Source: a virus. Taken from it: 64,000 nt of DNA. Below, piece by piece: positions 1 to 64,000 of the stretch. A program made the position numbers and the translations under genes. Numbering within the stretch: position 1 is the stretch's first letter; each line of letters starts with the position of its first letter. The stretch covers positions 1 through 64,000 of the IMG/VR virus record IMGVR_UViG_3300048927_000250; one strand, given 5' to 3'. The notes beneath the pieces were generated by a model. That model was given only the letters and a program-made list of their open reading frames with translations. It was not told where the DNA came from and ran no database searches.

Positions 1-1538
1 CTGACCTGCTGCCTTCCAGCGGTAACCAGGTTTCCGATGCGTACTTCGTGGGTGTAAACCTGTGGGTATGGAACGGCACCACCTGGATTGACAACGGTAG
101 CTTCCAAGGCCCACAAGGCCTGAAAGGTGATAAGGGCGACAAAGGGGACAAAGGTGATACTGGTACTACCGGTAAATCTGCGTACCAGTCCGCCGTTGAT
201 TCTGGGTTCTCTGGCACTGAATCTGCGTGGGTAACCTCGCTGAAAGGTACCACTGGTAAGTCCGCGTATCAGTCTGCGGTTGACGGCGGTTACGCTGGCA
301 CCGAAGCACAGTGGGTTGCTTCCCTGAAAGGGACCAACGGTACTAACGGTACGTCACTGGTTCCGAAAGGAACTGTTGCTGACCTGACCGCACTGAACGC
401 AGTGGCTAACCCGGTTGCTGGCTGGCTGTACAACATGACCTCTACGGGTCACGCGTACGTCTACAGCGGTAGCGCATGGGTCGACCAGGGCGATTGGCGT
501 GGCCTCCAGGGCATCCAAGGTCTGACGGGCGACCAAGGTGTTAAAGGTGATACCGGCGACGGCTATCGCTATAAAGGCACCGTGGCAACGACCGGCGACC
601 TGCCAACCACCGGCCAAGTGAAAGGTGACACCTACTTCGTAGGCACCAACATGAAGGTCTGGAACGGCACCGACTGGGATGACGGCGGCAACTTCCAGGG
701 TCCGCAAGGTATCCAGGGTGAAAAAGGTGACATTGGTGCGGGCATCAAGATTCTCGGTAAGAAAGACACCGAAGAAGACTTGCCAGCAACTGCCGATGCA
801 GCCGGTGACGGTTACATGGTAGGCACCAACTTCTGGGTGTGGGACGGCACGGCATTCGTGAACGTCGGCGCAATCCAGGGGCCGAAAGGTGACCAAGGTC
901 TCCGCGGTATCCAGGGCCTGAAAGGTGATAAGGGTGACAAGGGTGATAAGGGTGACACCGGTGACAAAGGTACCGCGTGGGTTGTCCTGGCACGTCCGCC
1001 AGCTGCGGCTGATGGTCGTATCGGTGACTACTACCTGAACTCCTCTACTCTCCAGTTCTTCGTGAAAACCTCTGACGTTCTGTGGGGCCCTCTGGGTTAC
1101 CTCGGCGGCGGTAACGTGTACGACGGTCCTCAGGACGGTAAAGCGTACGCCCGTAAAGACGGCACATGGGTTCTCGTTGACGTTCTGGAAGCTCCAGACG
1201 ACGGTAAGCAGTACGTGCGTAAAGGCAAAGCGTGGGTTAGCTTCGACCATTACGACATGCCGCTGATTACGGTCACTGCGGGTGCGGTAGATGCGAGCAA
1301 AGGTAACGCCTATAAGCTCGATGCCACCGTGAACACCACGATTGCGTTCAGTAACCTCCCAGCCAACCGCGTGCAGACTCTGGTCCTCACGATGATGGGC
1401 AAAGGTGGCAACCTGACGTGGCCAGCAGCACTCAAGTGGTCGAATGCGGAAGCACCGACTCTGGGTACTACGCTGACCAACATCGTGGTTTACTGGGACG
1501 GCACGAACCTGACCGGCTCTGTTGGTCAGACCGTGTAA
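1..1538 (+). CDS. Collagen-like tail fibre protein, 5' end outside window
   Basis: Partial gene. The frame is already open at base 3 and reads DLLPSSGNQVSDAYFVG before the first possible start (GTG at 48). This matches internal repeats such as GDTYFVGTN and GDGYMVGTN, so the true start lies upstream. The visible protein is built from Gly-X-Y collagen-like runs (GDKGDKGDKGDTG), two GKSAYQSAV...GTE..WV.SLKG motifs, at least three Y-VGTN--VW-GT-W carbohydrate-binding-like repeats, and a C-terminal beta-rich domain ending GSVGQTV. Family knowledge: such fibres form trimers and carry receptor-binding tips of long or side tail fibres. A terminator follows, and the next gene looks like its assembly protein. 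The fibre identity is well supported; the receptor is unknown. Confidence 0.85.
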   Translation, partial: DLLPSSGNQVSDAYFVGVNLWVWNGTTWIDNGSFQGPQGLKGDKGDKGDKGDTGTTGKSAYQSAVDSGFSGTESAWVTSLKGTTGKSAYQSAVDGGYAGTEAQWVASLKGTNGTNGTSLVPKGTVADLTALNAVANPVAGWLYNMTSTGHAYVYSGSAWVDQGDWRGLQGIQGLTGDQGVKGDTGDGYRYKGTVATTGDLPTTGQVKGDTYFVGTNMKVWNGTDWDDGGNFQGPQGIQGEKGDIGAGIKILGKKDTEEDLPATADAAGDGYMVGTNFWVWDGTAFVNVGAIQGPKGDQGLRGIQGLKGDKGDKGDKGDTGDKGTAWVVLARPPAAADGRIGDYYLNSSTLQFFVKTSDVLWGPLGYLGGGNVYDGPQDGKAYARKDGTWVLVDVLEAPDDGKQYVRKGKAWVSFDHYDMPLITVTAGAVDASKGNAYKLDATVNTTIAFSNLPANRVQTLVLTMMGKGGNLTWPAALKWSNAEAPTLGTTLTNIVVYWDGTNLTGSVGQTV

Positions 1539-1544
1539 TTGATT

Positions 1545-1572
1545 AGGGCGGGGAAACCCGCCCTTCTCTTTT
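1545..1572 (+). terminator. Rho-independent terminator after tail fibre
   Basis: A seven-pair GGGCGGG/CCCGCCC stem with a GAAA loop is followed by TTCTCTTTT. It lies just behind the fibre stop codon and ends at the Shine-Dalgarno of the next gene. Confidence 0.8.
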
Positions 1573-1582
1573 GGAGCCAAAG

Positions 1583-2263
1583 ATGATTGTAAACAGTTCT
1601 ACCCCGCTCATTCGTCCGTACGACCGTGACGGTAACCTGGTTATGCAATGGCCGGTGTACCTGATTGACGTACGTCGCGAGTGGCCGAACGTCAGTTTCT
1701 CAACGGAACAAAACGAAGAGAACCTGTACGACTTCGGTTACTGGCCACTGCTGCCGGGTACGCGCCCAACGGGTGACGTAGTAACGGAAACCACCCCTAT
1801 CCTGGTTGACGGGAAGTGGGTGCAGCAGTACGAAGTCCGCGCTTATAACCCGGATGAAATCCAGCAGCAGTTCCAGGACGCAATGGCTGTTGCCTACGCG
1901 CGTCTGGACGGTCTTCTGGAAAACACCTACGGTCTGGGGTTCTCGTACACGAAATCTGAAGGCGTTGTCCATCAGTTCTCGTTGACGTCGGATAACCAGC
2001 AGCTGATGACCGGTTTGCATTTGCTTGCGAAACAGTCTGATGGTACCCGCGTGTTCAAACTCCGGACGCTGAGCAATATCACGGTGGATTACACCGCCGA
2101 AGAAGTCATTGCTCTGACAACGGCGTTGATGGAGTACGTGGTAAAAGTCCTGGAGAAACTCTGGGAACTGATGGATGACATTTCTGTCGCCACCCAGGTC
2201 AGTGAGATTCCGGAAATTCCGGATGTCATCACCACTGATTTCCTGGAACGTACCGCAGCGTAA
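1583..2263 (+). CDS. Putative tail fibre assembly/chaperone-like protein
   Basis: 226 residues. The ATG at 1583 is chosen because GGAG (1573-1576) lies six bases upstream; the TTG at 1571 overlaps that ribosome site. The N-terminal half holds a short beta-rich segment (PVYLIDVRREWPNVSF, FGYWPLLP). The middle has a helical stretch (QQFQDAMAVAYARLDGLL), and the C-terminal half resembles the four-helix region of DUF4376/tail-fibre-assembly proteins (FKLRTLSNITVDYTAEEVIAL). Its place directly behind a fibre gene fits a chaperone or a short structural fibre attachment protein. The family match is by eye. Confidence 0.5.
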   Translation: MIVNSSTPLIRPYDRDGNLVMQWPVYLIDVRREWPNVSFSTEQNEENLYDFGYWPLLPGTRPTGDVVTETTPILVDGKWVQQYEVRAYNPDEIQQQFQDAMAVAYARLDGLLENTYGLGFSYTKSEGVVHQFSLTSDNQQLMTGLHLLAKQSDGTRVFKLRTLSNITVDYTAEEVIALTTALMEYVVKVLEKLWELMDDISVATQVSEIPEIPDVITTDFLERTAA

Positions 2264-2271
2264 TAAACCAA

Positions 2272-2301
2272 AAGAGGACTGGTTTCCCAGTCCTCTTTTT
2301 T
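2272..2301 (+). terminator. Rho-independent terminator
   Basis: A ten-pair AGAGGACTGG/CCAGTCCTCT stem is followed by a run of T. It closes the fibre/assembly unit. A candidate late promoter lies about 30 bases further on. Confidence 0.85.
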
Positions 2302-2332
2302 ATTCTCTTTTTCAGCACCATTATAGGGCAGT

Positions 2333-2343
2333 TTACTATGACC
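2333..2343 (+). promoter_or_regulatory. Candidate TATG-type late promoter
   Basis: TTACTATGACC lies between the terminator at 2272-2301 and the start at 2372. The identical 11-mer occurs on the minus strand at 59692-59702, also between a terminator and a gene. A TATG core is, as I recall, typical of phiKZ late promoters. Activity is inferred. Confidence 0.5.
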
Positions 2344-2371
2344 TCAGCCCGTAACTACCTAAGGGACAACC

Positions 2372-3304
2372 ATGTTAGAATCCATGAACATGTCCGGAGG
2401 AGCGCAAGCTAACTACTTCCCTAACTCTGGACCCGGAAATAAAACCCTGGCCGCCGGGGATGCCACGCACGGATATTTCGGTACAGTGACCACGACCGAC
2501 ATGTTCACAGCCTCCGAGGTTGATAGCTTCCTGGTAGGCTTGACCGGGACCGCGTACGGCCCTTCTGATTTGGTCTGGCACAAATTCGTGCTTGACGGTA
2601 AATTCCTTTTTGTGCCCAATCGGGCTTTCCGTTCCACAACGTGGAACAACATTTATAATGCATCGTTGATGTACGGCGTGGATGGAAACGGTGCCTACCC
2701 GCCTGCCGCCGGTGGCGTCAATCAGTTATACCAGGTGAGTAAGAAAGTCGGTGGTCGTACCTTCGGGTTTAAGGTGCGTACCGTGAAAGGAGGGTTAACT
2801 GACCCACTCTCCGCTTTGAGTACCGCCGATGCTTCCGAATACAACCGACTCCTGATGTCGTTGACGACCGGTAAGTTCGGGACGATGACGATAGCGCAGT
2901 TGGACCTCAACGTCTACGAAGAGACACAAACAACGTATTCGGCGAACACTAACAACAACTGGGTACGATTCAATACGGCTTCGGCGCAAACTAACAAAAC
3001 GGCAGCGTACAATTGGCGACCGGTGTTGGAACTGACCAGTACGGGTGAAAGTCTGGTTGCCGCCATGAACGTGGCGATGCGAAACACGGTGTTAGGCGAG
3101 CAAGCGAAAAGTGGATACCTGGGCGACCTTGACGTGATATCCGCTGCCACGCAGATTGTTCCGACACAACCACCGGTTAACAGTTACCCGGATACCGGTG
3201 TTGGTAGTGGGCTCTACGCAACCTTAGTTTCGGCCAGTACCGTAGTTTCCCAGAGCAATAACTGGTCAGCTGCACGCGGTACCGCCACCTACGTAACGGA
3301 GTAA
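2372..3304 (+). CDS. Structural paralog 1 (block A, position 1)
   Basis: 310 residues, first of six tandem paralogs. It starts MLESMNMSGG without a fibronectin-like domain. It then carries the shared domain: SGPGNK...GYFGTV near residue 20-40, WHKFVLDGKFLFVP near 70, an IYNASLMYGVDGNG segment, and a W-x-PVLEL signature near 215. About 88 extra residues follow. Its closest partner by eye is the gene at 5168, which has the same N-terminus and the same layout with a C-terminal extension. Likely a virion surface or adsorption protein (fibre or decoration), judged from neighbouring fibre genes. No catalytic motif seen. Confidence 0.6.
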   Translation: MLESMNMSGGAQANYFPNSGPGNKTLAAGDATHGYFGTVTTTDMFTASEVDSFLVGLTGTAYGPSDLVWHKFVLDGKFLFVPNRAFRSTTWNNIYNASLMYGVDGNGAYPPAAGGVNQLYQVSKKVGGRTFGFKVRTVKGGLTDPLSALSTADASEYNRLLMSLTTGKFGTMTIAQLDLNVYEETQTTYSANTNNNWVRFNTASAQTNKTAAYNWRPVLELTSTGESLVAAMNVAMRNTVLGEQAKSGYLGDLDVISAATQIVPTQPPVNSYPDTGVGSGLYATLVSASTVVSQSNNWSAARGTATYVTE

Positions 3305-3309
3305 TAACG

Positions 3310-4275
3310 ATGGGTAACAAACTCTCTTGGGTAAATAACAACGCCCTGGCAACGAACGTGGAGATTTACCGTTCACTGACCCCGCTGGATACCGCAAACT
3401 TGTCTAACCCACTCATCACCCTGACCAATGGGGAAACGGCATGGGAAGACACGGGTGTTGTCTACGGGGCCACGTACAACTACGTGATTCAGATGGTCAC
3501 GAAAGACGGCTCTCAGAAAGCACCCACGCGAAACATTGTAATGCAAACGGGACTCGGGCGTGGTCTGGGGCCGAACCTCCTACAACAAGGTGATGAACGT
3601 CTGGGGTACTTCGGTTCCATCGCCGCCACCGATTTTATCCCCGCTGCCACCCTTCAGGCTTCGCAAGCCGGGTCCGGGTTGTCGGTCAGTGGAACTGCGA
3701 CATGGCACAAGTTCGTCCGTCGTGGGAAAATATTGTACGTACCCAATACGTACCTGAGTTCCGCGGTCACCATGACGCAACTTTATCAGGCTGGTTGGGT
3801 GTTCGGTACAGACGATAACGGCCCAACCGACGGACAGTTGAGTACGGCACAAAACCAGCGCCGGGTAGTCAGCTATCGCGGTGACCGGTACTTCCTCCGT
3901 CTACCGCGCGGGTACGCTGACGCCGATAACGCCAACCAGTACGACCTAAGTAATACCACCGGTCTGAATCACGATAACGTGGCGAACACCCCTGAGTGCG
4001 AGTTCAACGACCTCTTCTATCCAGTGGTCCAAAACACGCCGTTGAAACAGCGCCTGTTCAATGTGGATAGCATTACCGCTGCCAACTTCGTGGTATCCAG
4101 TACTCGTGCAGTGCTGTGCCAGGAAGTGAGCGTTTCGAAAGGGGCGATGTTATCGCGCGGTAACTCGAACGGGTTGACGGGAAGGGACATCATGACGTAT
4201 ATGCAAGCGATTCCCACTGCCCGTGCCGCATCCACCTTGCTTTGGTACCCTGTTTTAGAGCTGATAGAGGATTAA
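3310..4275 (+). CDS. Structural paralog 2 with fibronectin-like N-domain (block A, position 2)
   Basis: 321 residues, starting five bases after the previous stop. Residues 1-80 look like a fibronectin type III-type beta sandwich (LSWVNNN..NVEIYRSLTPLD, then YNYVIQMV). The shared domain follows: LGPNLLQQGDERLGYFGSI, TWHKFVRRGKILYVP, VFGTDDNGP, ending LLWYPVLELIED. It pairs best with the gene at 6437 (both have NDL-YP---P--QRL-N and end WYPVLEL). Probably a tail or capsid surface protein; Ig/FnIII domains on phage virions often bind host glycans weakly. Confidence 0.6.
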   Translation: MGNKLSWVNNNALATNVEIYRSLTPLDTANLSNPLITLTNGETAWEDTGVVYGATYNYVIQMVTKDGSQKAPTRNIVMQTGLGRGLGPNLLQQGDERLGYFGSIAATDFIPAATLQASQAGSGLSVSGTATWHKFVRRGKILYVPNTYLSSAVTMTQLYQAGWVFGTDDNGPTDGQLSTAQNQRRVVSYRGDRYFLRLPRGYADADNANQYDLSNTTGLNHDNVANTPECEFNDLFYPVVQNTPLKQRLFNVDSITAANFVVSSTRAVLCQEVSVSKGAMLSRGNSNGLTGRDIMTYMQAIPTARAASTLLWYPVLELIED

Positions 4276-4278
4276 TGA

Positions 4279-5157
4279 ATGGCCATCAAACTCGATTGGA
4301 AAGACCTCTCGCTTAAAGGTTACACCGGGGTAAACATTTACCGTAATGCCGGTAAGTTCGACATGAGTCAGGCGTTACCTGCTCCACTGGTGGCGAACCT
4401 GGCGGCGAACACCGTTACGTATACCGACACCACCGCTGTGAAGAACACATCGTACAGCTACCTCATTGCCGGGGTAAAGGACGGTAAGGTTACTGGTGGT
4501 GTACCGTTCACAGCGGGGAACTACAACGACACCGGACCAGGCCCCACTACCTTAGCCCGAGGTGATTGGTTCTGTGGGTACTTCGGTGAGGTGAGCAGTG
4601 CTGACCTCTTTACCACCGGCGACATCAAAACCCAAATCCCGACTACCGCCGGGATGACTCTGAATACCATCAGCACCTGGTACAAGTTCATCTATAACGG
4701 GAAAATAATCTTCACCCCGGGAATTTCTATCGGTACGGTATCCTGGTTTGCCGTCTATGCCGCTGGACTAATCTACGGTACCGACGACAACGGAAATGTA
4801 CCTTCAGGCGCTAACCCTAACCCCACACCTAAAAATCAGATGGCAAGGATGACAAAAGGTGGGTGGAGTTTTATCTTCAGAGCGCCAAAAGGGGTTGCTG
4901 CCGCAGTTAACTCCCAGGTCGCCCTCTGGGCGAATACCGAAGTACTGGAGATATTTGACCGAATGTATCTCAACAACCCTGGTACTTACGGTAAGGGGAG
5001 GTTCCTCGACCTACCGGTTGTCGCAGGAATTTATACCAACAACTGGTTTGCGAATAACGTGGTCGCAATAATGGCACCGCCATCAGGACTAACCAGCAAC
5101 GTACCAACCACGGCATTCAACAACTGGGTACCGGTGCTGGAGCTTGAATTCCTCTGA
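4279..5157 (+). CDS. Structural paralog 3 with fibronectin-like N-domain (block A, position 3)
   Basis: 292 residues. The ATG at 4279 follows AGAGG and the previous stop by three bases. The FnIII-like N-domain (GVNIYRNAGKFD, SYSYLIAGV) is followed by NDTGPGPTTLARGDWFCGYFGEV, TWYKFIYNGKIIFTP, IYGTDDNGN and the C-terminal signature NNWVPVLELEFL. It is closest to the gene at 7404 (both carry DTGPGP-L-RG-W--GYFG). This ends the first three-gene block. Confidence 0.6.
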   Translation: MAIKLDWKDLSLKGYTGVNIYRNAGKFDMSQALPAPLVANLAANTVTYTDTTAVKNTSYSYLIAGVKDGKVTGGVPFTAGNYNDTGPGPTTLARGDWFCGYFGEVSSADLFTTGDIKTQIPTTAGMTLNTISTWYKFIYNGKIIFTPGISIGTVSWFAVYAAGLIYGTDDNGNVPSGANPNPTPKNQMARMTKGGWSFIFRAPKGVAAAVNSQVALWANTEVLEIFDRMYLNNPGTYGKGRFLDLPVVAGIYTNNWFANNVVAIMAPPSGLTSNVPTTAFNNWVPVLELEFL

Positions 5158-5167
5158 GGGTAGCACC

Positions 5168-6421
5168 ATGCTCGAAATGATGATGGGTGGGTCCGGAAGA
5201 GTCTACCCTTGGTCCGGGCCCGGGAACAAGAAGTTGAAGTTCGGTACCCGCGACCTCGGGTACTTTGGGGAAGTTACACAAGCGGAATTGTTTGGTAACG
5301 ATGAAGTCTGGGGGATGGTTAAGCCTGCAACCGGAACCAAGAACAATGCTACCCTGAATGTTTGGTTGAAGTTCATTCTGGATGGGAGAGTGTTGTACAC
5401 GCCGAAGTACCCGATTACAATGGGGACTAAGTGGGAAGACCTGTACGCCGCCGGAGCCGTATACGGGGTTAAAGGGAATGGGGATGCGCCGGTACCGGCG
5501 GGCGGTGCGGTTGACCAGTTCAGGATGGTGACAAAGATTGAAAAGATTGTCGGAGTCAATAAAATCTGGCCGTTGAAGCTTCAATTGATGTCCGGGGCCA
5601 ATAGCCTCATCAACTCCACCAATGACTGGGCGAGTGACCGCTCGGAATGGGACCGTCTCTGGACACCGTTCTTTGCGCAGAAGTGGGAAACCTACGGCTG
5701 GCAGGAAATGAACCAGGGGTACATCAACCGTCTTGCTACCATCAAGGAACGAAATGGCGACGGGACGAACTACGGTACCCGTGGCGGGAACAACACTATC
5801 GCACTGAAGAACTACATCGCGATGAACACCACGTCATCGTCGATAAGTTGGCGACCAGTGTTGGAACTCATTAATGACCCGAACATGGCGCTAAGTCCAT
5901 ACCTTCCTTACTTCGCAGTAAGTGGTGGACAGAAGAACTTCTTCCCGGTCTTTGATGATGACGGCGTAGCGCCACTCAAAGGCGTCGGTAACGTCAGAGG
6001 ATACAATTCCCATCAGTTAGGTGTCATGCTCGGTTTCGACACAAAGACCGAACAAGTCTGGTTGGAACCGTCTACTGGGAAACAAGTCCTGACCGCTGAC
6101 TTCACCGACACCAGTGAACTCGTCCCTCTGCGCAACATGACGCTCCGTAACAGTGCTATGACACCGCAAGTGGTGAATGTGCAGACAGGTCGCGAGGAAG
6201 TGTTCGTTAACGTCCCTCAAGCCACCGTGACGCTCACCGCAGCCGTAGAGACTGTAGATGCCGGGTTAATCTCTCCGCAGCGTGTGGTGGCGATAAGGAC
6301 CGCACAGCAGCCTATCCTGGATTATACGGTAAAAGGATACGAAGGTTCCGTTGACTTCTCCAACAGCGCGAAACAAAACGCACCATCACCAACCTTTACC
6401 ATCGAAGCCGATGGGACGTAA
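5168..6421 (+). CDS. Structural paralog 4 with long C-terminal extension (block B, position 1)
   Basis: 417 residues. The ATG at 5168 is preferred over one at 5144: it has GAGGG upstream, and its product (MLEMMMGGSG..SGPGNK) aligns with MLESMNMSGG..SGPGNK of the gene at 2372, while 5144 lies inside the previous gene. It lacks the FnIII-like domain. The shared domain ends SISWRPVLELIND near residue 235. About 180 further residues follow (YFAVSGGQKNFFPVFDDDG and a beta-rich tail), roughly twice the extension of its partner. Likely a virion surface protein; the extension may be a separate binding or polymerisation domain. Confidence 0.6.
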   Translation: MLEMMMGGSGRVYPWSGPGNKKLKFGTRDLGYFGEVTQAELFGNDEVWGMVKPATGTKNNATLNVWLKFILDGRVLYTPKYPITMGTKWEDLYAAGAVYGVKGNGDAPVPAGGAVDQFRMVTKIEKIVGVNKIWPLKLQLMSGANSLINSTNDWASDRSEWDRLWTPFFAQKWETYGWQEMNQGYINRLATIKERNGDGTNYGTRGGNNTIALKNYIAMNTTSSSISWRPVLELINDPNMALSPYLPYFAVSGGQKNFFPVFDDDGVAPLKGVGNVRGYNSHQLGVMLGFDTKTEQVWLEPSTGKQVLTADFTDTSELVPLRNMTLRNSAMTPQVVNVQTGREEVFVNVPQATVTLTAAVETVDAGLISPQRVVAIRTAQQPILDYTVKGYEGSVDFSNSAKQNAPSPTFTIEADGT

Positions 6422-6436
6422 TAGAACGAGGCCACT

Positions 6437-7399
6437 ATGTTCATTGACTTGAGCTGGACAGACCTGAACAGCGTAGCAACCAAGCTGGAGATTTTTCGTG
6501 GAGATGCACCACTTGACCGCCTAAACCTCCCGAGTACTCCAATTGCCACGCTTACTAACGGTGAGACGTCGTACCGCGACGAGTCTAACATTCTTCTGGG
6601 GAAAGACTACTACTACGTGTTCGTGAACACCACGGCCACTGACCGCATCGTGTCCCAGAACTACAAAATCAACGCCGTTACCCGTCGTGGCCCCGGTCCA
6701 CAGAAACTGAAACAGGGTGACAACAGTCTCGGGTACTTTGGGACCATTCAGTCCGGTGAGTTCGTTAACGGTTCCGAGTTCGTTGATTTAACCGGCGTGA
6801 AGAACTTTGCGTCAGGGGTAGCGGTCTTGAACCCGTTCCCGATTTGGCACAAGTTCGTTCGTAACAACAAGGTGTTGATTATTCCAGAGGGACCCATTGC
6901 CAGCACGGCAAGTTGGTTACAGTTGTACCAGGCAGGGATGGTTTACGGTACGGATGACAACGGTCCGATGCCACCTGCCGCCCCAGTAAAACAGTCTGCG
7001 AAAATCACCATCGGTAAGGATGTTTTTCGTGTCCGCTTGCTTAAAGGGATGACGGACCAGGCCTATACGGATTACCCCGCCACCGTACTGACCCCTAACG
7101 AGTGGAACGACCTGGTTTATCCACTGGGTCATGCGGTGCCCGCTGACCAGCGCCTGGAAAACATTTATCTCAACGGGAAGTCGACCTCTGCTATCTGTGG
7201 TGCGGGCAATACGAGCGGGTTCAGCCTGGTCCAGGAACTCGCCACGATTTCGTCAGCCAGCGCCCGCGGACAAGCCGTCAGCAATGACGACACCGCCGCC
7301 GACACCAGCGCGTACATCGCCTCCCGCACTACCGTAACAACCAGCTCAGCGAGTGCTTCGTATTACTGGTACCCCGTGTTAGAATTGGTTGAGGGTTAA
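6437..7399 (+). CDS. Structural paralog 5 with fibronectin-like N-domain (block B, position 2)
   Basis: 320 residues. FnIII-like N-domain (LSWTDLNSVATKLEIFRGDAP, YYYVFVNTT), then GPGPQKLKQGDNSLGYFGTI, IWHKFVRNNKVLIIP, MVYGTDDNGPMPP and the end signature YYWYPVLELVEG. Best partner is the gene at 3310. It keeps the block order seen in the first triad, which is the main evidence that three genes were duplicated together. Confidence 0.6.
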   Translation: MFIDLSWTDLNSVATKLEIFRGDAPLDRLNLPSTPIATLTNGETSYRDESNILLGKDYYYVFVNTTATDRIVSQNYKINAVTRRGPGPQKLKQGDNSLGYFGTIQSGEFVNGSEFVDLTGVKNFASGVAVLNPFPIWHKFVRNNKVLIIPEGPIASTASWLQLYQAGMVYGTDDNGPMPPAAPVKQSAKITIGKDVFRVRLLKGMTDQAYTDYPATVLTPNEWNDLVYPLGHAVPADQRLENIYLNGKSTSAICGAGNTSGFSLVQELATISSASARGQAVSNDDTAADTSAYIASRTTVTTSSASASYYWYPVLELVEG

Positions 7400-7403
7400 T
7401 GTC

Positions 7404-8318
7404 ATGTCTATTCGTATCGCCTTTACTAATCCTAATAATGCTGACACCATTAAGGTTTACCGCGCAACCAGTAAAATTGAGTTGTCAGCCCTTCCTGACC
7501 CAATCGCCACCTTAGCGGGAACAGCCACATCGTTCTCTGATGTTACTGCTGCGCGTAACACCGTGTACTATTACGTTATCGGTAGCTACAAGGGTGACGA
7601 CGTCATCTTCACGCAGAACCAACAATACGGTTACTTCCCGGACACCGGTCCTGGACCGTCTAAACTGTTGCGTGGGAACTGGAACGAAGGGTACTTCGGA
7701 ACCTGTACGCAAGCTGAATTGTTTGCCGCGCAAGAACTGTGTACCGCGTTAGGTTACGTCCCCAACGGTGCGGTCAACACCACGGCGTCCAATGTCTGGC
7801 ACAAGTTTATCCTGGATGGGAAAATCCTGTTTATCCCGGATTTATGTATGGCAGCAGATGGTTGGTTATACATCTACCGCGCTGGCTTGGTGTACGGGGT
7901 AGACGGTTACGGGGACCGCCCGGCGTCGTTTTCTGGTGGTAACTACAACCAAAAGAAAACAGTGACTAAGAACAACCGTACCTACCTGGTCCGCCTCATG
8001 AAGGCCACTGCTGCGCCAACGTCGGAGCTGGTGACCGACCTGACGAATGGCGACGCACGCTGGGGTGAGGGTGAGTGGAACCGCACGATGGGACGGTTGG
8101 GTTGTGGTACGTACAACTTTAGTACGCGCTCACGCCTGGGTAACAAACCGGTATACAGCACCAATAACACCCTCTTCACCGGTGCCTTGACGCAGCACAT
8201 GACGGCTAACGGAACCATCGTTCAAATGTTCGCCACGCTTGCATCAGATGTGCCAAGTACCGTGGCCTGGTCCAGTAACTACTACAACTGGCGTCCCGTA
8301 CTGGAACTCCAACTGTAG
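7404..8318 (+). CDS. Structural paralog 6 with fibronectin-like N-domain (block B, position 3)
   Basis: 304 residues. The ATG at 7404 has GAGGG eight bases upstream; the TTG at 7389 is inside the previous gene. FnIII-like N-domain (ADTIKVYRATSKIE, YYYVIGSY), then DTGPGPSKLLRGNWNEGYFGTC, WHKFILDGKILFIP, VYGVDGYGDRP and YNWRPVLELQL at the C-terminus. Partner of the gene at 4279. It is the last gene of the adsorption module and is followed by convergent terminators. Confidence 0.6.
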   Translation: MSIRIAFTNPNNADTIKVYRATSKIELSALPDPIATLAGTATSFSDVTAARNTVYYYVIGSYKGDDVIFTQNQQYGYFPDTGPGPSKLLRGNWNEGYFGTCTQAELFAAQELCTALGYVPNGAVNTTASNVWHKFILDGKILFIPDLCMAADGWLYIYRAGLVYGVDGYGDRPASFSGGNYNQKKTVTKNNRTYLVRLMKATAAPTSELVTDLTNGDARWGEGEWNRTMGRLGCGTYNFSTRSRLGNKPVYSTNNTLFTGALTQHMTANGTIVQMFATLASDVPSTVAWSSNYYNWRPVLELQL

Positions 8319-8330
8319 AGACAGCAAAAA

Positions 8331-8355
8331 AAAAGGAGGGCTTTCGCCCTCCTTT
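8331..8355. terminator. Bidirectional terminator
   Basis: AAGGAGGG/CCCTCCTT stem, with T after it on the plus strand and a nine-base T run after it on the minus strand. It separates the plus structural genes from the convergent minus gene cluster. Confidence 0.8.
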
Positions 8356-8370
8356 ATGCCCGTTTGAAAC

Positions 8371-8399
8371 AAAAAAAAAGAAGGAGCCGAAGCTCCTTC
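8371..8399 (-). terminator. Minus-strand terminator with UUCG loop
   Basis: On the minus strand GAAGGAGC-TTCG-GCTCCTTC (imperfect at the loop) is followed by nine T. It ends the minus unit whose last gene stops at 8430. Confidence 0.8.
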
Positions 8400-8429
8400 A
8401 AAAGGTATGATAATGCGGCAATGCAGTTG

Positions 8430-8693
8430 CTACATAGAAGTACGTTGAAGGATGGTCTGTACCGGGGCCCGAATAGCCGAGATACCCTCAACGAGATTTC
8501 TGTACGTAACTTCCAGCTCTTCCAACGTTACCGTTGTAACTGGAACAGTGCCTTGTGTTGTTGACTTCACGACCATCACTGCTTGACGGTAATTAGTCAA
8601 CCCGCTCATTGTGGGTTCGCTCACGGACACGACCGAACAAGCGTCGAAGAAGTACACGCCAGTAGCCGTTTCCACGCGGATGACTTTCTCCAT
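8430..8693 (-). CDS. Hypothetical protein
   Basis: 87 residues if started at the ATG at 8693 (MEKVIRVETATGVYFFDACS). This overlaps the upstream gene by 101 bases in another frame. A shorter choice, ATG at 8609 (MSGLTNYRQAV), leaves only a 17-base overlap and gives 58 residues. The N-terminal residues of the longer form look more protein-like than the competing C-terminus of the neighbour, so I keep 8693. No family recognised. Last gene before the terminators at 8331-8399. Confidence 0.5.
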   Translation of the reverse strand: MEKVIRVETATGVYFFDACSVVSVSEPTMSGLTNYRQAVMVVKSTTQGTVPVTTVTLEELEVTYRNLVEGISAIRAPVQTILQRTSM

Positions 8694-9096
8694 CGAAACG
8701 CGGGTCGTGATTTTCTTCAGCCAGTGTTGCAGGGATTGCTTGCACTGGTTCAACCGGGATACTAAGGTTTGCATAGGCTGCCTCGTCGTGTTCAATTTGA
8801 CGCTTCTTCTCAGCAGACATGGTCGAACGTACCAGCTCTGTCGCCATTTCGCTTTTATAGTACATGCAAATGGAATTGTTCGCCTTGCTCCGTGGACCGA
8901 AGTTCAGCACCCACAAGTTCCCTTTACGTTGCTTATTGACAGAGATGCAGGACACGTCGCGCAAATCAATCGACGCCGTACCTCCCAAATCGTCATTGAC
9001 GCTATAGTTGAAATCCACCACCTTTTCCAGGTAGCGTGATTCCATACTGATGCCACACATCTTTAACAGTGATGGTGCCCCAGAGATTTCATCCAT
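8593..9096 (-). CDS. Hypothetical protein
   Basis: 167 residues. The ATG at 9096 overlaps the stop of the DHH gene by eight bases (ATGGATGA), a typical coupling. Residues 1-130 look like a normal soluble protein with a small beta-rich part (YLEKVVDFNYSVNDDLGGTASIDLRDVSCISV). The last 30 residues are arginine-rich and overlap the next gene, so either the overlap is real or the reading frame ends differently. No family recognised. Confidence 0.5.
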   Translation of the reverse strand: MDEISGAPSLLKMCGISMESRYLEKVVDFNYSVNDDLGGTASIDLRDVSCISVNKQRKGNLWVLNFGPRSKANNSICMYYKSEMATELVRSTMSAEKKRQIEHDEAAYANLSIPVEPVQAIPATLAEENHDPRFDGESHPRGNGYWRVLLRRLFGRVRERTHNERVD

Positions 9097-10054
9097 TCTC
9101 AGCCTCACTTGCAGCATGAAGTTCTTTGTTAGCATCGAAGAGCATGGCAGCAAGTGTTTCCGGCGTAATGGCGAAAAACAGCTCCACACCTGCCGCGTTC
9201 GCATGACCACCCCCGCCCAGCTTCTCAGCCAGAAAGCGGACGTTATAGTCTTTTGAACGCAGTGAAACCATCGACCCCATTTTACGATGGAAATAACAAG
9301 CAACCACGTCATATGAATCTTTGATGCGGTCGCAAAGTTCCGAGGTAATAGGGCGGTGACAGTTCACGACAGCCATCTTACCTGAATCGCCAAACGGCCA
9401 TTCGGTCAGACAGTTATCGAGGTGGAATTGAATCTCGACATCTCGTTTTTCCTTCAACGCTTCTGAGGCTTCTTTCACGCCGAGGTATGCCGTGGCACCC
9501 ATGGTCGAGGAGAAGACACCGTCGTTAACCACGCCAACATCGTCGATTAAACGGTTGAACTCAGAGAACGGTTTGTTGAGGAAAAGGATGAAGAACTCGT
9601 AGAAGTCCCGCGAGTCTGGAAGTTTGAACTGCCAGAGGTCACGGTCTTGTACACAAGCGAGTACATAGGGGAGCGGTGTGTCCGGGTACAGATGCGCCCA
9701 GGTCAACCCTGCACCAGAACGTGTTCCGTCTAATGTCAGCTCAACATTAGCAGCACGGAGCACGGCTTGAAACTCTGGGCAGTCCGCTTTTGCATACGCG
9801 TCAACCATTGACGCATGATGGTCGAGGATAACAACGCGAGCAGGCTCTAACTTCGCGAGGTTACTGATTTCCTCAGGCGGTGGTGCAAAATCAACGAAGT
9901 ACAGCGTATCGCCCTGGCCAACTCCTTCTAACGGCAGCGGGGAGTTATAGTGGACTGGTCGGTAAGTTGCGCTCGGTAACGCACGCCACAAAGTTGCAGC
10001 GGCGGCAAATCCGTCGATGCACAGTGCGTGATAAAATACAAAAAAGTTATTCAC
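9089..10054 (-). CDS. DHH-family phosphoesterase
   Basis: 321 residues. N-terminal DHH domain: YHALCIDGFAAAATLW (metal-binding Asp near residue 14), FVDFAPP and LDHHAS near residue 80. The C-terminal DHHA1-type domain ends with GGGGHANAAG, the glycine-rich substrate-binding motif. Family members (RecJ-like, oligoribonuclease NrnA, cyclic dinucleotide phosphodiesterases) hydrolyse phosphodiester bonds in short RNAs, ssDNA or cyclic dinucleotides using Mn ions. The size and lack of extra domains fit NrnA/oligoribonuclease-like enzymes, so nanoRNA recycling or removal of host signalling nucleotides are both possible. Substrate is not readable from sequence. Confidence 0.85.
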   Translation of the reverse strand: MNNFFVFYHALCIDGFAAAATLWRALPSATYRPVHYNSPLPLEGVGQGDTLYFVDFAPPPEEISNLAKLEPARVVILDHHASMVDAYAKADCPEFQAVLRAANVELTLDGTRSGAGLTWAHLYPDTPLPYVLACVQDRDLWQFKLPDSRDFYEFFILFLNKPFSEFNRLIDDVGVVNDGVFSSTMGATAYLGVKEASEALKEKRDVEIQFHLDNCLTEWPFGDSGKMAVVNCHRPITSELCDRIKDSYDVVACYFHRKMGSMVSLRSKDYNVRFLAEKLGGGGHANAAGVELFFAITPETLAAMLFDANKELHAASEAENG

Positions 10055-10087
10055 GGTGGACCCCCTGAGATGGGTACGGGATTATAC

Positions 10088-10366
10088 TTAAACGGATAGG
10101 AATTGCTTTGAAGAATCGCGCAGGGCCAGAACGTTAAAGTGACCGCTGCTAATTGTGTTAATGATGAAGAACGCATCCTCAGGCTCCTCTATTATTTTAT
10201 CGCAGTAACGTCTCGGAGTACGGCGAGTGAATCGTGCTTTCATGGAGCGCGCGCACTTCTTTATTTTCCGAGCATTACCATTATTAAAATGATAACAGAG
10301 GGTGATGGTTGAGAGGAAATCAATTATCTCTTCCACTTCCTGATAGTCAAAGTTATTCACAGACAT
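10088..10366 (-). CDS. Hypothetical protein
   Basis: 92 residues, basic in the middle (NARKIKKCARSMKARFTRRTPRRY), acidic at the start. Not recognised. Located 33 bases upstream of the DHH gene in the same direction; probably one transcript. Confidence 0.6.
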   Translation of the reverse strand: MSVNNFDYQEVEEIIDFLSTITLCYHFNNGNARKIKKCARSMKARFTRRTPRRYCDKIIEEPEDAFFIINTISSGHFNVLALRDSSKQFLSV

Positions 10367-10431
10367 GAGTACCGCACTTAAAAAATGATTGGGTTAGGGA
10401 ATTGAGTTCCCGATGGGACGGATAAAGGCGG

Positions 10432-10677
10432 TTACCACCGCCGTTTCTTACCCGGAAGATTCCAGCTGGTACCGTTCGAACGGTTAGGGTTTCCGCGCAG
10501 TAGCGCCACCCGTAGGTTGAACATGGGGTCCTTTTTAGCCTGTTCCTCCAGTTTTTGCTGGCGCACATAACGCTGCACTAACTGGTTCGCCACCTGCTTT
10601 ACCTTGTCGCTCACCGGGTCTGGACCCTTCTCAGTGGTGAGGGTGGTAAGTGGTAAATGCTCTTCTTTATTTTCCAT
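10432..10677 (-). CDS. Hypothetical protein with shared basic C-terminal tail
   Basis: 81 residues from the ATG at 10677 (MENKEEHLPL), which overlaps the upstream stop by 11 bases. Mostly helical (DKVKQVANQLVQRYVRQQKLEEQAKK). The C-terminus SNGTSWNLPGKKRRW follows the N-x-x-GT-x-x-x-P-x-K-RR pattern found at the ends of the three next upstream genes. Function unknown; the tail could be a targeting, packaging or nucleic acid-binding signal. Confidence 0.65.
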   Translation of the reverse strand: MENKEEHLPLTTLTTEKGPDPVSDKVKQVANQLVQRYVRQQKLEEQAKKDPMFNLRVALLRGNPNRSNGTSWNLPGKKRRW

Positions 10678-10951
10678 GTTTACGGTGCCCCTTCTTGCGG
10701 TCTGGTACCGGGTAGGCGAATGTCCCATCCGGATTCGTTTGATAATGACGCCGGGAGTTCTGCGGCATCTTGTCTTTTTTACCTAACCATACAAAGCTCA
10801 TCTTTTCCTCCTTCGATTGCTTTTCTTCAATAGCCGAGATAAGTTCAATAACCTCCGACATCGACATATATTCGATGGCGTCGAGTATCAGTTTCTTATC
10901 GACGACCGAACTTTTGTTTTGCTCGTGGGAAGACCATCGTCCCTTTGGCAT
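10667..10951 (-). CDS. Hypothetical protein with shared basic C-terminal tail
   Basis: 94 residues from the ATG at 10951, which has AAGGAG upstream but overlaps the previous gene by 56 bases. An internal ATG at 10801 has an even better ribosome site (AAGGAGG, six-base spacing) and would give a 44-residue protein in the same frame; both may be used. The C-terminus NPDGTFAYPVPDRKKGHRK matches the tail of the gene ending at 11771 (NNAGTMAWPAPKQRRGRR). Function unknown. Confidence 0.6.
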   Translation of the reverse strand: MPKGRWSSHEQNKSSVVDKKLILDAIEYMSMSEVIELISAIEEKQSKEEKMSFVWLGKKDKMPQNSRRHYQTNPDGTFAYPVPDRKKGHRKHGK

Positions 10952-11771
10952 TGGTAACCAACTCCTTGCGTTGTTTGCCGTTCACCGTGATGTCACCATT
11001 GACCCGTTGACGCGCTGAACCGAAGGTGTTAAGTAGACTACGGCAACCAGGACTGGAACCGAAGGGGTCAGGGATATCCAACGTTACCGCCTTCACCCCA
11101 CCGTCAAGTTTATCAAGCGAGCGCTTTAGACGCGCACTTGGTTCGTTGGGTCTAATCTCGTTCAGGTACTGACATTGAACGTCCCGGTCAATGGGGTCCA
11201 GTGGCAGGTCGACGTCACGCAACCAGTTAGGTAAAGAGTCAATCTCAACGTTCAGTGCATCGGGGTGACCCTGACGACTTTTCACAACGCCGTACGAGAC
11301 AACCTGTCCGTCAATCATACGCGGCGAGATACTGATTTCGACGTCGGCTTCTTTACGACCCAAGCCTAACTCGTCAAATTCTTTATTCCAGTCTGTCGGG
11401 GTCGGTGCCCGCATCGTAAGAACCTTGAAGCCCGCCGGTTCATTGGCCATCCGTGCTTTAATGCGGTCAAAGAGTTCCTGACCATGGTGATGTTTAGCGG
11501 CGATGTCAGGGTAGTCTGGCATCCGTTCGGCCATCTCAGCCATCATGCGAATCTTCTCTTCACTAAGATGCGGCGCAATCATTTTCAGGAATTGGGCGAA
11601 GTTAGGAATCTGACCGTTGGGGAACAGTGCTGCGTTGGCGGAGACCTTACTGCCATCGAGAGCCCGCTCTAGCGCCGCTTCTATTGCGTCGGGCGAGTAG
11701 CTTACCCCATTGCGATTAGGAACGTTGAGTGAACCAATATTCAACGATACGCCTTTATCTTTCTTTTCCAT
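10896..11771 (-). CDS. Hypothetical protein with shared basic C-terminal tail
   Basis: 291 residues. The ATG overlaps the upstream stop as TAATG. Helical N-terminal half (SPDAIEAALERALDG, EEKIRMMAEMAERM) and a mixed C-terminal half. The last 28 residues (NGKQRKELVTNAKGTM then VFPRAKQKFGRR) align with the end of the next upstream protein (DGRRELMMNNAGTM then AWPAPKQRRGRR). The bodies of the two proteins differ, so the tail looks like a module. No family recognised. Confidence 0.7.
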   Translation of the reverse strand: MEKKDKGVSLNIGSLNVPNRNGVSYSPDAIEAALERALDGSKVSANAALFPNGQIPNFAQFLKMIAPHLSEEKIRMMAEMAERMPDYPDIAAKHHHGQELFDRIKARMANEPAGFKVLTMRAPTPTDWNKEFDELGLGRKEADVEISISPRMIDGQVVSYGVVKSRQGHPDALNVEIDSLPNWLRDVDLPLDPIDRDVQCQYLNEIRPNEPSARLKRSLDKLDGGVKAVTLDIPDPFGSSPGCRSLLNTFGSARQRVNGDITVNGKQRKELVTNAKGTMVFPRAKQKFGRR

Positions 11772-12124
11772 TATCTTCTTCCTCTGCGTTGTTTGGGTGC
11801 AGGCCAGGCCATAGTCCCGGCGTTGTTCATCATCAGTTCGCGACGGCCATCACTACGTAAACGCTTACCTTCTACCGGCGAACCTAGTTCAGCAATACAG
11901 TCTAAGTTCTCGACCTTGCTGCGTAAACCCCGGGCATACTCCTCAGTATTGGGGAAGAGCCCTTGACTGTGACGCAGTTCCCTGAGCAACGCCCCACCAA
12001 TACTCCCCATCCCAGCCCCAAGAACGACCACCTTCCGTTCCTTAGGGTCAATAACGAATGGGCCTTTCTCCCCGTTTTTAATCGCATCTTTTAACGGGTC
12101 GAGCCAATTCTCTTCTTCGTCCAT
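11771..12124 (-). CDS. Hypothetical protein with shared basic C-terminal tail
   Basis: 117 residues. Two ATGs lie side by side (12127, 12124); the second is better spaced from GGAGG. N-terminal half acidic, then KVVVLGAGMGSIGGALLREL, a Rossmann-like glycine pattern (GxGxxGG) that may be chance in so short a protein. Ends with the shared tail NNAGTMAWPAPKQRRGRR. Confidence 0.65.
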   Translation of the reverse strand: MDEEENWLDPLKDAIKNGEKGPFVIDPKERKVVVLGAGMGSIGGALLRELRHSQGLFPNTEEYARGLRSKVENLDCIAELGSPVEGKRLRSDGRRELMMNNAGTMAWPAPKQRRGRR

Positions 12125-12140
12125 CATTCCTCCAATGAAA

Positions 12141-12184
12141 ATAAAAAAGACAGCCGAGGCAGAGTAGCCCGAAGGCCACCCTAC
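12141..12184 (-). terminator. Probable minus-strand terminator
   Basis: On the minus strand a ten-pair stem including wobble pairs closes a TTCG loop (GGTGGCC-TTCG-GGCTACT), followed within 12 bases by TTTTTT. It separates the gene ending at 12202 from the tail-sharing gene group. Confidence 0.5.
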
Positions 12185-12201
12185 CTACGACCATTCTTCA
12201 C

Positions 12202-12636
12202 TTAGCGCGCGGCCCAGGTACGCTCAACACGACCACGGTTGCGCATGACACGGTCTTCTTGCTCCAGGTCCACGACGCGGCGGCGACGAGAGACATCGGC
12301 AAAGACTTCCGTTGCCACTTCAGGGTCCAGTCGATATTGGTCGACTAAACCGGTAACGGCTTCCAGCTCTGGGTTAGTGTTATCCGCTAACGCGTTCGTC
12401 CGGTGGTCGTCAATCCTTGAGGTGATTTCTTCAAGGTCATGACGGTCCAGAAAACGTTGAGCCTGGCGATGGATTTGAATATCCCTTACGTTGCCGGGGA
12501 CAGATGGTTCGTTGAAAGTTTCGATAACCGCTTTGACGTCATCAACTGGTACACCTTCGTAGGCCGAAATCATGTCATCGGTGAACCCACGTTCATGTGC
12601 AGTTAGGACGCGCTCAGTAATGCTGTTCATTGACAT
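12202..12636 (-). CDS. Small protein with helix-turn-helix-like segment
   Basis: 144 residues; AAGGAG nine bases before the ATG at 12636. Residues 15-45 (HERGFTDDMISAYEGVPVDDVKAVIE) read like a helix-turn-helix or sigma-like segment, and align with the C-terminal part of the protein ending at 31270 (DSGITAEQLCYYTDVPHDECQAAID). The rest is helical and charged, with an arginine-rich end. A transcription-related role is a guess. It is first in its unit and has a TATG-type element 80 bases upstream. Confidence 0.6.
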   Translation of the reverse strand: MSMNSITERVLTAHERGFTDDMISAYEGVPVDDVKAVIETFNEPSVPGNVRDIQIHRQAQRFLDRHDLEEITSRIDDHRTNALADNTNPELEAVTGLVDQYRLDPEVATEVFADVSRRRRVVDLEQEDRVMRNRGRVERTWAAR

Positions 12637-12714
12637 TGTCGAGACTCCTTAATACAGTGATTGAGTTCATATCCGTATTGGGTGCAGGTGAATAGAGTTT
12701 TAGCTTCCACTTAA

Positions 12715-12723
12715 CTACATAAG
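12715..12723 (-). promoter_or_regulatory. Candidate TATG-type promoter element
   Basis: Minus strand CTTATGTAG, about 80 bases before the ATG at 12636, in a 276-base gene-poor stretch. It resembles elements at 18114, 29049 and 58807 (C-TATGTA-R). Weak on its own. Confidence 0.3.
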
Positions 12724-12819
12724 TCCAATCGACTCCGTAAAAAATGACTTTAAGGAGTGCAGTGTACGTTTCCCACGGATATGGTGATAAATAACAACGG
12801 TGGTGACAGTGTCAAACAT
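12715..12819 (-). CDS. Possible 34-residue protein
   Basis: A short frame in the 12637-12912 gap, beginning MFDTVTTVVIYHHIRGKR and ending FTESIGLM. The ribosome site is poor (CACGGG). It is listed because the gap otherwise holds only a promoter-like element and a small hairpin (12876-12893, CGCCCG/CGGGCG). Low confidence. Confidence 0.2.
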   Translation of the reverse strand: MFDTVTTVVIYHHIRGKRTLHSLKSFFTESIGLM

Positions 12820-12912
12820 CCCGTGTTAATCATGGTGGTCTTTCCTTTTGTTCGTAACGAATTGAATTAGTAACGTCGCCCGTGTGTCCGGGCGTCCGTT
12901 TAATACGTCTTA

Positions 12913-13335
12913 CTACGACAGGGCTATACCGCCAATTGTCACGTCAGTAAACAACTGACGCTTATCGTCCGGGTAGTGCGCCTCCAAGATGGGGCCGAGA
13001 TACCCGAACAGTGCACAAAGGGTCTTTGCGTGGAACGCTATTTGGTAGCGCTCGTGCAACTTGTAGCCCAGAATGCTACACCCTTCTTGCAAACTATACT
13101 GTCCCCGATAGCACTGACACCAGGTTACCGCGGTAGTAATCCAGTTTGTGTTATCAATGGACAGAATGGGGTTGCCGAGGAGTGGTTTTAACACTCGCGC
13201 GGCAATGACCAGGTCAGGGGAGACAACTCCACCGACCCGTTCGGTAACCAGAGCCAATGGCTCCGGTAGTAGGACTGATAATGGCATCAGGAAATCGTCA
13301 AGCTGGTCATCACTTGACTGCGGGGTAAGAATCAT
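12913..13335 (-). CDS. Hypothetical protein
   Basis: 140 residues; GGAGG four bases before the ATG. The start overlaps the stop of the small gene at 13332 (ATGA). Helix-rich with several Cys and aromatic residues (TAVTWCQCYRGQY, TLCALFGYLG). No family recognised. The following 276 bases hold no clear gene. Confidence 0.6.
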   Translation of the reverse strand: MILTPQSSDDQLDDFLMPLSVLLPEPLALVTERVGGVVSPDLVIAARVLKPLLGNPILSIDNTNWITTAVTWCQCYRGQYSLQEGCSILGYKLHERYQIAFHAKTLCALFGYLGPILEAHYPDDKRQLFTDVTIGGIALS

Positions 13336-13484
13336 GCAGCCTCCGCTGGTTTACTGGCTAACGCACCCGGTGGCAATTGCACCATCACGGGACCTTGGTC
13401 GGTCGGTAAACACGCCCAGGGTTTGTTCAGTATTACACCGAACAGAAAGGGTTTCTTCAGGACTTGCGGGACTGCGTTACTCAT
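13332..13484 (-). CDS. Small hypothetical protein (50 residues)
   Basis: MSNAVPQVLKKPFLFGVIL at the start, ...PPGALASKPAEAA at the end. GAAGGAAAGTAAG stands directly before the ATG at 13484, the stop of the upstream gene is two bases away (TAAGATG), and its own stop overlaps the next start (ATGA). This tight coupling on both sides is the evidence that it is real. Function unknown. Confidence 0.65.
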   Translation of the reverse strand: MSNAVPQVLKKPFLFGVILNKPWACLPTDQGPVMVQLPPGALASKPAEAA

Positions 13485-13485
13485 C

Positions 13486-14061
13486 TTACTTTCCTTCGGT
13501 CAGTTGACTTATCATGATTTCCCTGATAACCCGACGAACCACCTTGAGGAATTCCAAAAACACCTCTTGGTCGAGCAGTGGGTTTTCAACGATTGTTTGG
13601 TATCCCCCGTCGGTGAACGTGCCAACGAGAGTGCCGAGTGTTCCGTAATCACCGGGAACAAAGACGGCAAAACCATCTCCACCATCTGGCGTAACGTAAT
13701 AGACGGCGATGTACACCGCGCCCGCCGTAAACACACGAACAATTGTCGCGTTTAATGATGTCAGGTAGTCTGGACGTATATCTACCTTCCCCTGAAACTC
13801 ACTTAAGTTCTTCTTCAGAATGTCGCGAGCAGTGAACGGGGAGATGAGCGCATGGCGAAGGTCATCTCGCCACGGGCTTACCCAGTTCAGGATTCCGGAC
13901 AACAACGTGTGCGAGTTGCGACCACGATGACCGCAATGCCTGCAACGTATCCGGAACTCACCTTGTTTGTACGAACCCAGGATTTGCAAGTTGGTCGAAT
14001 TGCAGTCCGGGCACGGCGTTAAGGTGAATTGACTAGGCGCTACTTTACGTCGAATTAACAT
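13486..14061 (-). CDS. Zinc-ribbon protein
   Basis: 191 residues. N-terminal zinc ribbon with CPDC (residues 18-21) and CRHC about 20 residues later. A longer body follows with a beta-rich segment (VYIAVYYVTPDGGDGFAVFVPGDYG) and a helical C-terminus. The ribbon resembles those of small phage anti-restriction or transcription-linked proteins, but no full family match is seen. First gene behind an early-type promoter at 14090-14105. Confidence 0.6.
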   Translation of the reverse strand: MLIRRKVAPSQFTLTPCPDCNSTNLQILGSYKQGEFRIRCRHCGHRGRNSHTLLSGILNWVSPWRDDLRHALISPFTARDILKKNLSEFQGKVDIRPDYLTSLNATIVRVFTAGAVYIAVYYVTPDGGDGFAVFVPGDYGTLGTLVGTFTDGGYQTIVENPLLDQEVFLEFLKVVRRVIREIMISQLTEGK

Positions 14062-14089
14062 GTTGTACCTGCTCCTATTAACTTAGCAG

Positions 14090-14105
14090 TCACTACGGTA
14101 ATATA
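14090..14105 (-). promoter_or_regulatory. Early-type promoter TATATTAC-N4-GTGA
   Basis: Minus strand TATATTACCGTAGTGA, 29-44 bases before the ATG at 14061. It is one of five copies in the window with the same spacing. TATATTAC is the phiKZ early promoter core as I recall it, read by the virion RNA polymerase. Confidence 0.75.
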
Positions 14106-14162
14106 GTTCTTAAAATTGTTACGGGAGCCTCCGTGCCCCCGAACCACCGTAGTGTTACATGC

Positions 14163-14333
14163 TTAGATTTTGCAGGCACCACCCTCGCATTCATCGTCGC
14201 CAGGTTTGTACTCAACTTCCGGCGGACGGTCAGCTACTGCATCTGCATGGGCAGCCGCTTGCTCCAGGACCTCGTCCGGGAGGTTAAACTCACCGTCAAA
14301 CAAATCGTCATCTTTTTTGGCAGGTGTAGACAT
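14163..14333 (-). CDS. Small acidic hypothetical protein (56 residues)
   Basis: Starts MSTPAKKDDDLFDGEFNLPD and ends GDDECEGGACKI, strongly acidic, with a C-terminal Cys pair (C-x4-C). AGAGAAAAGG lies before the ATG at 14333. It lies in what would otherwise be a 340-base gap. Small acidic phage proteins often bind host enzymes or mimic DNA; that is speculation here. Confidence 0.6.
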   Translation of the reverse strand: MSTPAKKDDDLFDGEFNLPDEVLEQAAAHADAVADRPPEVEYKPGDDECEGGACKI

Positions 14334-14399
14334 AAGCCTTTTCTCTTCTGTGGTTATTCATCTAATAACAGGTCGACGTAAAAAAGGAATGAAATTTAA

Positions 14400-14912
14400 T
14401 CAACGTGCTTCCCCTTTCGGAGCGCGGATAATCTCAAACCCTGATTTATCAACGAACTGCGTGTATAGCGGGGATGCCGTTCCCATCACCAGATTTCGCT
14501 GGCTACGCAGGTGACTGTCCCCGACAATGAGCGCGACACGGCCTTTCGGGGCGTACTCGTTCAATGTTCTTACCATCTGGTGCTCACGGATGTTGAAACT
14601 GTATCGACAATCCAGGTAGCGACCGTCTGGCCACTTCCTATCCCGCTCGTAGGTCTTGTCATCCCAGTTGTCAATCCCAATGACCGGAATCCCCAACTCG
14701 ATACCCAACTTAAACGAACGGTCACTGATGCTGTACATCTGCCCTTTGATGGCTTGCTGTAAGGCTAACTTGCTCAGGTAGCGATACGGACCCGCCTCTT
14801 CGGTCAGAAGGTACTTAAACGGAGCTTCACGGTGAGCTTGCCGTATTAACCGTTCAATACGGTCGCGGTCATCTCGAGTGTGCATTTCCCCGTACAGAAT
14901 GTGGTTTGACAT
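14400..14912 (-). CDS. TraB/ChaN-like protein
   Basis: 170 residues from the ATG at 14912, with GGAG seven bases upstream (an earlier ATG at 15008 has none). Motifs: YGEMHTRDD at residues 7-15 (the G-E-x-H signature of the ChaN/TraB/EreA-like fold), LLTEEAGP near 45, IPVIGIDNWDD near 85 and IVGDSHLRSQ near 140 (G-D-x-H). Related proteins include haem-binding ChaN, erythromycin esterase-like enzymes and Tiki/TraB proteases. Catalysis is plausible since both motif histidines are kept, but the substrate is unknown. Confidence 0.55.
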   Translation of the reverse strand: MSNHILYGEMHTRDDRDRIERLIRQAHREAPFKYLLTEEAGPYRYLSKLALQQAIKGQMYSISDRSFKLGIELGIPVIGIDNWDDKTYERDRKWPDGRYLDCRYSFNIREHQMVRTLNEYAPKGRVALIVGDSHLRSQRNLVMGTASPLYTQFVDKSGFEIIRAPKGEAR

Positions 14913-15044
14913 GGCAAACTCCAGCGTAGTGAATGAGTACATATGGAACAGCTTAACCGTACCTTTTAACGAAGCGTTAGTTGGCCGAGTTTGTGGTGAT
15001 TTCGCCACCTAGTTGTGAGTAACCGCAACTAAAGGAAGCTAGAG

Positions 15045-15419
15045 ATGCCCCAGTACTCATTGCCAAATCCATCTATCACCTTCCTTTACGATAAGGAAAT
15101 GGTGCGCCTCAACGACACCTACGCCACACCGGAAATGATTGTACCAGCCGACTTCGAGTCAGATGGTAACAGCGCTCCTTGGTTTGCACGGGTCGTCTTC
15201 CCACGCTTTGGCCGTGACCTGCCTGCGTGTATTGTGCATGACTATTGCTACGGTGGCGCAATGCCGCGCAAGCAAGCGGACAAACTGCTCAAAAAGAACA
15301 TGAAGCGCTTAGGCTTCAAATGGTGGAAGTACCAGGTGATGTACTGGTCGGTTCGCATCGGCGGCCACTCCCACTATCAGCGTCGCCAAGTCGAGACCGG
15401 AAGAATGGCGGCCGTTTGA
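15045..15419 (+). CDS. DUF1353 family protein
   Basis: 124 residues, the only plus-strand gene between 8.4 and 23.9 kb. It carries the DUF1353 signature: VPADFESDGNSAPWFARVVF near residue 34, CIVHDYCYGG near 63, and QADKLLKKNMKRLG...MYWSVRIGG. The HDY and D-x-D/N-S residues look like a metal site. The family is common in phages and prophages near lysis or structural genes, with unproven function. AAAGGAAG lies before the start; a bidirectional terminator follows. Confidence 0.8.
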   Translation: MPQYSLPNPSITFLYDKEMVRLNDTYATPEMIVPADFESDGNSAPWFARVVFPRFGRDLPACIVHDYCYGGAMPRKQADKLLKKNMKRLGFKWWKYQVMYWSVRIGGHSHYQRRQVETGRMAAV

Positions 15420-15420
15420 C

Positions 15421-15455
15421 CAAAAAAAAAAGAGGGGGCGTCAGCTCCCTCTTTT
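15421..15455. terminator. Bidirectional terminator between convergent genes
   Basis: AGAGGGGGC-GTCA-GCTCCCTCT stem (one G-T pair), with TTTTAT after it on plus and a ten-base T run on minus. It serves the DUF1353 gene and the minus gene ending at 15463. Confidence 0.8.
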
Positions 15456-15462
15456 ATGCTGC

Positions 15463-15693
15463 CTATTCGAGCACCCGGTCAAGGGCGTACTCGAAGGCAT
15501 CGCTGATGGTACGGTTCATCCCGTCAATGCGGGACATGTTGGCTATGAACGCTTCGGTAGTTTGCTTACCGTCTACCGTATCGAGGACATTGCGTTCGAA
15601 TGCTTTCGATACCCCGATAGAGGCATCCTGGAGTTCCCGCACGGTTAACTTCGCGTAGTTCACCCCATCGTAATACAACTCGGTTCCACTCAT
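15463..15693 (-). CDS. Hypothetical protein
   Basis: 76 residues, helical, no family. ATGA overlap with the gene upstream. The segment YAKLTVRELQ...FERNVLDT resembles YGELTVKELT...EGQRLKT in the protein ending at 63010; the two may be distant relatives. Confidence 0.6.
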   Translation of the reverse strand: MSGTELYYDGVNYAKLTVRELQDASIGVSKAFERNVLDTVDGKQTTEAFIANMSRIDGMNRTISDAFEYALDRVLE

Positions 15694-15899
15694 GATTGCG
15701 CCCTCCGAAAAGCATCCTTTGCTCGGCTACTACGACCGACCGGGTCACAGTCCTCTTCCCCGACCATCTCTTCAACCCCCGCGTCCCGGTTTTCTTGTTC
15801 AGCATAACGCTGTGCCTTCTGGGTCTTCATTCGCTCGAAGTCTTCGCGGATTTTAACTTCATCTAAATTGTCAACAATGCTTTTTGCGAATCCTAACAT
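15690..15899 (-). CDS. Hypothetical protein
   Basis: 69 residues, highly charged and helical (KIREDFERMKTQKAQRYAEQ). The ATG at 15899 has CTACGGAG upstream, part of a leader (TAAACTACGGAG) repeated before three genes near 61-63 kb. A TATATTCT early-type element is at 15951-15966. Function unknown. Confidence 0.6.
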   Translation of the reverse strand: MLGFAKSIVDNLDEVKIREDFERMKTQKAQRYAEQENRDAGVEEMVGEEDCDPVGRSSRAKDAFRRAQS

Positions 15900-15950
15900 G
15901 ATTCAATCTCCGTAGTTTAATCAATAAGTTAAGGGGTTTAGTACCCTATG

Positions 15951-15966
15951 TCACCAAGAGAATATA
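15951..15966 (-). promoter_or_regulatory. Early-type promoter variant TATATTCT-N4-GTGA
   Basis: Minus strand TATATTCTCTTGGTGA, 52 bases before the gene starting at 15899. It keeps the spacing and the GTGA half of the other four copies, with two changes in the core. Confidence 0.6.
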
Positions 15967-15992
15967 TACCTGAAACCCAGTTAGACAGCATA

Positions 15993-16016
15993 CACGGGAG
16001 GGCGCACCCTCCCGTG
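15993..16016 (-). terminator. Perfect stem-loop after gene, possible terminator
   Basis: CACGGGAGGG-CGCA-CCCTCCCGTG, ten pairs, four bases behind the stop at 16021. No T run follows on the minus strand. The same hairpin with the same flank (CAGCATACACGGGAGGG) occurs at 39073-39094. Confidence 0.4.
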
Positions 16017-16020
16017 ACTT

Positions 16021-16332
16021 TTATGCTTTCTTGCTACGGTCCAGATAGGCTTTGATGCCCCAACACTTGTTGCGTGCCTTCATGAACGCGCCACGGATAC
16101 CGTCAGCATCAGTGTACATCGCATCATTCCGGGGACGAGCGTCGTCGGTTTCACTGTGCCCGTTATCCAGCGTCAGCGTACAACTGATGAGGGTAGTACC
16201 TGGCCAACGGAAGAACGCAGCCTGCTTAATCAACGTGTCCACATCGAAGTGAATCAGGTCGGGATAAGCGGCAAAGACGTGTTCTACATTGACTGGGGTA
16301 CCGTCGAGAGGGATGTTCATCTTCTGTTCCAT
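16021..16332 (-). CDS. Phage gp49/gp66-like small protein
   Basis: 103 residues; TAATG coupling to the upstream gene. The second half (SCTLTLDNGHSETDDARPRN..AFMKARNKCWGIKAYL) follows the pattern of the Phage_gp49_66 family: a leading beta hairpin with L-L-NG, then a helix containing A---A-----W and a final Y-L. These proteins are widespread in phages of Gram-negative bacteria and of unknown role. Assignment by eye. Confidence 0.5.
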   Translation of the reverse strand: MEQKMNIPLDGTPVNVEHVFAAYPDLIHFDVDTLIKQAAFFRWPGTTLISCTLTLDNGHSETDDARPRNDAMYTDADGIRGAFMKARNKCWGIKAYLDRSKKA

Positions 16333-16850
16333 TAGAGTTGACTCAGGTTGATGGTGGACTCTTTAACATAGAAGATGCGGATTTGCCATTGGTGAACATC
16401 AGCACGCAGGTTGGGGTCGTACTTCTCGTAACGGAGATTCACAGCCGCATTACCCCGCTGACTACCGTTCACCCTGATAGTTCCGTGAACTCCCGGTAAC
16501 TCCACCTCACCCTGGAACTTACGTAAGAACGAATCGGTGAACAGAATGTCCGTGTCTTCTTTAGGTACCCAGTGCTGACCGTTGGTGAACAACACCGACA
16601 CCAGTACCGCGCGGGTGACTTTAAGGTCCCCGTCAACATAATCGTTGAGGCGGTAGATTCGTTCAGGCGAAAGGTTGACACAATGGTTCCCTTCCGTCGT
16701 GGATTGTTTTAACGGTTCCACATTGACCGGAAATGTTTCCGTAGAGAGTTGCGCAATCTGTTGAGCCTTCTCATAATCGGACGCCAACTCACCTGCGAGA
16801 ATCTCTCGAACAGCCCCAAGGAATTGAGTTGCTGTTTCACCTGCTGACAT
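16332..16850 (-). CDS. Hypothetical protein
   Basis: 172 residues, AAAGGATAACGT before the ATG. Helical N-terminus, then beta-rich (GTIRVNGSQRGNAAVNLRYE, WQIRIFYVKESTINLSQL). No family recognised. Confidence 0.6.
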   Translation of the reverse strand: MSAGETATQFLGAVREILAGELASDYEKAQQIAQLSTETFPVNVEPLKQSTTEGNHCVNLSPERIYRLNDYVDGDLKVTRAVLVSVLFTNGQHWVPKEDTDILFTDSFLRKFQGEVELPGVHGTIRVNGSQRGNAAVNLRYEKYDPNLRADVHQWQIRIFYVKESTINLSQL

Positions 16851-17020
16851 ACGTTATCCTTTTCAACTGATAGCTTCAAACGGGTTACCCACGGGCGAAT
16901 AGAGTTACAGGAATCGCACTCGTAGGAGATTTGGTTGTAAAGTCCCCAATGGACCTTACGGATTTTATCCGACCGACATCCACAACAACGGTAGCGAATC
17001 TTCCCACCTTTACTTAGCAC
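16709..17020 (-). CDS. Zinc-finger protein with long 3' overlap
   Basis: 103 residues from GTG at 17020, seven bases behind GGAGG (an ATG at 17026 is too close). Residues 10-45 hold two Cys pairs (CCGC, then CDSC about 22 residues later), a zinc-ribbon pattern. The last 47 residues are out of frame with, and overlap, the next gene by 142 bases, and look less like protein (WRPIMRRLNRLRNSLRKHF). The functional part may be the N-terminal ribbon only. Role unknown. Confidence 0.5.
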   Translation of the reverse strand: MLSKGGKIRYRCCGCRSDKIRKVHWGLYNQISYECDSCNSIRPWVTRLKLSVEKDNVCQQVKQQLNSLGLFERFSQVSWRPIMRRLNRLRNSLRKHFRSMWNR

Positions 17021-17345
17021 GTGCATCCCTCCGCTCTTTACGGATGGTCAGAAGCTTGAGGAACTTCTCCTCGACCTCGGTCGATTTCACTTCCATTCTG
17101 GCGACTACCGCGTTCAGCCCTTCGAGCATGACATGGTATCGGGGGTGACATTTATTCAACTCGCGCATCTTCGCCCGTATTTCAACGGCACGTTCATTGA
17201 AGCGTAACAACGTACGGGAAGCGATGACCATTGCTTCATCAGACCATTCGTCTCGTGACATCAATGCCTGGGTCAACATCTCCAGACTGATATCTACGTG
17301 CTCAATGCGCCCGTAACGAGTAGGAAAATTGGATTTAGTAGTCAC
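17010..17345 (-). CDS. Hypothetical helical protein
   Basis: 111 residues from GTG at 17345 (GGGAG seven bases upstream; it overlaps the upstream stop by 11). Nearly all helical and basic at the end (EEKFLKLLTIRKERRDARAK). No family recognised. Confidence 0.6.
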   Translation of the reverse strand: MTTKSNFPTRYGRIEHVDISLEMLTQALMSRDEWSDEAMVIASRTLLRFNERAVEIRAKMRELNKCHPRYHVMLEGLNAVVARMEVKSTEVEEKFLKLLTIRKERRDARAK

Positions 17346-18051
17346 GGCGCGGCTCCCTTAGGTCGAACGAAAGTAGTGTCCCAAGGAATTTCCCGGAGAA
17401 TGTAGTGTCTTCCAGGTCGAGTGCGACATTACCGGTTTCCTGATTCAGTGACCCCTTAACGTTGAAAGGTTTTGCGTCCATATTACGGTACCGTAAAATC
17501 AACTCGCGGCGGTTTCCTTCCATAGGGAGCTGGAACCCGTTATACGGGCTATCGGAGACATCCAAGAACCGTTGACCGAGCGTCTCGACCAGCGTATCGT
17601 CCGATACCATGAACCCTTCTACTCGTGGGTTCTCGATAACGTAATCTCCGTGCGGGAGGTTCAGAATACCCAGTAAGTTGTAGGCTGCCCCAAACGTCAC
17701 AAAAGCCTTCTTCCTGGTTCCTCCGGCTAAGTCATACACCAACTTGTTTTTCTCAGTCCCAGTGACGATTTCTTCTGATGACAACAGGATTTGTTTCCCT
17801 GCCGTCACGGCTGCACGCCAGCCTTGTTCGCGAGCCTCTGCAACGATGTCGTTCAACATCTCTTCGGTGATGTCGCATTTCCGCAGGGCCTGAATGCTGT
17901 CAGCCTGCGTTTTGTTCAGCGCACGACTTACACCTTCCCGTGCAATGATGATACGCAATACGTCACTGCTACTAATCAAGTACATCGGGTCGTTCTTACT
18001 GCGTTCACCCAAGTCAGGGAAAGGGGAACCGTAGTTTACTGTCTTAGTCAT
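17335..18051 (-). CDS. Hypothetical protein
   Basis: 238 residues from the ATG at 18051 (GAGG upstream). Contains ALNKTQADSIQALRKCDITEEMLNDIVAEA, a helical segment, and a beta-rich C-terminal half (ELILRYRNMDAKPFNVKGSL). First gene of its unit with a TATG-like element 60-70 bases upstream. Not recognised. Confidence 0.6.
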   Translation of the reverse strand: MTKTVNYGSPFPDLGERSKNDPMYLISSSDVLRIIIAREGVSRALNKTQADSIQALRKCDITEEMLNDIVAEAREQGWRAAVTAGKQILLSSEEIVTGTEKNKLVYDLAGGTRKKAFVTFGAAYNLLGILNLPHGDYVIENPRVEGFMVSDDTLVETLGQRFLDVSDSPYNGFQLPMEGNRRELILRYRNMDAKPFNVKGSLNQETGNVALDLEDTTFSGKFLGTLLSFDLREPRRDY

Positions 18052-18113
18052 TTCACAAAACCTCATTTGGATTATTAAAACCGAAAACGGAAATAATCGG
18101 TAGATGGGAGTTA

Positions 18114-18123
18114 CTACATATAG
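18114..18123 (-). promoter_or_regulatory. Candidate TATG-type promoter element
   Basis: Minus strand CTATATGTAG between the stop of the gene at 18143 and the ATG at 18051. Similar to elements at 12715, 29049 and 58807. Confidence 0.35.
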
Positions 18124-18142
18124 CCTTCCGTGGCCGTAAGAA

Positions 18143-18634
18143 TTAACCCTGTGGTTGCGGGAGGTCCATCACGTTACAGCCCAACTGCTTCTGGATGTTC
18201 CAGAGGGTGTTCATGTAAACCCCCAGCCAGATTGGCCAGTCGTCGTGTTCGTAGATAGAACAGAAGTCTATCTTGAAGGTGCGCATGTTCACCCAGTGAC
18301 CGTGGGCCGCTAAAGACAACTCGCTCGCCTCCTCGGTATCAATGTCGGATGAACTGATTTCCAGGATGGTCCATTGATGCGTGTCGACAAACTGGTTTTC
18401 TGGGTTAGCGTTCCACGGCGAGATGACCACAAAGAACGACGGAATAAGCGCACTGGTCACTTTGAAATAACGCGCTGGGTTCCAGGCTTTCAATGCTTCC
18501 AGGTCGAATTGCTCACCCTCTTTAAGGTGTGGCATGACATTCCGTTCCCAGATGTATTCGTCAACGTCGATTAACGGTGCGAAGAAATCCTCGCGGGTGT
18601 ACTCCTGAATCGTTAAATCTAACTGCTTATCCAT
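18143..18634 (-). CDS. Hypothetical protein
   Basis: 163 residues, acidic, tryptophan-rich (YIWERNVMP, WPIWLGVYMNTLWNIQ). Possibly a cytosolic enzyme fold but no motif recognised. Preceded by a terminator, so a promoter should lie in 18635-18650, where I see none. Confidence 0.6.
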   Translation of the reverse strand: MDKQLDLTIQEYTREDFFAPLIDVDEYIWERNVMPHLKEGEQFDLEALKAWNPARYFKVTSALIPSFFVVISPWNANPENQFVDTHQWTILEISSSDIDTEEASELSLAAHGHWVNMRTFKIDFCSIYEHDDWPIWLGVYMNTLWNIQKQLGCNVMDLPQPQG

Positions 18635-18647
18635 TACAACTCCTTGA

Positions 18648-18687
18648 AAAATAAAAGAATAAAGGAAGGGACCGAAGTCCCTTCCTG
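18648..18687 (-). terminator. Minus-strand terminator with UUCG loop
   Basis: AGGAAGGGAC-TTCG-GTCCCTTCCT on the minus strand, followed by TTTATTCTTTTATTTT. It sits two bases behind the phoH stop. Confidence 0.85.
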
Positions 18688-18689
18688 GT

Positions 18690-19475
18690 TTAGTCGTGCT
18701 CGTAGGCGTTCAACACTTCCTGACAGAGCTCAGAGCGCACGCAGTCATCCTTCGTGAACTCTACAACCCCAATGCGGGACGTGGTACTGAAACGCTGTAA
18801 CGCGTCGGAAAGCCCACTTTGGACCCCTCTCGGTAAATCACACTGAGCCACGTCTCCGTTAACAATCACGGTCACGTTCTCACCCAGACGTGTCAGGAAC
18901 ATTTTCATCTGTGCCTTGGTTACGTTCTGGGCTTCGTCCAGGATAACTACCGCGTTCTCAAACGTGCGGCCGCGCATATACGCGAAGGGAGCAATTTCCA
19001 CCTTCTTCACATCCGGGCGCAAGCAGTACTGAAGGAAAGTACCACCAAGGCGTTTCTCCAGGATGTCTTGAACCGGGCGGAAATACGGGGCGAATTTCTC
19101 GCTGATGTCCCCAGGCAAGAAGCCCAGGTTCTCACCGGACTCTAAGACAGGGCGCGTCACGATGATGCGTTCTACCTCTTTATCCAGCAATGCTTTGGCC
19201 GCGTGCGCAGTTGACAGGAATGTTTTACCACAACCGGCTTCACCCGTTGCAAAGATTAATTGCTTCGTGTTCAGCTGCTCGAGGTAAAGTACCTGGTTTT
19301 CATTGCGCGCTTCGATGGGTGTATTGTCCCGTTTCACTTTGGGTGTCAGGTCGTCTGACACTTCAGTACCGGGAAATTGAACTACGGTATCATCACCGTA
19401 GCCTGAGTTAGCTCGTGCTCCCTTTCCGCGTTTGGACTTACGAGAACCGCGTTCAGCCTGTCTAGCTCTACTCAT
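18690..19475 (-). CDS. phoH: PhoH-like ATPase
   Basis: 261 residues. A basic low-complexity N-terminus (SRKSKRGKGARANS) is followed by the PhoH domain: QVLYLEQL and Walker A GEAGCGKT near residues 78-85, IIVTRP near 105, the MRGRTFENAVVILDEAQN block carrying Walker B near 165-182, and VNGDVAQCDLP, a sensor-like motif. PhoH proteins are P-loop ATPases, some with RNA helicase or RNase links, frequent in large phages and often induced in phosphate stress in hosts. The role in infection is unproven. Flanked by small membrane protein genes. Confidence 0.9.
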   Translation of the reverse strand: MSRARQAERGSRKSKRGKGARANSGYGDDTVVQFPGTEVSDDLTPKVKRDNTPIEARNENQVLYLEQLNTKQLIFATGEAGCGKTFLSTAHAAKALLDKEVERIIVTRPVLESGENLGFLPGDISEKFAPYFRPVQDILEKRLGGTFLQYCLRPDVKKVEIAPFAYMRGRTFENAVVILDEAQNVTKAQMKMFLTRLGENVTVIVNGDVAQCDLPRGVQSGLSDALQRFSTTSRIGVVEFTKDDCVRSELCQEVLNAYEHD

Positions 19476-19509
19476 GGGTTACACCTTTTCATGAGAACCG
19501 GGGAAGAGG

Positions 19510-19794
19510 TTATGGGACCTTAACGCTGTGTGGTTGCGCCAGGTCCTTATTACAATCCCCGAGGGTTTGCAGTGGAATGAGACCGCCCTGTGATGAGGAA
19601 AGGTATTGGCATCCAGTTACCATGTCCATCACCAACGTGAAACGGTCATCAGAAGTTTCCTTGACGATAAAGCGTCGTTCTGAAAGGGGTGGTCGGACAA
19701 AGTCGTGTATCGACCCGTAGATGAATTCCGTACACAACCCAAGTAGGAATGCCAGGAACACGGCGACAGGATACCGCCGGATAAAATTATACAT
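19510..19794 (-). CDS. Small membrane protein, DUF6440-like
   Basis: 94 residues from the ATG at 19794 (GAGG eight bases upstream). One N-terminal membrane segment (YPVAVFLAFLLGLCTEFIYG). The outer part contains MVTGCQYLSSSQGGLIPLQTLGDC, which resembles the DUF6440 pattern (D--TGV-YL---GGL-PL-D--G) seen in phage and Gram-positive proteins. Start overlaps the upstream stop. Confidence 0.55.
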   Translation of the reverse strand: MYNFIRRYPVAVFLAFLLGLCTEFIYGSIHDFVRPPLSERRFIVKETSDDRFTLVMDMVTGCQYLSSSQGGLIPLQTLGDCNKDLAQPHSVKVP

Positions 19795-20158
19795 CAATGC
19801 CATCCTCAGCTAAGTGGAAGTTCTTTAAGAACAACGATTCTTCTAATACCCAGATTTCACCAGCCGGACGGTCGTGTGTCGGCGTGGTGTTGGTAAAGAT
19901 AACCATGGGTAGCGAACAGTCCTGCGCATGTTTCCCTACTGCGAGCACTTTAAATGGCAATCCTGAAGGTGACCTTACTTCAAGTCCTGGAACGACCTCA
20001 CGGAGAAGAGTCTCCCCGTATCGTGCCAGACGTAAACGGTCAACAACGTCAAAGCGATTGACAGAGCAAATATGATGGCCAAGTTCATGAGACTGCTTGG
20101 CATCGGGTTCTTGCGGTATTTTCGAAAATCCCACAGGAGTCCTCCAAATGTAAACCAA
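19787..20158 (-). CDS. DUF1653-like small protein, start uncertain
   Basis: The stop is secure; the start is not. The longest form (GTG/ATG-type start at 20158, 123 residues) runs through almost the whole neighbouring gene at 19975-20181. A TTG at 19960 would give 57 residues. The recognisable part is VVPGLEVRSPSGLPFKVLAV..MVIFTNT..GEIWVLEESLFLKNF, similar to DUF1653 (PG-Y---G--Y-V----H----VVY---W-RP---F). The gene starting at 22211 carries the same kind of domain. Function of the family unknown. Confidence 0.4.
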   Translation of the reverse strand: MVYIWRTPVGFSKIPQEPDAKQSHELGHHICSVNRFDVVDRLRLARYGETLLREVVPGLEVRSPSGLPFKVLAVGKHAQDCSLPMVIFTNTTPTHDRPAGEIWVLEESLFLKNFHLAEDGIDV

Positions 20159-20181
20159 GCAATCAACGTTAAGTAGCCCAC
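19975..20181 (-). CDS. Small two-segment membrane protein
   Basis: 68 residues from GTG at 20181, six bases behind AAGGAGG, which is a far better start than an upstream one at 20274. Two hydrophobic segments (TLIAWFTFGGLLW and LAIIFALSIALTLLTVYVW) joined by a basic loop. Position among other small membrane genes suggests inner-membrane effects on the host or a holin-like role; neither is shown. Confidence 0.6.
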   Translation of the reverse strand: MGYLTLIAWFTFGGLLWDFRKYRKNPMPSSLMNLAIIFALSIALTLLTVYVWHDTGRLFSVRSFQDLK

Positions 20182-20222
20182 CTCTAACCTCCTTCGGTAC
20201 TTATTGCTCACACTAAGTGTAG

Positions 20223-20498
20223 TTAGAAGAGGACGATTACAGTAAGGATGACGCCCCAGTGCCAGCACCACCAACAGGCATCGGCTCTCGCCAATGACCG
20301 CTTAGGTGAATCCAACATGCAAATAAAACCAAACCCAATCAAGCCCGCCGACAACCCCGCCAGAATGTACATGCACTCTGACGTAGGGTGAAGCCAGTCG
20401 AGCAGCTGTTGCGAGAGTACCCAAGTACAAACCAGACCAAACAGGGTCTGGCGGATTGGACGAAACTCGCGCCAGAATTCATCTGTGCTGTACGACAT
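20223..20498 (-). CDS. Small membrane protein
   Basis: 91 residues from the ATG at 20498 (AAAGGAG eight bases upstream). Three hydrophobic segments (LFGLVCTWVLSQQLL, MYILAGLSAGLIGFGFICML, WWCWHWGVILTVIVLF). Unknown function. It could be holin-like by size, but there is no adjacent endolysin. Confidence 0.6.
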   Translation of the reverse strand: MSYSTDEFWREFRPIRQTLFGLVCTWVLSQQLLDWLHPTSECMYILAGLSAGLIGFGFICMLDSPKRSLARADACWWCWHWGVILTVIVLF

Positions 20499-20511
20499 CG
20501 CCCAATCTCCT

Positions 20512-21387
20512 TTAGTAAAGGTCTTCTGAGTACAAAGACGCTTCACGGGAACCGGTCTTCTCACGCCCTTCGAGCTGACCCGCAATCTTTGCAATCAGGT
20601 AAGCCTGTTCGCGATTGTGGTAGTCCCCGAATTGGTCGATGAACCCTTGGTCTTCGCCGATGGCGTGGTCGTTCTCCAGCAATTCACCTTTGCGTAGCGC
20701 ATTGAACAACGCGTGTGCATCCGGTGTACCGTGACGGGCACAAGGGACGGTTAGCTTGGTACCATCCTTCATCGTCGCACGGAACGCTGCTGCAACAATG
20801 GTACGCTGCACCACCACCCCATTCTCTTCCCACACCTTCCAGCATTCCGGCGGCAGTTCCCAATACGCCCGACCTTTATCACTGTAGATGTTGGTAGCCT
20901 GTTCACACTCACCGTGGAAATGGAAACGGAAGGTCACCACTTCAGTGGGCTGGAACAGGAGGAAATCTTTAAACACCTGAGCACTACCGATTAACCACGG
21001 CGTCAGAATGAACGACCCTGATTTCATGCTGCGCAGAACATCAGCCATTGGACCTGTGATGTGCAGGCGACCGTGGACACGAATGCGTCCTTCTGGCGTG
21101 TGTTCGATTTCGTGCAGGCGGACGGTAGCCCCGATGAACTGCCCTTCGAAACGATTAGGTTCCTTGATGTCCGGGGTAGTGAACGGTGGCATCTCCACGT
21201 AGAACGGCCCACGACGGTTTGCGTGTTTACGCAGTGCCAGTAAGAGATTGTTTTCACAATACTTCTTACCGTCCTTGTCAATGTCGTTCGGTGCCCAGTC
21301 CAGTAAGAGCACCTTGAAACCACCCGCGGTGGATTCTAACGGCAGTGTATTCACTGCCCCCAAGATAAAGTCTTTATTGTCTTTCAT
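20512..21387 (-). CDS. Two-domain phage protein of unknown function
   Basis: 291 residues. The C-terminal ~95 residues match a recurrent phage domain with AAAFRA..DG....V.CARHGTPDAHALF near 190-225, DQGFIDQFGDYHNREQAYLIAKIAGQL near 245-272 and an SEDLY end; in other phages this ends with LYSENLY. The N-terminal ~180 residues are beta-rich (GPFYVEMPPFTTPD, RIRVHGRLHITGPMADVL) and unrecognised. The protein looks like a fusion of that small domain with a second module. It lies behind an early-type promoter. Confidence 0.6.
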   Translation of the reverse strand: MKDNKDFILGAVNTLPLESTAGGFKVLLLDWAPNDIDKDGKKYCENNLLLALRKHANRRGPFYVEMPPFTTPDIKEPNRFEGQFIGATVRLHEIEHTPEGRIRVHGRLHITGPMADVLRSMKSGSFILTPWLIGSAQVFKDFLLFQPTEVVTFRFHFHGECEQATNIYSDKGRAYWELPPECWKVWEENGVVVQRTIVAAAFRATMKDGTKLTVPCARHGTPDAHALFNALRKGELLENDHAIGEDQGFIDQFGDYHNREQAYLIAKIAGQLEGREKTGSREASLYSEDLY

Positions 21388-21406
21388 TGTAAATCCTTGT
21401 TAAAGG

Positions 21407-21429
21407 TGGGTGAAGGTTATTGCTTCACC
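21407..21429 (-). other. Stem-loop in 5' leader
   Basis: GGGTGAAG-7-CTTCACCC, eight pairs, beginning inside the promoter element at 21425-21440. If transcription starts near its GTGA, the mRNA of the gene at 20512 would begin with this hairpin, which could protect the 5' end. Confidence 0.5.
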
Positions 21430-21440
21430 CGGGTAATATA
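21425..21440 (-). promoter_or_regulatory. Early-type promoter TATATTAC-N4-GTGA
   Basis: Minus strand TATATTACCCGGGTGA, 38 bases before the ATG at 21387. Perfect core and spacing. Confidence 0.75.
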
Positions 21441-21444
21441 GACT

Positions 21445-21900
21445 TTAGTCGGAGTTGATGGTGCCTGGTGCCCAGTACTGAAGGTGATACTCCAGTGACG
21501 CGATAGGAACCATGAAGTGGTCACGGAGCGCCACCAGTCGAGGATGAGTCACGTCTGTCCCCATCACACGGTCACGCATGACCGCCCAGCGCTCCATACA
21601 TTCCAGGAACGTCGATTCACCTTTAATCACATCGACGACTTCAGGGACACGGATTTCATCAACCCGTACACCCCGGTCGTCGTAAAGTGAAACACCCACA
21701 CCGACAGGATGCACCGGTGACATGAAGTTCCACATGTACTTCTCTTCGACGTTCTTCATCGGTTCGACGCACATCGAGTAGAAGTTACCCCAACCAGCCG
21801 GAGAGACGCCCTTGTTACGGATGCCCTCTAGCACGGTGGCCAGTTGGTAAATTGCGTAGCCAGCTTCGTACGCATCGAGAGAATGGTCACGTTGGTTCAT
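21445..21900 (-). CDS. Hypothetical protein
   Basis: 151 residues. Of two adjacent ATGs (21903, 21900) the second is better spaced from GGAGG. Overlaps the upstream stop. Helical, with several conserved-looking aromatic residues (WGNFYSMCVEPM, LEYHLQYWAPG). Not recognised. Confidence 0.6.
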   Translation of the reverse strand: MNQRDHSLDAYEAGYAIYQLATVLEGIRNKGVSPAGWGNFYSMCVEPMKNVEEKYMWNFMSPVHPVGVGVSLYDDRGVRVDEIRVPEVVDVIKGESTFLECMERWAVMRDRVMGTDVTHPRLVALRDHFMVPIASLEYHLQYWAPGTINSD

Positions 21901-22211
21901 CATGCCTCCAGTAAAGTGAATCGTTCGATGAAGTATTCAATCGGCTTCGACCAAATCTCCAACGGTTTGCCTTCCGGGTGGTAAACGACCTGTACGTCCC
22001 AGCCCGGTTTCGTGGCACGTAAGTTGGTCAGGAGATGAAGGACGTAAGTTCCACCGGTATCTTTACGATAGCGTCGTCCAACTTTGAGCCCACGCATCCT
22101 TTCTTCAATCGGGTCCACACGTTTCTCCTTCTTCTGACCTGGGTTCTTTTGCTCTTCCATGATTTCACGGATTAATGCATCCTGTTCCTCGCGGCTAAGT
22201 TCTCTACCCAT
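21900..22211 (-). CDS. DUF1653-like protein
   Basis: 103 residues. Charged helical N-terminus, then LKVGRRYRKDTGGTYVLHLLTNL...VQVVYHPEG...IWSKPIEYFIERFTLLE, following the DUF1653 pattern. Related in type to the C-terminal part of the gene ending at 19787. Function unknown. Confidence 0.55.
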   Translation of the reverse strand: MGRELSREEQDALIREIMEEQKNPGQKKEKRVDPIEERMRGLKVGRRYRKDTGGTYVLHLLTNLRATKPGWDVQVVYHPEGKPLEIWSKPIEYFIERFTLLEA

Positions 22212-22230
22212 TTTGGTTACTCGACGTTAG

Positions 22231-22668
22231 TTATTTCCCACTACCCAAAGTCTGGATATTTCGGGTCGATTCCATGATGGGGAGGTTACCTTCAGTCGGA
22301 ACGTAGATGACCTGGTTCTTAGTCTGCTGTAGACCGTCAACCCACAGGTAACGCAGATAGGCTTCGTTGTTCTTCAGACTGTTACCGATAATCTTGTTGG
22401 CTTCAGCCACCCCACCGGCTCGGATGATTTCTGCCTGCGCTAAGGCCGCCGCAGAATCTTTCTTCGCCTCAGCTTCCTGTACGGAAATCTGACGGTCCTG
22501 TGTTGCTTTCATCAGTGCAGCTTTACCTGCCATCCCTTGTTCCCAGACATTGTAGTAAGGGCAACCGGCCATGGAAAGGACGATGAAAGCCACAACGCCA
22601 ATAGCAGTACGCTTAGCGTTCTTCTTCACAAACGCCACAATAAAGTTTTCTTCGCCGTAACGAGACAT
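22231..22668 (-). CDS. SPFH/prohibitin-like membrane protein fragment
   Basis: 145 residues. An N-terminal membrane segment (TAIGVVAFIVLSMAGC, ending in a lipobox-like LSMAGC) is followed by a coiled-coil rich in Ala and Glu (VQEAEAKKDSAAALAQAEIIRAGG..EANKIIG) and a short conserved end (YLRYLWVDGLQQTKNQVIYVPTEG). This is the C-terminal signature of stomatin/HflC-type proteins without the full SPFH domain. Bacterial relatives regulate FtsH; the phage form might affect the membrane protease, which is inference. Confidence 0.6.
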   Translation of the reverse strand: MSRYGEENFIVAFVKKNAKRTAIGVVAFIVLSMAGCPYYNVWEQGMAGKAALMKATQDRQISVQEAEAKKDSAAALAQAEIIRAGGVAEANKIIGNSLKNNEAYLRYLWVDGLQQTKNQVIYVPTEGNLPIMESTRNIQTLGSGK

Positions 22669-22686
22669 GTTTCTTTTCCTTGTTAG

Positions 22687-23793
22687 TTATTTGGACACTG
22701 GGTAAGGGATGTGGGCGTGCGATTCGTAGCCTTCCAGAATGAAGTCTTCGAATTTGAAGAACGCCGGGTCAGTCACGTCGCGACCTTTGGTGTCGATACG
22801 CAACGTCGGTAACTTCATTGGGGTACGGCTCAGCTGGGTTTTGGTCAGCTCCATCTGGTTAGCGTAGATGTGCGCATCACCCAGCGAGTGTACGAAGTCA
22901 CCTGGAATCATGTTCAGAATGTGCGAGAACATGTGAATCAACAGCGCGTAGCCCGCAATGTTAAACGGTACGCCCAGCGGAATGTCCGCGCTGCGCTGAT
23001 ACAACTGGCAACTGAGACGGTACTTCGGCACTTTCGCTTCGTCCAGTTCTTTGATGAACTGCGCTTCATGACGCAGAACGTGCTGTGACAGGTAGTGACG
23101 GTCCACGTACGTCAGACGCTCCCAGGTGGTCAGCTCATCGGCGTAGAACTGGAAGAAGGCATGACACGGTGCCAGTGCCATACGGCCCTCCATGACGTTC
23201 TCCTCAACGCTGTGGTCTTCCCAGGGTAATGACTCCGGGTTCCACGTTGAGATGCACATACGGCGGCTCATGGGGTCTTTGCGCAATGAGGCCAGTACTG
23301 TTTTCACCTGGTCAATCGGACCGAATGCCGCTGGCCAGGCACGCATCTGTTTACCGTACATCGGACCGATTTCACCTTCCTGGATGTACATGTAGTCATT
23401 GACGTCCAGCTCGGCTTTTGTGAACCAATCCAGGATGTCATTCCACGACCAGTCATCAAATCCCGGCGGACAAGTGATGGATGTCCCCATCTGCGCCGCC
23501 ACCCAGTTGATATTCTCCCCAACTTCGACCATCTCTTTCGTGGCCGCCCATTCGTTCCAGATAGTGACCCCTTCTTTGGTCAACTCTCGGTTGTCCGTGG
23601 AACCCTGCATGAACCAGAGCATCTCGTGAATGATGCTACGCAAGTGAACTTTCTTGGTGGTGACTAGCGGAAACCCGTCCGCGAGGTTAAAACGCATTTG
23701 GTGACCAAAGATGCCATACGTTCCGCCGTTACGGCCTTCACGATAACGCCCTTCCTTTACTGTTTTCGCCATCAAATCTAAATACTGTTGCAT
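22687..23793 (-). CDS. thyA: Thymidylate synthase
   Basis: 368 residues. The start MQQYLDLM at 23793 matches ThyA family N-termini; two upstream starts add non-conserved residues. Motifs: IFGHQMRFNLADGFPLVTTKK near 30-50, MYGKQMRAWP, RRMCISTWNP, the catalytic Cys in ALAPCHAFFQFY near residue 208, RSADIPLGVPFNIAGYALL and GDAHIY. It methylates dUMP to dTMP with methylenetetrahydrofolate. It has an insertion near residues 90-150 relative to E. coli ThyA (264 aa). Works with the dUTPase at 29933. Divergent from the tailspike gene. Confidence 0.95.
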   Translation of the reverse strand: MQQYLDLMAKTVKEGRYREGRNGGTYGIFGHQMRFNLADGFPLVTTKKVHLRSIIHEMLWFMQGSTDNRELTKEGVTIWNEWAATKEMVEVGENINWVAAQMGTSITCPPGFDDWSWNDILDWFTKAELDVNDYMYIQEGEIGPMYGKQMRAWPAAFGPIDQVKTVLASLRKDPMSRRMCISTWNPESLPWEDHSVEENVMEGRMALAPCHAFFQFYADELTTWERLTYVDRHYLSQHVLRHEAQFIKELDEAKVPKYRLSCQLYQRSADIPLGVPFNIAGYALLIHMFSHILNMIPGDFVHSLGDAHIYANQMELTKTQLSRTPMKLPTLRIDTKGRDVTDPAFFKFEDFILEGYESHAHIPYPVSK

Positions 23794-23906
23794 GTGCAAG
23801 TGTCCCGTCTGTGTGTAAAAGAAATTTCTCATAAGGCAACCTGATGTCGTCAAAAAAGAACGTGTTTCACTAATTCCTTACCCACTGATTAGAATGATAA
23901 ACACTG

Positions 23907-23910
23907 TATG
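23907..23910 (+). promoter_or_regulatory. Possible TATG late promoter core
   Basis: CACTGTATG in the 207-base divergent region 23794-24000, 91 bases before the tailspike. The sequence ACTGTATG also precedes minus genes near 34996 and 39045. Nothing else is evident in this gap apart from a short GGTTT-containing repeat near 23949. Confidence 0.25.
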
Positions 23911-24000
23911 CAGGTGGTGTTTTTGCGACTCTAGCGACCACTGGACCTGAAACCCACCTGGGTTTATTGTCCTAAAAACCGTCGATTAGGAGTTTCGCCC

Positions 24001-25905
24001 ATGAGTACCTTACAAACCACTGCGCAGCAAACCCCACTTCAACAGCTCCAGGAATTAGTAGACTCCGGGAACAAATTGATAATGCTGCAAAATGGTTCAC
24101 CAGTTGAATTCCCCCTGAGCCTTTTGACCCAGGTAATGGGGGATGCGGTGACACTGGAGAAGTTGTCAGCAGTCGACAGCACTGCCATGTTTGGGAGTGT
24201 GCAGTCCTTTGCTGACTTACGTAAACTCAAACCGACAGCAAACAATGTCCGGGTTAACCTGCGTGGTTGGAACAACGGTTCCGACCTCGGGGGTGGTCAG
24301 TTCATTGGGCGTATCGGTGTGGCGAAAGCGAGCATGAAGAAGGACGATGGCGGCGTGATTGCCACGTCTGGTACCGACTGGTATTGGGAGCGTGCTATCG
24401 GGGACATCAACACGCTGGACGTGACGCACTTCGGTGCGGTAGCTGACGGCGTGACAGACAGCCTCCCGGCGGTACTGGCGATGTTTAAGTGGTCACAGGC
24501 GAGTGGCGGGTTCCAGGCAATTCAATTCCCGGCAGGGAAGTTCTTCCTGTCGCAGTTTGAATACCTGACTGAGATTGCCCGCTTCCGTCTGAACGGCACT
24601 GCAACCAATCACTTCGGTTACTTCAATGCAACTACCCTGACGTCGGACTCGAACGAGAACGTCCTGTTCAGTCTGAACGCACGTTGGGTCGAGATTTCCG
24701 GATTTGTCTTTGAAGGTCGCACGGACATTGACGGGAACAAGAAAGGGTTCTACAAAAACATCATTGCCGGGGGACAGTACACCCGTATCAGCATGATGCG
24801 TTGGTCCAAGGTGGGCGGGACTTGCGTGGATATGCTGGATACCCTTGACTCGAAGATTGACCAGTGGTACGCCAGTGGTTGTACCGGCGATGTCATCAAA
24901 GGGTATTGGTCGGGGCGTGCTGCGGGCGTATGGGACCACATGACGGCGGTGGAGCTGAGTAACTTTAACGTCCAGAACTGTCGGGGCGGGAAGGTACTGA
25001 ACTTGCCGCGTTGCACGCAATCCTTCATCTGGAACGGTTGGATTGAGCACAGTGACAACCCAGGTGACCTGTCAAACGGCCAGTGGATTATCAACGGACT
25101 GAACATCGAAGACTGTAAAATGTCTCCGTTGAAACTGACCTTTGCACGCATCATCAATTTCCAGCTGGGTCTGCAATCCGGTTCGAGCGTCTCTTACGAC
25201 GTACAGGACGGGGACGTGGAATGGCTGAGTCAGTGGGAACGTGGCCATGTCGACATTGACAACCACGGCATCTACATTGACGGGACAATTGACGCTGCGA
25301 TTGTAGGGTCGCGCAACAAACTCAGTAACTCTTCTGACAAAGCGAAATGGTTCTGTCTGGGCCGGTTCTTCACGCCTTCTGAAGGGGACCAAATCGACAT
25401 CAACATGGTGGGGACCGGTAACTTCTTGTCTATCTCATCTACCATGACAGATATCGACGACACCCGTCAAGGTGGAGGTAACACCCTGATTCGCTACCAG
25501 GCGAAGAAAGGGGCGGCAGGGTTGTCGTTAATGCCGATGGGCTCAAGTCCAATCAAGGCGGTAGCGTACACCTCAACCAGCGCAGGGAACATCACGCTTT
25601 ACGTGCAGTTGAAGCCGTACACCCGTAACGTGATTCCTATCATCACGGCGACCGGGTTAACGCACTTCGAAGCCGGGGTAAGTGTATACTGGCGTCCAGA
25701 CCGTAAAGCCCTGACCGATGAGGAGATGGCGGCAATTGCCGACGTTAAGCCTGTAGTCGAGCAGTGGTCGATTGGTCAGCTCGCGGGTATCGGTGCCACG
25801 CAGGAGGGATACCTGTTAGTGAAGTCTAAAGTGGAGAACGGACATCTTGCAGTCAAGGTCGGCAACAAGATTCAGTACATCCAACTGAAGGCGTCACCGC
25901 AGTAA
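24001..25905 (+). CDS. Tailspike, right-handed beta-helix, probable exopolysaccharide depolymerase
   Basis: 634 residues. Residues 1-60 are a helical virion-attachment head, followed by a small domain with FGSVQSFADLRKLKP and GWNNGSDLGGGQFIG. Then DVTHFGAVADGVTDS at about 140 marks the start of a pectate-lyase-type beta helix (long run of short beta repeats to about 500), and a C-terminal beta domain follows. Similar spikes degrade colanic acid, amylovoran or K antigens. Specificity and catalytic Asp/Glu are not assignable by eye. It is isolated from the fibre genes by 16 kb of early genes and is flanked by its own terminator. Confidence 0.75.
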   Translation: MSTLQTTAQQTPLQQLQELVDSGNKLIMLQNGSPVEFPLSLLTQVMGDAVTLEKLSAVDSTAMFGSVQSFADLRKLKPTANNVRVNLRGWNNGSDLGGGQFIGRIGVAKASMKKDDGGVIATSGTDWYWERAIGDINTLDVTHFGAVADGVTDSLPAVLAMFKWSQASGGFQAIQFPAGKFFLSQFEYLTEIARFRLNGTATNHFGYFNATTLTSDSNENVLFSLNARWVEISGFVFEGRTDIDGNKKGFYKNIIAGGQYTRISMMRWSKVGGTCVDMLDTLDSKIDQWYASGCTGDVIKGYWSGRAAGVWDHMTAVELSNFNVQNCRGGKVLNLPRCTQSFIWNGWIEHSDNPGDLSNGQWIINGLNIEDCKMSPLKLTFARIINFQLGLQSGSSVSYDVQDGDVEWLSQWERGHVDIDNHGIYIDGTIDAAIVGSRNKLSNSSDKAKWFCLGRFFTPSEGDQIDINMVGTGNFLSISSTMTDIDDTRQGGGNTLIRYQAKKGAAGLSLMPMGSSPIKAVAYTSTSAGNITLYVQLKPYTRNVIPIITATGLTHFEAGVSVYWRPDRKALTDEEMAAIADVKPVVEQWSIGQLAGIGATQEGYLLVKSKVENGHLAVKVGNKIQYIQLKASPQ

Positions 25906-25910
25906 GAGCA

Positions 25911-25945
25911 AAAAAAAAAGAAGGGGCACTGTGCCCCTTCTTTTA
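25911..25945. terminator. Bidirectional terminator
   Basis: AGAAGGGGCA/TGCCCCTTCT stem with T runs on both strands, between the tailspike and the convergent gene ending at 25943. Confidence 0.85.
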
Positions 25946-26491
25946 TTCTTTCTTTCCCCCTTCTTTTTCTTTCTCTGGACGTGGACACGCCTTGTTAGAA
26001 AGCGGAATGGGATTCGGATACTTTTCGTTTAGCATCTTACAGAGGTGGGTAGTTGAGAGGGTCACGTATGTCCCGGCAATCATTATCTGGGTTTGTTCCA
26101 CACGCCGCACAACCTCGTCAGTAGTTCCGCCCATAACGAGCGATGCCTGCACCGCTTCCTCCACCGCGTAACGGTATGCTCGCACATGAGTACCCCCTTT
26201 CCCGTACAAGACCCGACGCCGGAAAAACCCTTTCTCCGTAACGAAGAAATCATACAGTTTCCCGTCATGGGTCAGTATAGCACCCAACGGTCCGTCCGCT
26301 AACGTTACCCACGGCCACTCCCCAGTTTCAAGGTAGTCGTGCAACGCAAACCCATCCACCGTCAAAGGGATAACAAAGCCCCATGGAGTGAAGAAACTTT
26401 CCAGCGGTGGGTTCAGGTTCAGCTCATTGGGCTGCTGTACCTTGACCGCAAAAGTAATGTCTTCATCGCGAACCAAGTAGAAGTTACGCAT
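25943..26491 (-). CDS. Hypothetical protein
   Basis: 182 residues, starts MRNFYLVRDEDITFAV; overlaps the HslV-like gene stop by eight bases, so probably co-translated with it. C-terminus lysine/glutamate-rich. Not recognised; the tight coupling makes a partner of the HslV-like protein conceivable. Confidence 0.6.
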   Translation of the reverse strand: MRNFYLVRDEDITFAVKVQQPNELNLNPPLESFFTPWGFVIPLTVDGFALHDYLETGEWPWVTLADGPLGAILTHDGKLYDFFVTEKGFFRRRVLYGKGGTHVRAYRYAVEEAVQASLVMGGTTDEVVRRVEQTQIMIAGTYVTLSTTHLCKMLNEKYPNPIPLSNKACPRPEKEKEGGKKE

Positions 26492-27026
26492 CCTTCTTCT
26501 TCCTTTTTGGTTTAGGGATTAACTTCAAATCCCGTTGTTTAAACGATACCACGGTACCGCCACAGTCCGGGTTGACAGCGATGGCCAGTTTGACTGCCGC
26601 TACAGCGTCCAGTCCGTTGTATGCGCCCATCTTCGCAATACGTAACCCATTACCATGACCGTAGGTTTTATGCGATGTATCGGCCTTATAGAGCGTTGTG
26701 TCGTCAAAGGCGTACAGGTAACGTTTGGTCAAAACCAACATACTGCGGTCGGCTTGAGGACCAAAGGTCTTGTGCATGTATTCCGGTAACTCGATACTTA
26801 CGTCGTCGGTCACATCTAGCGCACGGACTAACGGCTCAATCGAGAGTTGCCAGGACACCCGTGTAGTGAAGTCGGTGTTTTCACCGCACATCCCAAGGAC
26901 CATATCCCCGGCTTCATTATCCCAGAGCTTTAGCATCGCCCCCAGGTCTTCACTGTTATACCCTCGGTCGATGATAGCCCGGCTGTCAGCGGCAATGATG
27001 CCGCGATGGTAAAGTACTATCGACAT
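26484..27026 (-). CDS. HslV/proteasome-like Ntn hydrolase
   Basis: 180 residues from the ATG at 27026. Pattern of a proteasome beta/HslV fold: MSIVLYHRGIIAADSRAI at the start (Ser2 in the place of the catalytic Thr), LKLWDNEAGDMVLGMCGENTDF near 32 (HslV has KVRRL-ND-V-AGFAG-TAD), YGHGNGLRIAKMGAY near 118-132 and DAVAAVKLAIAVNPDCGGTV. HslV is the peptidase chamber of the HslUV protease; no ATPase partner is visible nearby, but the SspB-like gene is four genes upstream. It could instead be a maturation protease. Activity depends on Ser2 exposure after Met removal. Confidence 0.6.
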   Translation of the reverse strand: MSIVLYHRGIIAADSRAIIDRGYNSEDLGAMLKLWDNEAGDMVLGMCGENTDFTTRVSWQLSIEPLVRALDVTDDVSIELPEYMHKTFGPQADRSMLVLTKRYLYAFDDTTLYKADTSHKTYGHGNGLRIAKMGAYNGLDAVAAVKLAIAVNPDCGGTVVSFKQRDLKLIPKPKRKKKDA

Positions 27027-27049
27027 GCGATAACCCCTTGAATGCAAAA

Positions 27050-27078
27050 TAAAAAATGGGGACAAGCGTCCCCATTTT
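27050..27078 (-). terminator. Minus-strand terminator
   Basis: ATGGGGA/TCCCCAT stem followed by TTTTTATTTT on the minus strand, between the genes at 27086 and 26484. Confidence 0.7.
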
Positions 27079-27085
27079 AGGATTA

Positions 27086-27394
27086 CTAGCAGCGCTGCTG
27101 TTTAGCCTGAGTAGAGCCACTGCCTTGGGTTTTCTTTGCCGGAGCAGTTTCAACCGCCGGTTGTTTCGGCACGTCAAACGCAATTGCTTCAAAGTCGCTG
27201 TTGAAGTACACGTTGTAACCCGGTTTCACTTTGAACGGAACCTGGTCGGTGTTAACGGTAAAGGTCACACCGGAATCCAGCTGGAAGTCGATGGTGTCGT
27301 TGTGTACGTCCAGTGCTTGCGCGTACTTACCTTCGTCATCGGTGAACAGGAATGCTGCCAGTGGAGCCAGTTGTGCCAGAGTTGTTTTAGACAT
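27086..27394 (-). CDS. Hypothetical protein
   Basis: 102 residues from the ATG at 27394 (AGAGGAAATACTG upstream). Beta-rich (TIDFQLDSGVTFTVNTDQVPF) with a low-complexity, lysine- and glutamine-rich end. Not recognised. Confidence 0.6.
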   Translation of the reverse strand: MSKTTLAQLAPLAAFLFTDDEGKYAQALDVHNDTIDFQLDSGVTFTVNTDQVPFKVKPGYNVYFNSDFEAIAFDVPKQPAVETAPAKKTQGSGSTQAKQQRC

Positions 27395-27410
27395 CAGTAT
27401 TTCCTCTTGA

Positions 27411-27620
27411 TTAAGTTTGTAGCCAGCCATGGTCGTACGCTATGGTTAACGCCCAGTAGATTACGCACATGATGGTGATTGCACTTGAAAGAAAAACGAA
27501 TACCGCTAACTTATTGATTTTGAAGCGCCCTATTACGTAGATAACCAGACACGCAAAACCAAAGACGGTAACCGCGAACATGAAGGCGAAGTGGGCGAGT
27601 CCCCAATCTGAACTTGACAT
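27411..27620 (-). CDS. Small two-segment membrane protein
   Basis: 69 residues from the ATG at 27620 (GGAGGTAGG upstream, shared with the stop of the previous gene). Two hydrophobic helices (FMFAVTVFGFACLVIYVIG and LAVFVFLSSAITIMCVIYWAL). Pairs with the membrane gene directly upstream. Confidence 0.6.
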   Translation of the reverse strand: MSSSDWGLAHFAFMFAVTVFGFACLVIYVIGRFKINKLAVFVFLSSAITIMCVIYWALTIAYDHGWLQT

Positions 27621-27621
27621 C

Positions 27622-27825
27622 CTACCTCCAGTTGTAGATGAACAAGGCGTAACCGAACGGGACGTACGAAAGGAACAATGACATGAATGCCACGTACGCC
27701 CCAACCAGCCACCACCGCCGTTTGGGTTTTGCATCCTTAATTACCAACCAACAGGCCAGTGAGAAGGAACACATGGCCGTCAGGGTGATAAGAAAGAAAA
27801 GACCGGTTAATCCAGGGAGACTCAT
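27622..27825 (-). CDS. Small two-segment membrane protein
   Basis: 67 residues. Two hydrophobic helices (LTGLFFLITLTAMCSFSLACWLV and VGAYVAFMSLFLSYVPFGYALF) around a basic turn (KDAKPKRRW). Starts four bases before the SspB-like stop. Its role is not known; the pair could act as a complex in the host membrane. Confidence 0.6.
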   Translation of the reverse strand: MSLPGLTGLFFLITLTAMCSFSLACWLVIKDAKPKRRWWLVGAYVAFMSLFLSYVPFGYALFIYNWR

Positions 27826-28244
27826 TCCTTGCCGCCCTGGATAAGTCCAAACTTCGGTCGGGTCGGTGCCACCGGAGGTGTTTCAGCCGGAGCCTCATCG
27901 GAGTAATCCTTGAAGTCCGGGAACTCGGCTGCACCAAACCAGAGGGGTGGCATCTTACACTCACGCGGTCGTCCGCCGAAGAGCACGATGTCTTCCCACT
28001 TAATCATGGTACCTTGTTTCTTGCGGTCGAAGGCACCAGAGAAGTCCAGTCCCCAGTCACGCACGGTCAAGGCGCAGGAGTTAGGGCCGATGTTCAACAC
28101 AACGACACCCTCGTGGCCCCGGTCACGAATGACCGGGTTGTCGAGGTTCTCGGTACGAACCCAGATGTGGGGCGTCTGACCGTTATCCTGGAAGAACGAG
28201 TACAGGGTATTAAACATGTAGACAGATAAATTGGTCGATTGCAT
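27822..28244 (-). CDS. SspB-like ClpXP adaptor
   Basis: 140 residues. Residues 7-100 follow E. coli SspB closely in layout: LYSFFQDNGQTPHIWV (SspB: WLLDNQLTPHLVV), EGVVVLNIGPNSCALTV (IVLNIAPRAVGNLEL), WGLDFSGAFDRKKQ (VRFNARFGGIPRQ). A flexible Pro/Ala/Glu linker ends in PTRPKFGLIQGGKE, placed like SspB's ClpX-binding tail (RPALRVVK). SspB tethers ssrA-tagged proteins to ClpXP. A phage copy could redirect ClpXP to chosen targets or protect tagged phage proteins by competition. ssrA-tag-binding residues need alignment. Confidence 0.7.
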   Translation of the reverse strand: MQSTNLSVYMFNTLYSFFQDNGQTPHIWVRTENLDNPVIRDRGHEGVVVLNIGPNSCALTVRDWGLDFSGAFDRKKQGTMIKWEDIVLFGGRPRECKMPPLWFGAAEFPDFKDYSDEAPAETPPVAPTRPKFGLIQGGKE

Positions 28245-28762
28245 CAGTGTGTGCGTCCTGTTAAAATAGGTTGGTGAAGGGTCTCGTCGTACCCTTCTTC
28301 GTTAGGGAGTACCAACTCCTCGTCAGACCAGATAACCTGGTAATACTGAACCATGCGCTGTAGTCCGTAGTACCGTTCGTTTCCGTGCACCACGTCCGGA
28401 TGTTCGCCAATGATAGGGACGATATTAACCCGTCCGTACATGGCAAAGCCGTCGTCTACGTTAACGCAGGTTGGGAGCATGTCGATAATCCCGGTGGTTA
28501 CGCCATAGGTTTCCCAGTAGGAAACAGTTGCGTTGAGAATCATCGCCAGGTCTTCCATGGGGACAATTCCAGTAACCACTAGTTCAGGCCACCCGCGCTC
28601 GTTGAGTCCGATTGTGCTGAGGTAGCCACACGGGACATCTTCGAATCCAGGTATCTCACAACTCTTACCAATATAAGCCGGTGCGAAACCGTTCTCCTTA
28701 ATCATTTCGGCAATGTGTGAATGGGAAGCAGCATCAAAGGGGAGGTACTCAGCGTTTACCAT
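28244..28762 (-). CDS. DUF4262 family protein
   Basis: 172 residues. Pattern of DUF4262: YLSTIGLNERGWPELVVTGIVP near 48-68, a following helix (AMILNATVSYWET), then VIWSDEELVLPNEEGYDE near 145. The family is found in actinobacteria and phages; role unknown. A TAGTATAGATAACC element lies 25 bases upstream, perhaps a weak promoter. Confidence 0.65.
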   Translation of the reverse strand: MVNAEYLPFDAASHSHIAEMIKENGFAPAYIGKSCEIPGFEDVPCGYLSTIGLNERGWPELVVTGIVPMEDLAMILNATVSYWETYGVTTGIIDMLPTCVNVDDGFAMYGRVNIVPIIGEHPDVVHGNERYYGLQRMVQYYQVIWSDEELVLPNEEGYDETLHQPILTGRTH

Positions 28763-28831
28763 CGGACACCTCGTTAACAGGTTATCTATACTAAGTTCAC
28801 CCCCACGTCACTTTTTACAGTGGTAGGTGGC

Positions 28832-28865
28832 ATAAAAAAAGGAGGGACCGAAGTCCCTCCTTTTA
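28832..28865. terminator. Bidirectional terminator with UUCG loop on minus strand
   Basis: AAGGAGGGAC-CGAA-GTCCCTCCTT, with T runs on both sides. It ends the short unit with the 53-residue gene. Confidence 0.8.
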
Positions 28866-29024
28866 TGCTGCTTCTGCTGCCGGGGCTACACCGAGGCCCA
28901 AGAGAAACTCCTGGACAATTGGTTTTGCCTCCGTCACCACTCGTGTGTACGCAGCGGCTTCGATATCGACAGGGAATTGCTTCTCCTTCCGTTCTCTTAC
29001 CGCTTTGTGCATGTTTGTATTCAT
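28863..29024 (-). CDS. Small hypothetical protein (53 residues)
   Basis: Starts MNTNMHKAVRERKEKQFPVD and ends FLLGLGVAPAAEAA. GGGGAACGGA lies before the ATG at 29024. Amphipathic and basic at the front, alanine-rich at the end. It lies between a terminator and a TATG-type element, so it may form its own unit. Function unknown. Confidence 0.6.
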   Translation of the reverse strand: MNTNMHKAVRERKEKQFPVDIEAAAYTRVVTEAKPIVQEFLLGLGVAPAAEAA

Positions 29025-29048
29025 TCCGTTCCCCAGAGGTGTAGTCGA

Positions 29049-29058
29049 CCTACATAGG
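29049..29058 (-). promoter_or_regulatory. Candidate TATG-type promoter element
   Basis: Minus strand CCTATGTAGG, 25 bases before the ATG at 29024 and directly behind the gene ending at 29077. Confidence 0.35.
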
Positions 29059-29076
29059 AAAGGCGGAATGTTTACT

Positions 29077-29862
29077 TTACTTCATGGGGAAAGTCTGGTA
29101 GAACGAACGCAGGATGCCCTCATGTATCCGAACAAAGACATCAGCCTTTTCCCAGTTCCCGTCAGCGTAAACACCGACCAAATCCAGGCGGGCAATCTCA
29201 TGTCCAAGTTCAACATGGTTCTGCTGGATAGTCCCGTGAATCAAATGGAAATTGGCTTTGTCGCCCCCGAAGAAAGTATAGCGCGCAGAAACCAGTTTAG
29301 TCTCCGGGTTATACTTCAAGCAACGAGCGGCAGTACGAGTTACGCCATCCAAGTCGAATCGGAACTTACCCGTCCATTCTGGGAAGGTGTTCTTTCTCCC
29401 CGCCAGATTAGAACTGTTCAGCTTGTTGATTTCTTCGGTCAACTCCCAGACAAACTGGGTTTCAGTCTGAGTACCGTAATACGTCAACCCGCCATCCAAC
29501 AGTTCCCGAGTTTTCACTACCCGCCGGAAAAAGTTACGGGCCAGGCGATTGTTCGCGGCGATGCGTAAAGCAGTACGCTCCCATCTTGCAATTTTTTCAG
29601 GACTCAGGGTAGGGGCATCCCCTAGGCTGGTTGTCTGAATATTTCGCGTGACCGGAATATCAAAGCGGGTGGTGATAAGACCATCAGATTTCCTCACGCC
29701 GAAAAAGTGTAACTCGGCACCCGACTCCCCAACCGGTACGGCAACAACTACAGCGTACATCTTACGGTTAGGAACTTCGACCGTTTGTACAACACGCGCA
29801 CCAGGAGTATTGGCGACGACGTTAACTAACGGGAGGTTCAGAAAGTCTGCGGTATTTTTCAT
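29077..29862 (-). CDS. Hypothetical protein
   Basis: 261 residues, mixed alpha/beta, basic. No motif or family recognised. Monocistronic-looking: gaps on both sides, with a small GTACGC/GCGTAC hairpin in the 70-base gap to the dUTPase gene. Confidence 0.6.
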   Translation of the reverse strand: MKNTADFLNLPLVNVVANTPGARVVQTVEVPNRKMYAVVVAVPVGESGAELHFFGVRKSDGLITTRFDIPVTRNIQTTSLGDAPTLSPEKIARWERTALRIAANNRLARNFFRRVVKTRELLDGGLTYYGTQTETQFVWELTEEINKLNSSNLAGRKNTFPEWTGKFRFDLDGVTRTAARCLKYNPETKLVSARYTFFGGDKANFHLIHGTIQQNHVELGHEIARLDLVGVYADGNWEKADVFVRIHEGILRSFYQTFPMK

Positions 29863-29932
29863 ACTTTGGTGTCCTTAAAAGGATTAATTAGAGGGTACGC
29901 TTTAACCGGCGTACATCGGCTTACTGCATACG

Positions 29933-31270
29933 TTATTGGATAACGTAATTTTTGAGGATGAATGTGCAAGCAGGGTGAGTGATGCGGACGAACTTGGTGT
30001 CGGTGTAGAACAGGTTCATGTTTGCACGACGGTTGAACAACTGACCCACTTCATGGTTCCAGTCCTGGAAGCGTTCGACCGTGATTTTCACCAGAGTGGA
30101 ATCTCCGCCAGAACCGTCGATGAATTCCAGTGCCCACTTGATGACTGCCTCCAGTTGGTCTTCGCGCAGTTCTTCCGCAACGAAATCCATACCGTTGTGT
30201 AAGTCAATGGCCACCTGAAGGTTGGCCATGATGATATCCATGTTGGCCGCCATCTCTTCTTTGGTGAAGACGCCTTCCTTCTTGAAGATACGCGGGCGCG
30301 CTTCATTCATACGCTCACCGAAAGTTTTCTCTTTATCGACCAGTGTCGTAACCAGCGGTTGCTCACTGTGGACGTGAACCGATTTACCATCGGTAACCAT
30401 GGTGCCGCGCATTACTTCCTGACCTGCACCACTGGAACCAAAACCACCTGCGCCGCGTTCAGTTTCCGTACTGAACTCATTCACCTGTTTGAACAGACCC
30501 ATTACCACCGGTTGAATCAGGTACTGGGCAATACGGTCACCACGAGAGATTTTGAACGCCGCTCCCTGAGTGTTACGGTTCCACAGAGAGACCATCAGTT
30601 GCCCGTTGTAGTCGGCATCAATGACACCCGTGAGGTTACCCAGTACGATACCGTGTTTGTGACCCAGACCAGAACGCGGATGAATCAGACCCACGTAGTT
30701 CGGGTTCTTCAGGAAGAACGCCAGCCCGGTTGGAATCAGTTTGGTTTCACCCGGTTCCAGGAAGGTGTCTTCCGTAACGGCAGCCATCAGGTCAACCCCG
30801 GCTGCGTCTTCAGAACCACGTGGAGCGAACTCTTTACCCCAATACAGTTCTTCGTCGAGTACCTTTACTTCGACCTGAATGCAGTTACGGTCGTAGGCGA
30901 CTGGCGGCGGAAGTTTAGCCAGCGTTTCTTCTGTCAGCATTGTCTGACGGTGAGTGATAAACGCGCGCACCATGCCCAATGGGAAGGAGAATTTGTAGAA
31001 CGGAGTGGAGTCCCCTTCTTCATGGACATCGAAGGTCGTGTCCATCAGGACGAACTTACCATGTCCTGCGTCCGGTCCTGTTTCTGCTGAATACACGACG
31101 TTGAAACCAAAGTCGGTAAAGAATGAAGTTATGTGTTTAACATACGCCTCTTCCTCCGCTGCCGATACTTCGAAAGGTGTATCCGGGTGAGGGAAGTTCT
31201 GATGTATCGCGTGCAGTGTTCCCCATACGGCGTCGATGACACCGCGTACAGCATTAATTTTCTCAGACAT
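29933..31270 (-). CDS. dut: dUTPase embedded in a larger protein
   Basis: 445 residues, about three times a normal dUTPase. The central part (about 140-285) carries the trimeric dUTPase motifs in order: SEDAAGVDL, PRSGLGHKHG, GVIDADYNGQL with the catalytic Asp, RGDRIAQ, and GAGGFGSSG. These bind and hydrolyse dUTP to dUMP, which the ThyA at 22687 uses. The first ~140 residues (FTDFGFNVVYSAETGPDAGHG, FDVHEEGDSTPFYKF) and the last ~160 (ERFQDWNHEVGQLF) are extra domains of unknown origin. TAATG coupling with the upstream gene is at 31270. Confidence 0.85.
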   Translation of the reverse strand: MSEKINAVRGVIDAVWGTLHAIHQNFPHPDTPFEVSAAEEEAYVKHITSFFTDFGFNVVYSAETGPDAGHGKFVLMDTTFDVHEEGDSTPFYKFSFPLGMVRAFITHRQTMLTEETLAKLPPPVAYDRNCIQVEVKVLDEELYWGKEFAPRGSEDAAGVDLMAAVTEDTFLEPGETKLIPTGLAFFLKNPNYVGLIHPRSGLGHKHGIVLGNLTGVIDADYNGQLMVSLWNRNTQGAAFKISRGDRIAQYLIQPVVMGLFKQVNEFSTETERGAGGFGSSGAGQEVMRGTMVTDGKSVHVHSEQPLVTTLVDKEKTFGERMNEARPRIFKKEGVFTKEEMAANMDIIMANLQVAIDLHNGMDFVAEELREDQLEAVIKWALEFIDGSGGDSTLVKITVERFQDWNHEVGQLFNRRANMNLFYTDTKFVRITHPACTFILKNYVIQ

Positions 31271-31536
31271 TACACTTTCCCTAATTCTGGATTGGCTTTA
31301 TAACGGTCGATGGCAGCCTGACATTCATCATGCGGCACATCGGTATAGTAGCAGAGCTGCTCGGCAGTAATACCGGAGTCTACGAGGCGACGCATCCCTT
31401 CACGCTTTAACGTGGTTTGCAGCTGGTCACCGAGATATTCAAGCGCCGACTCCTGAAACACGATAGCGCCCGTCAGGCGCATCGAGGAGTCCAGGGTGTC
31501 GAAGATTTGGTCACGTATTTCAGTAGAGGTTTTCAC
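31270..31536 (-). CDS. Small protein with helix-turn-helix-like C-terminus
   Basis: 88 residues from GTG at 31536 (CAGGAG seven bases upstream). The last 40 residues (GMRRLVDSGITAEQLCYYTDVPHDECQAAIDRY) align with residues 15-45 of the protein starting at 12636. Otherwise helical. Directly coupled to the dUTPase gene. Possibly DNA- or RNA-binding, not proven. Confidence 0.55.
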   Translation of the reverse strand: MKTSTEIRDQIFDTLDSSMRLTGAIVFQESALEYLGDQLQTTLKREGMRRLVDSGITAEQLCYYTDVPHDECQAAIDRYKANPELGKV

Positions 31537-31972
31537 GGAACAGCTCCTGGAGAGAATCGCTGTTCTCATCAAGTAAATGATAACCCGCACGAGACTTCGG
31601 GTCGATAATGGTCAAAGCACGGGGACGAGGCAAATTCCACGACGGGTCTGCTGCGTACTTTTCATCCCATTCTTTCTGCGCAGCCAGCGTTGACTCTTCA
31701 GCCTCCACATTGATGCGTTCCCAGTGACGGTTGCGGGTTTCCATCGCGACCAGTTGATGGTGCAATGTGTTCTGGTCATAGTCCGCCGCGGTTTCATGGA
31801 ACCAGGGCTGGTCACGGAAGTTGATGTCGGAGGCAATGAATGACACCTCTTCCCCATCAGCGTCACCCGTCATGACTTCAGCTGGACAAGATTCAATCAC
31901 GTCGATTAAGTTGTCCACCGCTTTGTGCATCGCGCTCCGGATTAAAGAGGCGTCTATCTTGTTTACGGACAT
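31520..31972 (-). CDS. Hypothetical protein
   Basis: 150 residues, acidic and helical (WERINVEAEESTLAAQKEWDEKYAADPSW). No family recognised. Overlaps the next gene by 17 bases. Confidence 0.6.
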   Translation of the reverse strand: MSVNKIDASLIRSAMHKAVDNLIDVIESCPAEVMTGDADGEEVSFIASDINFRDQPWFHETAADYDQNTLHHQLVAMETRNRHWERINVEAEESTLAAQKEWDEKYAADPSWNLPRPRALTIIDPKSRAGYHLLDENSDSLQELFRENLY

Positions 31973-31981
31973 AAAGACTCC

Positions 31982-32317
31982 TTACGGGAGAGCAAGGGAA
32001 TCCTGCTCCTCTATAGTAGGGTCCTCGAAGTAAAATTCGAGCTTTTCCAGGAATGCGTCGATGTGGTCATCAAACGTTTTCCCGCCCAGTAGCATTTCCT
32101 TCTCTGGGTTATACCAGGTAATGTCAATGACTTCTAAATGCACCTCCCCACGTTGCAGCGTGTCAACATTCATTGAGAGGGAGTTGTACCCATTCTCAAT
32201 GGTTTGATTCAGGTCGAAAATAAACGGAGAAAGGAGCGAGGGGTCTAACCCCTCGCCCTTCTCGTCTATGACAACCCGATATGCTTCTCCGAAGAGACTC
32301 AATACCGTGCGTGCCAT
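31982..32317 (-). CDS. Hypothetical protein
   Basis: 111 residues from the ATG at 32317, with GGAGTAATT bridging the stop of the kinase-like gene. Alternating beta strands (VLSLFGEAYRVVIDEKGEG, VHLEVIDITWY). Not recognised. Confidence 0.6.
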   Translation of the reverse strand: MARTVLSLFGEAYRVVIDEKGEGLDPSLLSPFIFDLNQTIENGYNSLSMNVDTLQRGEVHLEVIDITWYNPEKEMLLGGKTFDDHIDAFLEKLEFYFEDPTIEEQDSLALP

Positions 32318-32319
32318 AA

Positions 32320-32784
32320 TTACTCCACTGCGTGCCAAAGGCCGCGTTTACCGATGTACTGCGGGGCCAGTAACGCAGCTACCGCAAAAGGAATACCATA
32401 ACGACGACACGCATCACGCAGGTGTTCGCAGCGCATCGCAATCTTTTCCTTTTCACTTCCCAGGTCGTAAGCATCCCCGAACTTCAACTGCAACTTCGGT
32501 TCCATGGTGTTCAGCAGAATCTTGAACTCAGCCAGCGGACTGCGACCGTCGCTGACATCCACAATCACGATGTCCGGTTGGTCTGGACGTGCTGCCATTG
32601 AGGCAATGGCTTCACTGACGAAAGCACAGTCTGGGTTACTGTCACCCGGAATGGTTTCTACGTACTCTGCTTCCAGACCTTGTTTCTGAAGGGTCTGTTG
32701 TAGCAGACGACCCACTGCACTTTTACCAGCGGACGGTGTACCGGTGATGGTAACAACAACGTGACGATTATATTCTTTAGCCAT
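32320..32784 (-). CDS. P-loop NTPase, nucleotide kinase-like
   Basis: 154 residues. Walker A GTPSAGKSAVG at 15-25 and hydrophobic VIVDVSDGRSPL near 73, which can act as Walker B. Size and layout suggest an adenylylsulfate/nucleoside kinase-like or shikimate kinase-like P-loop fold. A lid motif is not seen. Substrate unknown; a role in nucleotide metabolism fits the dUTPase nearby. Confidence 0.6.
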   Translation of the reverse strand: MAKEYNRHVVVTITGTPSAGKSAVGRLLQQTLQKQGLEAEYVETIPGDSNPDCAFVSEAIASMAARPDQPDIVIVDVSDGRSPLAEFKILLNTMEPKLQLKFGDAYDLGSEKEKIAMRCEHLRDACRRYGIPFAVAALLAPQYIGKRGLWHAVE

Positions 32785-32797
32785 TGTAGCAACCTTC

Positions 32798-33247
32798 TTA
32801 TTCTGCTTTGATTAAACGGTTCAGGTGGAGTTCTACGTCCAGGGAGAATTCGTGGATGTCACTGCCGTCTTTACGGCGGTCTGTAGCAGCCTTATACATC
32901 TTGGTCGCTGCATCACGCGGCTCGAGCGGATATGACAGCGTACAGAAACGACGAATTTCAAGTTCCGCCAACACCACGCGTAGACGACCGTCTTCAAGGT
33001 CACTGAGGGATGGAATGAAGGTGTTCCATTCCTCGTTCTTGGTAATCAGCGCACGACGACCCAGTTCCCAACGTTGTGCCAACTTATTTTCTAAGATGTG
33101 CGTACGCCAGGTCTGGCGAAAATGATTGTAGTACAGATACCACGCGGTTTGCTCCGCACTGTGTCCCCAGTACCAGCCTTGTAGAATGGCGGAAACGTTT
33201 TGACGGAGAATCTGTTCGGACAACGTGATATTTGCTGGTAACGTCAT
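32798..33247 (-). CDS. Hypothetical protein, paralog of the one at 62433
   Basis: 149 residues from the ATG at 33247. Shares with the protein at 62433 the pattern ILQGWYWGHS..TAWYLYY (VLEGFYCGFT..AHYILYM), a central PSLSDLE (PSLGELE) and a C-terminal DGSDIHEFSLDVELHLNRLI (DGWEFNLFFEAVVLEAERLM). Helical. Family unnamed. Confidence 0.6.
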   Translation of the reverse strand: MTLPANITLSEQILRQNVSAILQGWYWGHSAEQTAWYLYYNHFRQTWRTHILENKLAQRWELGRRALITKNEEWNTFIPSLSDLEDGRLRVVLAELEIRRFCTLSYPLEPRDAATKMYKAATDRRKDGSDIHEFSLDVELHLNRLIKAE

Positions 33248-33257
33248 GTACAACCCC

Positions 33258-33497
33258 TTATTTAGAAAAGTTCGTGCGGTCTGTGCCGACGAACTGTACT
33301 GTAGTCTCAGCTTCGGAAAGCGTTGACGATGTTAAAGTTTGGATGCGGTGTGGGATATGTTCCTGATACGGTACCTCGTCAGATAACATCTCAAACGGGA
33401 AATGTACCAGGAAAGCCCAGACCACGAAAATAGACAGCACGCCAGCGCAAGCGCTGGCAGCTAAGAACACGAACAACTCTTTCAGGAACTTCTTCAT
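33258..33497 (-). CDS. Membrane-anchored small protein
   Basis: 79 residues. Strong N-terminal hydrophobic segment (FVFLAASACAGVLSIFVVWAFLV) after a short basic start (MKKFLKE), so an anchor or uncleaved signal, then a 45-residue polar tail. ATGA overlap with the Cys-rich gene upstream. Confidence 0.6.
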   Translation of the reverse strand: MKKFLKELFVFLAASACAGVLSIFVVWAFLVHFPFEMLSDEVPYQEHIPHRIQTLTSSTLSEAETTVQFVGTDRTNFSK

Positions 33498-33688
33498 TCT
33501 GCTCTTGGACCTTCCGCTAATCCGTCCAGAATAGAAAGGTCAGGGCGCACAGCGTTGTCACGACCCAGTGGTGTCAAGATATAAACGGACTTGCCGTCTT
33601 TATCAATGAAACCAGACTCATCGGCGATAAACGCCGCCGGTTCTTTTTTCCCTGTACACGCACAGGTTTTACATTTGCCACATGACAT
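33494..33688 (-). CDS. Cysteine-rich small protein
   Basis: 64 residues with MSCGKCKTCAC at the N-terminus (C-x2-C-x2-C-x-C), a likely metal-binding knuckle, followed by acidic and beta-rich segments. First gene behind the early-type promoter at 33736-33751. Confidence 0.6.
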   Translation of the reverse strand: MSCGKCKTCACTGKKEPAAFIADESGFIDKDGKSVYILTPLGRDNAVRPDLSILDGLAEGPRAE

Positions 33689-33722
33689 TTCTTTTTACCC
33701 TCCAATGAAAGAATTGGTTTTG

Positions 33723-33920
33723 CTAACTAGCAGATTCATCTAAGTAATATATTTCTGAGCCCCGATTAGAAAGCTCAGCAATATCCCCGTGACGACGACA
33801 GGTGTTCAGGTGTTCCTGGTCGTGGAACCCTGAGTTGAAACCTTCTTTACGACAAGTGCGGAGGTTCCGCACCTTTCGACCGTGCCGTTGTGCCTTCTGT
33901 AAACTCGCCCGGCTTGCCAT
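33723..33920 (-). CDS. Small basic protein
   Basis: 65 residues, arginine- and histidine-rich (MASRASLQKAQRHGRKVRNLRTCRKEG), likely nucleic-acid binding. Its last codons (EIYYLDE) are encoded by the promoter element TATATTACTTAGATGA, so the gene end and a promoter coincide. Confidence 0.5.
   Translation of the reverse strand: MASRASLQKAQRHGRKVRNLRTCRKEGFNSGFHDQEHLNTCRRHGDIAELSNRGSEIYYLDESAS
33736..33751 (-). promoter_or_regulatory. Early-type promoter TATATTAC-N4-ATGA, inside a gene end
   Basis: Minus strand TATATTACTTAGATGA, inside the 3' end of the small basic gene and 48 bases before the Cys-rich gene's ATG at 33688. Confidence 0.65.
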
Positions 33921-33923
33921 ACC

Positions 33924-34304
33924 CTAGACCTTCGCCCAGGTATTCTGGAACCCGCGTTCACTGGCGTCTTCTTCTCTGGCTTTCCAGACGCTCACATTGA
34001 ATTCATCGAGTTTATCCAGGATGGCCTGGGAGATGAGTTTACCGTCGGTGTGTTCTTCTAATGCAGTCCACCACACATCACCTTTATGGTCGCACATGCG
34101 CAAGGACAGCTTACGGATGTCGGGATACCAGGCGATGTCGTTGAACAGGTATTTGGTCCCGCGAACTTCGAGTTCCACGGCAAAGTTCTTAACCAGTAAC
34201 GTCGCGGCTGCTAATGCAACGTTCTCCGGGTCACTTTGATTAAGAATGGCAGTACGGCTTTTACCGCGTTGTGCAGTCATCTCGAGGTAATGTATCTTTT
34301 TCAT
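33924..34304 (-). CDS. Hypothetical protein
   Basis: 126 residues from MKKIHYLEMTAQRGKS at 34304; an upstream ATG at 34421 lies in front of the terminator and is not used. Contains VALAAATLLVKNFAVELEVRGTKYLF and a mixed C-terminus. Not recognised. Confidence 0.6.
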   Translation of the reverse strand: MKKIHYLEMTAQRGKSRTAILNQSDPENVALAAATLLVKNFAVELEVRGTKYLFNDIAWYPDIRKLSLRMCDHKGDVWWTALEEHTDGKLISQAILDKLDEFNVSVWKAREEDASERGFQNTWAKV

Positions 34305-34381
34305 AACGTGGCTTCCGTTGTTAATCCAGATTGAACATTGCGATGACGTCAGTGTCGTCGCCTCATAGAAACCGATGAAAC

Positions 34382-34407
34382 AAAAAAAGAAGGGGACCGA
34401 AGTCCCC
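34382..34407 (-). terminator. Minus-strand terminator with UUCG loop
   Basis: GGGGAC-TTCG-GTCCCC on the minus strand followed by TTCTTTTTTTG. The 280 bases 34305-34585 otherwise hold no clear gene. Confidence 0.8.
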
Positions 34408-34585
34408 AAGAGGTTCGTCATGATACCGGGTAAATCCTCGTAGGAAATCCCGTTTATTATCCTGTCTATTTTTCGAATGTCTTCGGAACGCCAGAGCCAA
34501 CTTTACACGTGTTGTGGATGGATTGGTTAGTGTTTCACATTACTACTTCGGTGCGTGAATTATAACCACCCACCGAGGTTGCTCG

Positions 34586-34984
34586 TTAGCAGGTGATTTC
34601 CCCGCCGTAATAAAACGCGATACCTTCGCTTCGACAAATCTTTTCCAGAATGTCGACCAGTAAGTGACGATGGCAAAAATCACCGTCACGACAGTAACAC
34701 GCTAACGCTACCCGTCCGTTACGGATTAAACGTAACCAAGGTTCCGGGTCACGGCGAAAGCGTTGACGACACAAGCGGTAGAAACGTTCAACGTACTCCG
34801 CCTCTGTCAGATGACCACACTTATACGCCCACAGAAGCTCTGTGGACGGCGCGAAGACTTTGTCCCCACTCTTGACTGTCGTGTCCAGAAACTCGACGTC
34901 CGTGCGGTGCAGTAAGCGGTGTTTTGCGATTTGAATCGTAAAGCATTCAAACGCTTTCTCTCTATACGACCAGACCATACGCAC
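34586..34984 (-). CDS. DUF488-like protein
   Basis: 132 residues. Contains VALACYCRDGDFCHRHLLVDIL near 90-115, the C-x-C-x4-FCHR signature of DUF488-type proteins, and LTEAEYVERFYRLC, the usual Y----Y helix before it. The family is common in bacteria and phages; some members sit with DNA modification genes. A TGTATGTA element lies just upstream. Confidence 0.65.
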   Translation of the reverse strand: MRMVWSYREKAFECFTIQIAKHRLLHRTDVEFLDTTVKSGDKVFAPSTELLWAYKCGHLTEAEYVERFYRLCRQRFRRDPEPWLRLIRNGRVALACYCRDGDFCHRHLLVDILEKICRSEGIAFYYGGEITC

Positions 34985-35029
34985 CTTCTATTAATTCAGT
35001 CCCTCTAATACATACAGTTACGGTGCAGA

Positions 35030-35064
35030 ATAAAAAATAACTAGGGGAACCCGAAGGCTCCCCC
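35030..35064 (-). terminator. Minus-strand terminator with UUCG loop
   Basis: GGGGAGCC-TTCG-GGTTCCCC followed by TAGTTATTTTTTATT, behind the gene ending at 35070. Confidence 0.85.
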
Positions 35065-35069
35065 AGGTA

Positions 35070-35612
35070 TCAATAAACTTTCAACAGATGACGTGCAACT
35101 GCAACGTTAGTCCGCACATGCTGCAAACGGATACCGTACTCTTCCAACTCGGCTTTCACCTCATCGTAAGGGAACGACTGCACTACCGGTTGCCCAGAGA
35201 ATTTCGGGAAGACGATATAGTGCACGAGTTTGTGGACTTTATCATACACCGCTGCGCCACCGGCCGTTGGGTTACGAGTCAGTGCTGTGAACGTGTCTCG
35301 GTGAGAGAACTTGCGTTCAACGCTACCTGCGCTGGTCGGTTTCGCCCGAGTGAAGTCACCCGATTCAAGACGCGCCAGAGAACTCCGCTGAATCTGAAGT
35401 TCCTCGAGGTCATCAGACACCGGCTGGAAGGTGATGATGGAATGCGCATGTTCACGCCACTGGGTGATAGTCGCGCCGTACTTCGCACGCAAGAAATCAC
35501 TGAGGCGTTTCACTTTCAACCAACCCTCGATGTGACTCGACGGTAGTCCGTTGCGCAAATCGACCAGAATCATACGGGCTTGGTTCTGGCGTTGTAAATC
35601 GTTCTTTGCCAT
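35070..35612 (-). CDS. Hypothetical protein
   Basis: 180 residues, basic, mixed fold (SDFLRAKYGATITQWREHAHSI, VHYIVFPKFSGQPVVQSFPYDEV). Possibly nucleic-acid binding. Not recognised. Confidence 0.6.
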   Translation of the reverse strand: MAKNDLQRQNQARMILVDLRNGLPSSHIEGWLKVKRLSDFLRAKYGATITQWREHAHSIITFQPVSDDLEELQIQRSSLARLESGDFTRAKPTSAGSVERKFSHRDTFTALTRNPTAGGAAVYDKVHKLVHYIVFPKFSGQPVVQSFPYDEVKAELEEYGIRLQHVRTNVAVARHLLKVY

Positions 35613-35624
35613 GTCTTCGGTTCC

Positions 35625-36182
35625 TTAGACTAAACCTAACAGCGAAGTTAACCCAGCGTGTTGTTCGCTTGGGATGTGAACAACCCGTTTTGTGATGACT
35701 TTGCGTAACCCTTCAGAAGCATCACCCAACGAGCCCATACACCCAGAACGAACCGCAGTCCAGGTGTCTAAGCGCACCACCAAGAGGCGATGCGTATTTT
35801 CAATCGGTCCGCAACGTTCAAGGTAAACTGCAACCTGAACATCCTGGCCGTGAGAATCACGAAGTTGACCTCCCTCGTACGTCAGGTCATCGAACAGCAA
35901 TCTGAGCCACCCTTCACGATGCCGCTTGAAGTAGTGATACAGTAACTGGTCAGTAGACACCTGAAGCAGTTGGTGTAGGTCAATTGCTCTGCGCAGAACT
36001 AAGGAAATCTTCACCCCGGCACGTATGGTCTTTACGTTTACGCCGAAGTGTTTCTCGATTATGTTGCCCATCCCAGAGCGCGAGAATTTGAACCTTTCCG
36101 CCATAGCTTCCAGTGACTCCCCTTTGCGCAACGCCACAACGATGTCACGCATTTCGGGTAGGCTCAATATACGACCACTCAT
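35625..36182 (-). CDS. Helix-turn-helix protein
   Basis: 185 residues from the ATG at 36182. Residues 4-45 (LSLPEMRDIVVALRKGESLEAMAERFKFSRSGMGNIIEKHFG) form a clear helix-turn-helix (helices around MRDIVVALRKG and ESLEAMAERF-SRSGMGNIIEK). The remaining 140 residues are unassigned. A DNA-binding regulator of phage or host transcription is likely. Terminator at 36202-36237 just upstream. Confidence 0.65.
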   Translation of the reverse strand: MSGRILSLPEMRDIVVALRKGESLEAMAERFKFSRSGMGNIIEKHFGVNVKTIRAGVKISLVLRRAIDLHQLLQVSTDQLLYHYFKRHREGWLRLLFDDLTYEGGQLRDSHGQDVQVAVYLERCGPIENTHRLLVVRLDTWTAVRSGCMGSLGDASEGLRKVITKRVVHIPSEQHAGLTSLLGLV

Positions 36183-36201
36183 CTCAGTTTCCAGATTTGT
36201 A

Positions 36202-36237
36202 CAAAAAAAGAAAGCCATCAATAACGTGATGACTTTC
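36202..36237 (-). terminator. Minus-strand terminator
   Basis: GAAAGTCATCA/TGATGGCTTTC (one G-T pair) followed by TTTTTTTGT, between the gene ending at 36288 and the regulator gene. Confidence 0.75.
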
Positions 36238-36287
36238 AGGAGGTTGCCCCCTAACCTTCAGGGACAATGACGTTTTCACAGAATAGG

Positions 36288-36830
36288 TTATACCTGACCG
36301 AGTTTAATCGGGCGGGTTTCGAGACGGTCGGTCTTTTGCGCCAGGCGACGCTTGATGTATTCTTCCAGCAGCGGGTCCATGCGCGTACCCATCAGGTGCA
36401 GGGCACGTACGATTGCCAGCCAGCGGTTGGTATCTTTAATGGTCGCATCCAGGCCGTCCAGATGCAGTTCAACTTCGTAATGACCTTTCACGCGGCGTAC
36501 ACGGTACTTCTGCGAACGCAGCAGGTTTTCAGCCACTTGTTCGTTCAGCGCGTAACCACGCGGAGGTTGTAGACCGCCACCTGACATCAGGCTGTAGGTC
36601 AGCATAGCCAGTTTCTGACGGTCGGCATAATCGTCGTGTAACTTGGCCATTTGTTTCGCGTCGAGACGAACACCGTTCGCATCGAACATGTTAGGGTATT
36701 GCAGGTCAACTTCCACGAAGGAGTCGAGTTTGACACCTTTCTGGATTTCCGCTTTGACGGCGTCATCGAGATTGATGCTTTCTTTGATTTGTTCGTCGAC
36801 AAATGCTTCTTGCTCTGCGTTCAACGTCAT
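36288..36830 (-). CDS. Hypothetical protein
   Basis: 180 residues from the ATG at 36830 (MTLNAEQEAFVDEQIKESIN). Acidic helical N-terminus, mixed C-terminal half (HYEVELHLDGLDATIKDTNRWLAIVRALHLMG). Not recognised. Transcribed behind the early promoter at 37474 with the gene at 36897. Confidence 0.6.
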   Translation of the reverse strand: MTLNAEQEAFVDEQIKESINLDDAVKAEIQKGVKLDSFVEVDLQYPNMFDANGVRLDAKQMAKLHDDYADRQKLAMLTYSLMSGGGLQPPRGYALNEQVAENLLRSQKYRVRRVKGHYEVELHLDGLDATIKDTNRWLAIVRALHLMGTRMDPLLEEYIKRRLAQKTDRLETRPIKLGQV

Positions 36831-36865
36831 GTTTAATTTTACCTTTATCGGTGTTTCCAGAGATT

Positions 36866-36885
36866 GGGGGTGATGACTCACCCCC
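36866..36885 (-). other. Stem-loop between genes
   Basis: GGGGGTGA/TCACCCCC, eight pairs with a four-base loop, 12 bases behind the stop at 36897. No T run, so a processing or partial termination site rather than a full terminator. Confidence 0.5.
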
Positions 36886-36896
36886 GACTTGAGTTG

Positions 36897-37355
36897 TTAG
36901 TCGACCAGCTTACGGAAGCGTTCGGTCAGCGCAGTGCGCACGTCGTTATGCTCTTTGTGCTCAAAGCGACGCAGTACCATGCTCATGGCAGCAGACTTCG
37001 GCTTACCTTGCGCATCCATACCCTGCGGACGGTTGAAGTTCACCGCCAGCTCATCGTGACCGATTTTCACTACGCCAGCAACGCGTTTGATGTCTGGGTT
37101 TTCCGCCAGGAAGTCACCAGCCTTTTCACCGGCAACGTGGAATAGCGCGGTGCCGTATTCACTGGTGTACTGCTGCGTATCGAGGATGTTAGCTTCGCTC
37201 AGCTTGTCCGCCGGACGAGACGCCAGGAAGTTGGTTTCTGCTACTTCCAGTTTACCTTCACTGTTGATGCCAACATCTGGGCTAATTTTGTTAGCCAGTT
37301 CTACCAGGTCGTTAGAGAGAGCAACGTCAGCGGTTTTGTTTTCTACTTGAGACAT
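36897..37355 (-). CDS. Hypothetical protein behind strong early promoter
   Basis: 152 residues, soluble, charged (MSQVENKTADVALSNDLVELANKISPD). No family. Preceded by a 120-base leader with two stem-loops and one of the five early-type promoters, so probably abundant early in infection. Confidence 0.65.
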   Translation of the reverse strand: MSQVENKTADVALSNDLVELANKISPDVGINSEGKLEVAETNFLASRPADKLSEANILDTQQYTSEYGTALFHVAGEKAGDFLAENPDIKRVAGVVKIGHDELAVNFNRPQGMDAQGKPKSAAMSMVLRRFEHKEHNDVRTALTERFRKLVD

Positions 37356-37473
37356 GGAATGTTCCTTGAGTGTCTTGGGTTTTATTAGCGGGGATATCTT
37401 CGAAGGTATACCCCCACAGAGTGGGTTGGATGCGTAGAATTTAAACTACGCATTCGGTTTCATGAACTACTGT
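37356..37473 (-). promoter_or_regulatory. Structured 5' leader
   Basis: The 118 bases between promoter and ATG at 37355 contain TGCGTAG/CTACGCA with an eight-base loop (about 37430-37451) and GGGG-TATC-TTCGAA-GGTA-CCCC (about 37391-37415). They could control stability or translation of this one mRNA. Confidence 0.4.
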
Positions 37474-37489
37474 TCACCTAAGTAATGTA
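37474..37489 (-). promoter_or_regulatory. Early-type promoter TACATTAC-N4-GTGA
   Basis: Minus strand TACATTACTTAGGTGA, preceded by TA. 13 bases behind the stop at 37504, 119 bases before the ATG at 37355. Confidence 0.65.
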
Positions 37490-37503
37490 TACTTGAATTT
37501 CTT

Positions 37504-38307
37504 TTAAACAGCAGGGCCGATAGTGACGCGACCCAGGGCGGTAAACATCAACGCATCTTTGATGGTGTCTACATCAACCCCTCTCTCGCCATTTTGACTT
37601 TGGGTATTCACCAGGTTCGAGTAGATGCGATAGAGTTCCATCGGGTCACCGAACTCTGCACCTTTGAACAACGTCTGGAGCAGCGCATTGTTAAAGGTCA
37701 CCGGCCACGACCAGGATGCCGTGTCTTTATCCGGGTCATTCGCGTGACTGATGAAACTGTCAACGAACTCTTCCGCTGTGGCGTACCGGTCCACAAACGC
37801 AGGAAGCATGGCAAACAGATACTGGTACGCTGAATACGCAGAGGAGGCAATTACCGCATCGCGGGTTTCACGACTGCCCATGTAACGATTGTCGATACCA
37901 CGCGCTACCAGGTTAGCGTACGTGTTACAGAATTCAATCGGCGTACCCCAGGCTTCCGCCATGTGCTCACGCTGATGCTGGAACAGCGGGTCAGTACGCG
38001 ACACCGGGAATGCCATCAGGTTCGGACCTAATACGCTCTCAGCCTGAGAACGCAGACGACGGTTCAGTTGCAGCAGACTGTAGACTTTACCGTCACCCGG
38101 ATGGGTAGTGGTAACGATACCGTCATCCAGTAACATCTCCGGAATCACGCCTTTGGCTACACCGAGACCTACCGAGACAATGGTGTACCCATAAATCTCA
38201 GCAATGAAGTTACGGAAGAACGCATGTGCCGCCACGGTCTGCATGTAAACACGCTGAGCGCGGTTGGCGTCTTTCAGGTTGGTGGTCAGTACGGAAGGAA
38301 GAGACAT
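37504..38307 (-). CDS. Putative virion protein
   Basis: 267 residues, helical, starts MSLPSVLTTNLKDANRAQ. Last gene of the minus-strand virion block. No catalytic motif. It and the gene upstream may be related head proteins (both begin near a helix with DANRAQ/DANLA), which is weak. Called virion protein only from its place beside the protease and the polymerase block. Confidence 0.45.
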   Translation of the reverse strand: MSLPSVLTTNLKDANRAQRVYMQTVAAHAFFRNFIAEIYGYTIVSVGLGVAKGVIPEMLLDDGIVTTTHPGDGKVYSLLQLNRRLRSQAESVLGPNLMAFPVSRTDPLFQHQREHMAEAWGTPIEFCNTYANLVARGIDNRYMGSRETRDAVIASSAYSAYQYLFAMLPAFVDRYATAEEFVDSFISHANDPDKDTASWSWPVTFNNALLQTLFKGAEFGDPMELYRIYSNLVNTQSQNGERGVDVDTIKDALMFTALGRVTIGPAV

Positions 38308-38316
38308 TTACGGTCC

Positions 38317-39009
38317 TTATACGGTCGGGTTGATTTCATTCAGCAGCCAGCCGGTGGCCAGTGCATCAATAGTTTTGCCACTGTTCAGGTACGTCACCAA
38401 ACGGTCGGCATCAACGAACATGGTTTGACGGTCACCGACACTTTGGGTGTTGGCGGCCATGACGTGTTGGTCACGCGTTAAGGTTGGGCTCTGTGTCAGC
38501 AGGTTCGCCATCGCCGTACCAATCACTTCTTGCAGGTCGGACAACTGCTTGTAGCGGTACTGGGATTCGTTGTCGGTTCCAGTCGCGTATTGCGCCATCA
38601 GATAACCCGCCAGGTAGTACCCCACCCAGTACGCCGGTGCGGCATGGGTAGCCCCGGTCAGCTCATGGTCTAAACGCGTCATGAACACGCTGCTGTTCTC
38701 ATCCCGTACGTTCGTAAACAGGTTACGGTAGAGGAACGAGATAAAGTTCGCCGGGAGGTTCTGGAGACGATTCCCTAAGTCAATGTTCTGACTGGTCTTC
38801 ATCCAGGTAGTGAGGGCGGTACGGATATCCGCTTCCCACATCTCAATCACCCAGTCAATCTGCGGTACGCTACGGCGCGTGGATGCGGTACGGAACTGGG
38901 CAGCTTGCGGCAATGTTGCCCAAGGGGTCGACCATTTCACGGGCTGTACGATACAAGCCAGGTTGGCGTCGTCGTAGCGGTCCTGAAGGTCAGCAACAGT
39001 AATGGCCAT
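38317..39009 (-). CDS. Putative virion protein
   Basis: 230 residues from the ATG at 39009 (AAGGA eight bases upstream). Helical, with a YWVGYYLAGYLMAQY segment. Starts a unit behind the hairpin at 39073 and an ACTGTATG element. Assigned to the virion block by position only. Confidence 0.45.
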   Translation of the reverse strand: MAITVADLQDRYDDANLACIVQPVKWSTPWATLPQAAQFRTASTRRSVPQIDWVIEMWEADIRTALTTWMKTSQNIDLGNRLQNLPANFISFLYRNLFTNVRDENSSVFMTRLDHELTGATHAAPAYWVGYYLAGYLMAQYATGTDNESQYRYKQLSDLQEVIGTAMANLLTQSPTLTRDQHVMAANTQSVGDRQTMFVDADRLVTYLNSGKTIDALATGWLLNEINPTV

Positions 39010-39072
39010 CACGAGATTCCTTTTAAGTAGTTAACATACAGTGGTTGGATGACGTATTAAAAAACAGCATAC

Positions 39073-39094
39073 ACGGGAGGGCGAACCCTCCCGT
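39073..39094 (-). terminator. Stem-loop terminator, repeated element
   Basis: ACGGGAGGG-CGAA-CCCTCCCGT behind the protease stop, with TTTTTT about 12 bases further on the minus strand. Same flank as the hairpin at 15993. Confidence 0.5.
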
Positions 39095-39098
39095 TGTA

Positions 39099-39863
39099 TT
39101 ATTTCAGCCAGCGGGTCACAGCCGGTTGGGCATTCGACAACTGGTTCTTCTCCAGACGCTTCACGGCATCCAGAGTTTGTGCGATGCTGCTCTCTACTGC
39201 AACACCCTGGGACGTACGACGTTCTGCCATGGCACGGATTGCAGGCAGGTTGGCTGCCACGCGCTCGATGTCCTGGAAACTTTCGCACGACGGGGAATTG
39301 TACTTGGTCGCCACATCCAGGCCCGGTTCGTTCACCACGTCCCAGGTAATGATAGCATCCAGGTACTTGCGCTTTTTCCCAGCGACGTATTTGTCGGTCG
39401 CCATTGAACGAATACTGAAGGCAAGGTTCGCCGACGGGTTGTTCAACAGACGTTCGACCACGTGTGCGTGCGGACCATCCGGGCAAATCTCACCCATGAT
39501 AGCGATACACTTACGGCCGTCGTTCAGAACATGGTTAGAATCAATCCACACCTTACGGATATGGATAGCCACGTTCTTTTCCAGGATGGTGTGGATGCGC
39601 TCTACGTAGTCATTGTAGTCACGACATTCACGCTGAGGTGGATGCCCCAGCTCACCACGTAAGAACCCTTGCGAGATACGGCGCATGAACACCGACCCCT
39701 GACGCAGGAACTCGCGGGCACGCCCTTCGTCGTACACCGCCCCGTAGCTGTTTGGGTGCTCCAGTGCTCCGAGCACGACTTCTACGTAGCCGTTGTCCAA
39801 CCGTTTGATTTTACCGGTGTTGTTCACACCTTTGAGCACTGTGCACTCGAATGCCGTTGACAT
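39099..39863 (-). CDS. Prohead protease (T4 gp21/S80-like)
   Basis: 254 residues. RGELGHPP near residues 69-76 (catalytic-type His74) and PSANLAFSIRSM with the likely catalytic Ser150, followed by DAIITWDVVNEPG, match the gp21 prohead protease layout (GELxHP ... S-R ... D-V--PG). In giant phages this protease cleaves scaffold and head proteins, as in SPN3US gp245 and phiKZ gp175. Place in the block agrees. Linker residues 200-254 are likely a self-processed tail. Confidence 0.8.
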   Translation of the reverse strand: MSTAFECTVLKGVNNTGKIKRLDNGYVEVVLGALEHPNSYGAVYDEGRAREFLRQGSVFMRRISQGFLRGELGHPPQRECRDYNDYVERIHTILEKNVAIHIRKVWIDSNHVLNDGRKCIAIMGEICPDGPHAHVVERLLNNPSANLAFSIRSMATDKYVAGKKRKYLDAIITWDVVNEPGLDVATKYNSPSCESFQDIERVAANLPAIRAMAERRTSQGVAVESSIAQTLDAVKRLEKNQLSNAQPAVTRWLK

Positions 39864-39878
39864 TCCTCATTCCCCTCT

Positions 39879-40607
39879 TTACCAGCGCGATGTCCAATCC
39901 GGCGCGCCGTCGTAGTTCAACAACGCAGCTTTTCTTTTTTTCCAGGTTTCATACGCTTCACGCGTAATCGCTTCATATCTAATCTCTTGCTGCTGGTAGC
40001 GGTTCGAGTAGTAAGAATCGAAGAACGGAATCGAGAAGTGATGGAACCCTTTTAATAGCCCGAGGGTGTTATCCCACGGCACCTCCTGGTCCCCGAAGAT
40101 TTCCAGATAGATGTCGACTTCCACGTTAATGGCGTGGTCATCTTTCTGAATCTTGATGGCCTGAATAAAGAACTTCCCGACTTGTTGCGCCGGGTATTGC
40201 TGCCCTTCTTCCAGGTAGTCCACCAACCACCGCTCACGGCACCACTTCGCCATCGGAGCCATGGACGGTTTAGGGAACACCGAACTCTGGTACGGGATAG
40301 CGTAGAGGGTGTAACCCCCCAGCCAGTCATCGTCCCCGGCACAGGTCGCCCGGTCTTTCAGGTAGTCGCGGGCCATAACGGCATAACCGCGGATACAATC
40401 AAGAATGGTCACCCCAGTACAGACGCGCGGAACAAGTTCGTCCTCCGACTCCATCGTTCGTTGAATCTTGCGTGGGGAGAACACCTCAATTGTCTTGTTG
40501 GGGGAAACGTGGTACGTGACCCCGGGCTTGGGGTCAAGTTCCAATCCTTGCAGCACGTGAGGAGGTTGACGCAGGAGGTAACGCAGCATTTCTACTTCAT
40601 GGTCCAT
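39879..40607 (-). CDS. Putative virion protein
   Basis: 242 residues from the ATG at 40607 (GAGG upstream). Helical and basic, starts MDHEVEMLRYLLRQ. No family. Position between the protease and other block genes suggests a head protein. Confidence 0.5.
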   Translation of the reverse strand: MDHEVEMLRYLLRQPPHVLQGLELDPKPGVTYHVSPNKTIEVFSPRKIQRTMESEDELVPRVCTGVTILDCIRGYAVMARDYLKDRATCAGDDDWLGGYTLYAIPYQSSVFPKPSMAPMAKWCRERWLVDYLEEGQQYPAQQVGKFFIQAIKIQKDDHAINVEVDIYLEIFGDQEVPWDNTLGLLKGFHHFSIPFFDSYYSNRYQQQEIRYEAITREAYETWKKRKAALLNYDGAPDWTSRW

Positions 40608-40619
40608 TGTGCGCCTCAC

Positions 40620-41345
40620 TTACGTTCGAAGGATAGATTCCATTTTACTGACTTTGTCGCTAGGGTTCACGATTGCCGAATCAAGGCCTTCCGCCATGTA
40701 ACTACCGGTTACCTTCGCCGTGGTGTCCTGTGCCCCGAACTCTACGTTACGGAGCGGAACCCACGCTACCCGGTCAGAGACGTCTTCCGCTACCTTCTTC
40801 AGGATTTCACGGATAGGACGACGGCGGTCAGCCATCATGCGAGCAATCTGCGCAATAACCATTTCCCCTACCGCAGGCGTTAACACCAGACTGGACCCGG
40901 CGTACTTCAACATCAGGTTGAAGAACTCACCCAGGTCTTCGTAGGTGTAATACCACGGAATACGGCCACGCGCCACAATCTCTTCAACCAGGTAATAAAG
41001 GAGGATGTTATCCTTCACCAGGTCAGTGGACTTCACGAGGATTTGTCCCGGTTGGAACCGGAACTCGTAGTACTCGCGTTCGTCAATGGTCGTGGTCACC
41101 GTCTCAGCAGGATTCAAACGAATCATCGCCGGGATAGTGTAAACGCCGTACTCGCCGCTATCGAGGATTACCGAGAAGAACCCCATGGACAGAGTGTCCC
41201 GTCCCATTGTCAGCAACTGCTTCGAACGGAAGGTTTCCGGGACGTGAATCCTACAGGGTTTGAGGACTGCAAGAGACCCGTCCGGGAGTTCTTTCAAGGC
41301 AGCGACAACGACGGCGGGATTACGTTTCAGTTTGGTAATGTCCAT
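40620..41345 (-). CDS. Putative virion protein
   Basis: 241 residues. Beta-rich start (GSLAVLKPCRIHVPETFRSK), then helical (YEDLGEFFNLMLKY, DRRRPIREILKKV). Not recognised; in the same run as the protease and polymerase genes, where phiKZ-type phages keep head-associated proteins. Confidence 0.5.
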   Translation of the reverse strand: MDITKLKRNPAVVVAALKELPDGSLAVLKPCRIHVPETFRSKQLLTMGRDTLSMGFFSVILDSGEYGVYTIPAMIRLNPAETVTTTIDEREYYEFRFQPGQILVKSTDLVKDNILLYYLVEEIVARGRIPWYYTYEDLGEFFNLMLKYAGSSLVLTPAVGEMVIAQIARMMADRRRPIREILKKVAEDVSDRVAWVPLRNVEFGAQDTTAKVTGSYMAEGLDSAIVNPSDKVSKMESILRT

Positions 41346-41359
41346 CGTTGTCCCTTAGC

Positions 41360-42850
41360 TTATTGCGTGATGGTGAAGTTAGCCGCAGACCATTTGGCCA
41401 TGTAGCGCAGGGCTGCATACCAGGCCGCATGTGCCGGGTGCGCTTCGCCATCTTCCAGCTCTTCGTTGATGGTGTCGATAATACCGCGGGCGTCAACAAA
41501 GTTGAAGACGTGGGCGCAGACTTTATCTTTCACCAGGTCGTACACGTTCGGGGTGTCCTGAACGTCCCAACCTTTAAAGAAGGCAGGAAGGTCTTGCATC
41601 GCAGAACGCATTTCTGCAACTTTCGCTACGCGGTCTTCACCGGCAGGGAATTGGTCAGCAGGTAGCGCACGGATACGCGCATCCGCACAGTGGATAAGAC
41701 CTTCACCGATACGGGTGAGGATAGTCTTACGACTGAACGCTTCACGCTCGTCGGTCAACTTTTTCCACAGGCTGGCGAAGTGGTCTTTGTTCTGCAAGTA
41801 CTCAGACAGGAACATCACCGGTTTGTCAGTGGTCGCGCCACCAATCAATGCTTCCGGGGAACCGCCCTGGTCGAGGAACTTACGGTACACTTCAGCGAAC
41901 ACTACCACCTGACCATCACCGTCACGGAACTGGAAGGTACCAGCACGTGGACGACGGATAACCATTTTACCGGCGTTGATGGCATCGTCATACTGGCGCA
42001 GGGCCATATGCGCAATCAAGCCAACCTGGTTACGTAACGCACCCATGGCGTTCTCGTACTCAGCCAGACCCAGACCAGTGCCTTCCAGCGGGTCGGTGAC
42101 CAGAGAGTCAACCAGGAAGTACAGGATAATACCGAGGTCGGCGTTTTCCTGGGTGAACGGCATCAGGGTAAAGGTGCCGCTTGGGGTTTTCTGGAGCAGA
42201 CGGTAAATCTCGTCGTTCATGCTCGTTGGGGAACGGTCGTACTCGCCACGGAACACCGCGTTGTACAACTTGGTTACCACACCCGTGCCGTATTTACCGA
42301 TGGACGCAGCCAACGCATCGTCGAGTTCTGGGATGCCGGTGTGCATTCCACCAATCAGACGGTTCTCTTCACGCTCCGGCGCATTACGCACCAGTTTGTT
42401 CAGTTCCTGTTTGACTTTGAACTTACTAACGATTTCACGCACCAGGGCAGACTTCACCAGCGGAGACGGTTCGTACTGCACCACTTCCAGGTCACGCGGC
42501 TCGCTGTCTTTCACTTTCTCCAGCACGTCGCTCGAGATTTGTGAAATAACTGGCAGCACGGTGTTACGCACGTAGCTCATCTGGGTGACCAGACCTTCCA
42601 GCAATACTTCACTGGCATCGGCTACTGCGGCTTCATGTTGACTGAACCCATCGTCAGAAGTCACATCGGCCGTGACCGCCACTTCTTCGACGTAGCTTTC
42701 CAGCGATACCTGTTGACCCTGCTTACGCACCATCGGCAGCGAATAACGCACGGCGTCATCAAACAGCGTTGGGTTCGGGTTGGTGATTTTCAGGCTTTCG
42801 GTGTTGACTGCCAACAGGCGCGCCAACTCAAGGGATGGACGGCTTAACAT
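41360..42850 (-). CDS. Putative virion head protein
   Basis: 496 residues, mostly helical and acidic at the front (SLESYVEEVAVTADVTSDDG). In related phages the large protein at this position is head-associated and cut by the prohead protease at A-x-E type sites; such triplets occur here but prove nothing alone. No enzyme motif. Confidence 0.55.
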   Translation of the reverse strand: MLSRPSLELARLLAVNTESLKITNPNPTLFDDAVRYSLPMVRKQGQQVSLESYVEEVAVTADVTSDDGFSQHEAAVADASEVLLEGLVTQMSYVRNTVLPVISQISSDVLEKVKDSEPRDLEVVQYEPSPLVKSALVREIVSKFKVKQELNKLVRNAPEREENRLIGGMHTGIPELDDALAASIGKYGTGVVTKLYNAVFRGEYDRSPTSMNDEIYRLLQKTPSGTFTLMPFTQENADLGIILYFLVDSLVTDPLEGTGLGLAEYENAMGALRNQVGLIAHMALRQYDDAINAGKMVIRRPRAGTFQFRDGDGQVVVFAEVYRKFLDQGGSPEALIGGATTDKPVMFLSEYLQNKDHFASLWKKLTDEREAFSRKTILTRIGEGLIHCADARIRALPADQFPAGEDRVAKVAEMRSAMQDLPAFFKGWDVQDTPNVYDLVKDKVCAHVFNFVDARGIIDTINEELEDGEAHPAHAAWYAALRYMAKWSAANFTITQ

Positions 42851-42851
42851 T

Positions 42852-43061
42852 TTACGCCACCTCCTTCATGAGGGCTTGCGCATTAACGGCGTTGCCCAGA
42901 GCAGCAGCCACTTGTTCGCGAACCCATTGGGCTTTATTCATCCCCGGTGGAATCGCGTCTTCCGGAATCTGGAAGTCCTCGGAGTTGTTCTTCAGCAGCA
43001 CGCGACTCTGAATTTCAATCAGGTTCGCAAACAGTGCTGTCTTCTGTTCGTTATCGTTCAT
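42852..43061 (-). CDS. Small hypothetical protein
   Basis: 69 residues from the ATG at 43061 (AAGGA upstream), one base from the next gene. Helical (NEQKTALFANLIEIQSRVLL). Not recognised. Confidence 0.6.
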   Translation of the reverse strand: MNDNEQKTALFANLIEIQSRVLLKNNSEDFQIPEDAIPPGMNKAQWVREQVAAALGNAVNAQALMKEVA

Positions 43062-43088
43062 GGTACCGGTATCCTTAATAAGGAGCAA

Positions 43089-43110
43089 CGAGGGTAGGGC
43101 CCTACCCTCG
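43089..43110 (-). other. Perfect 22-base inverted repeat
   Basis: CGAGGGTAGGGCCCTACCCTCG between the polymerase beta gene and the small gene. No T run on the minus strand. Possible processing, partial termination or dimer-binding site. Confidence 0.5.
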
Positions 43111-43119
43111 TGGGTTGTT

Positions 43120-46100
43120 TTACGCGTTAAACTTCGCCGCCATCTCACGGCCAAGGGCTTCCAGTAAGAGGTTGCCTATACCCATAAGAATTGGTGAGTT
43201 TACAATACGGGCGTTGATGGAGCGGTACGAGAACTGTACGTCCACATCAACCGGTCCCGCCCCCTTAATGACTTCGCCGTCCGTCTGGAAGGTTCCTTCG
43301 ATGGTCCCGGTGATAACCGACTTCAACTGGTTACCGACTACCAGTTTGTCACCATCACCCATCAGCGTTTGACCCGTGATAAAGACACGAATCGCCACCA
43401 TGTTCAGGTCAACCTGCTGACCATCAACACGAGCAGGGGTAGTGATACGACCCGTGGTCGCTGCACCTTTCCCTAACGCCTTCGCCAACCGCGCACGTTG
43501 ACCGTCTGCTTTCGTCGCAATCTTCGAAAGTGACGCTGACATGTCTTCCTTGTCCCCGAAGTAAATCACCTCAATCTTGTCCACGGTACCTTTATACTTG
43601 GCACGTGGCGCTGACCGACTCAGGCGCTTCAGGTTTTCCACCGTTTCATCGTTCAGCGAGGATTGACCCGCCAACGCTTCTTCGATGTAGCAGAGCACGT
43701 CATCAACGTCCAGGACATCACCCACTTTTACTAACTGGTGTGCGTTCTGGTCGAAGTTGAGCAGGATGGTACGGATATGCGAGGTGTTGGCTAACAGTTT
43801 ACCCGACAGGCGACGAGAGATTCGTGAGGAGTCTTCGTAGGTGTCGTTAGTTTCCCACAGGCCAACGTACGCTTGCGCACCGTTCTTCCAGCAGAGGTCC
43901 ATTGGGTTACGCCAGTCACGGGCAAAGAACCCGGTGTTGAACGCAATCCCTGCACCTTCTTTGAACTTCGTCCCCACTTCCAGGTCACAGACCAGGTCGT
44001 GCGGGAAGCACTTACCGGTGACGGTACCAAAACGCCGACCAATCTCGATACGTTCTTCACCCAGTTTCGGGTCGTCATACGTGATAACCACGTACTCGTC
44101 CGTCTTCTCGGTAATCTTACCCGCCGCCTTCGCCGTCTTCGCGAACAGGTCATCCACACGGTGTGCCATGACGCGCTCGTAGCCGGTACGAATCGGGGAG
44201 ATTTCAGTCCCTACCGTAGCAACGGCGTGGTCCTGCTGAATCGAGATAAAGTTTACACGTTTCGGGTCATCGTAGGTGGCGAACGGAGACACCAGTGCCG
44301 ACGTACTCAGCATCCTGGCAGTACCGGTTTCGGCCGCATCTAACCCAACGGTAGTTCCGCGCAGGCTGGTGAGGTTCGGGTTCGCAGACAGGGAGAAGTT
44401 AATCCCCACGTCACCGGAGTCCACTGTGGCTTCCGAACGCGTCCCGACATCGGTTGGGTGGAATGCACGAGTACGGCGAACCATGGAACGCTTAGAGCGC
44501 CCACCGACACCGGAGTACGTTACACTCTCTTTCTCTTTCAGGTTGTGAATCGGGTTCGACTCTTCAACCAGAGAAACCGACGGGTCCTGCTGAATGCTCA
44601 TCAACACGTCAAACGGGTTCACGTCGACTGCGGCTTTACCGCGGTTCGGGTGAGACGCATACTGACGAACCGACTTACAGATGCTGCGATACACGGCACC
44701 GTTCATGCGTTCGTAACCTTTATACAAGGCGTAGTCCGCAGACTGGTCATCCGGGTACTCATCGGTCACGAGATAATGGGCGGCTTTAATCAGCAGCGGG
44801 ACGAAGTTGTCCGGTTCCTTCATCTGGCGTAACACGTCAGCACTAATCGGGTCGATGAACAGTTTATCCAACAGGTCAATCTCACGAAGATGACGCGCAT
44901 TCAAACCGTATTCATTGAACAGCGGGAAGAACGAATCGCGCGAGTCGAAGTCGCTCATTGGCATGGAACGAAGTCCACGACGCCATGCGCTTAATGACCC
45001 CCACACCAGAGAACGGGTTGTACCGTTCTTCGGGAACACCCAGATTTCGTCTTCGAAGGCAATCTCGAATTCTTTATCGGTGGTGTCACGTTTGGTTCCC
45101 TTCACTCGACGACGGTCAGGTCCACCAATCATTTCGGTCAGACCTTTAATCCCAACCAAATACGTCAGCACCGCAGCCAATGGAACTTCTTCGCCTAACA
45201 CGGTCACCGTAGCAATCTCGGTCGGTTCCTTCGCAGGGTCCATCCCCACGAATTCCGCGAACGACCCAATGGTCTTCATCTCTGGGCTGAGACCGTTGTA
45301 CAGATAACCGTTGTGGTCCATGTACAACACGCCGTTCCCTTTCAATGCTTTCGCCACAGGCACGTAATCGCTACTCTTTGGCGTGGCACCAAAGTTGTTC
45401 ATGATGTTCGGGTAGTCGAAGAAGAACTGATACCCCTTCGTCTGGAACTCCACGAACTCCATGGCCACTGCCGAGTACGTACGCGGCACCGGTTGTTGCG
45501 GCGCATAGCTCTTACCGTACACCACTTTCTCAATCGTTGCCGACTCAGAGAGGATGTTGGCACGCATCCCGTCAGTTAACCACGTCCCGTAGTTATCCAC
45601 CTTCTTCCCACTGCGCATGACCATCAGTTTGTTCGGGTAGTAGGTCGAGAGGGACACCTGGTTATCCGCAATCTTACGGATAGGTTTGTCAGTACGCAGC
45701 TTACGCATGTAGTACTTAACGCCACCCACCATGTATTTCCCGCTTTCCTGAATCACAGGGAGCTGGAACTTCACAGGCGTTGAAATACCAGAGACCGGGT
45801 TGAACTTCAGGACGTAGCTGTTCAGGTCGTTCAGGGCGTCGGTATTACGTTCGACATCATACTGCGTAATCGCGAAGCCTGCCTTCTGGAAGTGCATCAC
45901 CATACGCGCGGTGTCTTTGTGGAACACCTCTTTGATGTAGACCGGGTCGTAATCCATCAGGGTGGACTCGAGCATCGACTTATCCGGGACGTGTTCGTTG
46001 TCCGGAATCTTCCTTGGTTTGAAGTCCCACAGCTTACCGTGCGGAATGTCCATGAACTCGGCCAGCGTCTTGCTGGTCCCGTCATCGAACGGTGCAGGAA

Positions 46101-47634
46101 GCTCCTTGTAACGCTCAGCCATCTTCAGGAAGCGACGACGTTCTGCCACGGACAACACGCCCTGTGAGAGCAGCTCTTGCGTCTGGGCATCAATCCCGGC
46201 AACCAGTGGGTCGGTGTTGTTCACCATCACTGGTACCTGAACGTCTTCCTCTACTTCTACCGGAATACTCACCGAGTGTGGTTGTTTCACCGGCTCGTTG
46301 GTTTTACCCAACACCGATTTCACCGTCAGCTTTTTCCCTGCACCCGCAGCACCCAACGTCTGCCCTGGATTCACCGTGGGCGCAATACCGGTCGTAGGGT
46401 CACTGGAGACTTCGGCTTGCACCGTGTTCTCTCCGCTGTCACCCGTCACGGCTAACGCCACCGGTTCGTCCTCGGTGTTATCAGGAATACTTTCCAGTAC
46501 ACGCGCAGGGTCAGCAACGGAACGCAGTGCAGTCATGGAAGAGAGGTAAACTGAGAAGTTCTTGGACAGTGCACTGAAGCCCAACCCTTGTTTCCCTTGC
46601 TCTTTGTCTTCCCGGAACCCGTTCATGCGCCCCAGGTTCAACACGGAGAACTTACCGGACTCGGTGAACACCAAGTTCACTTTATCCAGATGCTCTTCCG
46701 GGATTAACCCCATCAGGGAATCAGCGCGGTTATCCGAAAGCCATTTCCACATGTCCGCAATCAACAGCTGGGTGTCATTCTCAAACAACCCGAGCGTCAT
46801 GCGCGACATCTCTTCCACCGAGACACCCGATTCCATTGCAATCGAGTCACCCACGTTGAAGTGGAGTTCCATGTCGGTATCGAGAGGCGTTTCGTCGAAG
46901 CTTTCCAGGCCCGTGTCATCGTCCGCGTAAAGGTCAGGGTGCGCCGCACGGAACATATCGCCCCATGTATCGAACTCTTGCTCTTCACGGTTCTGGCGGT
47001 GGTCCTGGAGCGTATCCTGAAGGCTGTGTGACAATGGAGCAAAGATTTGCGCCAGTGACATGGATTCGATAGCCCGATTCAGGTGCATACGCAGCGGAAT
47101 CTTCTCCGGCAGACGAACAATGATAAAGTGGTTACGGTCTGATTCCCCGACCACCTTCGCAATGTTCCCGTACACCGAACGCATCATGTTCTTAAAACGG
47201 TACAGGCGCGTTAACGGCAGCGGTGCGTACTTATACTGCAACGGAGCCAGACCGTAGTTGAACATAATCGGAACCTTCCGGTCCTGAAGCACACGTTCCC
47301 AGTTATCCACCCGGCGGAATTCCGGGTGCTTACGCAGGTAGGTGCGAATCAGGTTGGTCAGGTTCACCGAACCAATGCGACGGACGTTCCCTTCCAGACT
47401 GTTCAACTCACCTAACGTATCCACCGAGAGCAGATACGGTTTCTTGTTCGACAGGCGAACAGGGAAGAAGTTGATATCCGGACCAAAGTCGGCCATCGAC
47501 TGGGGGATATAATGGTAGACTGCGTTTTTAGGCGCAGCCCAGTTCTCAAGGTCGAACAGGCGGGGCATCCCAAGGTTGCCCACCGCCTTCACCCCGAACC
47601 GACGATAGAAGTCGGTGATTTCGAGTTCGGTCAT
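43120..47634 (-). CDS. RNA polymerase beta-subunit-like protein
   Basis: 1504 residues in one unsplit frame, longer than E. coli RpoB (1342). Landmarks in order: YMVGGVKYYMRKLRTDKPIR near 640, the fork/Rif-region-like GVGGRSKRSMVRRTRAFHP and GVGINFSLSANPN-type segment near 1040-1075, then QDHAVATVGTEISPIRTGYE near 1125, and MGDGDKLVVGNQLKS near 1425 (RpoB: GDKVVVGHK). With the beta-prime-like protein upstream it should form part of a multisubunit virion RNA polymerase. In many phiKZ relatives beta is split; here it appears whole. The missing beta-prime C-half must lie outside the window. Confidence 0.8.
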   Translation of the reverse strand: MTELEITDFYRRFGVKAVGNLGMPRLFDLENWAAPKNAVYHYIPQSMADFGPDINFFPVRLSNKKPYLLSVDTLGELNSLEGNVRRIGSVNLTNLIRTYLRKHPEFRRVDNWERVLQDRKVPIMFNYGLAPLQYKYAPLPLTRLYRFKNMMRSVYGNIAKVVGESDRNHFIIVRLPEKIPLRMHLNRAIESMSLAQIFAPLSHSLQDTLQDHRQNREEQEFDTWGDMFRAAHPDLYADDDTGLESFDETPLDTDMELHFNVGDSIAMESGVSVEEMSRMTLGLFENDTQLLIADMWKWLSDNRADSLMGLIPEEHLDKVNLVFTESGKFSVLNLGRMNGFREDKEQGKQGLGFSALSKNFSVYLSSMTALRSVADPARVLESIPDNTEDEPVALAVTGDSGENTVQAEVSSDPTTGIAPTVNPGQTLGAAGAGKKLTVKSVLGKTNEPVKQPHSVSIPVEVEEDVQVPVMVNNTDPLVAGIDAQTQELLSQGVLSVAERRRFLKMAERYKELPAPFDDGTSKTLAEFMDIPHGKLWDFKPRKIPDNEHVPDKSMLESTLMDYDPVYIKEVFHKDTARMVMHFQKAGFAITQYDVERNTDALNDLNSYVLKFNPVSGISTPVKFQLPVIQESGKYMVGGVKYYMRKLRTDKPIRKIADNQVSLSTYYPNKLMVMRSGKKVDNYGTWLTDGMRANILSESATIEKVVYGKSYAPQQPVPRTYSAVAMEFVEFQTKGYQFFFDYPNIMNNFGATPKSSDYVPVAKALKGNGVLYMDHNGYLYNGLSPEMKTIGSFAEFVGMDPAKEPTEIATVTVLGEEVPLAAVLTYLVGIKGLTEMIGGPDRRRVKGTKRDTTDKEFEIAFEDEIWVFPKNGTTRSLVWGSLSAWRRGLRSMPMSDFDSRDSFFPLFNEYGLNARHLREIDLLDKLFIDPISADVLRQMKEPDNFVPLLIKAAHYLVTDEYPDDQSADYALYKGYERMNGAVYRSICKSVRQYASHPNRGKAAVDVNPFDVLMSIQQDPSVSLVEESNPIHNLKEKESVTYSGVGGRSKRSMVRRTRAFHPTDVGTRSEATVDSGDVGINFSLSANPNLTSLRGTTVGLDAAETGTARMLSTSALVSPFATYDDPKRVNFISIQQDHAVATVGTEISPIRTGYERVMAHRVDDLFAKTAKAAGKITEKTDEYVVITYDDPKLGEERIEIGRRFGTVTGKCFPHDLVCDLEVGTKFKEGAGIAFNTGFFARDWRNPMDLCWKNGAQAYVGLWETNDTYEDSSRISRRLSGKLLANTSHIRTILLNFDQNAHQLVKVGDVLDVDDVLCYIEEALAGQSSLNDETVENLKRLSRSAPRAKYKGTVDKIEVIYFGDKEDMSASLSKIATKADGQRARLAKALGKGAATTGRITTPARVDGQQVDLNMVAIRVFITGQTLMGDGDKLVVGNQLKSVITGTIEGTFQTDGEVIKGAGPVDVDVQFSYRSINARIVNSPILMGIGNLLLEALGREMAAKFNA

Positions 47635-47641
47635 TGTCCGA

Positions 47642-49270
47642 TTATCCTGTAATGTTGCTCAGCAAGAGTTCCACGTTGTCTACCACCGCTGTACGCTTGA
47701 GGCGACCATCGACGTGCACGAACCACTCTTTCTGACGGCGCAGTTTGGCAAACTCTTGGTTCGCTTCACGGCTGTAAGTGGCAGTCCAGGTCATACGGTC
47801 ACCATCGTGGTCGGCCGTTAACCCTTTCAGGTTGGCCAGATGCGGTGACAGGGTTTCAATGAACGTGGCATCAATAGACTGGTCCGGGAACGCCGTTGCT
47901 ACGAAGTCATCGCCCATTCGTTTCCAGTCATCGCCCAATTCAGGAATCATGGTCGAAGTGGTCGTGGTGAGCAAACGCATGTAGGCAACCAGCGTCGAGC
48001 CGTCCCCTGCTACTGGGTAACGTGTTGAAATTCCGGAGAACTCATGCCAGTGACGGTACCCACTAAGATAGATGAGGGTCGTCAAATTTAACGGATAGAC
48101 TTTCGCTTTGTCGAAGCCGTCAGGGAGTTCGTTGATGTCGGAGAACACCTTGAACCCTTGTGGGCCTACGTAGACCAGCCCGAGGTAATAGCCGTCGATA
48201 CGAATGGGACGTTGGCGGTATTCCTTCTTCGCCAGTTTATTGACCAGCGACTCCAGGCCTTCGCGAGTTGAGTATTTCTCGAAGTCTTCCACCGAGACCG
48301 AGACCCGTTCCGCGTTCAGGGTCTTGGCGTTAGTCAGGAACACGTCCGACCCCGCCTCCCCGCCGAACTTCTTCCCGAGCCAACCCGTACGCAGGTAGTA
48401 GATGGTTTGCGGCAGGACAGACTTCACTCCCTGGAACAACCCCATCTGAATGTCATCAATCCCCGGGGCGTCTTTTGCTCCTAACCGACTGGTGGTAACA
48501 ATCATCGGGGAGATAACGTTCGCCGTCCCGTTACGAACCTTACGTGATGCCCACTTCCCGAGCGCCATCCCGCCTTTCCCGTCGATAAAGTTGATAACCA
48601 TATCGTAGAGTTGGCTAAAAGCGTTCTGTAAGGCCATACGCGGCACGTTCAGTACCGGGTCGTTCTTACTGGTTTCGGTAATGCTGATACTGTTGGAGGT
48701 GGCAATCATGCTGCGATAGAAGCTGTTGATTTCATCCTCACTGGTCCGCCCGGTACCCGGGTCAACCTGGATGTCACGTAAACCGGCAGGCATCACCAGG
48801 ACGTGTTTCGTCGTGGCGTTCTCACGGTTCTTGTCAATCAGCTGGATACGCATGTTACGTATAGACGAGTCACCCGGGGTAAAGACCAGTTCCGGGAAGT
48901 ACTTCATGAAGAAAGCAAACCCGGTGTCACCCTCGATAGGGTCAGACGGCACAAAGTCTTTCGCTTCTGCGTTCCACACTGCGTAACGTTTACCGGAAAT
49001 GACGTCCAGGTACAAACGCTTCAGGGTACCCAGGCGTTTGAGAATCAGTGGGTGGAAGATTGAGGTGTGCAGCTCGATGTAACTGAAACGTTTATCGCGT
49101 TCCTTGCTGCCGAGGGGACCAAACGTTTCCACGCTGAACAACCCGTCCTTATTAAGGTTGTTTGTCCCGGTCTCAAAGATTTCCCCGGTCGTCGTCGGTC
49201 GCATCGACCTTAGCAGCTCTGGGGTAACGCGGAGCAGCCAGACGTTGAAGGGTACGGTATTAAGACGCAT
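47642..49270 (-). CDS. RNA polymerase beta-prime N-half-like protein
   Basis: 542 residues. Near residue 487 lies ADHDGDRM, the equivalent of the catalytic NADFDGD loop that holds the active-site Mg ions (three aspartates kept). Upstream are GLFSVETFGPLGSKERDKRF and SIFHPLILKRLGTLKRLY, typical of the zinc-less N-terminal part of beta-prime. About the first half of RpoC in size; bridge helix and trigger loop are absent. Seven bases from the beta gene, divergent from the giant tail gene. Confidence 0.8.
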   Translation of the reverse strand: MRLNTVPFNVWLLRVTPELLRSMRPTTTGEIFETGTNNLNKDGLFSVETFGPLGSKERDKRFSYIELHTSIFHPLILKRLGTLKRLYLDVISGKRYAVWNAEAKDFVPSDPIEGDTGFAFFMKYFPELVFTPGDSSIRNMRIQLIDKNRENATTKHVLVMPAGLRDIQVDPGTGRTSEDEINSFYRSMIATSNSISITETSKNDPVLNVPRMALQNAFSQLYDMVINFIDGKGGMALGKWASRKVRNGTANVISPMIVTTSRLGAKDAPGIDDIQMGLFQGVKSVLPQTIYYLRTGWLGKKFGGEAGSDVFLTNAKTLNAERVSVSVEDFEKYSTREGLESLVNKLAKKEYRQRPIRIDGYYLGLVYVGPQGFKVFSDINELPDGFDKAKVYPLNLTTLIYLSGYRHWHEFSGISTRYPVAGDGSTLVAYMRLLTTTTSTMIPELGDDWKRMGDDFVATAFPDQSIDATFIETLSPHLANLKGLTADHDGDRMTWTATYSREANQEFAKLRRQKEWFVHVDGRLKRTAVVDNVELLLSNITG

Positions 49271-49311
49271 CTTATGGAGTCCCCATGTGAGTTCAGTTGA
49301 GGGAAAGTTTT

Positions 49312-52300
49312 ATGGCTGGTAAAAAACAAAAGGTCGATATCGACGACTACGGTATGGATTTCGACTTTGATGATGATTGGGATGACGGTGAAACAACGTT
49401 CAACCCATCCGGAAGTAGTAGTAACGGTAGCCGTAACCCCGTACTGAATTCCGGTAAAACTGTATTGAAGTCAATGGGGGAAACCGCACTGACTCCGGCA
49501 TTTGTGCGCGACACCCTTAAGGTGGCACTGCCGAAAGAGTTCTCGACCACGCTCGATAACTTAGACCGCTACTCTGGCGATTTCCGCAAGATGCAGCAGG
49601 ACATCAGTACGGAACTGCGCCCAACGCTTAACTCGTTTAAGCAGATGACCCGCACAGTTAACCGTCTGATTCCTAACCCGTTCCAGGACAAGATTGAGAA
49701 GCTGCTGGCTAACAAGGACACCGGGCCCGATTTAGGGAAAGTGGACCTGGAGCAAGCAGCTGTCGATTCACAGCTGGGTGAAGTCTTTGCTCAGCAGCAG
49801 CAACAGGACCGTAATCAGGAGCGGGCGGAGAAAGTCATCGACCGCATGTCGCAAGAAGACTTCCGGTCAAAAATCTTCGATGCGGTCAGTGCAATCCGTA
49901 ACGCCACGGTGCAGAGTAACAGCTACCAGATGTCGGTCCAGCGTGCTTACCAACGCAAGTCACTGGAAATCCGAATCCGTCAACTGGTCGCCACTCGCGG
50001 TATCCTTGACGTTACCCGCAAGAGCGCCGAGGAAAGTTCCCAGCTCTTACGTGATATCGTGAAGAACACCGGTCTCCCAGAGTTTGCCAAAGAAGAAGCG
50101 TCGGAACACTTCCACCGCTTAGCGCGCCAGCGTCTCTTTGGTGCTGCTCAGGAGAACATCGGCGAGTTCATGCGTAACTACATGAGCAAGGTCGGTAAAG
50201 GCTACGCTGACATGGCCAAGGAGAAGATGCAGCAGTTCCGCGGCTTCTTCGACAGCGGTCGTCAGATGGCTGACGATATTGAGATGCAGGCGCAGCAAAT
50301 GCGTGACATGGGGATGGACCCCAAAGAGATGGCCCTGGAACTGTTCGGGCAGTCTCTCATGCAACGCGTGGGTACCAGAGCAGGGGCCTGGGTTGGTAAA
50401 CGTTTACCTTACCGTCAGGGTGCCTCTAACCTCTTTGGTTACGCGAACGAGTTTGCAACGAACTTGCCTGCGAACATGCGGAACCTCGCCCGTAAGCAAC
50501 AGTACGGTGGTTTCCTGCACAGCGCACTCAAACCGTTCGACCAGTCGTATAACGACGGGGGTGTGGTCCGTACCGGTGGTCTATCCGGTTTGACCGGTAA
50601 CAATGACATGGAGATGCGTAAAGTCCGTGCCCTGGAAGAAATCATTCCTGGGTACCTCTCCCGCATCCTACATAGCATTGACATCATGCGAACGGGCAAT
50701 GAGAACTTGCCGCGCACGGTGTACAGCGGTCAGAAGGGCGCTTTCGTCCAATTCGATGAAGCGGTGAAACTGGTGCGAAAATCTGCACTGAATGACACCG
50801 ACATCGAAGACCAGCAAGGGTACGTCAAACAGCTCGTTGACCAGATTGACCCGACCGGGAAGTTGCGGGGTAAAGACCGCGATGTACTGGAACGTCACCT
50901 GATGAAAGAGATGCACGGCGTTAACCGTTGGGACCCGGAAGCAATTGCTAATAAAGGTGTCGATGGTGTAACAGGCCGTGGGAACCGTTTGTTGTCTATC
51001 CTGATGAAAGACCGCTACGGTCTCCAGCACGATGCAGCAACTGGGAAGTACTCCGCCCACCTGTGGAAATCCCGTAACGACTTGCGCGACCAAGACTCCC
51101 AAATCTTCAAGCGGGGGCAGGACCGGGTTAAAGCGTTACGTCCTTCTATTACCGGGATTACTAACTCGGGTGACATGGAAGCGGCGATTGCTGAAGGTCT
51201 GGTTATCTGGGACGGTTCCAACTGGGTCATGAACACCAAGTATTACGACGAGCGTTCTGCTGACCTGTTAGCGAACAAACGCCAACGAGTACGCATCGAC
51301 CCCCATAACCCCGCAGCGGGGGCGAATGGGTTCTCCTCCGGTCTGGGTGGTGGCCCTACTCCACCGCCGCCTGCTGCCGGTGGGTTCGGTGGGATGTTCG
51401 ACCGCTTTAAGGGACACGAGGAAAAAGAAGGGAACATCAGTAACCGAAATGGTCGCGGTATCATTAAAGCGATTCGTGACCAGACCGATGAACTGATGAC
51501 CTTCCTCGAACCGAAAGGGCACACTGACCACGAGATGTACCAGCACATGATTGATGCCATTGATGAAGTGGCGGAAATCCTCGAGCAGGGTGTCACCTTG
51601 AACGGAACCGGGGGTGCTTCAACAGGGGGTGCCGGTGAACGGAAGAAGTCCCTGATTCGTCGGGCGCTCTCTCGTGCACGTAAAGGCGGAACCTGGGCTG
51701 GGAAGAAAATCTGGGACATCAGCGGGTACCCGATGCGGGCACTGAACTGGGCCAGGAAGAAGATACCGGGTCGGAAGATGTTCAACTGGGGCAGTGAGAA
51801 GCTGAAGAACTTCGGTTCCAAGGTAGATGCACTGCGCAGCGATGTTTACGTCATGGGCGTCAATGGGTTCCGTCGGGCGCTGGATATGGCCGGGTTCGCA
51901 GAAGGTCGTTACCGTGACATGAAGACCGGGAAACCGATTTTCAACATCAAGGATATCACCGGAGCGGTGTACGACACCATCTTAGGGAAACAGGTCCTGA
52001 GTGAAGAAGAGTTCCAGGGTGGGCTGCTGAACTCGCTGGGCAAGAAAATCAAAGACGGTGTCATCGGTCGAGTGAAGAACGCGGGTAGTCGCGTCATGGG
52101 TTGGGTAACGAACCCGGTGACCAGCATGTGGGCGAACATCAAGAAGGGGATGCAGGGGGCGAAAGAGTTCCTGATGGCTCCTCCGGATATCTACGTGTTG
52201 GGTGAAACCACCCCTCGTTGTAAAGGTGATTTGTTCTACCGTGGCTTCTACTATTCCGGTGTAACCGGGAAACCGTTGAAGACCCTCGGGGACATTGATG

Positions 52301-55300
52301 GCGATATCATCACTTTCGACAACATCTCGGGCGAACGTAAGGTGGTCATCTCCAAAGATGAAATCGAACGGGGCCTGTACGACTCACGTGGCAACAAACT
52401 GACTTCGCTCTTGACCAAGTTCAAGAATGCAGCCGGTTGGGCGCGTGATAAAGTCAAAGGGTTGTGGAACGCACCGAAGCGTCTGCTGGATTGGGCGAAG
52501 AACGGCATCAAGGGTATCGGTACCGGGCTGGGTAAATTGCTGGGCGGAACGAAACCGGAGATTGGTCAGACCTACTGGCTGAAGCGCATCTTCCACCTCC
52601 TCTACAACAAGTTCTCAGGGAAGCCGTTAGGTGAAGGCCTGAGTGAGGCGTTGAAGGAAACCGGGAACAAGGTGGGTGAAGCGGCGTCCCGACTGAAAGA
52701 CGAAGCCGTGGCCAAAGGACGGAAATGGTGGAAGTTCGGTCGGAGCAAGTACGACGAGGCCAAAGGGTCGGTTGCTGCGCAGAAAGCCGCAGAGTACCGT
52801 GACCAGTTGAAGGAGCGTTCGGGTTCCTGGCTCAACCGTCAAATCGAAGCAGGAAAGAATAAGTACCACGCTTACCAGGCAGGGAAACCCCTGGGCGATA
52901 AGAAAGAAGGTATCTTCGGGTTACTGAAGAATGGCTTCGGACTCATCGGTGGCGTGCTGATGGGAATCAAGCAGGGCTTCGGGACCTTTGCCGGGAAACT
53001 CTTTGGGTGGTTACCAAAACTCCTGATGGCAAAACGTGGTGCTGACCTGGCAGGTGACATTGCGGATGTGGCCTCTGGTGCAGGCGGACGTGGTCGTGGC
53101 GGTTTGTTACGTCGTGGTGCACGTGCGTTAGGTAAAGGGGCATGGTGGGCTGCGAAAGGCTTGACGGTTGGCGGTGGCGGGATGTTACTGCGCGGTGGGA
53201 TGGCACTCGCTTCCATGGCGGGTGGTCTGCTGTCTGCGCCGGTTGTCCTGGGCCTGGCTGTTGCGGGGGGTGCTGCTTACCTTATCTACAAAGGGTGGAA
53301 GGCCTACTCTGAACGTCTCGACCTGATGCAGCGTATGCGTCTGGCACAGTACGGTGCAGACCTGGGGAACAAAGAGCAGTGCGGTAAAATCCTCGCCTTC
53401 GAGGAAACAGTACTCTCCAAGTATACCCGGACTGACGGTAACGGTGGTGTAACATTGCAACCAATGCCGTTTGGTGAATTGATGCAGGCCTTCGGGGTTA
53501 ACCCGTCTGCACGCTTCACCGTTCACAACTGGGCCAACTGGTTTGACCGTCGCTTTAAACCGGTCTTCATCAAGAACGTGTCGGAACTGTACAAAGTGAG
53601 CCCGAAAGGAAACCTCGCGAAGTCAGGGAGCTACGACAACGGCTTGAAACCACAACTGGCGAAGGCCACGAAGATTGAGGCACCGGCGAGTCAATCGCCG
53701 TACTACGTGCAGCAGTCGCCGTTCCCGAACCAGACCAGTCGTACAGGTACCGCCATGGTTGATGCAACTATCGCGGCAGTGGTCGAAGAATACGGTAAGG
53801 ACGAGAAGACCTACCGTGGTCGTCAGGAAGTGCAGGAGCAGCAGAAAGGGAAAGTGGCAGTCGATGCCAACGGGAACTATCTGGCTGCAACGACCGTTGA
53901 CCCGGATGCGAAAGTCATCAAAGGACAGAAGCTCACTTACCAGGCCGGACCAAACAACCGTATCCTGGACCAAATGGGTGGGTTGGGTGACCGTTCGACC
54001 ATGGCACGCATTACTGGTGACCAAGCGACGGACGATGCGTTGTTGAAGAACAACCGCATTGATGACCTGACCTCTATCCGACTCAAGGTGTACGGCTTAA
54101 CCAGCCTCGACCGTATTTACGTCGATACCCTGATGCAGTTCGAACGGGACATGTATCAGAACGTCACTGTCGCTAATAACGGCGTGGCGTCTTTCAACGG
54201 CAATGCGGACGACGTGTACAACAAGTACTGTGCGAAGTTCAGTTTGGGCTTTGGTGATACCGATGCTCGTATTACGTGGACGACGTGGTTCCAGAACCGC
54301 TTCCTCCCGGCGTTCCTGAACTTTGTGGCGCAGACCAAGAAGATTAACCCGAACCAGGACGTCTTCACCGCGTGGCAGTCGTACAAAGCGGCTGACCTGC
54401 TGAAGATTGCCAACTTCGTTTCCGATGCCCGTGCAACGGTTAACGGCCAACGCATTAGCGTGTGGGCAGTTAAGGTGTCTCCATTCCCTGGAGAAACCGC
54501 AGGAACGGACGGAACGGTTATCCAGAAGAACCTGGAAGTCTTCAAGCAAGCGCAAGAGAAAGAACAGTACCAAGAGTCGGAAGCCGCAGCACGAGCTATT
54601 CGTGAGAAGTACACGGGCGTAAAAGTCAATGCACTCTCCGATAAAGGTCGTGTTGAGCTAACCAGTCGGGTGAACAACCTGATGGCGGACATGGCGAAAG
54701 CCACAGGGAACACATCAGGGTACCAAGGGATTCCGACTGGGGGTGCGTACGGTACCTCGTTTGAGTCCGCAGGGACCGGCGGGATGTACGGGTCCGGTAA
54801 TGTGCCGAAGGTGAAACTCTCGGGTTCAGCCAAACAGCACGCGGACACGGCAATGAAGTTTGCACAGGCGAACGGGATTGCCGGAGAAGAGTTGGCGTTG
54901 TTCATGGGAACGCTCGCACACGAGTCCGGTAACTTCTCTGCAACACTGGAGAAAGGGTCGGGCGCGAGGTACGAGAACAACAAGAACCTCGGGAACACTC
55001 AACCTGGCGACGGGGAGCGGTTTAAAGGTCGTGGTTGGATTCAGTTGACCGGGCGTAACAACTACGCACACTACGGGAAACTGACCGGTCTCGACTTGTT
55101 GAATCACCCTGAGCTGGCAGAGATTCCAGAGAACGCCAACAAACTGGCAGTGGCCTACTGGCAAGACCGAGTCATTCCGATGATTCGACAGAAGCGTGCG
55201 AAGTTCGATGTTCTGAGCGTAGCACGTGCGGTGAACGGTTGGTTTGAAGACCGGATGCCGAACGGAATGGATGACCGTATTCTGAAGACTAACCAGTGGC

Positions 55301-55965
55301 GACAGATTCTGAATGGCGGTGGTGACATCCCACTGTCTGACCGTGGAGCTTCCGAGAACCCGGGTGGACAGGTACAGGCAGGTGGTGGACAGGAAACGAC
55401 CCCACCGTTGTCACAAGCTGCTAAAGCAGCAAACCCATACGACTCAATTGCCAATTCAGTCACTTCTCCGAAAGGAGGAGCCGCTACCGGACAGGAAACT
55501 GTACCGTCTATCGCGAATGCTGCAACCGACCCAATTCCTACGGGAAGCGGACGCGGTCTACAGAACCTGAAAGGAATGAGTGCCTCTAACCCAACGATGC
55601 AACCGCAAGCCAACCCATCGGCTGAGGTCGTTGACCACAAACGTCTGCAAGTGGCGCGTAGTGTGATTGAAAATAATCAAGTACGTCAAACGCAGCAGGC
55701 GGTAACCGAACAGGCGAAAGCCACTGGCTCGGCTGTGGAATGGTTAGAGAAATCGTATGGCGTGCAGAACGACTCCCTGACCCAACTGAAACAGTTGGTG
55801 AAAATCATCTCCGAAGGCGGCCTCTTTGGCGCTGCGAACGAGAAGAAAGGGGAATCGAAGAATCCGTCCACCGCAGAACGCACCATGAACGATATCCCGA
55901 TTAAGTCGGGGTTAGGTCAGAATGGTAGCGGTGCCCTGCCGTTCAGTACAAAACGCGGCGGTTAA
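49312..55965 (+). CDS. Giant tail protein with GH19-like lysozyme domain
   Basis: 2217 residues from the ATG at 49312. Acidic N-terminus (DDYGMDFDFDDDW), long helical part to about 700, two copies of a YVMG/YVLG...TGKP domain (about 840-1030), a hydrophobic glycine-rich stretch near 1260-1335 as in tape-measure proteins, two copies of a W-x-WF--RF-P-F...SPFP domain (about 1340-1500 and 1580-1760), and a GH19-like domain near 1840-2010 with LAHESGNF (catalytic Glu) and RGWIQLTGRNNY. It likely digests peptidoglycan during DNA entry. Comparable in size and place to phiKZ gp181. Confidence 0.75.
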   Translation: MAGKKQKVDIDDYGMDFDFDDDWDDGETTFNPSGSSSNGSRNPVLNSGKTVLKSMGETALTPAFVRDTLKVALPKEFSTTLDNLDRYSGDFRKMQQDISTELRPTLNSFKQMTRTVNRLIPNPFQDKIEKLLANKDTGPDLGKVDLEQAAVDSQLGEVFAQQQQQDRNQERAEKVIDRMSQEDFRSKIFDAVSAIRNATVQSNSYQMSVQRAYQRKSLEIRIRQLVATRGILDVTRKSAEESSQLLRDIVKNTGLPEFAKEEASEHFHRLARQRLFGAAQENIGEFMRNYMSKVGKGYADMAKEKMQQFRGFFDSGRQMADDIEMQAQQMRDMGMDPKEMALELFGQSLMQRVGTRAGAWVGKRLPYRQGASNLFGYANEFATNLPANMRNLARKQQYGGFLHSALKPFDQSYNDGGVVRTGGLSGLTGNNDMEMRKVRALEEIIPGYLSRILHSIDIMRTGNENLPRTVYSGQKGAFVQFDEAVKLVRKSALNDTDIEDQQGYVKQLVDQIDPTGKLRGKDRDVLERHLMKEMHGVNRWDPEAIANKGVDGVTGRGNRLLSILMKDRYGLQHDAATGKYSAHLWKSRNDLRDQDSQIFKRGQDRVKALRPSITGITNSGDMEAAIAEGLVIWDGSNWVMNTKYYDERSADLLANKRQRVRIDPHNPAAGANGFSSGLGGGPTPPPPAAGGFGGMFDRFKGHEEKEGNISNRNGRGIIKAIRDQTDELMTFLEPKGHTDHEMYQHMIDAIDEVAEILEQGVTLNGTGGASTGGAGERKKSLIRRALSRARKGGTWAGKKIWDISGYPMRALNWARKKIPGRKMFNWGSEKLKNFGSKVDALRSDVYVMGVNGFRRALDMAGFAEGRYRDMKTGKPIFNIKDITGAVYDTILGKQVLSEEEFQGGLLNSLGKKIKDGVIGRVKNAGSRVMGWVTNPVTSMWANIKKGMQGAKEFLMAPPDIYVLGETTPRCKGDLFYRGFYYSGVTGKPLKTLGDIDGDIITFDNISGERKVVISKDEIERGLYDSRGNKLTSLLTKFKNAAGWARDKVKGLWNAPKRLLDWAKNGIKGIGTGLGKLLGGTKPEIGQTYWLKRIFHLLYNKFSGKPLGEGLSEALKETGNKVGEAASRLKDEAVAKGRKWWKFGRSKYDEAKGSVAAQKAAEYRDQLKERSGSWLNRQIEAGKNKYHAYQAGKPLGDKKEGIFGLLKNGFGLIGGVLMGIKQGFGTFAGKLFGWLPKLLMAKRGADLAGDIADVASGAGGRGRGGLLRRGARALGKGAWWAAKGLTVGGGGMLLRGGMALASMAGGLLSAPVVLGLAVAGGAAYLIYKGWKAYSERLDLMQRMRLAQYGADLGNKEQCGKILAFEETVLSKYTRTDGNGGVTLQPMPFGELMQAFGVNPSARFTVHNWANWFDRRFKPVFIKNVSELYKVSPKGNLAKSGSYDNGLKPQLAKATKIEAPASQSPYYVQQSPFPNQTSRTGTAMVDATIAAVVEEYGKDEKTYRGRQEVQEQQKGKVAVDANGNYLAATTVDPDAKVIKGQKLTYQAGPNNRILDQMGGLGDRSTMARITGDQATDDALLKNNRIDDLTSIRLKVYGLTSLDRIYVDTLMQFERDMYQNVTVANNGVASFNGNADDVYNKYCAKFSLGFGDTDARITWTTWFQNRFLPAFLNFVAQTKKINPNQDVFTAWQSYKAADLLKIANFVSDARATVNGQRISVWAVKVSPFPGETAGTDGTVIQKNLEVFKQAQEKEQYQESEAAARAIREKYTGVKVNALSDKGRVELTSRVNNLMADMAKATGNTSGYQGIPTGGAYGTSFESAGTGGMYGSGNVPKVKLSGSAKQHADTAMKFAQANGIAGEELALFMGTLAHESGNFSATLEKGSGARYENNKNLGNTQPGDGERFKGRGWIQLTGRNNYAHYGKLTGLDLLNHPELAEIPENANKLAVAYWQDRVIPMIRQKRAKFDVLSVARAVNGWFEDRMPNGMDDRILKTNQWRQILNGGGDIPLSDRGASENPGGQVQAGGGQETTPPLSQAAKAANPYDSIANSVTSPKGGAATGQETVPSIANAATDPIPTGSGRGLQNLKGMSASNPTMQPQANPSAEVVDHKRLQVARSVIENNQVRQTQQAVTEQAKATGSAVEWLEKSYGVQNDSLTQLKQLVKIISEGGLFGAANEKKGESKNPSTAERTMNDIPIKSGLGQNGSGALPFSTKRGG

Positions 55966-55970
55966 CTATA

Positions 55971-55998
55971 GGGGGAGGAAACTCCCCCTTCCTTTTTT
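55971..55998 (+). terminator. Rho-independent terminator
   Basis: GGGGGAG-GAAA-CTCCCCC followed by TTCCTTTTTT, directly behind the giant tail gene. Confidence 0.85.
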
Positions 55999-56017
55999 AG
56001 CAACGGAGTAACAAGCA

Positions 56018-58201
56018 ATGATAACTGACAGCAGTTGGGTACGTCAGGGTAACCTACTCCCACGCAATGCCTTCAATCCGGAAGACACGTACTACCGAAA
56101 CTACACCTCGGCGTATTACAAGTTCACCGATACCACGCTGGGCGGGAACTTCGCCATGAACCCGCCTCCGCAGTTCTGTGATAACGCCGACCCGGTGGCA
56201 CCTCGGTTCATGGACCTGTTGTCCCGTGAAAAGGACATGCCGTACGCTCCCGGGATGGGCCGTTGGTACAGTGAGAAGATTGATGACCCGGCTAACCTGT
56301 TGCACATTCGCTTTGGTATTCCGGTGTACAACAGTTTGACCAGCTTCTTTGGTAACTTCTACAACGCAGATGATTCTCGTCTGGTGCGTACAGGTCGCTC
56401 CTGGAGCATCGGTTCCTTTATCGGTAAGGCGTTGGGTTGGGCGTTCTCGCTGCGTATGCTCCCGTTCATTCTGGTGGGGTCTACGCTGAAGTTCTTTGCA
56501 GGCACCACGTCAACGCGCTTCATGTACCTGAAACCGATGATGGGGACCTACTGGAAATACGTGAACGACTTCGCCAACACCGTAGCCGCCAACATGGAAC
56601 TGACTGCCGGTTCTTCTTCCAGCTGGATGAAGTTTGCTGAGCAGGCGGGTATGACGCCAGGTAACTCCGGGAAACTGGATTACGAAAAAGTGAAGTCCGC
56701 TGCCGACGATGCCTTCCGCATTGCCGGGGATGAGCGTGACATGTACGCCAAGATGCTTCCTGACATCTACAAGACGAAGGACGGCAAAGGTAACGTGCTA
56801 ACGGGGATTGACATCTATTCGGTGGCGACCCGTGCACAGCGTCTGGCGAACGCCTTCAATGAAGGGGTGAACCGCATTGCACAAGCGAACCAGGGAACCG
56901 CGAACGGGGTTATCTCGGGGATTCGTAAGTGGATGAACAACGGGGCGTCGAGTGACATCAACCAGAACTCCACTATTACTTACTCTACGACGGAAGACTT
57001 CCTGAATGCGTACTACAATGGTGTGGACGGGAAGTTGAATGCGAACATGACGCAGTCAGCGGACGGTTCCGGGGAAGAAGGGGTTCAGACCACCGTTGCA
57101 GCGCCCGCTACGCCTGCTCAGGCGAACACGGCACCAACAGCAAACCCAGAGAACACCGCGAAGTCTCCAACCGAACAGGCGGCCTTACAGGCGCAGGGCG
57201 GTGGTGACCAGAACTTGCTGGTCTCGGCGTACGAAACCGTATCAGACTACTTCGGTTCGATTGCTGATGTGGATTCTGCTTACGCAACGTTCAAAGGGGC
57301 ACAGCGCGACGGTTCCATGTGGGTGACCTTCCGCATTGATGGTCGTCCATCGGTATCGGAATCGTTCTCCAACAGCGCGCGTGATTCTACGCTGGCGTCT
57401 GCGATTAACTCCACCTCTGCATCTAACCGTAACATGCGTAACGCTTTTGCGGACGGTAACATCGCCAATATCCCGGGGATGGAAACCGTGGTGAACTTTG
57501 TGAAGGATGCAGCCTCGTCCTTTGCGCAGTCCATGCAGATTGCAGGTTTGGGGGCATTGGCCGGTAACGCCTTCGTTGATATCCCGAAACACTACGATGA
57601 GTCGTCAGCGTCGTTCCAGGAAATGTCATTCGACCTACAGTTGCGCGCACCGTACGGGAATGACCTCTCTCGCTTCCAGTGTGAGATTCTCCCGGCCATC
57701 ATGTTGTTGGCAGGTGGCTTACCGCGCTCAACCGGTACGCAGTCTTACAACGCACCGTTCCTGTGTGAGTGGTATTGCCGTGGTCGTGGTCAGTGTCGTC
57801 TGGGGATGATTAAAGATATCCAGATTACCCGTGGCGTCACCAACGCCCCGTGGAGCTCGGACGGTAAGTACCGTGGGGTTGACATTCGTGTGACCATCAT
57901 GGACTTGTCTTCTGTCATGCACATGCCGATGAACGAAGTCTCTGGGTGGCAGGTCATCGACCCTACCTCCTGGAACAAACTCCTGTTCCCGCAAGACTCG
58001 TCCTTCTCTGACTACACCGCGGTGCTGGCCTCATGTGGCCTGTCCGAACAGGTGTACAAGATGGACAAGCTCAAGCGTAACTGGTATGCGAACATGAGCA
58101 GCTTCGATAAGTGGTTCTCCGTCAGTTCGCGCGTCAATGCGTTATTTGACGGGAACCGTGGGATGATTCTTTCGGCATTGTCGAAAGGTGACCGCGGATA
58201 G
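56018..58201 (+). CDS. Putative structural (baseplate/tail) protein
   Basis: 727 residues; GGAG nine bases before the ATG. Starts MITDSSWVRQGNLLPRN; a hydrophobic segment near 140-160 (SLRMLPFILVGSTLKFF), an Ala/Thr/Pro-rich linker near 350-390 and a C-terminal domain (LQLRAPYGNDLSRFQCEILP). No enzyme motif. It follows the giant tail gene, and such neighbours are tail or baseplate parts in phiKZ-type phages. Confidence 0.55.
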   Translation: MITDSSWVRQGNLLPRNAFNPEDTYYRNYTSAYYKFTDTTLGGNFAMNPPPQFCDNADPVAPRFMDLLSREKDMPYAPGMGRWYSEKIDDPANLLHIRFGIPVYNSLTSFFGNFYNADDSRLVRTGRSWSIGSFIGKALGWAFSLRMLPFILVGSTLKFFAGTTSTRFMYLKPMMGTYWKYVNDFANTVAANMELTAGSSSSWMKFAEQAGMTPGNSGKLDYEKVKSAADDAFRIAGDERDMYAKMLPDIYKTKDGKGNVLTGIDIYSVATRAQRLANAFNEGVNRIAQANQGTANGVISGIRKWMNNGASSDINQNSTITYSTTEDFLNAYYNGVDGKLNANMTQSADGSGEEGVQTTVAAPATPAQANTAPTANPENTAKSPTEQAALQAQGGGDQNLLVSAYETVSDYFGSIADVDSAYATFKGAQRDGSMWVTFRIDGRPSVSESFSNSARDSTLASAINSTSASNRNMRNAFADGNIANIPGMETVVNFVKDAASSFAQSMQIAGLGALAGNAFVDIPKHYDESSASFQEMSFDLQLRAPYGNDLSRFQCEILPAIMLLAGGLPRSTGTQSYNAPFLCEWYCRGRGQCRLGMIKDIQITRGVTNAPWSSDGKYRGVDIRVTIMDLSSVMHMPMNEVSGWQVIDPTSWNKLLFPQDSSFSDYTAVLASCGLSEQVYKMDKLKRNWYANMSSFDKWFSVSSRVNALFDGNRGMILSALSKGDRG

Positions 58202-58202
58202 A

Positions 58203-58247
58203 GCAAAAAAAAAAGAGAGGAGCGCAATGCTCCTCTCTTTATTCTCT
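58203..58247. terminator. Bidirectional terminator between convergent genes
   Basis: AGAGAGGAGC/GCTCCTCTCT stem with TTTATTCTCTTTT on plus and a ten-base T run on minus. Confidence 0.9.
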
Positions 58248-58256
58248 TTTATTCTC

Positions 58257-58757
58257 TTAATTAGGTGGGGTCCACACAGTCGGGGTTCCGCCCACCGAGG
58301 GCATCAATTGCATCATCCGTTTCGTCTTGGCGTCGAAGTAAATGAAGATGTTCGACCCGCCGCCATTAAAAGTACCGTAGGCGACCGAGGCGTACCCATT
58401 ACGGTTAACGGAGGCGTATGAGGAATAGCTACCTTGGTAAATCCAGTTAAACAACACCGTCCGTTGTTTGAGAATGTTTTCGTTCATGGTGTCGACGTCA
58501 GGGAAGCAATGCTGAATAACGCGCCCCTGATTGGAGTCGTATGTCACCTTAGTGTTCCACGGCGAACCCCACATTGTCCCACTAGGATTCTGGTTACAAA
58601 CAATCTTCAGCGGACGGCTGATAGTGCCTAGCGAAGTATTCATTGCGCCCGACTGGATTGTCACGCCATCTAACTTACCACCTTGTAACCACGTCAAAAA
58701 ATCTTGGTAGGCTTGGTCATCTAACGGGGCTTTCGAACGAGCGAGCATCATTTCCAT
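58257..58757 (-). CDS. Hypothetical protein
   Basis: 166 residues from the ATG at 58757 (GGGAG six bases upstream; earlier ATGs sit in the terminator or promoter region). Gly- and Asn-rich C-terminus (YGTFNGGGSNIFIYFD, PSVGGTPTVWTPPN), beta-rich, which looks like a virion or secreted protein. Unassigned. Confidence 0.55.
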   Translation of the reverse strand: MEMMLARSKAPLDDQAYQDFLTWLQGGKLDGVTIQSGAMNTSLGTISRPLKIVCNQNPSGTMWGSPWNTKVTYDSNQGRVIQHCFPDVDTMNENILKQRTVLFNWIYQGSYSSYASVNRNGYASVAYGTFNGGGSNIFIYFDAKTKRMMQLMPSVGGTPTVWTPPN

Positions 58758-58806
58758 TTCTAACTCCCAACATTGAACTTCAGGTACAGCGGGTACTCTG
58801 CGGTAC

Positions 58807-58815
58807 TTACATAGC
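58807..58815 (-). promoter_or_regulatory. Candidate TATG-type promoter element
   Basis: Minus strand GCTATGTAA between the terminator at 58823-58844 and the start at 58757. Confidence 0.4.
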
Positions 58816-58822
58816 GACATAA

Positions 58823-58844
58823 AGAGAGGACCGAGGTCCTCTCT
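58823..58844 (-). terminator. Minus-strand terminator
   Basis: AGAGAGGAC-CTCG-GTCCTCTCT on the minus strand, then TTT, 11 bases behind the gene ending at 58855. Confidence 0.7.
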
Positions 58845-58854
58845 GAATAACGAA

Positions 58855-59622
58855 TTACACCGTCGACGGGCAACTGAACTGGTGCGCTGAGTCCAGATGG
58901 CGCTCGATAGCGTAATGGGCTTCGCTCGCCTCAATCACATCTAGCTTCGAACTGGTAATCTTCTGGACGTGACAGATAATGGAGCCCGGGACCATTTTCA
59001 ATTCCCTGGCCACAACCGTCAGTAAATCTTCCAGTACCACGAACATGGCGCGCAACGCCGGTTTGGTACACCCTACTACGAAGATGTTAAAGTTCAGTGT
59101 GTGGGTTGGGTACGCCGATGTGTTGAACACTTCAACGACCTTACTTAGCACGTCCATAACTTCTTCACTGTTGTAGAAGCTCAGGTCGATGTGTGACCGC
59201 AGACGCTCCTTTAACTGGTACGGTTCGCTGTAGACGCTCAGGAACTGTGTAGGAGGCGTATGGAAGTGGTGGTGAATCCCACGCAAGATTTCCGTGAGTT
59301 CTTTTTCGATTTCCGTCGCACCGGTGGCGAACAGGGTGATGTCACGTTTACGGAGCCAGAGTCGATGCGTTTCCTTGACCGCCGTTTTAAAGTGTTTATT
59401 AAACATTTCCTGGGAATGATTAGCGCACTTGTTGCGAGACAGGTAGTTGTCTAAGCGCTCATTATCCTTCGCCTCTTTGCTGACAATGCTCCGCAGCGTT
59501 CCGCCGGATTGGACATCGGAGAGGTGGAGGAAAAACGACTGGTTCATCAGTTGCCATTCGCGTTCAGTGTATTCCACAGAATGCTGGTTGAACACTTTGT
59601 CAAGGTCGATGATATTACGCAT
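58855..59622 (-). CDS. Hypothetical protein, weak thymidylate synthase-like end
   Basis: 255 residues. Helical N-terminal half with charged repeats. The segment LTVVARELKMVPGSIICHV near 208-226 resembles the helix and strand of thymidylate synthase/dCMP hydroxymethylase C-termini (LARELGLKPG-L---), but the catalytic Cys block is absent, so no activity should be assumed. Behind a TTACTATGACC element. Confidence 0.5.
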   Translation of the reverse strand: MRNIIDLDKVFNQHSVEYTEREWQLMNQSFFLHLSDVQSGGTLRSIVSKEAKDNERLDNYLSRNKCANHSQEMFNKHFKTAVKETHRLWLRKRDITLFATGATEIEKELTEILRGIHHHFHTPPTQFLSVYSEPYQLKERLRSHIDLSFYNSEEVMDVLSKVVEVFNTSAYPTHTLNFNIFVVGCTKPALRAMFVVLEDLLTVVARELKMVPGSIICHVQKITSSKLDVIEASEAHYAIERHLDSAHQFSCPSTV

Positions 59623-59691
59623 GGTGTTATTTCCTTAGATACGAGTATACGAGTTGCCTTCGGTTCTTTAATGGCCCACGCCAGAACACCC

Positions 59692-59702
59692 GGTCATAGT
59701 AA
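59692..59702 (-). promoter_or_regulatory. Candidate TATG-type late promoter
   Basis: Minus strand TTACTATGACC, identical to 2333-2343 (+). It lies between the terminator at 59721 and the start at 59622. Confidence 0.5.
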
Positions 59703-59720
59703 GGACGCCATGACGTAATA

Positions 59721-59755
59721 AAAAACAAAAAAAAAGAAGGGCCGAAGCCCCTCTG
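59721..59755 (-). terminator. Minus-strand terminator with UUCG loop
   Basis: AGGGGC-TTCG-GCCCT stem followed by a nine-base T run on the minus strand, behind the stop at 59757. Confidence 0.8.
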
Positions 59756-59756
59756 T

Positions 59757-60146
59757 TTAATGGACCGTCAGATTTCCTGATTGGGCACAGGAATTCATCG
59801 GGATAAGTGCCAGTTCACCGGTCACGTGTTTGATGGTAAACGACTTTTCTGGAATGACGTGCACCACTTCCACAAACGCACACAACGTCTCCGCGCTCAT
59901 GACATCACTCATCATGTCGTTCATCAATTCACGGTACAATCCCCAGGCTTTCGGGTTAGAGAACTCGACACGAACGAAACAGGTGTTGCCACTGAATGAC
60001 CCATCGTCGTTACGGCGCACATCCACCATACAGGAGAGATAGGACGTGTCCGTTTCTATTTCGTTCAACGGGGTGATGCGGTCTTCAAGTTCTACCGTCG
60101 AGCCATCGCTGAACGTGTACTTGTTTATCGTGTATCGACTTTCCAT
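59757..60146 (-). CDS. Hypothetical protein
   Basis: 129 residues, beta-rich N-half (YTFSDGSTVELEDRI), a central helix (WGLYRELMNDMMSDVMSAETLC). TAATG coupling with the upstream gene. Not recognised. Confidence 0.6.
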   Translation of the reverse strand: MESRYTINKYTFSDGSTVELEDRITPLNEIETDTSYLSCMVDVRRNDDGSFSGNTCFVRVEFSNPKAWGLYRELMNDMMSDVMSAETLCAFVEVVHVIPEKSFTIKHVTGELALIPMNSCAQSGNLTVH

Positions 60147-60583
60147 TATTTCCTCACGAGATGGTTAGGTCGTTTACGCATGAATTCTTGGTACTCGGTC
60201 GAGTCTGACCAAGCCAGGATACTCTCCACGTGGACCATGATAGGGCGATGTGAAACCATCACCATCTTACTGTTGTGCTGTACGGTTCCTTCTGCCATCG
60301 GACGTTGGTGAAGGAGTTCTGACACCGTTTGACCGGCGTAAAACCCCATCACTTCCCCTGACGCCGGAACGTACTGCGCACCCACTTGTTTCGACACCTC
60401 ACTGACCACCAACGACACAGCCGTGAAGTACGCATGTGCAGCCCCACTCACCGGAACTAACAGTGGTGGGAAACGCATCTTATCGAAAACAACCACCGTT
60501 GCCAGGAATCGGACCGGTCCTTTCGGTGGTGTTTTCTTCCTCTTCTTCAAAATCTTAACAACCCATTGCTTTAACAGACCCAT
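60146..60583 (-). CDS. Hypothetical protein
   Basis: 145 residues from the ATG at 60583 (GCGGAG seven bases upstream). Basic N-terminus (MGLLKQWVVKILKKRKK) that may contact membrane or nucleic acid, then a hydrophobic mixed body (AHAYFTAVSLVVSEVS). Not recognised. Confidence 0.6.
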   Translation of the reverse strand: MGLLKQWVVKILKKRKKTPPKGPVRFLATVVVFDKMRFPPLLVPVSGAAHAYFTAVSLVVSEVSKQVGAQYVPASGEVMGFYAGQTVSELLHQRPMAEGTVQHNSKMVMVSHRPIMVHVESILAWSDSTEYQEFMRKRPNHLVRK

Positions 60584-60601
60584 TGTGTCACTCCGCACGA
60601 A

Positions 60602-60624
60602 AAAGTGGGGGCACTCAGGCCCCG
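60602..60624 (-). terminator. Probable minus-strand terminator
   Basis: GGGGC-CTGAGT-GCCCC followed by CACTTTTTC on the minus strand, behind the stop at 60629. Confidence 0.6.
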
Positions 60625-60628
60625 CAAG

Positions 60629-61099
60629 TTATCGGCCAAAGAGCGGATTAGGAACCGCTCCTGTATCAATCTCAAGTTTGCTCTGGGCGAACGCAAGCTT
60701 ATAGTGAATCAATTTCTCTTCTACTCGGTAGGACAATTCATATCCAACGCCCCGTAGTTCTTCGGAGTCCAGGCGTAACCACGTCTCGATAGCCTGGTGT
60801 TCATGCTTGATAATGACATCGGCCAACAGGAGGCGCATCGCCCCTACAATCCCCATGTACATTGCCAGCTCCTGCATGACTTTACCCAAGTTTCGCATAG
60901 AGCTCCGCATCGCATCTTCACGAGACTGCCCAAGAATTTCGCTCAGGTCATCCGCCATTTTCTGCTGGGTCTTCATTGCGTTGGCGTACGGTGTGGTACC
61001 AATGTGCGACATGTAAACATCAAGCGCCATGATAAGAGTCTGTTCGTACTTCTGGCGGTCGGTGGTTACATTCAGGTTTACTTCAAAGTCTAAGGCCAT
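60629..61099 (-). CDS. Hypothetical helical protein
   Basis: 156 residues from the ATG at 61099 with CTACGGAG eight bases upstream. Almost all helical (MRNLGKVMQELAMYMGIVGAMRLLLADVII). Unknown. Shares the TAAAACTACGGAG leader with the genes at 62433 and 63010. Confidence 0.6.
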   Translation of the reverse strand: MALDFEVNLNVTTDRQKYEQTLIMALDVYMSHIGTTPYANAMKTQQKMADDLSEILGQSREDAMRSSMRNLGKVMQELAMYMGIVGAMRLLLADVIIKHEHQAIETWLRLDSEELRGVGYELSYRVEEKLIHYKLAFAQSKLEIDTGAVPNPLFGR

Positions 61100-61107
61100 T
61101 TTCAATT

Positions 61108-61120
61108 CTCCGTAGTTTTA
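61108..61120 (-). promoter_or_regulatory. Repeated leader TAAAACTACGGAG
   Basis: Ribosome site plus ten conserved upstream bases, copies at about 62988-63000 and 63515-63528, and with TAAACTACGGA at 15909-15919. More than a plain Shine-Dalgarno is kept. Confidence 0.6.
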
Positions 61121-61131
61121 GCAAATTAAAG

Positions 61132-61386
61132 TTAGACGAACAGGGCAGAACCCGGGATGTCTTCAGGGAAGTCGATGGTGTCAGTGACCACGTCATCAAT
61201 CTTCTCACGTTTGATTTCAAGGTGGCACGGTGTGTCGTACGGCTCCATCAGAAGGGGCTTGACCGCTGGTAGTACCCCTTTATGGTTTTCGTTCAACCAG
61301 TGCGCGTACGCTTCTTCAAAACCGAATGGGTCGAGGATAATGTAGAAGTTCCCTTGTACGTGCTCGTAGCCTTTATTGGTGGACAT
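61132..61386 (-). CDS. Hypothetical protein, paralog group of three
   Basis: 84 residues. Shares with the genes at 61433 and 61674 a beta strand and helix with EEAYAHWLNENHKG (AYQEWLANEMEG; TACVIWMNRVYG) and a following P-----YP/DTPC strand. Acidic C-terminus. Unknown function. Confidence 0.6.
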   Translation of the reverse strand: MSTNKGYEHVQGNFYIILDPFGFEEAYAHWLNENHKGVLPAVKPLLMEPYDTPCHLEIKREKIDDVVTDTIDFPEDIPGSALFV

Positions 61387-61399
61387 GGTGATTCCTTAC

Positions 61400-61427
61400 A
61401 AAAAAGAAGGGGACACAGCGTCCCCTT
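61400..61427 (-). terminator. Minus-strand terminator
   Basis: AAGGGGAC/GTCCCCTT stem with a five-base loop followed by TTCTTTTTTG on the minus strand. Confidence 0.75.
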
Positions 61428-61432
61428 ACTTG

Positions 61433-61672
61433 TTAAACGTTAATGGCAGTGAAGATGGCAACGGTACCGTCTTCTTCGTTTTCGTGTTGACACAACACTT
61501 CACACGGGTAGCGAGTAGGGCGAGTTTCGACCACCCTATCAGGGCCTTCATCCCCCTCGCCGTAGACCCGGTTCATCCAGATAACGCACGCGGTGTCGTA
61601 TGCAGTCTCGTCGTTAACCAGGAAACGACCGTTCCCAATCTCTACTACACCTGTTGCAATTTCTTCGGCCAT
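61433..61672 (-). CDS. Hypothetical protein, paralog group of three
   Basis: 79 residues from the ATG at 61672 (GAGGTTAGT upstream, straddling the previous stop). Pattern GNGRFLVNDETAYDTACVIWMNRV matches its two neighbours; then RPTRYPCEVLC. Unknown function. Confidence 0.6.
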   Translation of the reverse strand: MAEEIATGVVEIGNGRFLVNDETAYDTACVIWMNRVYGEGDEGPDRVVETRPTRYPCEVLCQHENEEDGTVAIFTAINV

Positions 61673-61673
61673 A

Positions 61674-61946
61674 CTAACCTCGTTGTTGGTTACCGGATTG
61701 TACCCAAAGCCGATGTATTTCCTCATCGCTCAAGTCACGCTTCCATTCATCAAAGATTTCCCCGCCGCGTGTGACGCGGGTGAAGGTCACGTTCATTGGG
61801 TAACCGTCAATAGGCGGAACTTCAACCGGATGGTCGGCTGCACCGTTACCCTCCATTTCGTTCGCCAGCCATTCCTGGTAAGCCAGTAAAACAGCTTCCG
61901 GGTCAGTGACTTTAAAGGTGTCGCCACCGATGTGTTCATACGCCAT
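61674..61946 (-). CDS. Hypothetical protein, paralog group of three
   Basis: 90 residues (MAYEHIGGDTFKVTDPEAVLLAYQEWL). Nearest to the gene at 61132 (YEHVQGNFYIILDPFGFEEAYAHWL). The C-terminal 25 residues (LSDEEIHRLWVQSG) are its own. Unknown function. Confidence 0.6.
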   Translation of the reverse strand: MAYEHIGGDTFKVTDPEAVLLAYQEWLANEMEGNGAADHPVEVPPIDGYPMNVTFTRVTRGGEIFDEWKRDLSDEEIHRLWVQSGNQQRG

Positions 61947-61962
61947 AGTTTTATCTCCTGGA

Positions 61963-62436
61963 TTAAAAGCCGTAGGTCATTTGGTCGTTACGGTCGTCTT
62001 CCGGTAATTCTGACACCGGGTCGTAGTCCGGGACATTACTGATTGCCTCGGTCTTGCATTTCTTGTCACTGATTTCTTTGGCGTCTTTGTACACCTTCAC
62101 GCCTTCACGCCAGCTGCCGTCAGGGAGCGTAGCGGAATAGACTACGTAACTGATGTTACCTTTGATGAAGCGGTAATACATCCCACCACCACCGGAGAAT
62201 GCCGTGTACGCGTAGCGCACATTAGTGCGGTTCCCGTAAATTGCAAGTTCAGTGGTGTCACCTTTATGGAAGGCGTACAGTGGGCCGTCAGCGTCGTCAA
62301 TAATGGAGACGCTGTGTTGCGCATCAAGTTCACAATGGAAAATGAGTGGGACGTTAACAGGGATGTCTTCCGCATGGGCTTTTACTTGGTGAGCCAGGAA
62401 CACCGCACAGATTGCCAATAACCATACACGAATCAT
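61963..62436 (-). CDS. Secreted periplasmic-type protein
   Basis: 157 residues. Clear signal peptide (MIRVWLLAICAVFLAHQVKA, cut expected after AHA near 22). The mature part is beta-rich with two Cys (HCEL and KKCK) that may form a disulfide, and an Asp/Glu-rich end. It would act in the host periplasm, for example in lysis or exclusion of other phages; no motif decides. Confidence 0.6.
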   Translation of the reverse strand: MIRVWLLAICAVFLAHQVKAHAEDIPVNVPLIFHCELDAQHSVSIIDDADGPLYAFHKGDTTELAIYGNRTNVRYAYTAFSGGGGMYYRFIKGNISYVVYSATLPDGSWREGVKVYKDAKEISDKKCKTEAISNVPDYDPVSELPEDDRNDQMTYGF

Positions 62437-62978
62437 TTTGCTTCTCCTTCTACTGCAAAGCTTGGGTGAGTTAAGACGTAGAACTTACCGTGTACGCCCA
62501 TTTTACCGCGGGCGACCGTAATACCGATGTGGTCCATGAGTCTTTCGGCTTCAAGGACAACGGCTTCAAAGAACAGGTTGAATTCCCAGCCGTCGAGGCG
62601 TTTGGTTTCCACGCACTCCACCAATGCTCGCATTCCCGCCAGGGTTTCTGTTTTCGCTGCGTCCATGCGGTTCACTATTACCGCACTATTGATTTCGCTG
62701 AGTGTCTGAGTTTCCAACTCGCCCAGACTCGGGTAGACCATGAGGTTAATTTCCTCTTCGTCCATCTTCCGTTTACGCAACGCCGACCACGTTTGGAAAT
62801 ACGGGAGTTCCATCACCTTGGTCCGGCTGTCACGGCCACGGCGTAACTCCATGTAGAGAATATAGTGGGCGACCGAAGCGGGGGTGAAGCCACAGTAGAA
62901 GCCTTCCAGTACTGCGCCAATGCGCCCAGTCATCAGGGTGTTGATGCGAATGTCTTTCGTGTCAGTGTTGGTGTTCAT
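62433..62978 (-). CDS. Hypothetical protein, paralog of the one at 32798
   Basis: 181 residues; leader TAAAACTACGGAG, ATG at 62978. Shares VLEGFYCGFT..AHYILYM, PSLGELE and DGWEFNLFFEAVVLEAERL with the protein at 32798, plus about 30 extra C-terminal residues. Function unknown. Confidence 0.6.
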   Translation of the reverse strand: MNTNTDTKDIRINTLMTGRIGAVLEGFYCGFTPASVAHYILYMELRRGRDSRTKVMELPYFQTWSALRKRKMDEEEINLMVYPSLGELETQTLSEINSAVIVNRMDAAKTETLAGMRALVECVETKRLDGWEFNLFFEAVVLEAERLMDHIGITVARGKMGVHGKFYVLTHPSFAVEGEAK

Positions 62979-63009
62979 CTTAAAATACTCCGTAGTTTTA
63001 ACAGGTTAG

Positions 63010-63507
63010 TTACACAAGGCTGTAGCGTTGTGGGTTAATGAGTTTGTCTTCTTCGAGCGCGAGTAGGCATTCCCGGTATTGTTTATCTTGTTCGCATACC
63101 GCGGCAGTGGCAAAGTAATCACGCAGGGACTTAATGTCATTGGTGACGACCCAGTGCGCGAACTGGAGGTTGGTCACCAACTCTAACGGTGTGATGGGTA
63201 AGTTTCTGGTTCCACCGGTGAGCGACAGGGTAACCACCATCTCCTTCCCAATTCTAACCATCTCTTGCAAGGTTTCGACTTTGCGTCCTGCACCCAATAC
63301 GTAATCGTAGAAAGCGCGCCCCTGGTCAGTCTTAAGGCGTTGACCTTCGATAAGGCGGACTAAATCCGTGCGGTAGTTCGTCAATTCTTTTACGGTAAGT
63401 TCTCCGTAGCGCCCGCGGTTGATGGTCATCTCGAGTGATTCCATTGGGCGATTAGGGCGACCGCTGTTCAGGTTAAGTGTTCTTAAAAAATCTGTTTGTC
63501 TTGACAT
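63010..63507 (-). CDS. Hypothetical protein
   Basis: 165 residues from the ATG at 63507 (CGGAG eight bases upstream; an in-frame GTG at 63516 is too close). Helical, leader TAAAACTACGGAG. Contains YGELTVKELT...EGQRLKT, similar to a segment at 15463. Unknown function. Confidence 0.6.
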   Translation of the reverse strand: MSRQTDFLRTLNLNSGRPNRPMESLEMTINRGRYGELTVKELTNYRTDLVRLIEGQRLKTDQGRAFYDYVLGAGRKVETLQEMVRIGKEMVVTLSLTGGTRNLPITPLELVTNLQFAHWVVTNDIKSLRDYFATAAVCEQDKQYRECLLALEEDKLINPQRYSLV

Positions 63508-63531
63508 ATCGAGCACTCCGTAGTTTTAACA

Positions 63532-63556
63532 AGGGGACCGAAGTCCCCCTTTTTTT
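63532..63556 (-). terminator. Minus-strand stem-loop, weak terminator
   Basis: AGGGGGAC-TTCG-GTCCCCT on the minus strand behind the stop at 63561. The T run is on the far side (plus strand), so it is a stronger signal in the plus direction or a processing site. Confidence 0.5.
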
Positions 63557-63560
63557 AAGG

Positions 63561-64000
63561 TTAGAAACCGGTGAAAGACACACCGTCGATTTTACCGCCT
63601 TTCAGCACCAGCACTACATTCGGGTTACGTGACTTGTTGGCACGTGTGTAATGCGGCACTGGGCGTTCGCCAGGAATATCAGAACGTTCACGACCACCCA
63701 AGGTGACGGCTACACGACTGGTACCGTACATCGCATCCACCGCAGAACCAATGCGGTCGAAGTCATCCAGAGACAGCGTCAGTTCGCTGATAGCCGGTGC
63801 ACTCTCTTTGGCGTTCACGCGGTTAACCAGATTTTCGATAGCATTACCCATTTCTTTCCAGGAATGAATATTCAGGTAATGGCCAAAATCCATGGTCGCC
63901 TTCAGGTCCATTTCGTTGGTAAAGTGTTTATCTACACAACGGTCAATGGCCTTCAATATCGGTTTAATCATTGGTGCGCAGGTACGGTTTTCGATGTAAT
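63561..64000 (-). CDS. Hypothetical protein, 5' end probably outside window
   Basis: The frame is open to the right edge: an ATG at 63971 is preceded by YIENRTCAP with no stop and has no Shine-Dalgarno, so the true start may lie beyond 64000. The visible part (about 146 residues) is mixed and ends NPNVVLVLKGGKIDGVSFTGF. Not recognised. Confidence 0.5.
   Translation of the reverse strand, partial: YIENRTCAPMIKPILKAIDRCVDKHFTNEMDLKATMDFGHYLNIHSWKEMGNAIENLVNRVNAKESAPAISELTLSLDDFDRIGSAVDAMYGTSRVAVTLGGRERSDIPGERPVPHYTRANKSRNPNVVLVLKGGKIDGVSFTGF

Follow-up and report, generated by a model that had tools for sequence, protein, structure and literature searches.

Genome setting of the locus

Four neighbouring genes of a jumbo phage have been proposed to encode proteins that differ in their bodies but share a basic C-terminal tail, and the question raised by this locus is whether they do so and what such a tail would be for. 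The window, which is the whole stretch of DNA analysed, comprises 64 kb of a virus record that is 215,418 bases long. The query stretch is 94.5-95% identical to the Erwinia phages PhiEaH1 and vB_Ea277G (277G) of the genus Iapetusvirus. The PhiEaH1 records have, at several places, annotated genes for PhuZ, chimallin ('nuclear shell protein'), and beta-type RNA polymerase, so the window phage is a jumbo phage of the nucleus type.

All four genes, numbered here 4 to 1 in the direction of reading, are on the minus strand. They are flanked on one side by a DHH phosphoesterase gene (9089-10054) and on the other by genes without assigned function. In Klebsiella phage FBKp24 the interval from the DHH phosphoesterase to a small protein with the C-terminus CEGGACKI is occupied by different genes, so the four-gene stretch looks like an accessory region. 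Scans for promoters and terminators in the sequence gave results at chance level only.

Several neighbouring features were recorded. Adjoining the DHH phosphoesterase gene is a 92-residue protein (10088-10366, minus) with a Pfam match to DUF7740 (E 9e-10); FBKp24 gp288 (locus L047, 15772-16020) is in the equivalent position. A 191-residue protein (13486-14061, minus) has an N-terminal zinc-ribbon-like CPDC...CRHC (phrog_1474, E 1e-5). A 56-residue protein (14163-14333, minus) ends DDECEGGACKI, and its last residues are common to FBKp24 gp284 (SDDCEGGACKI; locus L047, 17544-17726); this ending is possibly a second conserved C-terminal peptide. The virion structural proteins encoded side by side at 2372-8318 (plus; PhiEaH1 annotation) resemble one another at their C-termini, with scores up to 62, and are probably ordinary paralogues.

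Three of the four products share a C-terminal tail

The genes and their tails are as follows.

11771..12127, minus: gene 4, 118 residues, or 117 from the second Met, preceded by a strong Shine-Dalgarno GGAGG; body KVVVLGAGMGSIGGALLREL..., tail ...GRRELMMNNAGTMAWPAPKQRRGRR
11774..11857, minus: C-terminal tail module of gene 4, from HMM matches (leave-one-out E 2.9e-8)
10896..11771, minus: gene 3, 291 residues, with an N-terminal NxNGxxY motif; tail ...QRKELVTNAKGTMVFPRAKQKFGRR
10899..10985, minus: C-terminal tail module of gene 3, from profile matches (leave-one-out E 1.4e-5)
10667..10951, minus: gene 2, 94 residues from the ATG at 10951; a helical hairpin like the N-terminal domain of L7/L12, then the tail
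10682..10768, minus: C-terminal tail module of gene 2, from profile matches (leave-one-out E 0.002)
10432..10677, minus: gene 1, 81 residues; proposed fourth tail ...SNGTSWNLPGKKRRW, a member by no profile

The coordinates and tails are as first described, and the loose regular expression matches exactly these four of the 673 open reading frames in the window; a corrected loose pattern was swamped by chance matches. The products of genes 4, 3, and 2 have a common basic C-terminal peptide of about 28 residues, with profile matches that extend to the last residue or close to it. In pairwise Smith-Waterman comparison of the last 32 residues, the three score 66, 57, and 43, where shuffled sequences average about 18; none of 2000 shuffles attained these scores, and the best score for shuffled C-termini from the window was 39. 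With leave-one-out HMMs, each of the three is the best match outside the training set among 1479 segments.

In the case of gene 1, whose product is 81 residues from the ATG at 10677 or 98 residues from the ATG at 10728, the end scores 19, 19, and 26 against the other three tails, which is at the level of shuffled sequence. It was not recovered by the three-tail HMM over the whole genome, and it is at 0.0 bits and rank 117 with the 18-member family profile. Its spacing between GT and P also deviates (GT-4-P, with no N-x-x-GT). Gene 1 is not part of the tail family, and the proposal of a shared terminal module on unrelated bodies therefore stands for three proteins rather than four.

When the last 32 residues are cut off, there is no similarity among the four proteins, so these are not homologues along their whole length. 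The bodies of genes 4, 3, and 2 have relatives in PhiEaH1 and 277G only, and none beyond these in the IMG/VR or GTDB genomes; the N-terminus of gene 3 is similar to pEt-SU gp103 (z 6.1) and has a short match to SXP01. Pfam has no name for any of the tail proteins, and NCBIfam and PADLOC gave nothing useful. The only match of the gene 3 body to a prohead protease, over 29 residues (phrog_17354, E 0.059), is not significant, so the idea that the NxNGxxY body is such a protease was set aside, and the AlphaFold2 model of gene 3 (pLDDT 35) is unusable. A PDB profile search with the tail found only 'NPDGT' repeats in designed proteins, which are an artefact. At the protein level the tails are identical in the window phage, PhiEaH1, and 277G, which are too close for a rate test; the PhiEaH1 substitutions within them, two in gene 3 and two in gene 2, are all silent.

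Presence of the tail in other jumbo phages

The tail is conserved in other jumbo phages. A tblastn search with the gene 4 tail gave a match at E 0.3 reaching the last residue of gp039 of Kosakonia phage Kc263. This protein in turn has matches, each to its own C-terminus, in Serratia phages Sureiya and Yubaba and in OBP, N1M2, SXP01, pEt-SU, and Survivor (E 7e-4 to 4e-11). Among these relatives the tail is the best-conserved part, and seven tails of this type have 12 invariant columns of about 30. Profile searches added further tails in pEt-SU at 119.5 kb (8e-6) and SXP01 at 163.2 kb (5e-4), and a second tail protein in Survivor. Small downstream proteins of OBP, pEt-SU, and SXP01 end GK..AWPVP[KR].(K)G.R. 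Tails were also found where the phage had contributed nothing to the profile, three in Erwinia phage AH04 (1.9e-8, 4.4e-7, and 0.0021), one in PCH45 (E 3.1e-7), and one in SPLA10 at 131.8 kb (E 0.004); in PCH45 and SPLA10 there are about 10 residues beyond the motif before the stop.

The total is 22 tail proteins in 12 phages, or at least 19 in the 11 phages besides the window phage. There are three each in the window phage, pEt-SU, SXP01, and AH04, two each in OBP and Survivor, and one each in Kc263, N1M2, Sureiya, Yubaba, SPLA10, and PCH45. Often there are several tail genes in a genome and often these are adjacent, with some copies unlinked. The tail was not found by the family profile in FBKp24, Centimanus, Moabite, Totoro, Eowyn, PhiKZ, EL, Desertfox, or FLC9.

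At the stop or close to it, the tails have the core N-[GS]-R-[QR]-x(5)-G-K-x(1-3)-[WYF]-P-x-[AP]-K-x-[RK]-x-G-x-R. The N-x-x-GT that had been taken as the signature is not what is conserved across phages, which is N-[GS]-R-[QR] ... G-K ... [WY]-P-x-[AP]-K-x-R-K-G-x-R.

The link between the window tails and the OBP-type tails started from the tblastn match at E 0.3, and it rests on the exact C-terminal position and on profiles in which the window tails are partly included. When built from the three window tails only, the profile had no match in 11 other jumbo phages, while the enlarged profile led to SPLA10 and PCH45. With a profile of the OBP-group B tails alone, gene 2 is at E 0.029 and gene 4 at E 3.4, and gene 3 is not among the matches listed. 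The one PHROGs family found to end in the tail is PHROG 38783, of unknown function; the C-terminal third of its profile aligns with the tails of AH04 gp152 (E 0.005) and of one Survivor protein (E 0.003). This is a body-plus-tail family rather than a description of the tail itself, which appears to be undescribed in the family libraries searched.

Tail genes are paired in four of the phages of the OBP group:

L073 2371-3597, L074 2386-3641, L072 2455-3370, and L093 5211-5590: paired tail genes of OBP-group phages (OBP, pEt-SU, Survivor, and AH04)

In OBP, pEt-SU, and Survivor a tail protein of 240-333 residues is followed by one of 66-85 residues, with the genes close together, and in AH04 two short tail proteins (60 and 65 residues) are close together. 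A stretch like K-V-A-I-[IV]-G-G...I...L is present ahead of the tail in PCH45 (L102, 111-842), SPLA10 (L085), SXP01 (L075, 2302-3291), and gene 4; the likeness between SXP01 and SPLA10 is significant (z 7.8). A body common to gene 4 and the SPLA10, SXP01, and PCH45 proteins (K-V-[AV]-[IV]-[ILV]-G...IG..L) was considered, these being alike by eye, but the alignment is not significant.

Overlap with the start signals of downstream genes

The end of the gene 4 tail coincides with a translation signal.

11774..11785, minus: last four codons of the gene 4 tail (AGA GGA AGA AGA), which are also the Shine-Dalgarno of the next gene

These codons encode RGRR and read AGAGGAAGAAG ahead of the ATG at 11771, which itself overlaps the gene 4 TAA (TAATG). 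The start of the 94-residue form of gene 2 is likewise within the gene 3 tail. It could be argued that the tail is a by-product of such overlaps, with the purine-rich Shine-Dalgarno or start of the downstream gene forcing basic codons at the end, and the remainder being due to chance or recent duplication. The coincidence at gene 4, and the presence of TAATG both there and at Kc263 gp039, would fit this. The overlap can bias the last residues towards basic ones, but not the first twenty of the tail, and it cannot explain the rest of the gene 4 tail or the GRR of gene 3. Genes 3 and 2 retain the part of the tail upstream of any Shine-Dalgarno, the conservation spans about 28 residues, and the motif is also present in genes without overlap, such as AH04 gp145, where the next gene is 2 bases further on. 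Plain duplication fails since the bodies are unrelated. As an account of the tail, the overlap is thus highly improbable.

An L7/L12-like stretch in gene 2

Ahead of its tail, the gene 2 product resembles part of a ribosomal protein, and there are alternative starts for this gene.

10820..10897, minus: stretch like the N-terminal dimerisation domain of L7/L12, 26 residues, 14 identical to E. coli
10667..10801, minus: possible short gene 2 product, 44 residues from the ATG at 10801 behind AAGGAGGAAAAG; almost only tail

Residues 19-44 of the 94-residue product form an ungapped alignment with E. coli L7/L12 (KKLILDAIEYMSMSEVIELISAIEEK, 14/26 identical), and the score of this alignment was attained by none of 5000 shuffles. 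The Pfam family PF16320 matches gene 2 at 16.8-18.6 bits, under the curated cut-off of 25, with E 0.0015 to 0.0055 against Pfam; over the whole genome gene 2 is the only place matched by PF16320 (E 9.5e-4, 17.3 bits). In a phmmer search of the PDB with gene 2, the six top matches are all L7/L12, at E 0.023 and up. For this part AlphaFold2 predicts a hairpin of two helices, at residues 16-27 and 31-47, to be compared with residues 3-30 of L7/L12; pLDDT is about 87 for residues 21-40, but overall confidence is low (pTM 0.29), and Foldseek with this model found no match. The stretch is probably an L10-binding N-terminal domain of the L7/L12 kind.

The gene 2 product is like bL12 (L7/L12) in this domain only, which scores below the Pfam cut-off and is not followed by the L7/L12 C-terminal factor-binding domain. 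There is no Pfam match past the N-terminal stretch, and the tail is in the place of that domain. In the tail, the model is only faintly suggestive of a small hairpin at N-P-D-G-T (pLDDT about 75, with two isolated bridge residues, 72 and 78), beyond which there is the invariant proline and then the basic end. No ribosomal domain was found in the other tail proteins.

The start of gene 2 is uncertain. The start annotated in PhiEaH1 is the ATG at 10867, which would give 66 residues and has no visible Shine-Dalgarno. In the overlap of genes 3 and 2, two PhiEaH1 substitutions are silent in gene 3 and alter gene 2 (VV to AA). The long and the short form of gene 2 may both exist.

What the tail may do

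One C-terminal module on many unrelated bodies, in several copies per genome and with conserved positions that are not basic, is the pattern expected of a docking tag. It is somewhat more probable than not that the tail is such a tag, bringing accessory proteins to one partner. The basis for this from the present analysis is the module itself, its position at the stop or no more than about 10 residues from it, its presence in 12 phages, the fact that a genome may have several copies, and the lack of relationship between the bodies; from these patterns we infer both the binding of a partner and selection for that binding. In phiKZ/OBP-like jumbo phages, this C-terminal tag of about 28 residues would be carried by accessory proteins that evolve fast and are otherwise unrelated, and would bring them to one common partner.

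The tail had been suggested to be a sorting signal, for packaging into the virion among other destinations. As a packaging tag it would place small proteins for host takeover in the head as this is assembled, from where they would enter the next host along with the DNA. The T4 internal proteins (IPI-III and Alt) have an N-terminal capsid-targeting sequence that is removed by the prohead protease. There, as here, one short terminal peptide is common to several unrelated, fast-evolving products of neighbouring genes; the basic ends could also hold DNA, and there are several copies per genome, some of them unlinked. However, the T4 signal is N-terminal and cleaved, while all of the tails found here are C-terminal, and the PhiEaH1 records call these genes hypothetical, not virion proteins. 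Packaging is considered unlikely, though it is the least unlikely of the alternatives. Direct binding of nucleic acid, with no specific partner, would fit the last dozen positions, which are rich in basic residues, and a G/K/R-rich end like that of ribosomal proteins, but charge is far from accounting for the conserved N-G-R-Q, G-K, and [WY]-P, and this explanation is improbable.

Import into the phage nucleus had also been suggested, and here the signal could be specific to this clade, being recognised by an importer or shell of the phage itself. Chimallin is encoded by the window phage, SPLA10, and PCH45 in the searches made here, OBP and EL are listed as encoding it in a core-genome paper (PMC10299810), and there is a weak profile match in pEt-SU (E 0.0017). 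These searches are not sensitive enough to class the OBP group, as the single-protein search missed EL, and the profile found EL (1.6e-4) and, weakly, pEt-SU, but not the other seven OBP-group phages. Five phages with chimallin matches (PhiKZ, Moabite, FBKp24, Eowyn, and Desertfox) have no detected tail. The PicA/Imp1 pathway likewise sorts particular proteins in related jumbo phages, but its cargo in PhiKZ has no terminal motif in common and is recognised through a folded surface (PMC11087766, PMC12908238). With only three tails in the whole window genome, the RNA polymerase, UvsX, and DNA polymerase genes are without one. A general import signal is disfavoured by the folded-surface recognition and by the five tail-less phages, and a clade-specific one is about as doubtful as nucleic-acid binding.

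If the tail is a docking tag, a first and tentative guess, held at clearly less than even confidence, is that the partner is the host translation machinery. This is because gene 2 pairs the tail with a likely L7/L12 N-terminal domain, and the ribosome in particular is suggested by the basic end, by published jumbo-phage proteins directed to ribosomes, and by phage bL12 domains. PhiKZ014 (PMC10914614) and Churi gp335 (PMC11849849) are jumbo-phage proteins that go to host ribosomes, as is guessed here for the tail proteins. PhiKZ014 clamps 5S rRNA at the central protuberance (PMC10914614), and PhiKZ is among the phages in which no tail was found. The bL12 domains encoded by other phages are described as retaining the residues for uL11 and elongation factors (PMC6375957), whereas gene 2 has no L7/L12 C-terminal domain. 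The gene 2 product could sit on the L10 stalk base as the L7/L12 dimer does, and in it the tail would take the place of the domain that calls the elongation factors. The boldest form of this proposal is of a conserved C-terminal recruitment code of jumbo phages, in which one tag would be attached to many unrelated accessory proteins, among them a truncated L7/L12 mimic with the tag in exchange for the elongation-factor-binding domain, and phage proteins would so be recruited to the host ribosome stalk; this is a speculative suggestion and, as a whole, improbable.

Implications

Most jumbo-phage genes are without assigned function. A docking tag would group orphans of the same genome by their common partner, and would give a single bait with which to identify this partner. 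Were the partner the ribosome, the phage nucleus, or the virion, each of these would tell when and where the orphans act. If the proposal for gene 2 is true, phages would have in its L7/L12-like product a new means of altering translation.

Follow-up and report, generated by a model that had tools for sequence, protein, structure and literature searches.

Probable early promoters of the phiKZ type in a jumbo phage genome, with a possible hairpin at the start of their transcripts

The window analysed here, a stretch of 64,000 nucleotides (bases 1-64000 of a 215,418-bp virus record), contains five minus-strand elements that are very probably early promoters of phiKZ-type jumbo phages, read by the multisubunit RNA polymerase packaged in the virion. 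The original prediction had proposed such promoters, and a core match to phiKZ, the strand, the gene context and conservation all favor this probable assignment. Sequence, spacing, strand, context, conservation and covariation were computed, and from these we infer, for the source phage, that the virion polymerase recognizes the sites, that they act early, and at which exact base transcription starts. The promoter is known in kind and the source phage adds another case; the newer part is a hairpin at the 5' end of the transcripts. We see about an even chance that the early promoter of many nucleus-forming phages is a composite, consisting of a ~38-bp promoter and a 5'-terminal hairpin at +1 whose pairing, rather than its sequence, is maintained, and that in the SPN3US lineage the hairpin is tied to one of two core classes.

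The large RNA polymerase gene of the source phage is 98% identical to its counterpart in Erwinia phage PhiEaH1 (Iapetusvirus), and the alignment of the two genomes spans nearly their full length, mostly at 95-99% identity. Because PhiEaH1 carries a nuclear shell protein, a PhuZ tubulin and many RNA polymerase subunits, the source phage is taken to be a nucleus-forming phiKZ-type jumbo phage. Both multisubunit RNA polymerases, virion and non-virion, are encoded as homologs of phiKZ genes; those present include gp178, gp180, gp176, gp149 and gp080, and also gp055, gp068, gp071 and gp074. No intermediate relatives were found in scans of IMG/VR.

All five 16-mers lie exactly where they had been predicted, and the two core variants, TATATTCT at 15951 and TACATTAC at 37474, were confirmed (Table 1). 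Measured from the predicted start base (G+1) to the next start codon preceded by a Shine-Dalgarno sequence, the distances to the genes are 30, 53, 39, 49, and 120 bases, close to the proposed 25-120. The leader of promoter 2, AGGGTACTAAACCCC, is also present at a site at genome position 66739. A loose form of the pattern, allowing up to two mismatches, gives nine matches in the window vs. 4.2 expected; the four further matches lie dispersed and without the flanks, so that by itself the loose pattern reaches only modest significance.

Table 1. Predicted promoters, transcript hairpins and associated genes in the window
Feature	Position	Strand	Description
Early promoter 1	14090..14127	-	-36 to +2; core TATATTAC 14098-14105; predicted start G+1 14091
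Gene of promoter 1	13486..14061	-	191 aa; start codon at +30; possible CPxCG zinc finger, below Pfam cut-off
Predicted hairpin near 5' end, transcript 1	14069..14089	-	+3 to +23, CTGCT..AGCAG
Early promoter 2	15951..15988	-	variant core TATATTCT; predicted G+1 15952
Gene of promoter 2	15690..15899	-	69 aa; start codon at +53
Early promoter 3	21425..21462	-	core TATATTAC 21433-21440; predicted G+1 21426
Predicted 5'-terminal hairpin, transcript 3	21412..21426	-	GAAG..CTTC
Gene of promoter 3	20512..21387	-	291 aa; phrog_839 (unknown function); start codon at +39
Early promoter 4	33736..33773	-	core TATATTAC 33744-33751; predicted G+1 33737
Gene of promoter 4	33494..33688	-	64 aa; start codon at +49
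Early promoter 5	37474..37511	-	variant core TACATTAC; predicted G+1 37475
Predicted 5'-terminal hairpin, transcript 5	37464..37475	-	GAAC-agta-GTTC
Gene of promoter 5	36897..37355	-	152 aa; phrog_9746 (unknown function); start codon at +120
Homolog of phiKZ gp176	40620..41345	-	
Virion RNA polymerase subunit, homolog of phiKZ gp178	43120..47634	-	presumed promoter reader; no early promoter nearby
Virion RNA polymerase subunit, homolog of phiKZ gp180	47642..49270	-	

Genome-wide the number of clear copies is 18, and every one of them lies on the minus strand. With a 56-bp weight matrix these sites score 30-52, against a maximum of 14.3 in ten Markov-random sequences; low-scoring sites at 71563, 129863, and 184809, apparent chance matches with poor cores, and a doubtful one at 192782 were excluded from the set. 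Because the matrix seeds had included TGA itself, the test was rerun using the bare 8-base core. The exact core TATATTAC occurs ten times in the genome, nine times on the minus strand and once on the plus strand: T-1, G+1, and A+2 stand at fixed spacing in 9/9 minus-strand copies, and all three are absent from the lone plus-strand copy. In the 18 sites the core occupies positions -14 to -7, and each site has an AT-rich conserved core near -10, as do the early promoters of phiKZ-type virion polymerases, in which it spans about 10 nt. Upstream of it, A-29 (18/18), T-21 (16/18), A-19 (17/18), and G-17 (15/18) are conserved; these flanks played no part in seed choice and are therefore largely independent evidence. 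The consensus reads, 5' to 3', A(-29)-N7-T(-21)-N-A(-19)-R-G-T-M-TATATTAC-N4-R-T-G(+1)-A. The element had been described as 16 bases long, a length that is too short, as conserved bases extend upstream to about -32; among them A-29, T-21, and A-19 hardly vary. Its supposedly fixed RTGA half holds in three of the four bases: T-1, G+1, and A+2 are each found in 18/18 sites, and R-2 is a mere preference (15/18, with T at three sites).

In AR9, the early consensus AAATATATATTAT-(6N)-G+1 was mapped by differential RNA-seq, and the same study states that in phiKZ and phiR1-37, too, a conserved start lies 6 nt downstream of the element (PMC5312081). All 18 sites of the source phage have G at this AR9-type position, 6 nt after the core, which makes it the predicted start base. 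The suggestion that RTGA marks the start while lying outside the known description was thus right as to the start site but not new, since its G is the start base already published (PMC5312081). The strength of T-1, A+2 and the upstream half may likewise be visible in published logos, and no novelty is claimed for it. In AR9 one site a single base off the consensus was unused (PMC5312081), so not every copy need be active.

Enrichment upstream of genes, which the original prediction had set as a check, is present genome-wide. On the PhiEaH1 annotation 16/18 sites are intergenic, vs. 6.9% of the genome, and each of these lies 27-151 nt upstream of a gene. The remaining two overlap annotated genes, gp164 and gp184, only because the annotation begins both genes at the GTG of the promoter itself. 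One site precedes the homologs of phiKZ gp071 and gp074 (non-virion polymerase), another the homolog of gp068 (the fifth, sigma-like subunit of that polymerase), and another the homologs of gp054 (shell protein) and gp055 (a further non-virion polymerase subunit). According to a review, chmA and the non-virion polymerase belong to the first genes that the virion polymerase transcribes (PMC12908238). Virion-polymerase genes, a group to which phiKZ gp176 belongs as a component of the virion enzyme (PMC7618050), have no same-strand site in the 3.8 kb upstream of them in 7/7 relatives, and structural genes have no close site in these seven. In the same relatives a site lies within 300 nt of 16/23 orthologs of the first genes vs. 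6/482 other genes, implying that placement relative to genes is conserved, beyond sequence alone. Placement at early operons for the non-virion polymerase and shell protein, and not at virion-polymerase or structural genes, is that of phiKZ-type promoters.

De novo matrices for eleven other phages called 23-40 sites per genome, on a single strand in each and outscoring the best opposite-strand score; for VP4B and ZPAH34, low scorers were removed from the site sets. A-29, T-21, A-19, T-1, and G+1 are common across phages, and the core drifts by lineage, being mostly GATATTAT in SPN3US and Stratton, TACATTAC in Ea35-70, and TATATCAC in FBKp24. Verbatim copies of TATATTAC-N4-RTGA number 13 in 201phi2-1, 6 in SPN3US, 5 in Eowyn, 3 in Totoro, and 1 in Ea35-70, and are confined to one strand in each of these phages and in phiKZ, whose 10 copies bear out the proposed identity of the core with that of the phiKZ early promoter; AR9 and FBKp24 have none. 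According to a review, early promoters of the phiKZ-type group vary between phages; experimental maps exist for few of these phages. The layout that 12 phages have in common, from about -32 to +2, would turn the genome sequence of any relative into a map of early genes, including host-takeover genes and the second polymerase, and would provide defined templates for the study of the virion polymerase.

In about 9/12 related phages there is a tendency for early transcripts to start with a hairpin at +1, and no earlier report of a 5' hairpin on early transcripts was found. Many early leaders of SPN3US start with a stem (GAGAGTT..AACTCTC, GATAGA..TCTATC, GAGCGTTA..TAACGCT). When 26-nt windows were folded and compared with dinucleotide shuffles, a stability dip appeared at the start site of the source phage (-1.6 kcal/mol, p 1.3e-4), SPN3US (-2.4 kcal/mol, p 8e-4), and Ea35-70, Totoro, and FBKp24 (about -1.5 kcal/mol, p 0.003-0.006); the same comparison gave no dip at the start site in phiKZ, 201phi2-1, and Eowyn. 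Four genomes were added afterwards, with p values of 0.043 (Stratton), 0.028 (Noxifer), 0.017 (ZPAH34), and 0.064 (VP4B). The signal is confined to about the first 26 nt, and an initial folding of the source phage with 45-nt windows and simple shuffles gave a weak signal (mean z -0.7).

Pairing was further compared after the downstream arm had been exchanged between transcripts of one phage. This arm swap was used in place of leader-by-leader covariation between SPN3US and Stratton, for which the automatic matching of orthologous leaders was unreliable and in at least one case plainly wrong. The exchange lowers pairing across all phages (z 6.7, vs. 0.9 in a control 20 bases downstream), and weakly so in the source phage alone (p 0.045). 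That the stems differ while pairing is kept points to selection on structure. Strong stems are present at 14/15 sites with a T-initial core vs. 5/31 with a G-initial core in SPN3US and Stratton, where T-initial cores are the minority and bear nearly all strong 5' hairpins, although leader length may confound this link because many GATATTAT leaders look short.

It is unlikely that the hairpin stands outside the promoter unit as a product of chance, of base composition or of the conserved bases. Such an origin would agree with the source phage, where a 5'-anchored hairpin is found in only 10/18 leaders vs. 35% of shuffled leaders, with the three phages that lack the hairpin, and with the fact that the idea was formed after the data had been seen. 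However, in eight phages pooled, the dip is restricted to windows starting near +1 when set against dinucleotide shuffles (p = 2.8e-6), it recurs in the genomes added later, and exchanging arms within a phage breaks the pairing far more at the 5' end than 20 bases downstream. As part of the composite promoter, the hairpin might shield the earliest messages against 5'-dependent decay, 5'-end protection being the ordinary guess, or help in their release from the template; if either is true, it would form an extra layer in the first minutes of infection.

Two candidate correlates of the hairpin were rejected. By tblastn, the RNase E inhibitor Dip is found only in phiKZ among the genomes compared, so that 201phi2-1 lacks both Dip and the hairpin. 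Enterobacterial hosts do not account for its distribution either, the hairpin being absent in Eowyn (Klebsiella) and present in Noxifer (Pseudomonas fluorescens) and ZPAH34 (Aeromonas).

In the proposed mechanism, the virion RNA polymerase would enter the cell with the DNA and read a bipartite site of ~38 bp, made up of an upstream half (A-29, T-21, A-19, with G-17 preferred) and the core TATATTAC at -14 to -7. Transcription would begin at the invariant G of T-1 G+1 A+2, and the 18 copies on one strand would turn on early operons, including those for non-virion polymerase subunits, the sigma-like subunit, and the shell protein, through which infection would pass to the second polymerase. The transcript would then fold into a hairpin from its first bases, a tendency in the source phage that is stronger in several relatives.

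Other readings of the element are far less probable. That TATATT is the -10 box of Erwinia RNA polymerase, and the sites host sigma-70 promoters, is very improbable: the core is AT-rich, TATAAT-like, and centered near -10, but the hexamer at -12 to -7 reads TATTAC or a variant of it, position -7 being C or T, and the column counts hold no TTGACA-like -35 block, which a sigma-70 promoter would have 16-18 nt before its TATAAT-like box (the conserved upstream bases being A-29, T-21, and A-19). A sigma-70 scan of 13000-22500 reported 0/3 minus-strand sites there, the element is common to phages whose hosts differ widely, and relatives are independent of rifampicin (PMC13282480). Late or middle promoters of the non-virion polymerase are hardly to be expected either, for although the phiKZ late start motif TATG+1 likewise ends in T-1 G+1 (PMC7598289), T-3 is present in 0/18 sites and A-2 in 3/18, unlike T-3 A-2 T-1 G+1, and the sites precede genes of the non-virion polymerase itself, not structural genes. 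The reading of RTGA as the start codon (ATG/GTG) of leaderless genes, as PhiEaH1 gp164 and gp184 are annotated, was rejected with little doubt, because most frames close at once (within 14 codons at 14/18 sites), three sites have TTG instead of RTG, a Shine-Dalgarno-preceded start lies at +27 to +151 in 17/18 sites, and other phages retain T-1 G+1 even where no frame follows.

The elements of the source phage, read as probable virion-polymerase promoters, resemble those of phiKZ in the core TATATTAC, T-1 G+1 at equal spacing, A-29, T-21, A-19, and their single strand. They differ in that A+2 is weaker in phiKZ (15/33 exact cores vs. 9/9 in the source phage), T-32 is stronger there, and phiKZ leaders lack the 5' hairpin. 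For phiKZ, 28 early promoters have been reported (PMC13282480) and 40 sites were called by the matrix; part of the called set may thus be weak, inactive or used at other stages. AR9 shares the AT-rich core followed by six bases and a G start, and A at -19 (PMC5312081); in contrast, its core ends in T, not C, the AT-rich stretch extends further upstream, and its sites lie on both strands. The predicted sites of SPN3US (Seoulvirus) and Stratton (Erskinevirus) have the same one-strand layout and T-1 G+1 A+2, but most carry a different core, GATATTAT.

The three predicted early promoters with the variant core TATATTCT (Table) share more than the core itself, as the leader, the 5' stretch of the predicted early transcript, is AGGGTACTAAACCCC or a relative of it in all three and a small stem is found from ~+6. 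Promoter and leader together look like a duplicated cassette.

Positions of the features discussed
Feature	Position	Strand	Remark
TATATTCT-core promoter	window 15951-15966
TATATTCT-core promoters	genome 66739, 191616		core first base
TTTATGC	window 8353, 15453, 16020, 28862	+
TTTATGC	window 28836	-
PhiEaH1 gp164	135991-136410		annotated start is the promoter's GTG
PhiEaH1 gp184	150888-151358		annotated start is the promoter's GTG
Non-virion polymerase gene (PhiEaH1 gp008)	L018:12957-15251 = genome 156957-159251

The true starts of gp164 and gp184 are probably ATGs preceded by Shine-Dalgarno sequences, ~50 nt downstream of the annotated GTG. Codon 253 of the gp008 homologue, a gene of the RNA polymerase made after infection, is an in-frame TAG in this record and GAG in PhiEaH1; it sits inside a substitution cluster, and a sequencing or assembly error seems likeliest.

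The heptamer TTTATGC also occurs elsewhere in the genome, outside the window. A GC-rich hairpin lies directly 5' of 11/13 (+) and 4/8 (-) occurrences, against a background of 8%, and the heptamer following a hairpin is probably a terminator tail. Alternatively, it may be a late promoter adjoining the terminator, a reading consistent with the presence within it of TATG, the phiKZ late start motif. No enrichment of TTTATGC was found in SPN3US, VP4B (+), ZPAH34, or AR9, and enrichment was also seen in the phages Ea35-70, Noxifer, 201phi2-1, Eowyn, and phiKZ.
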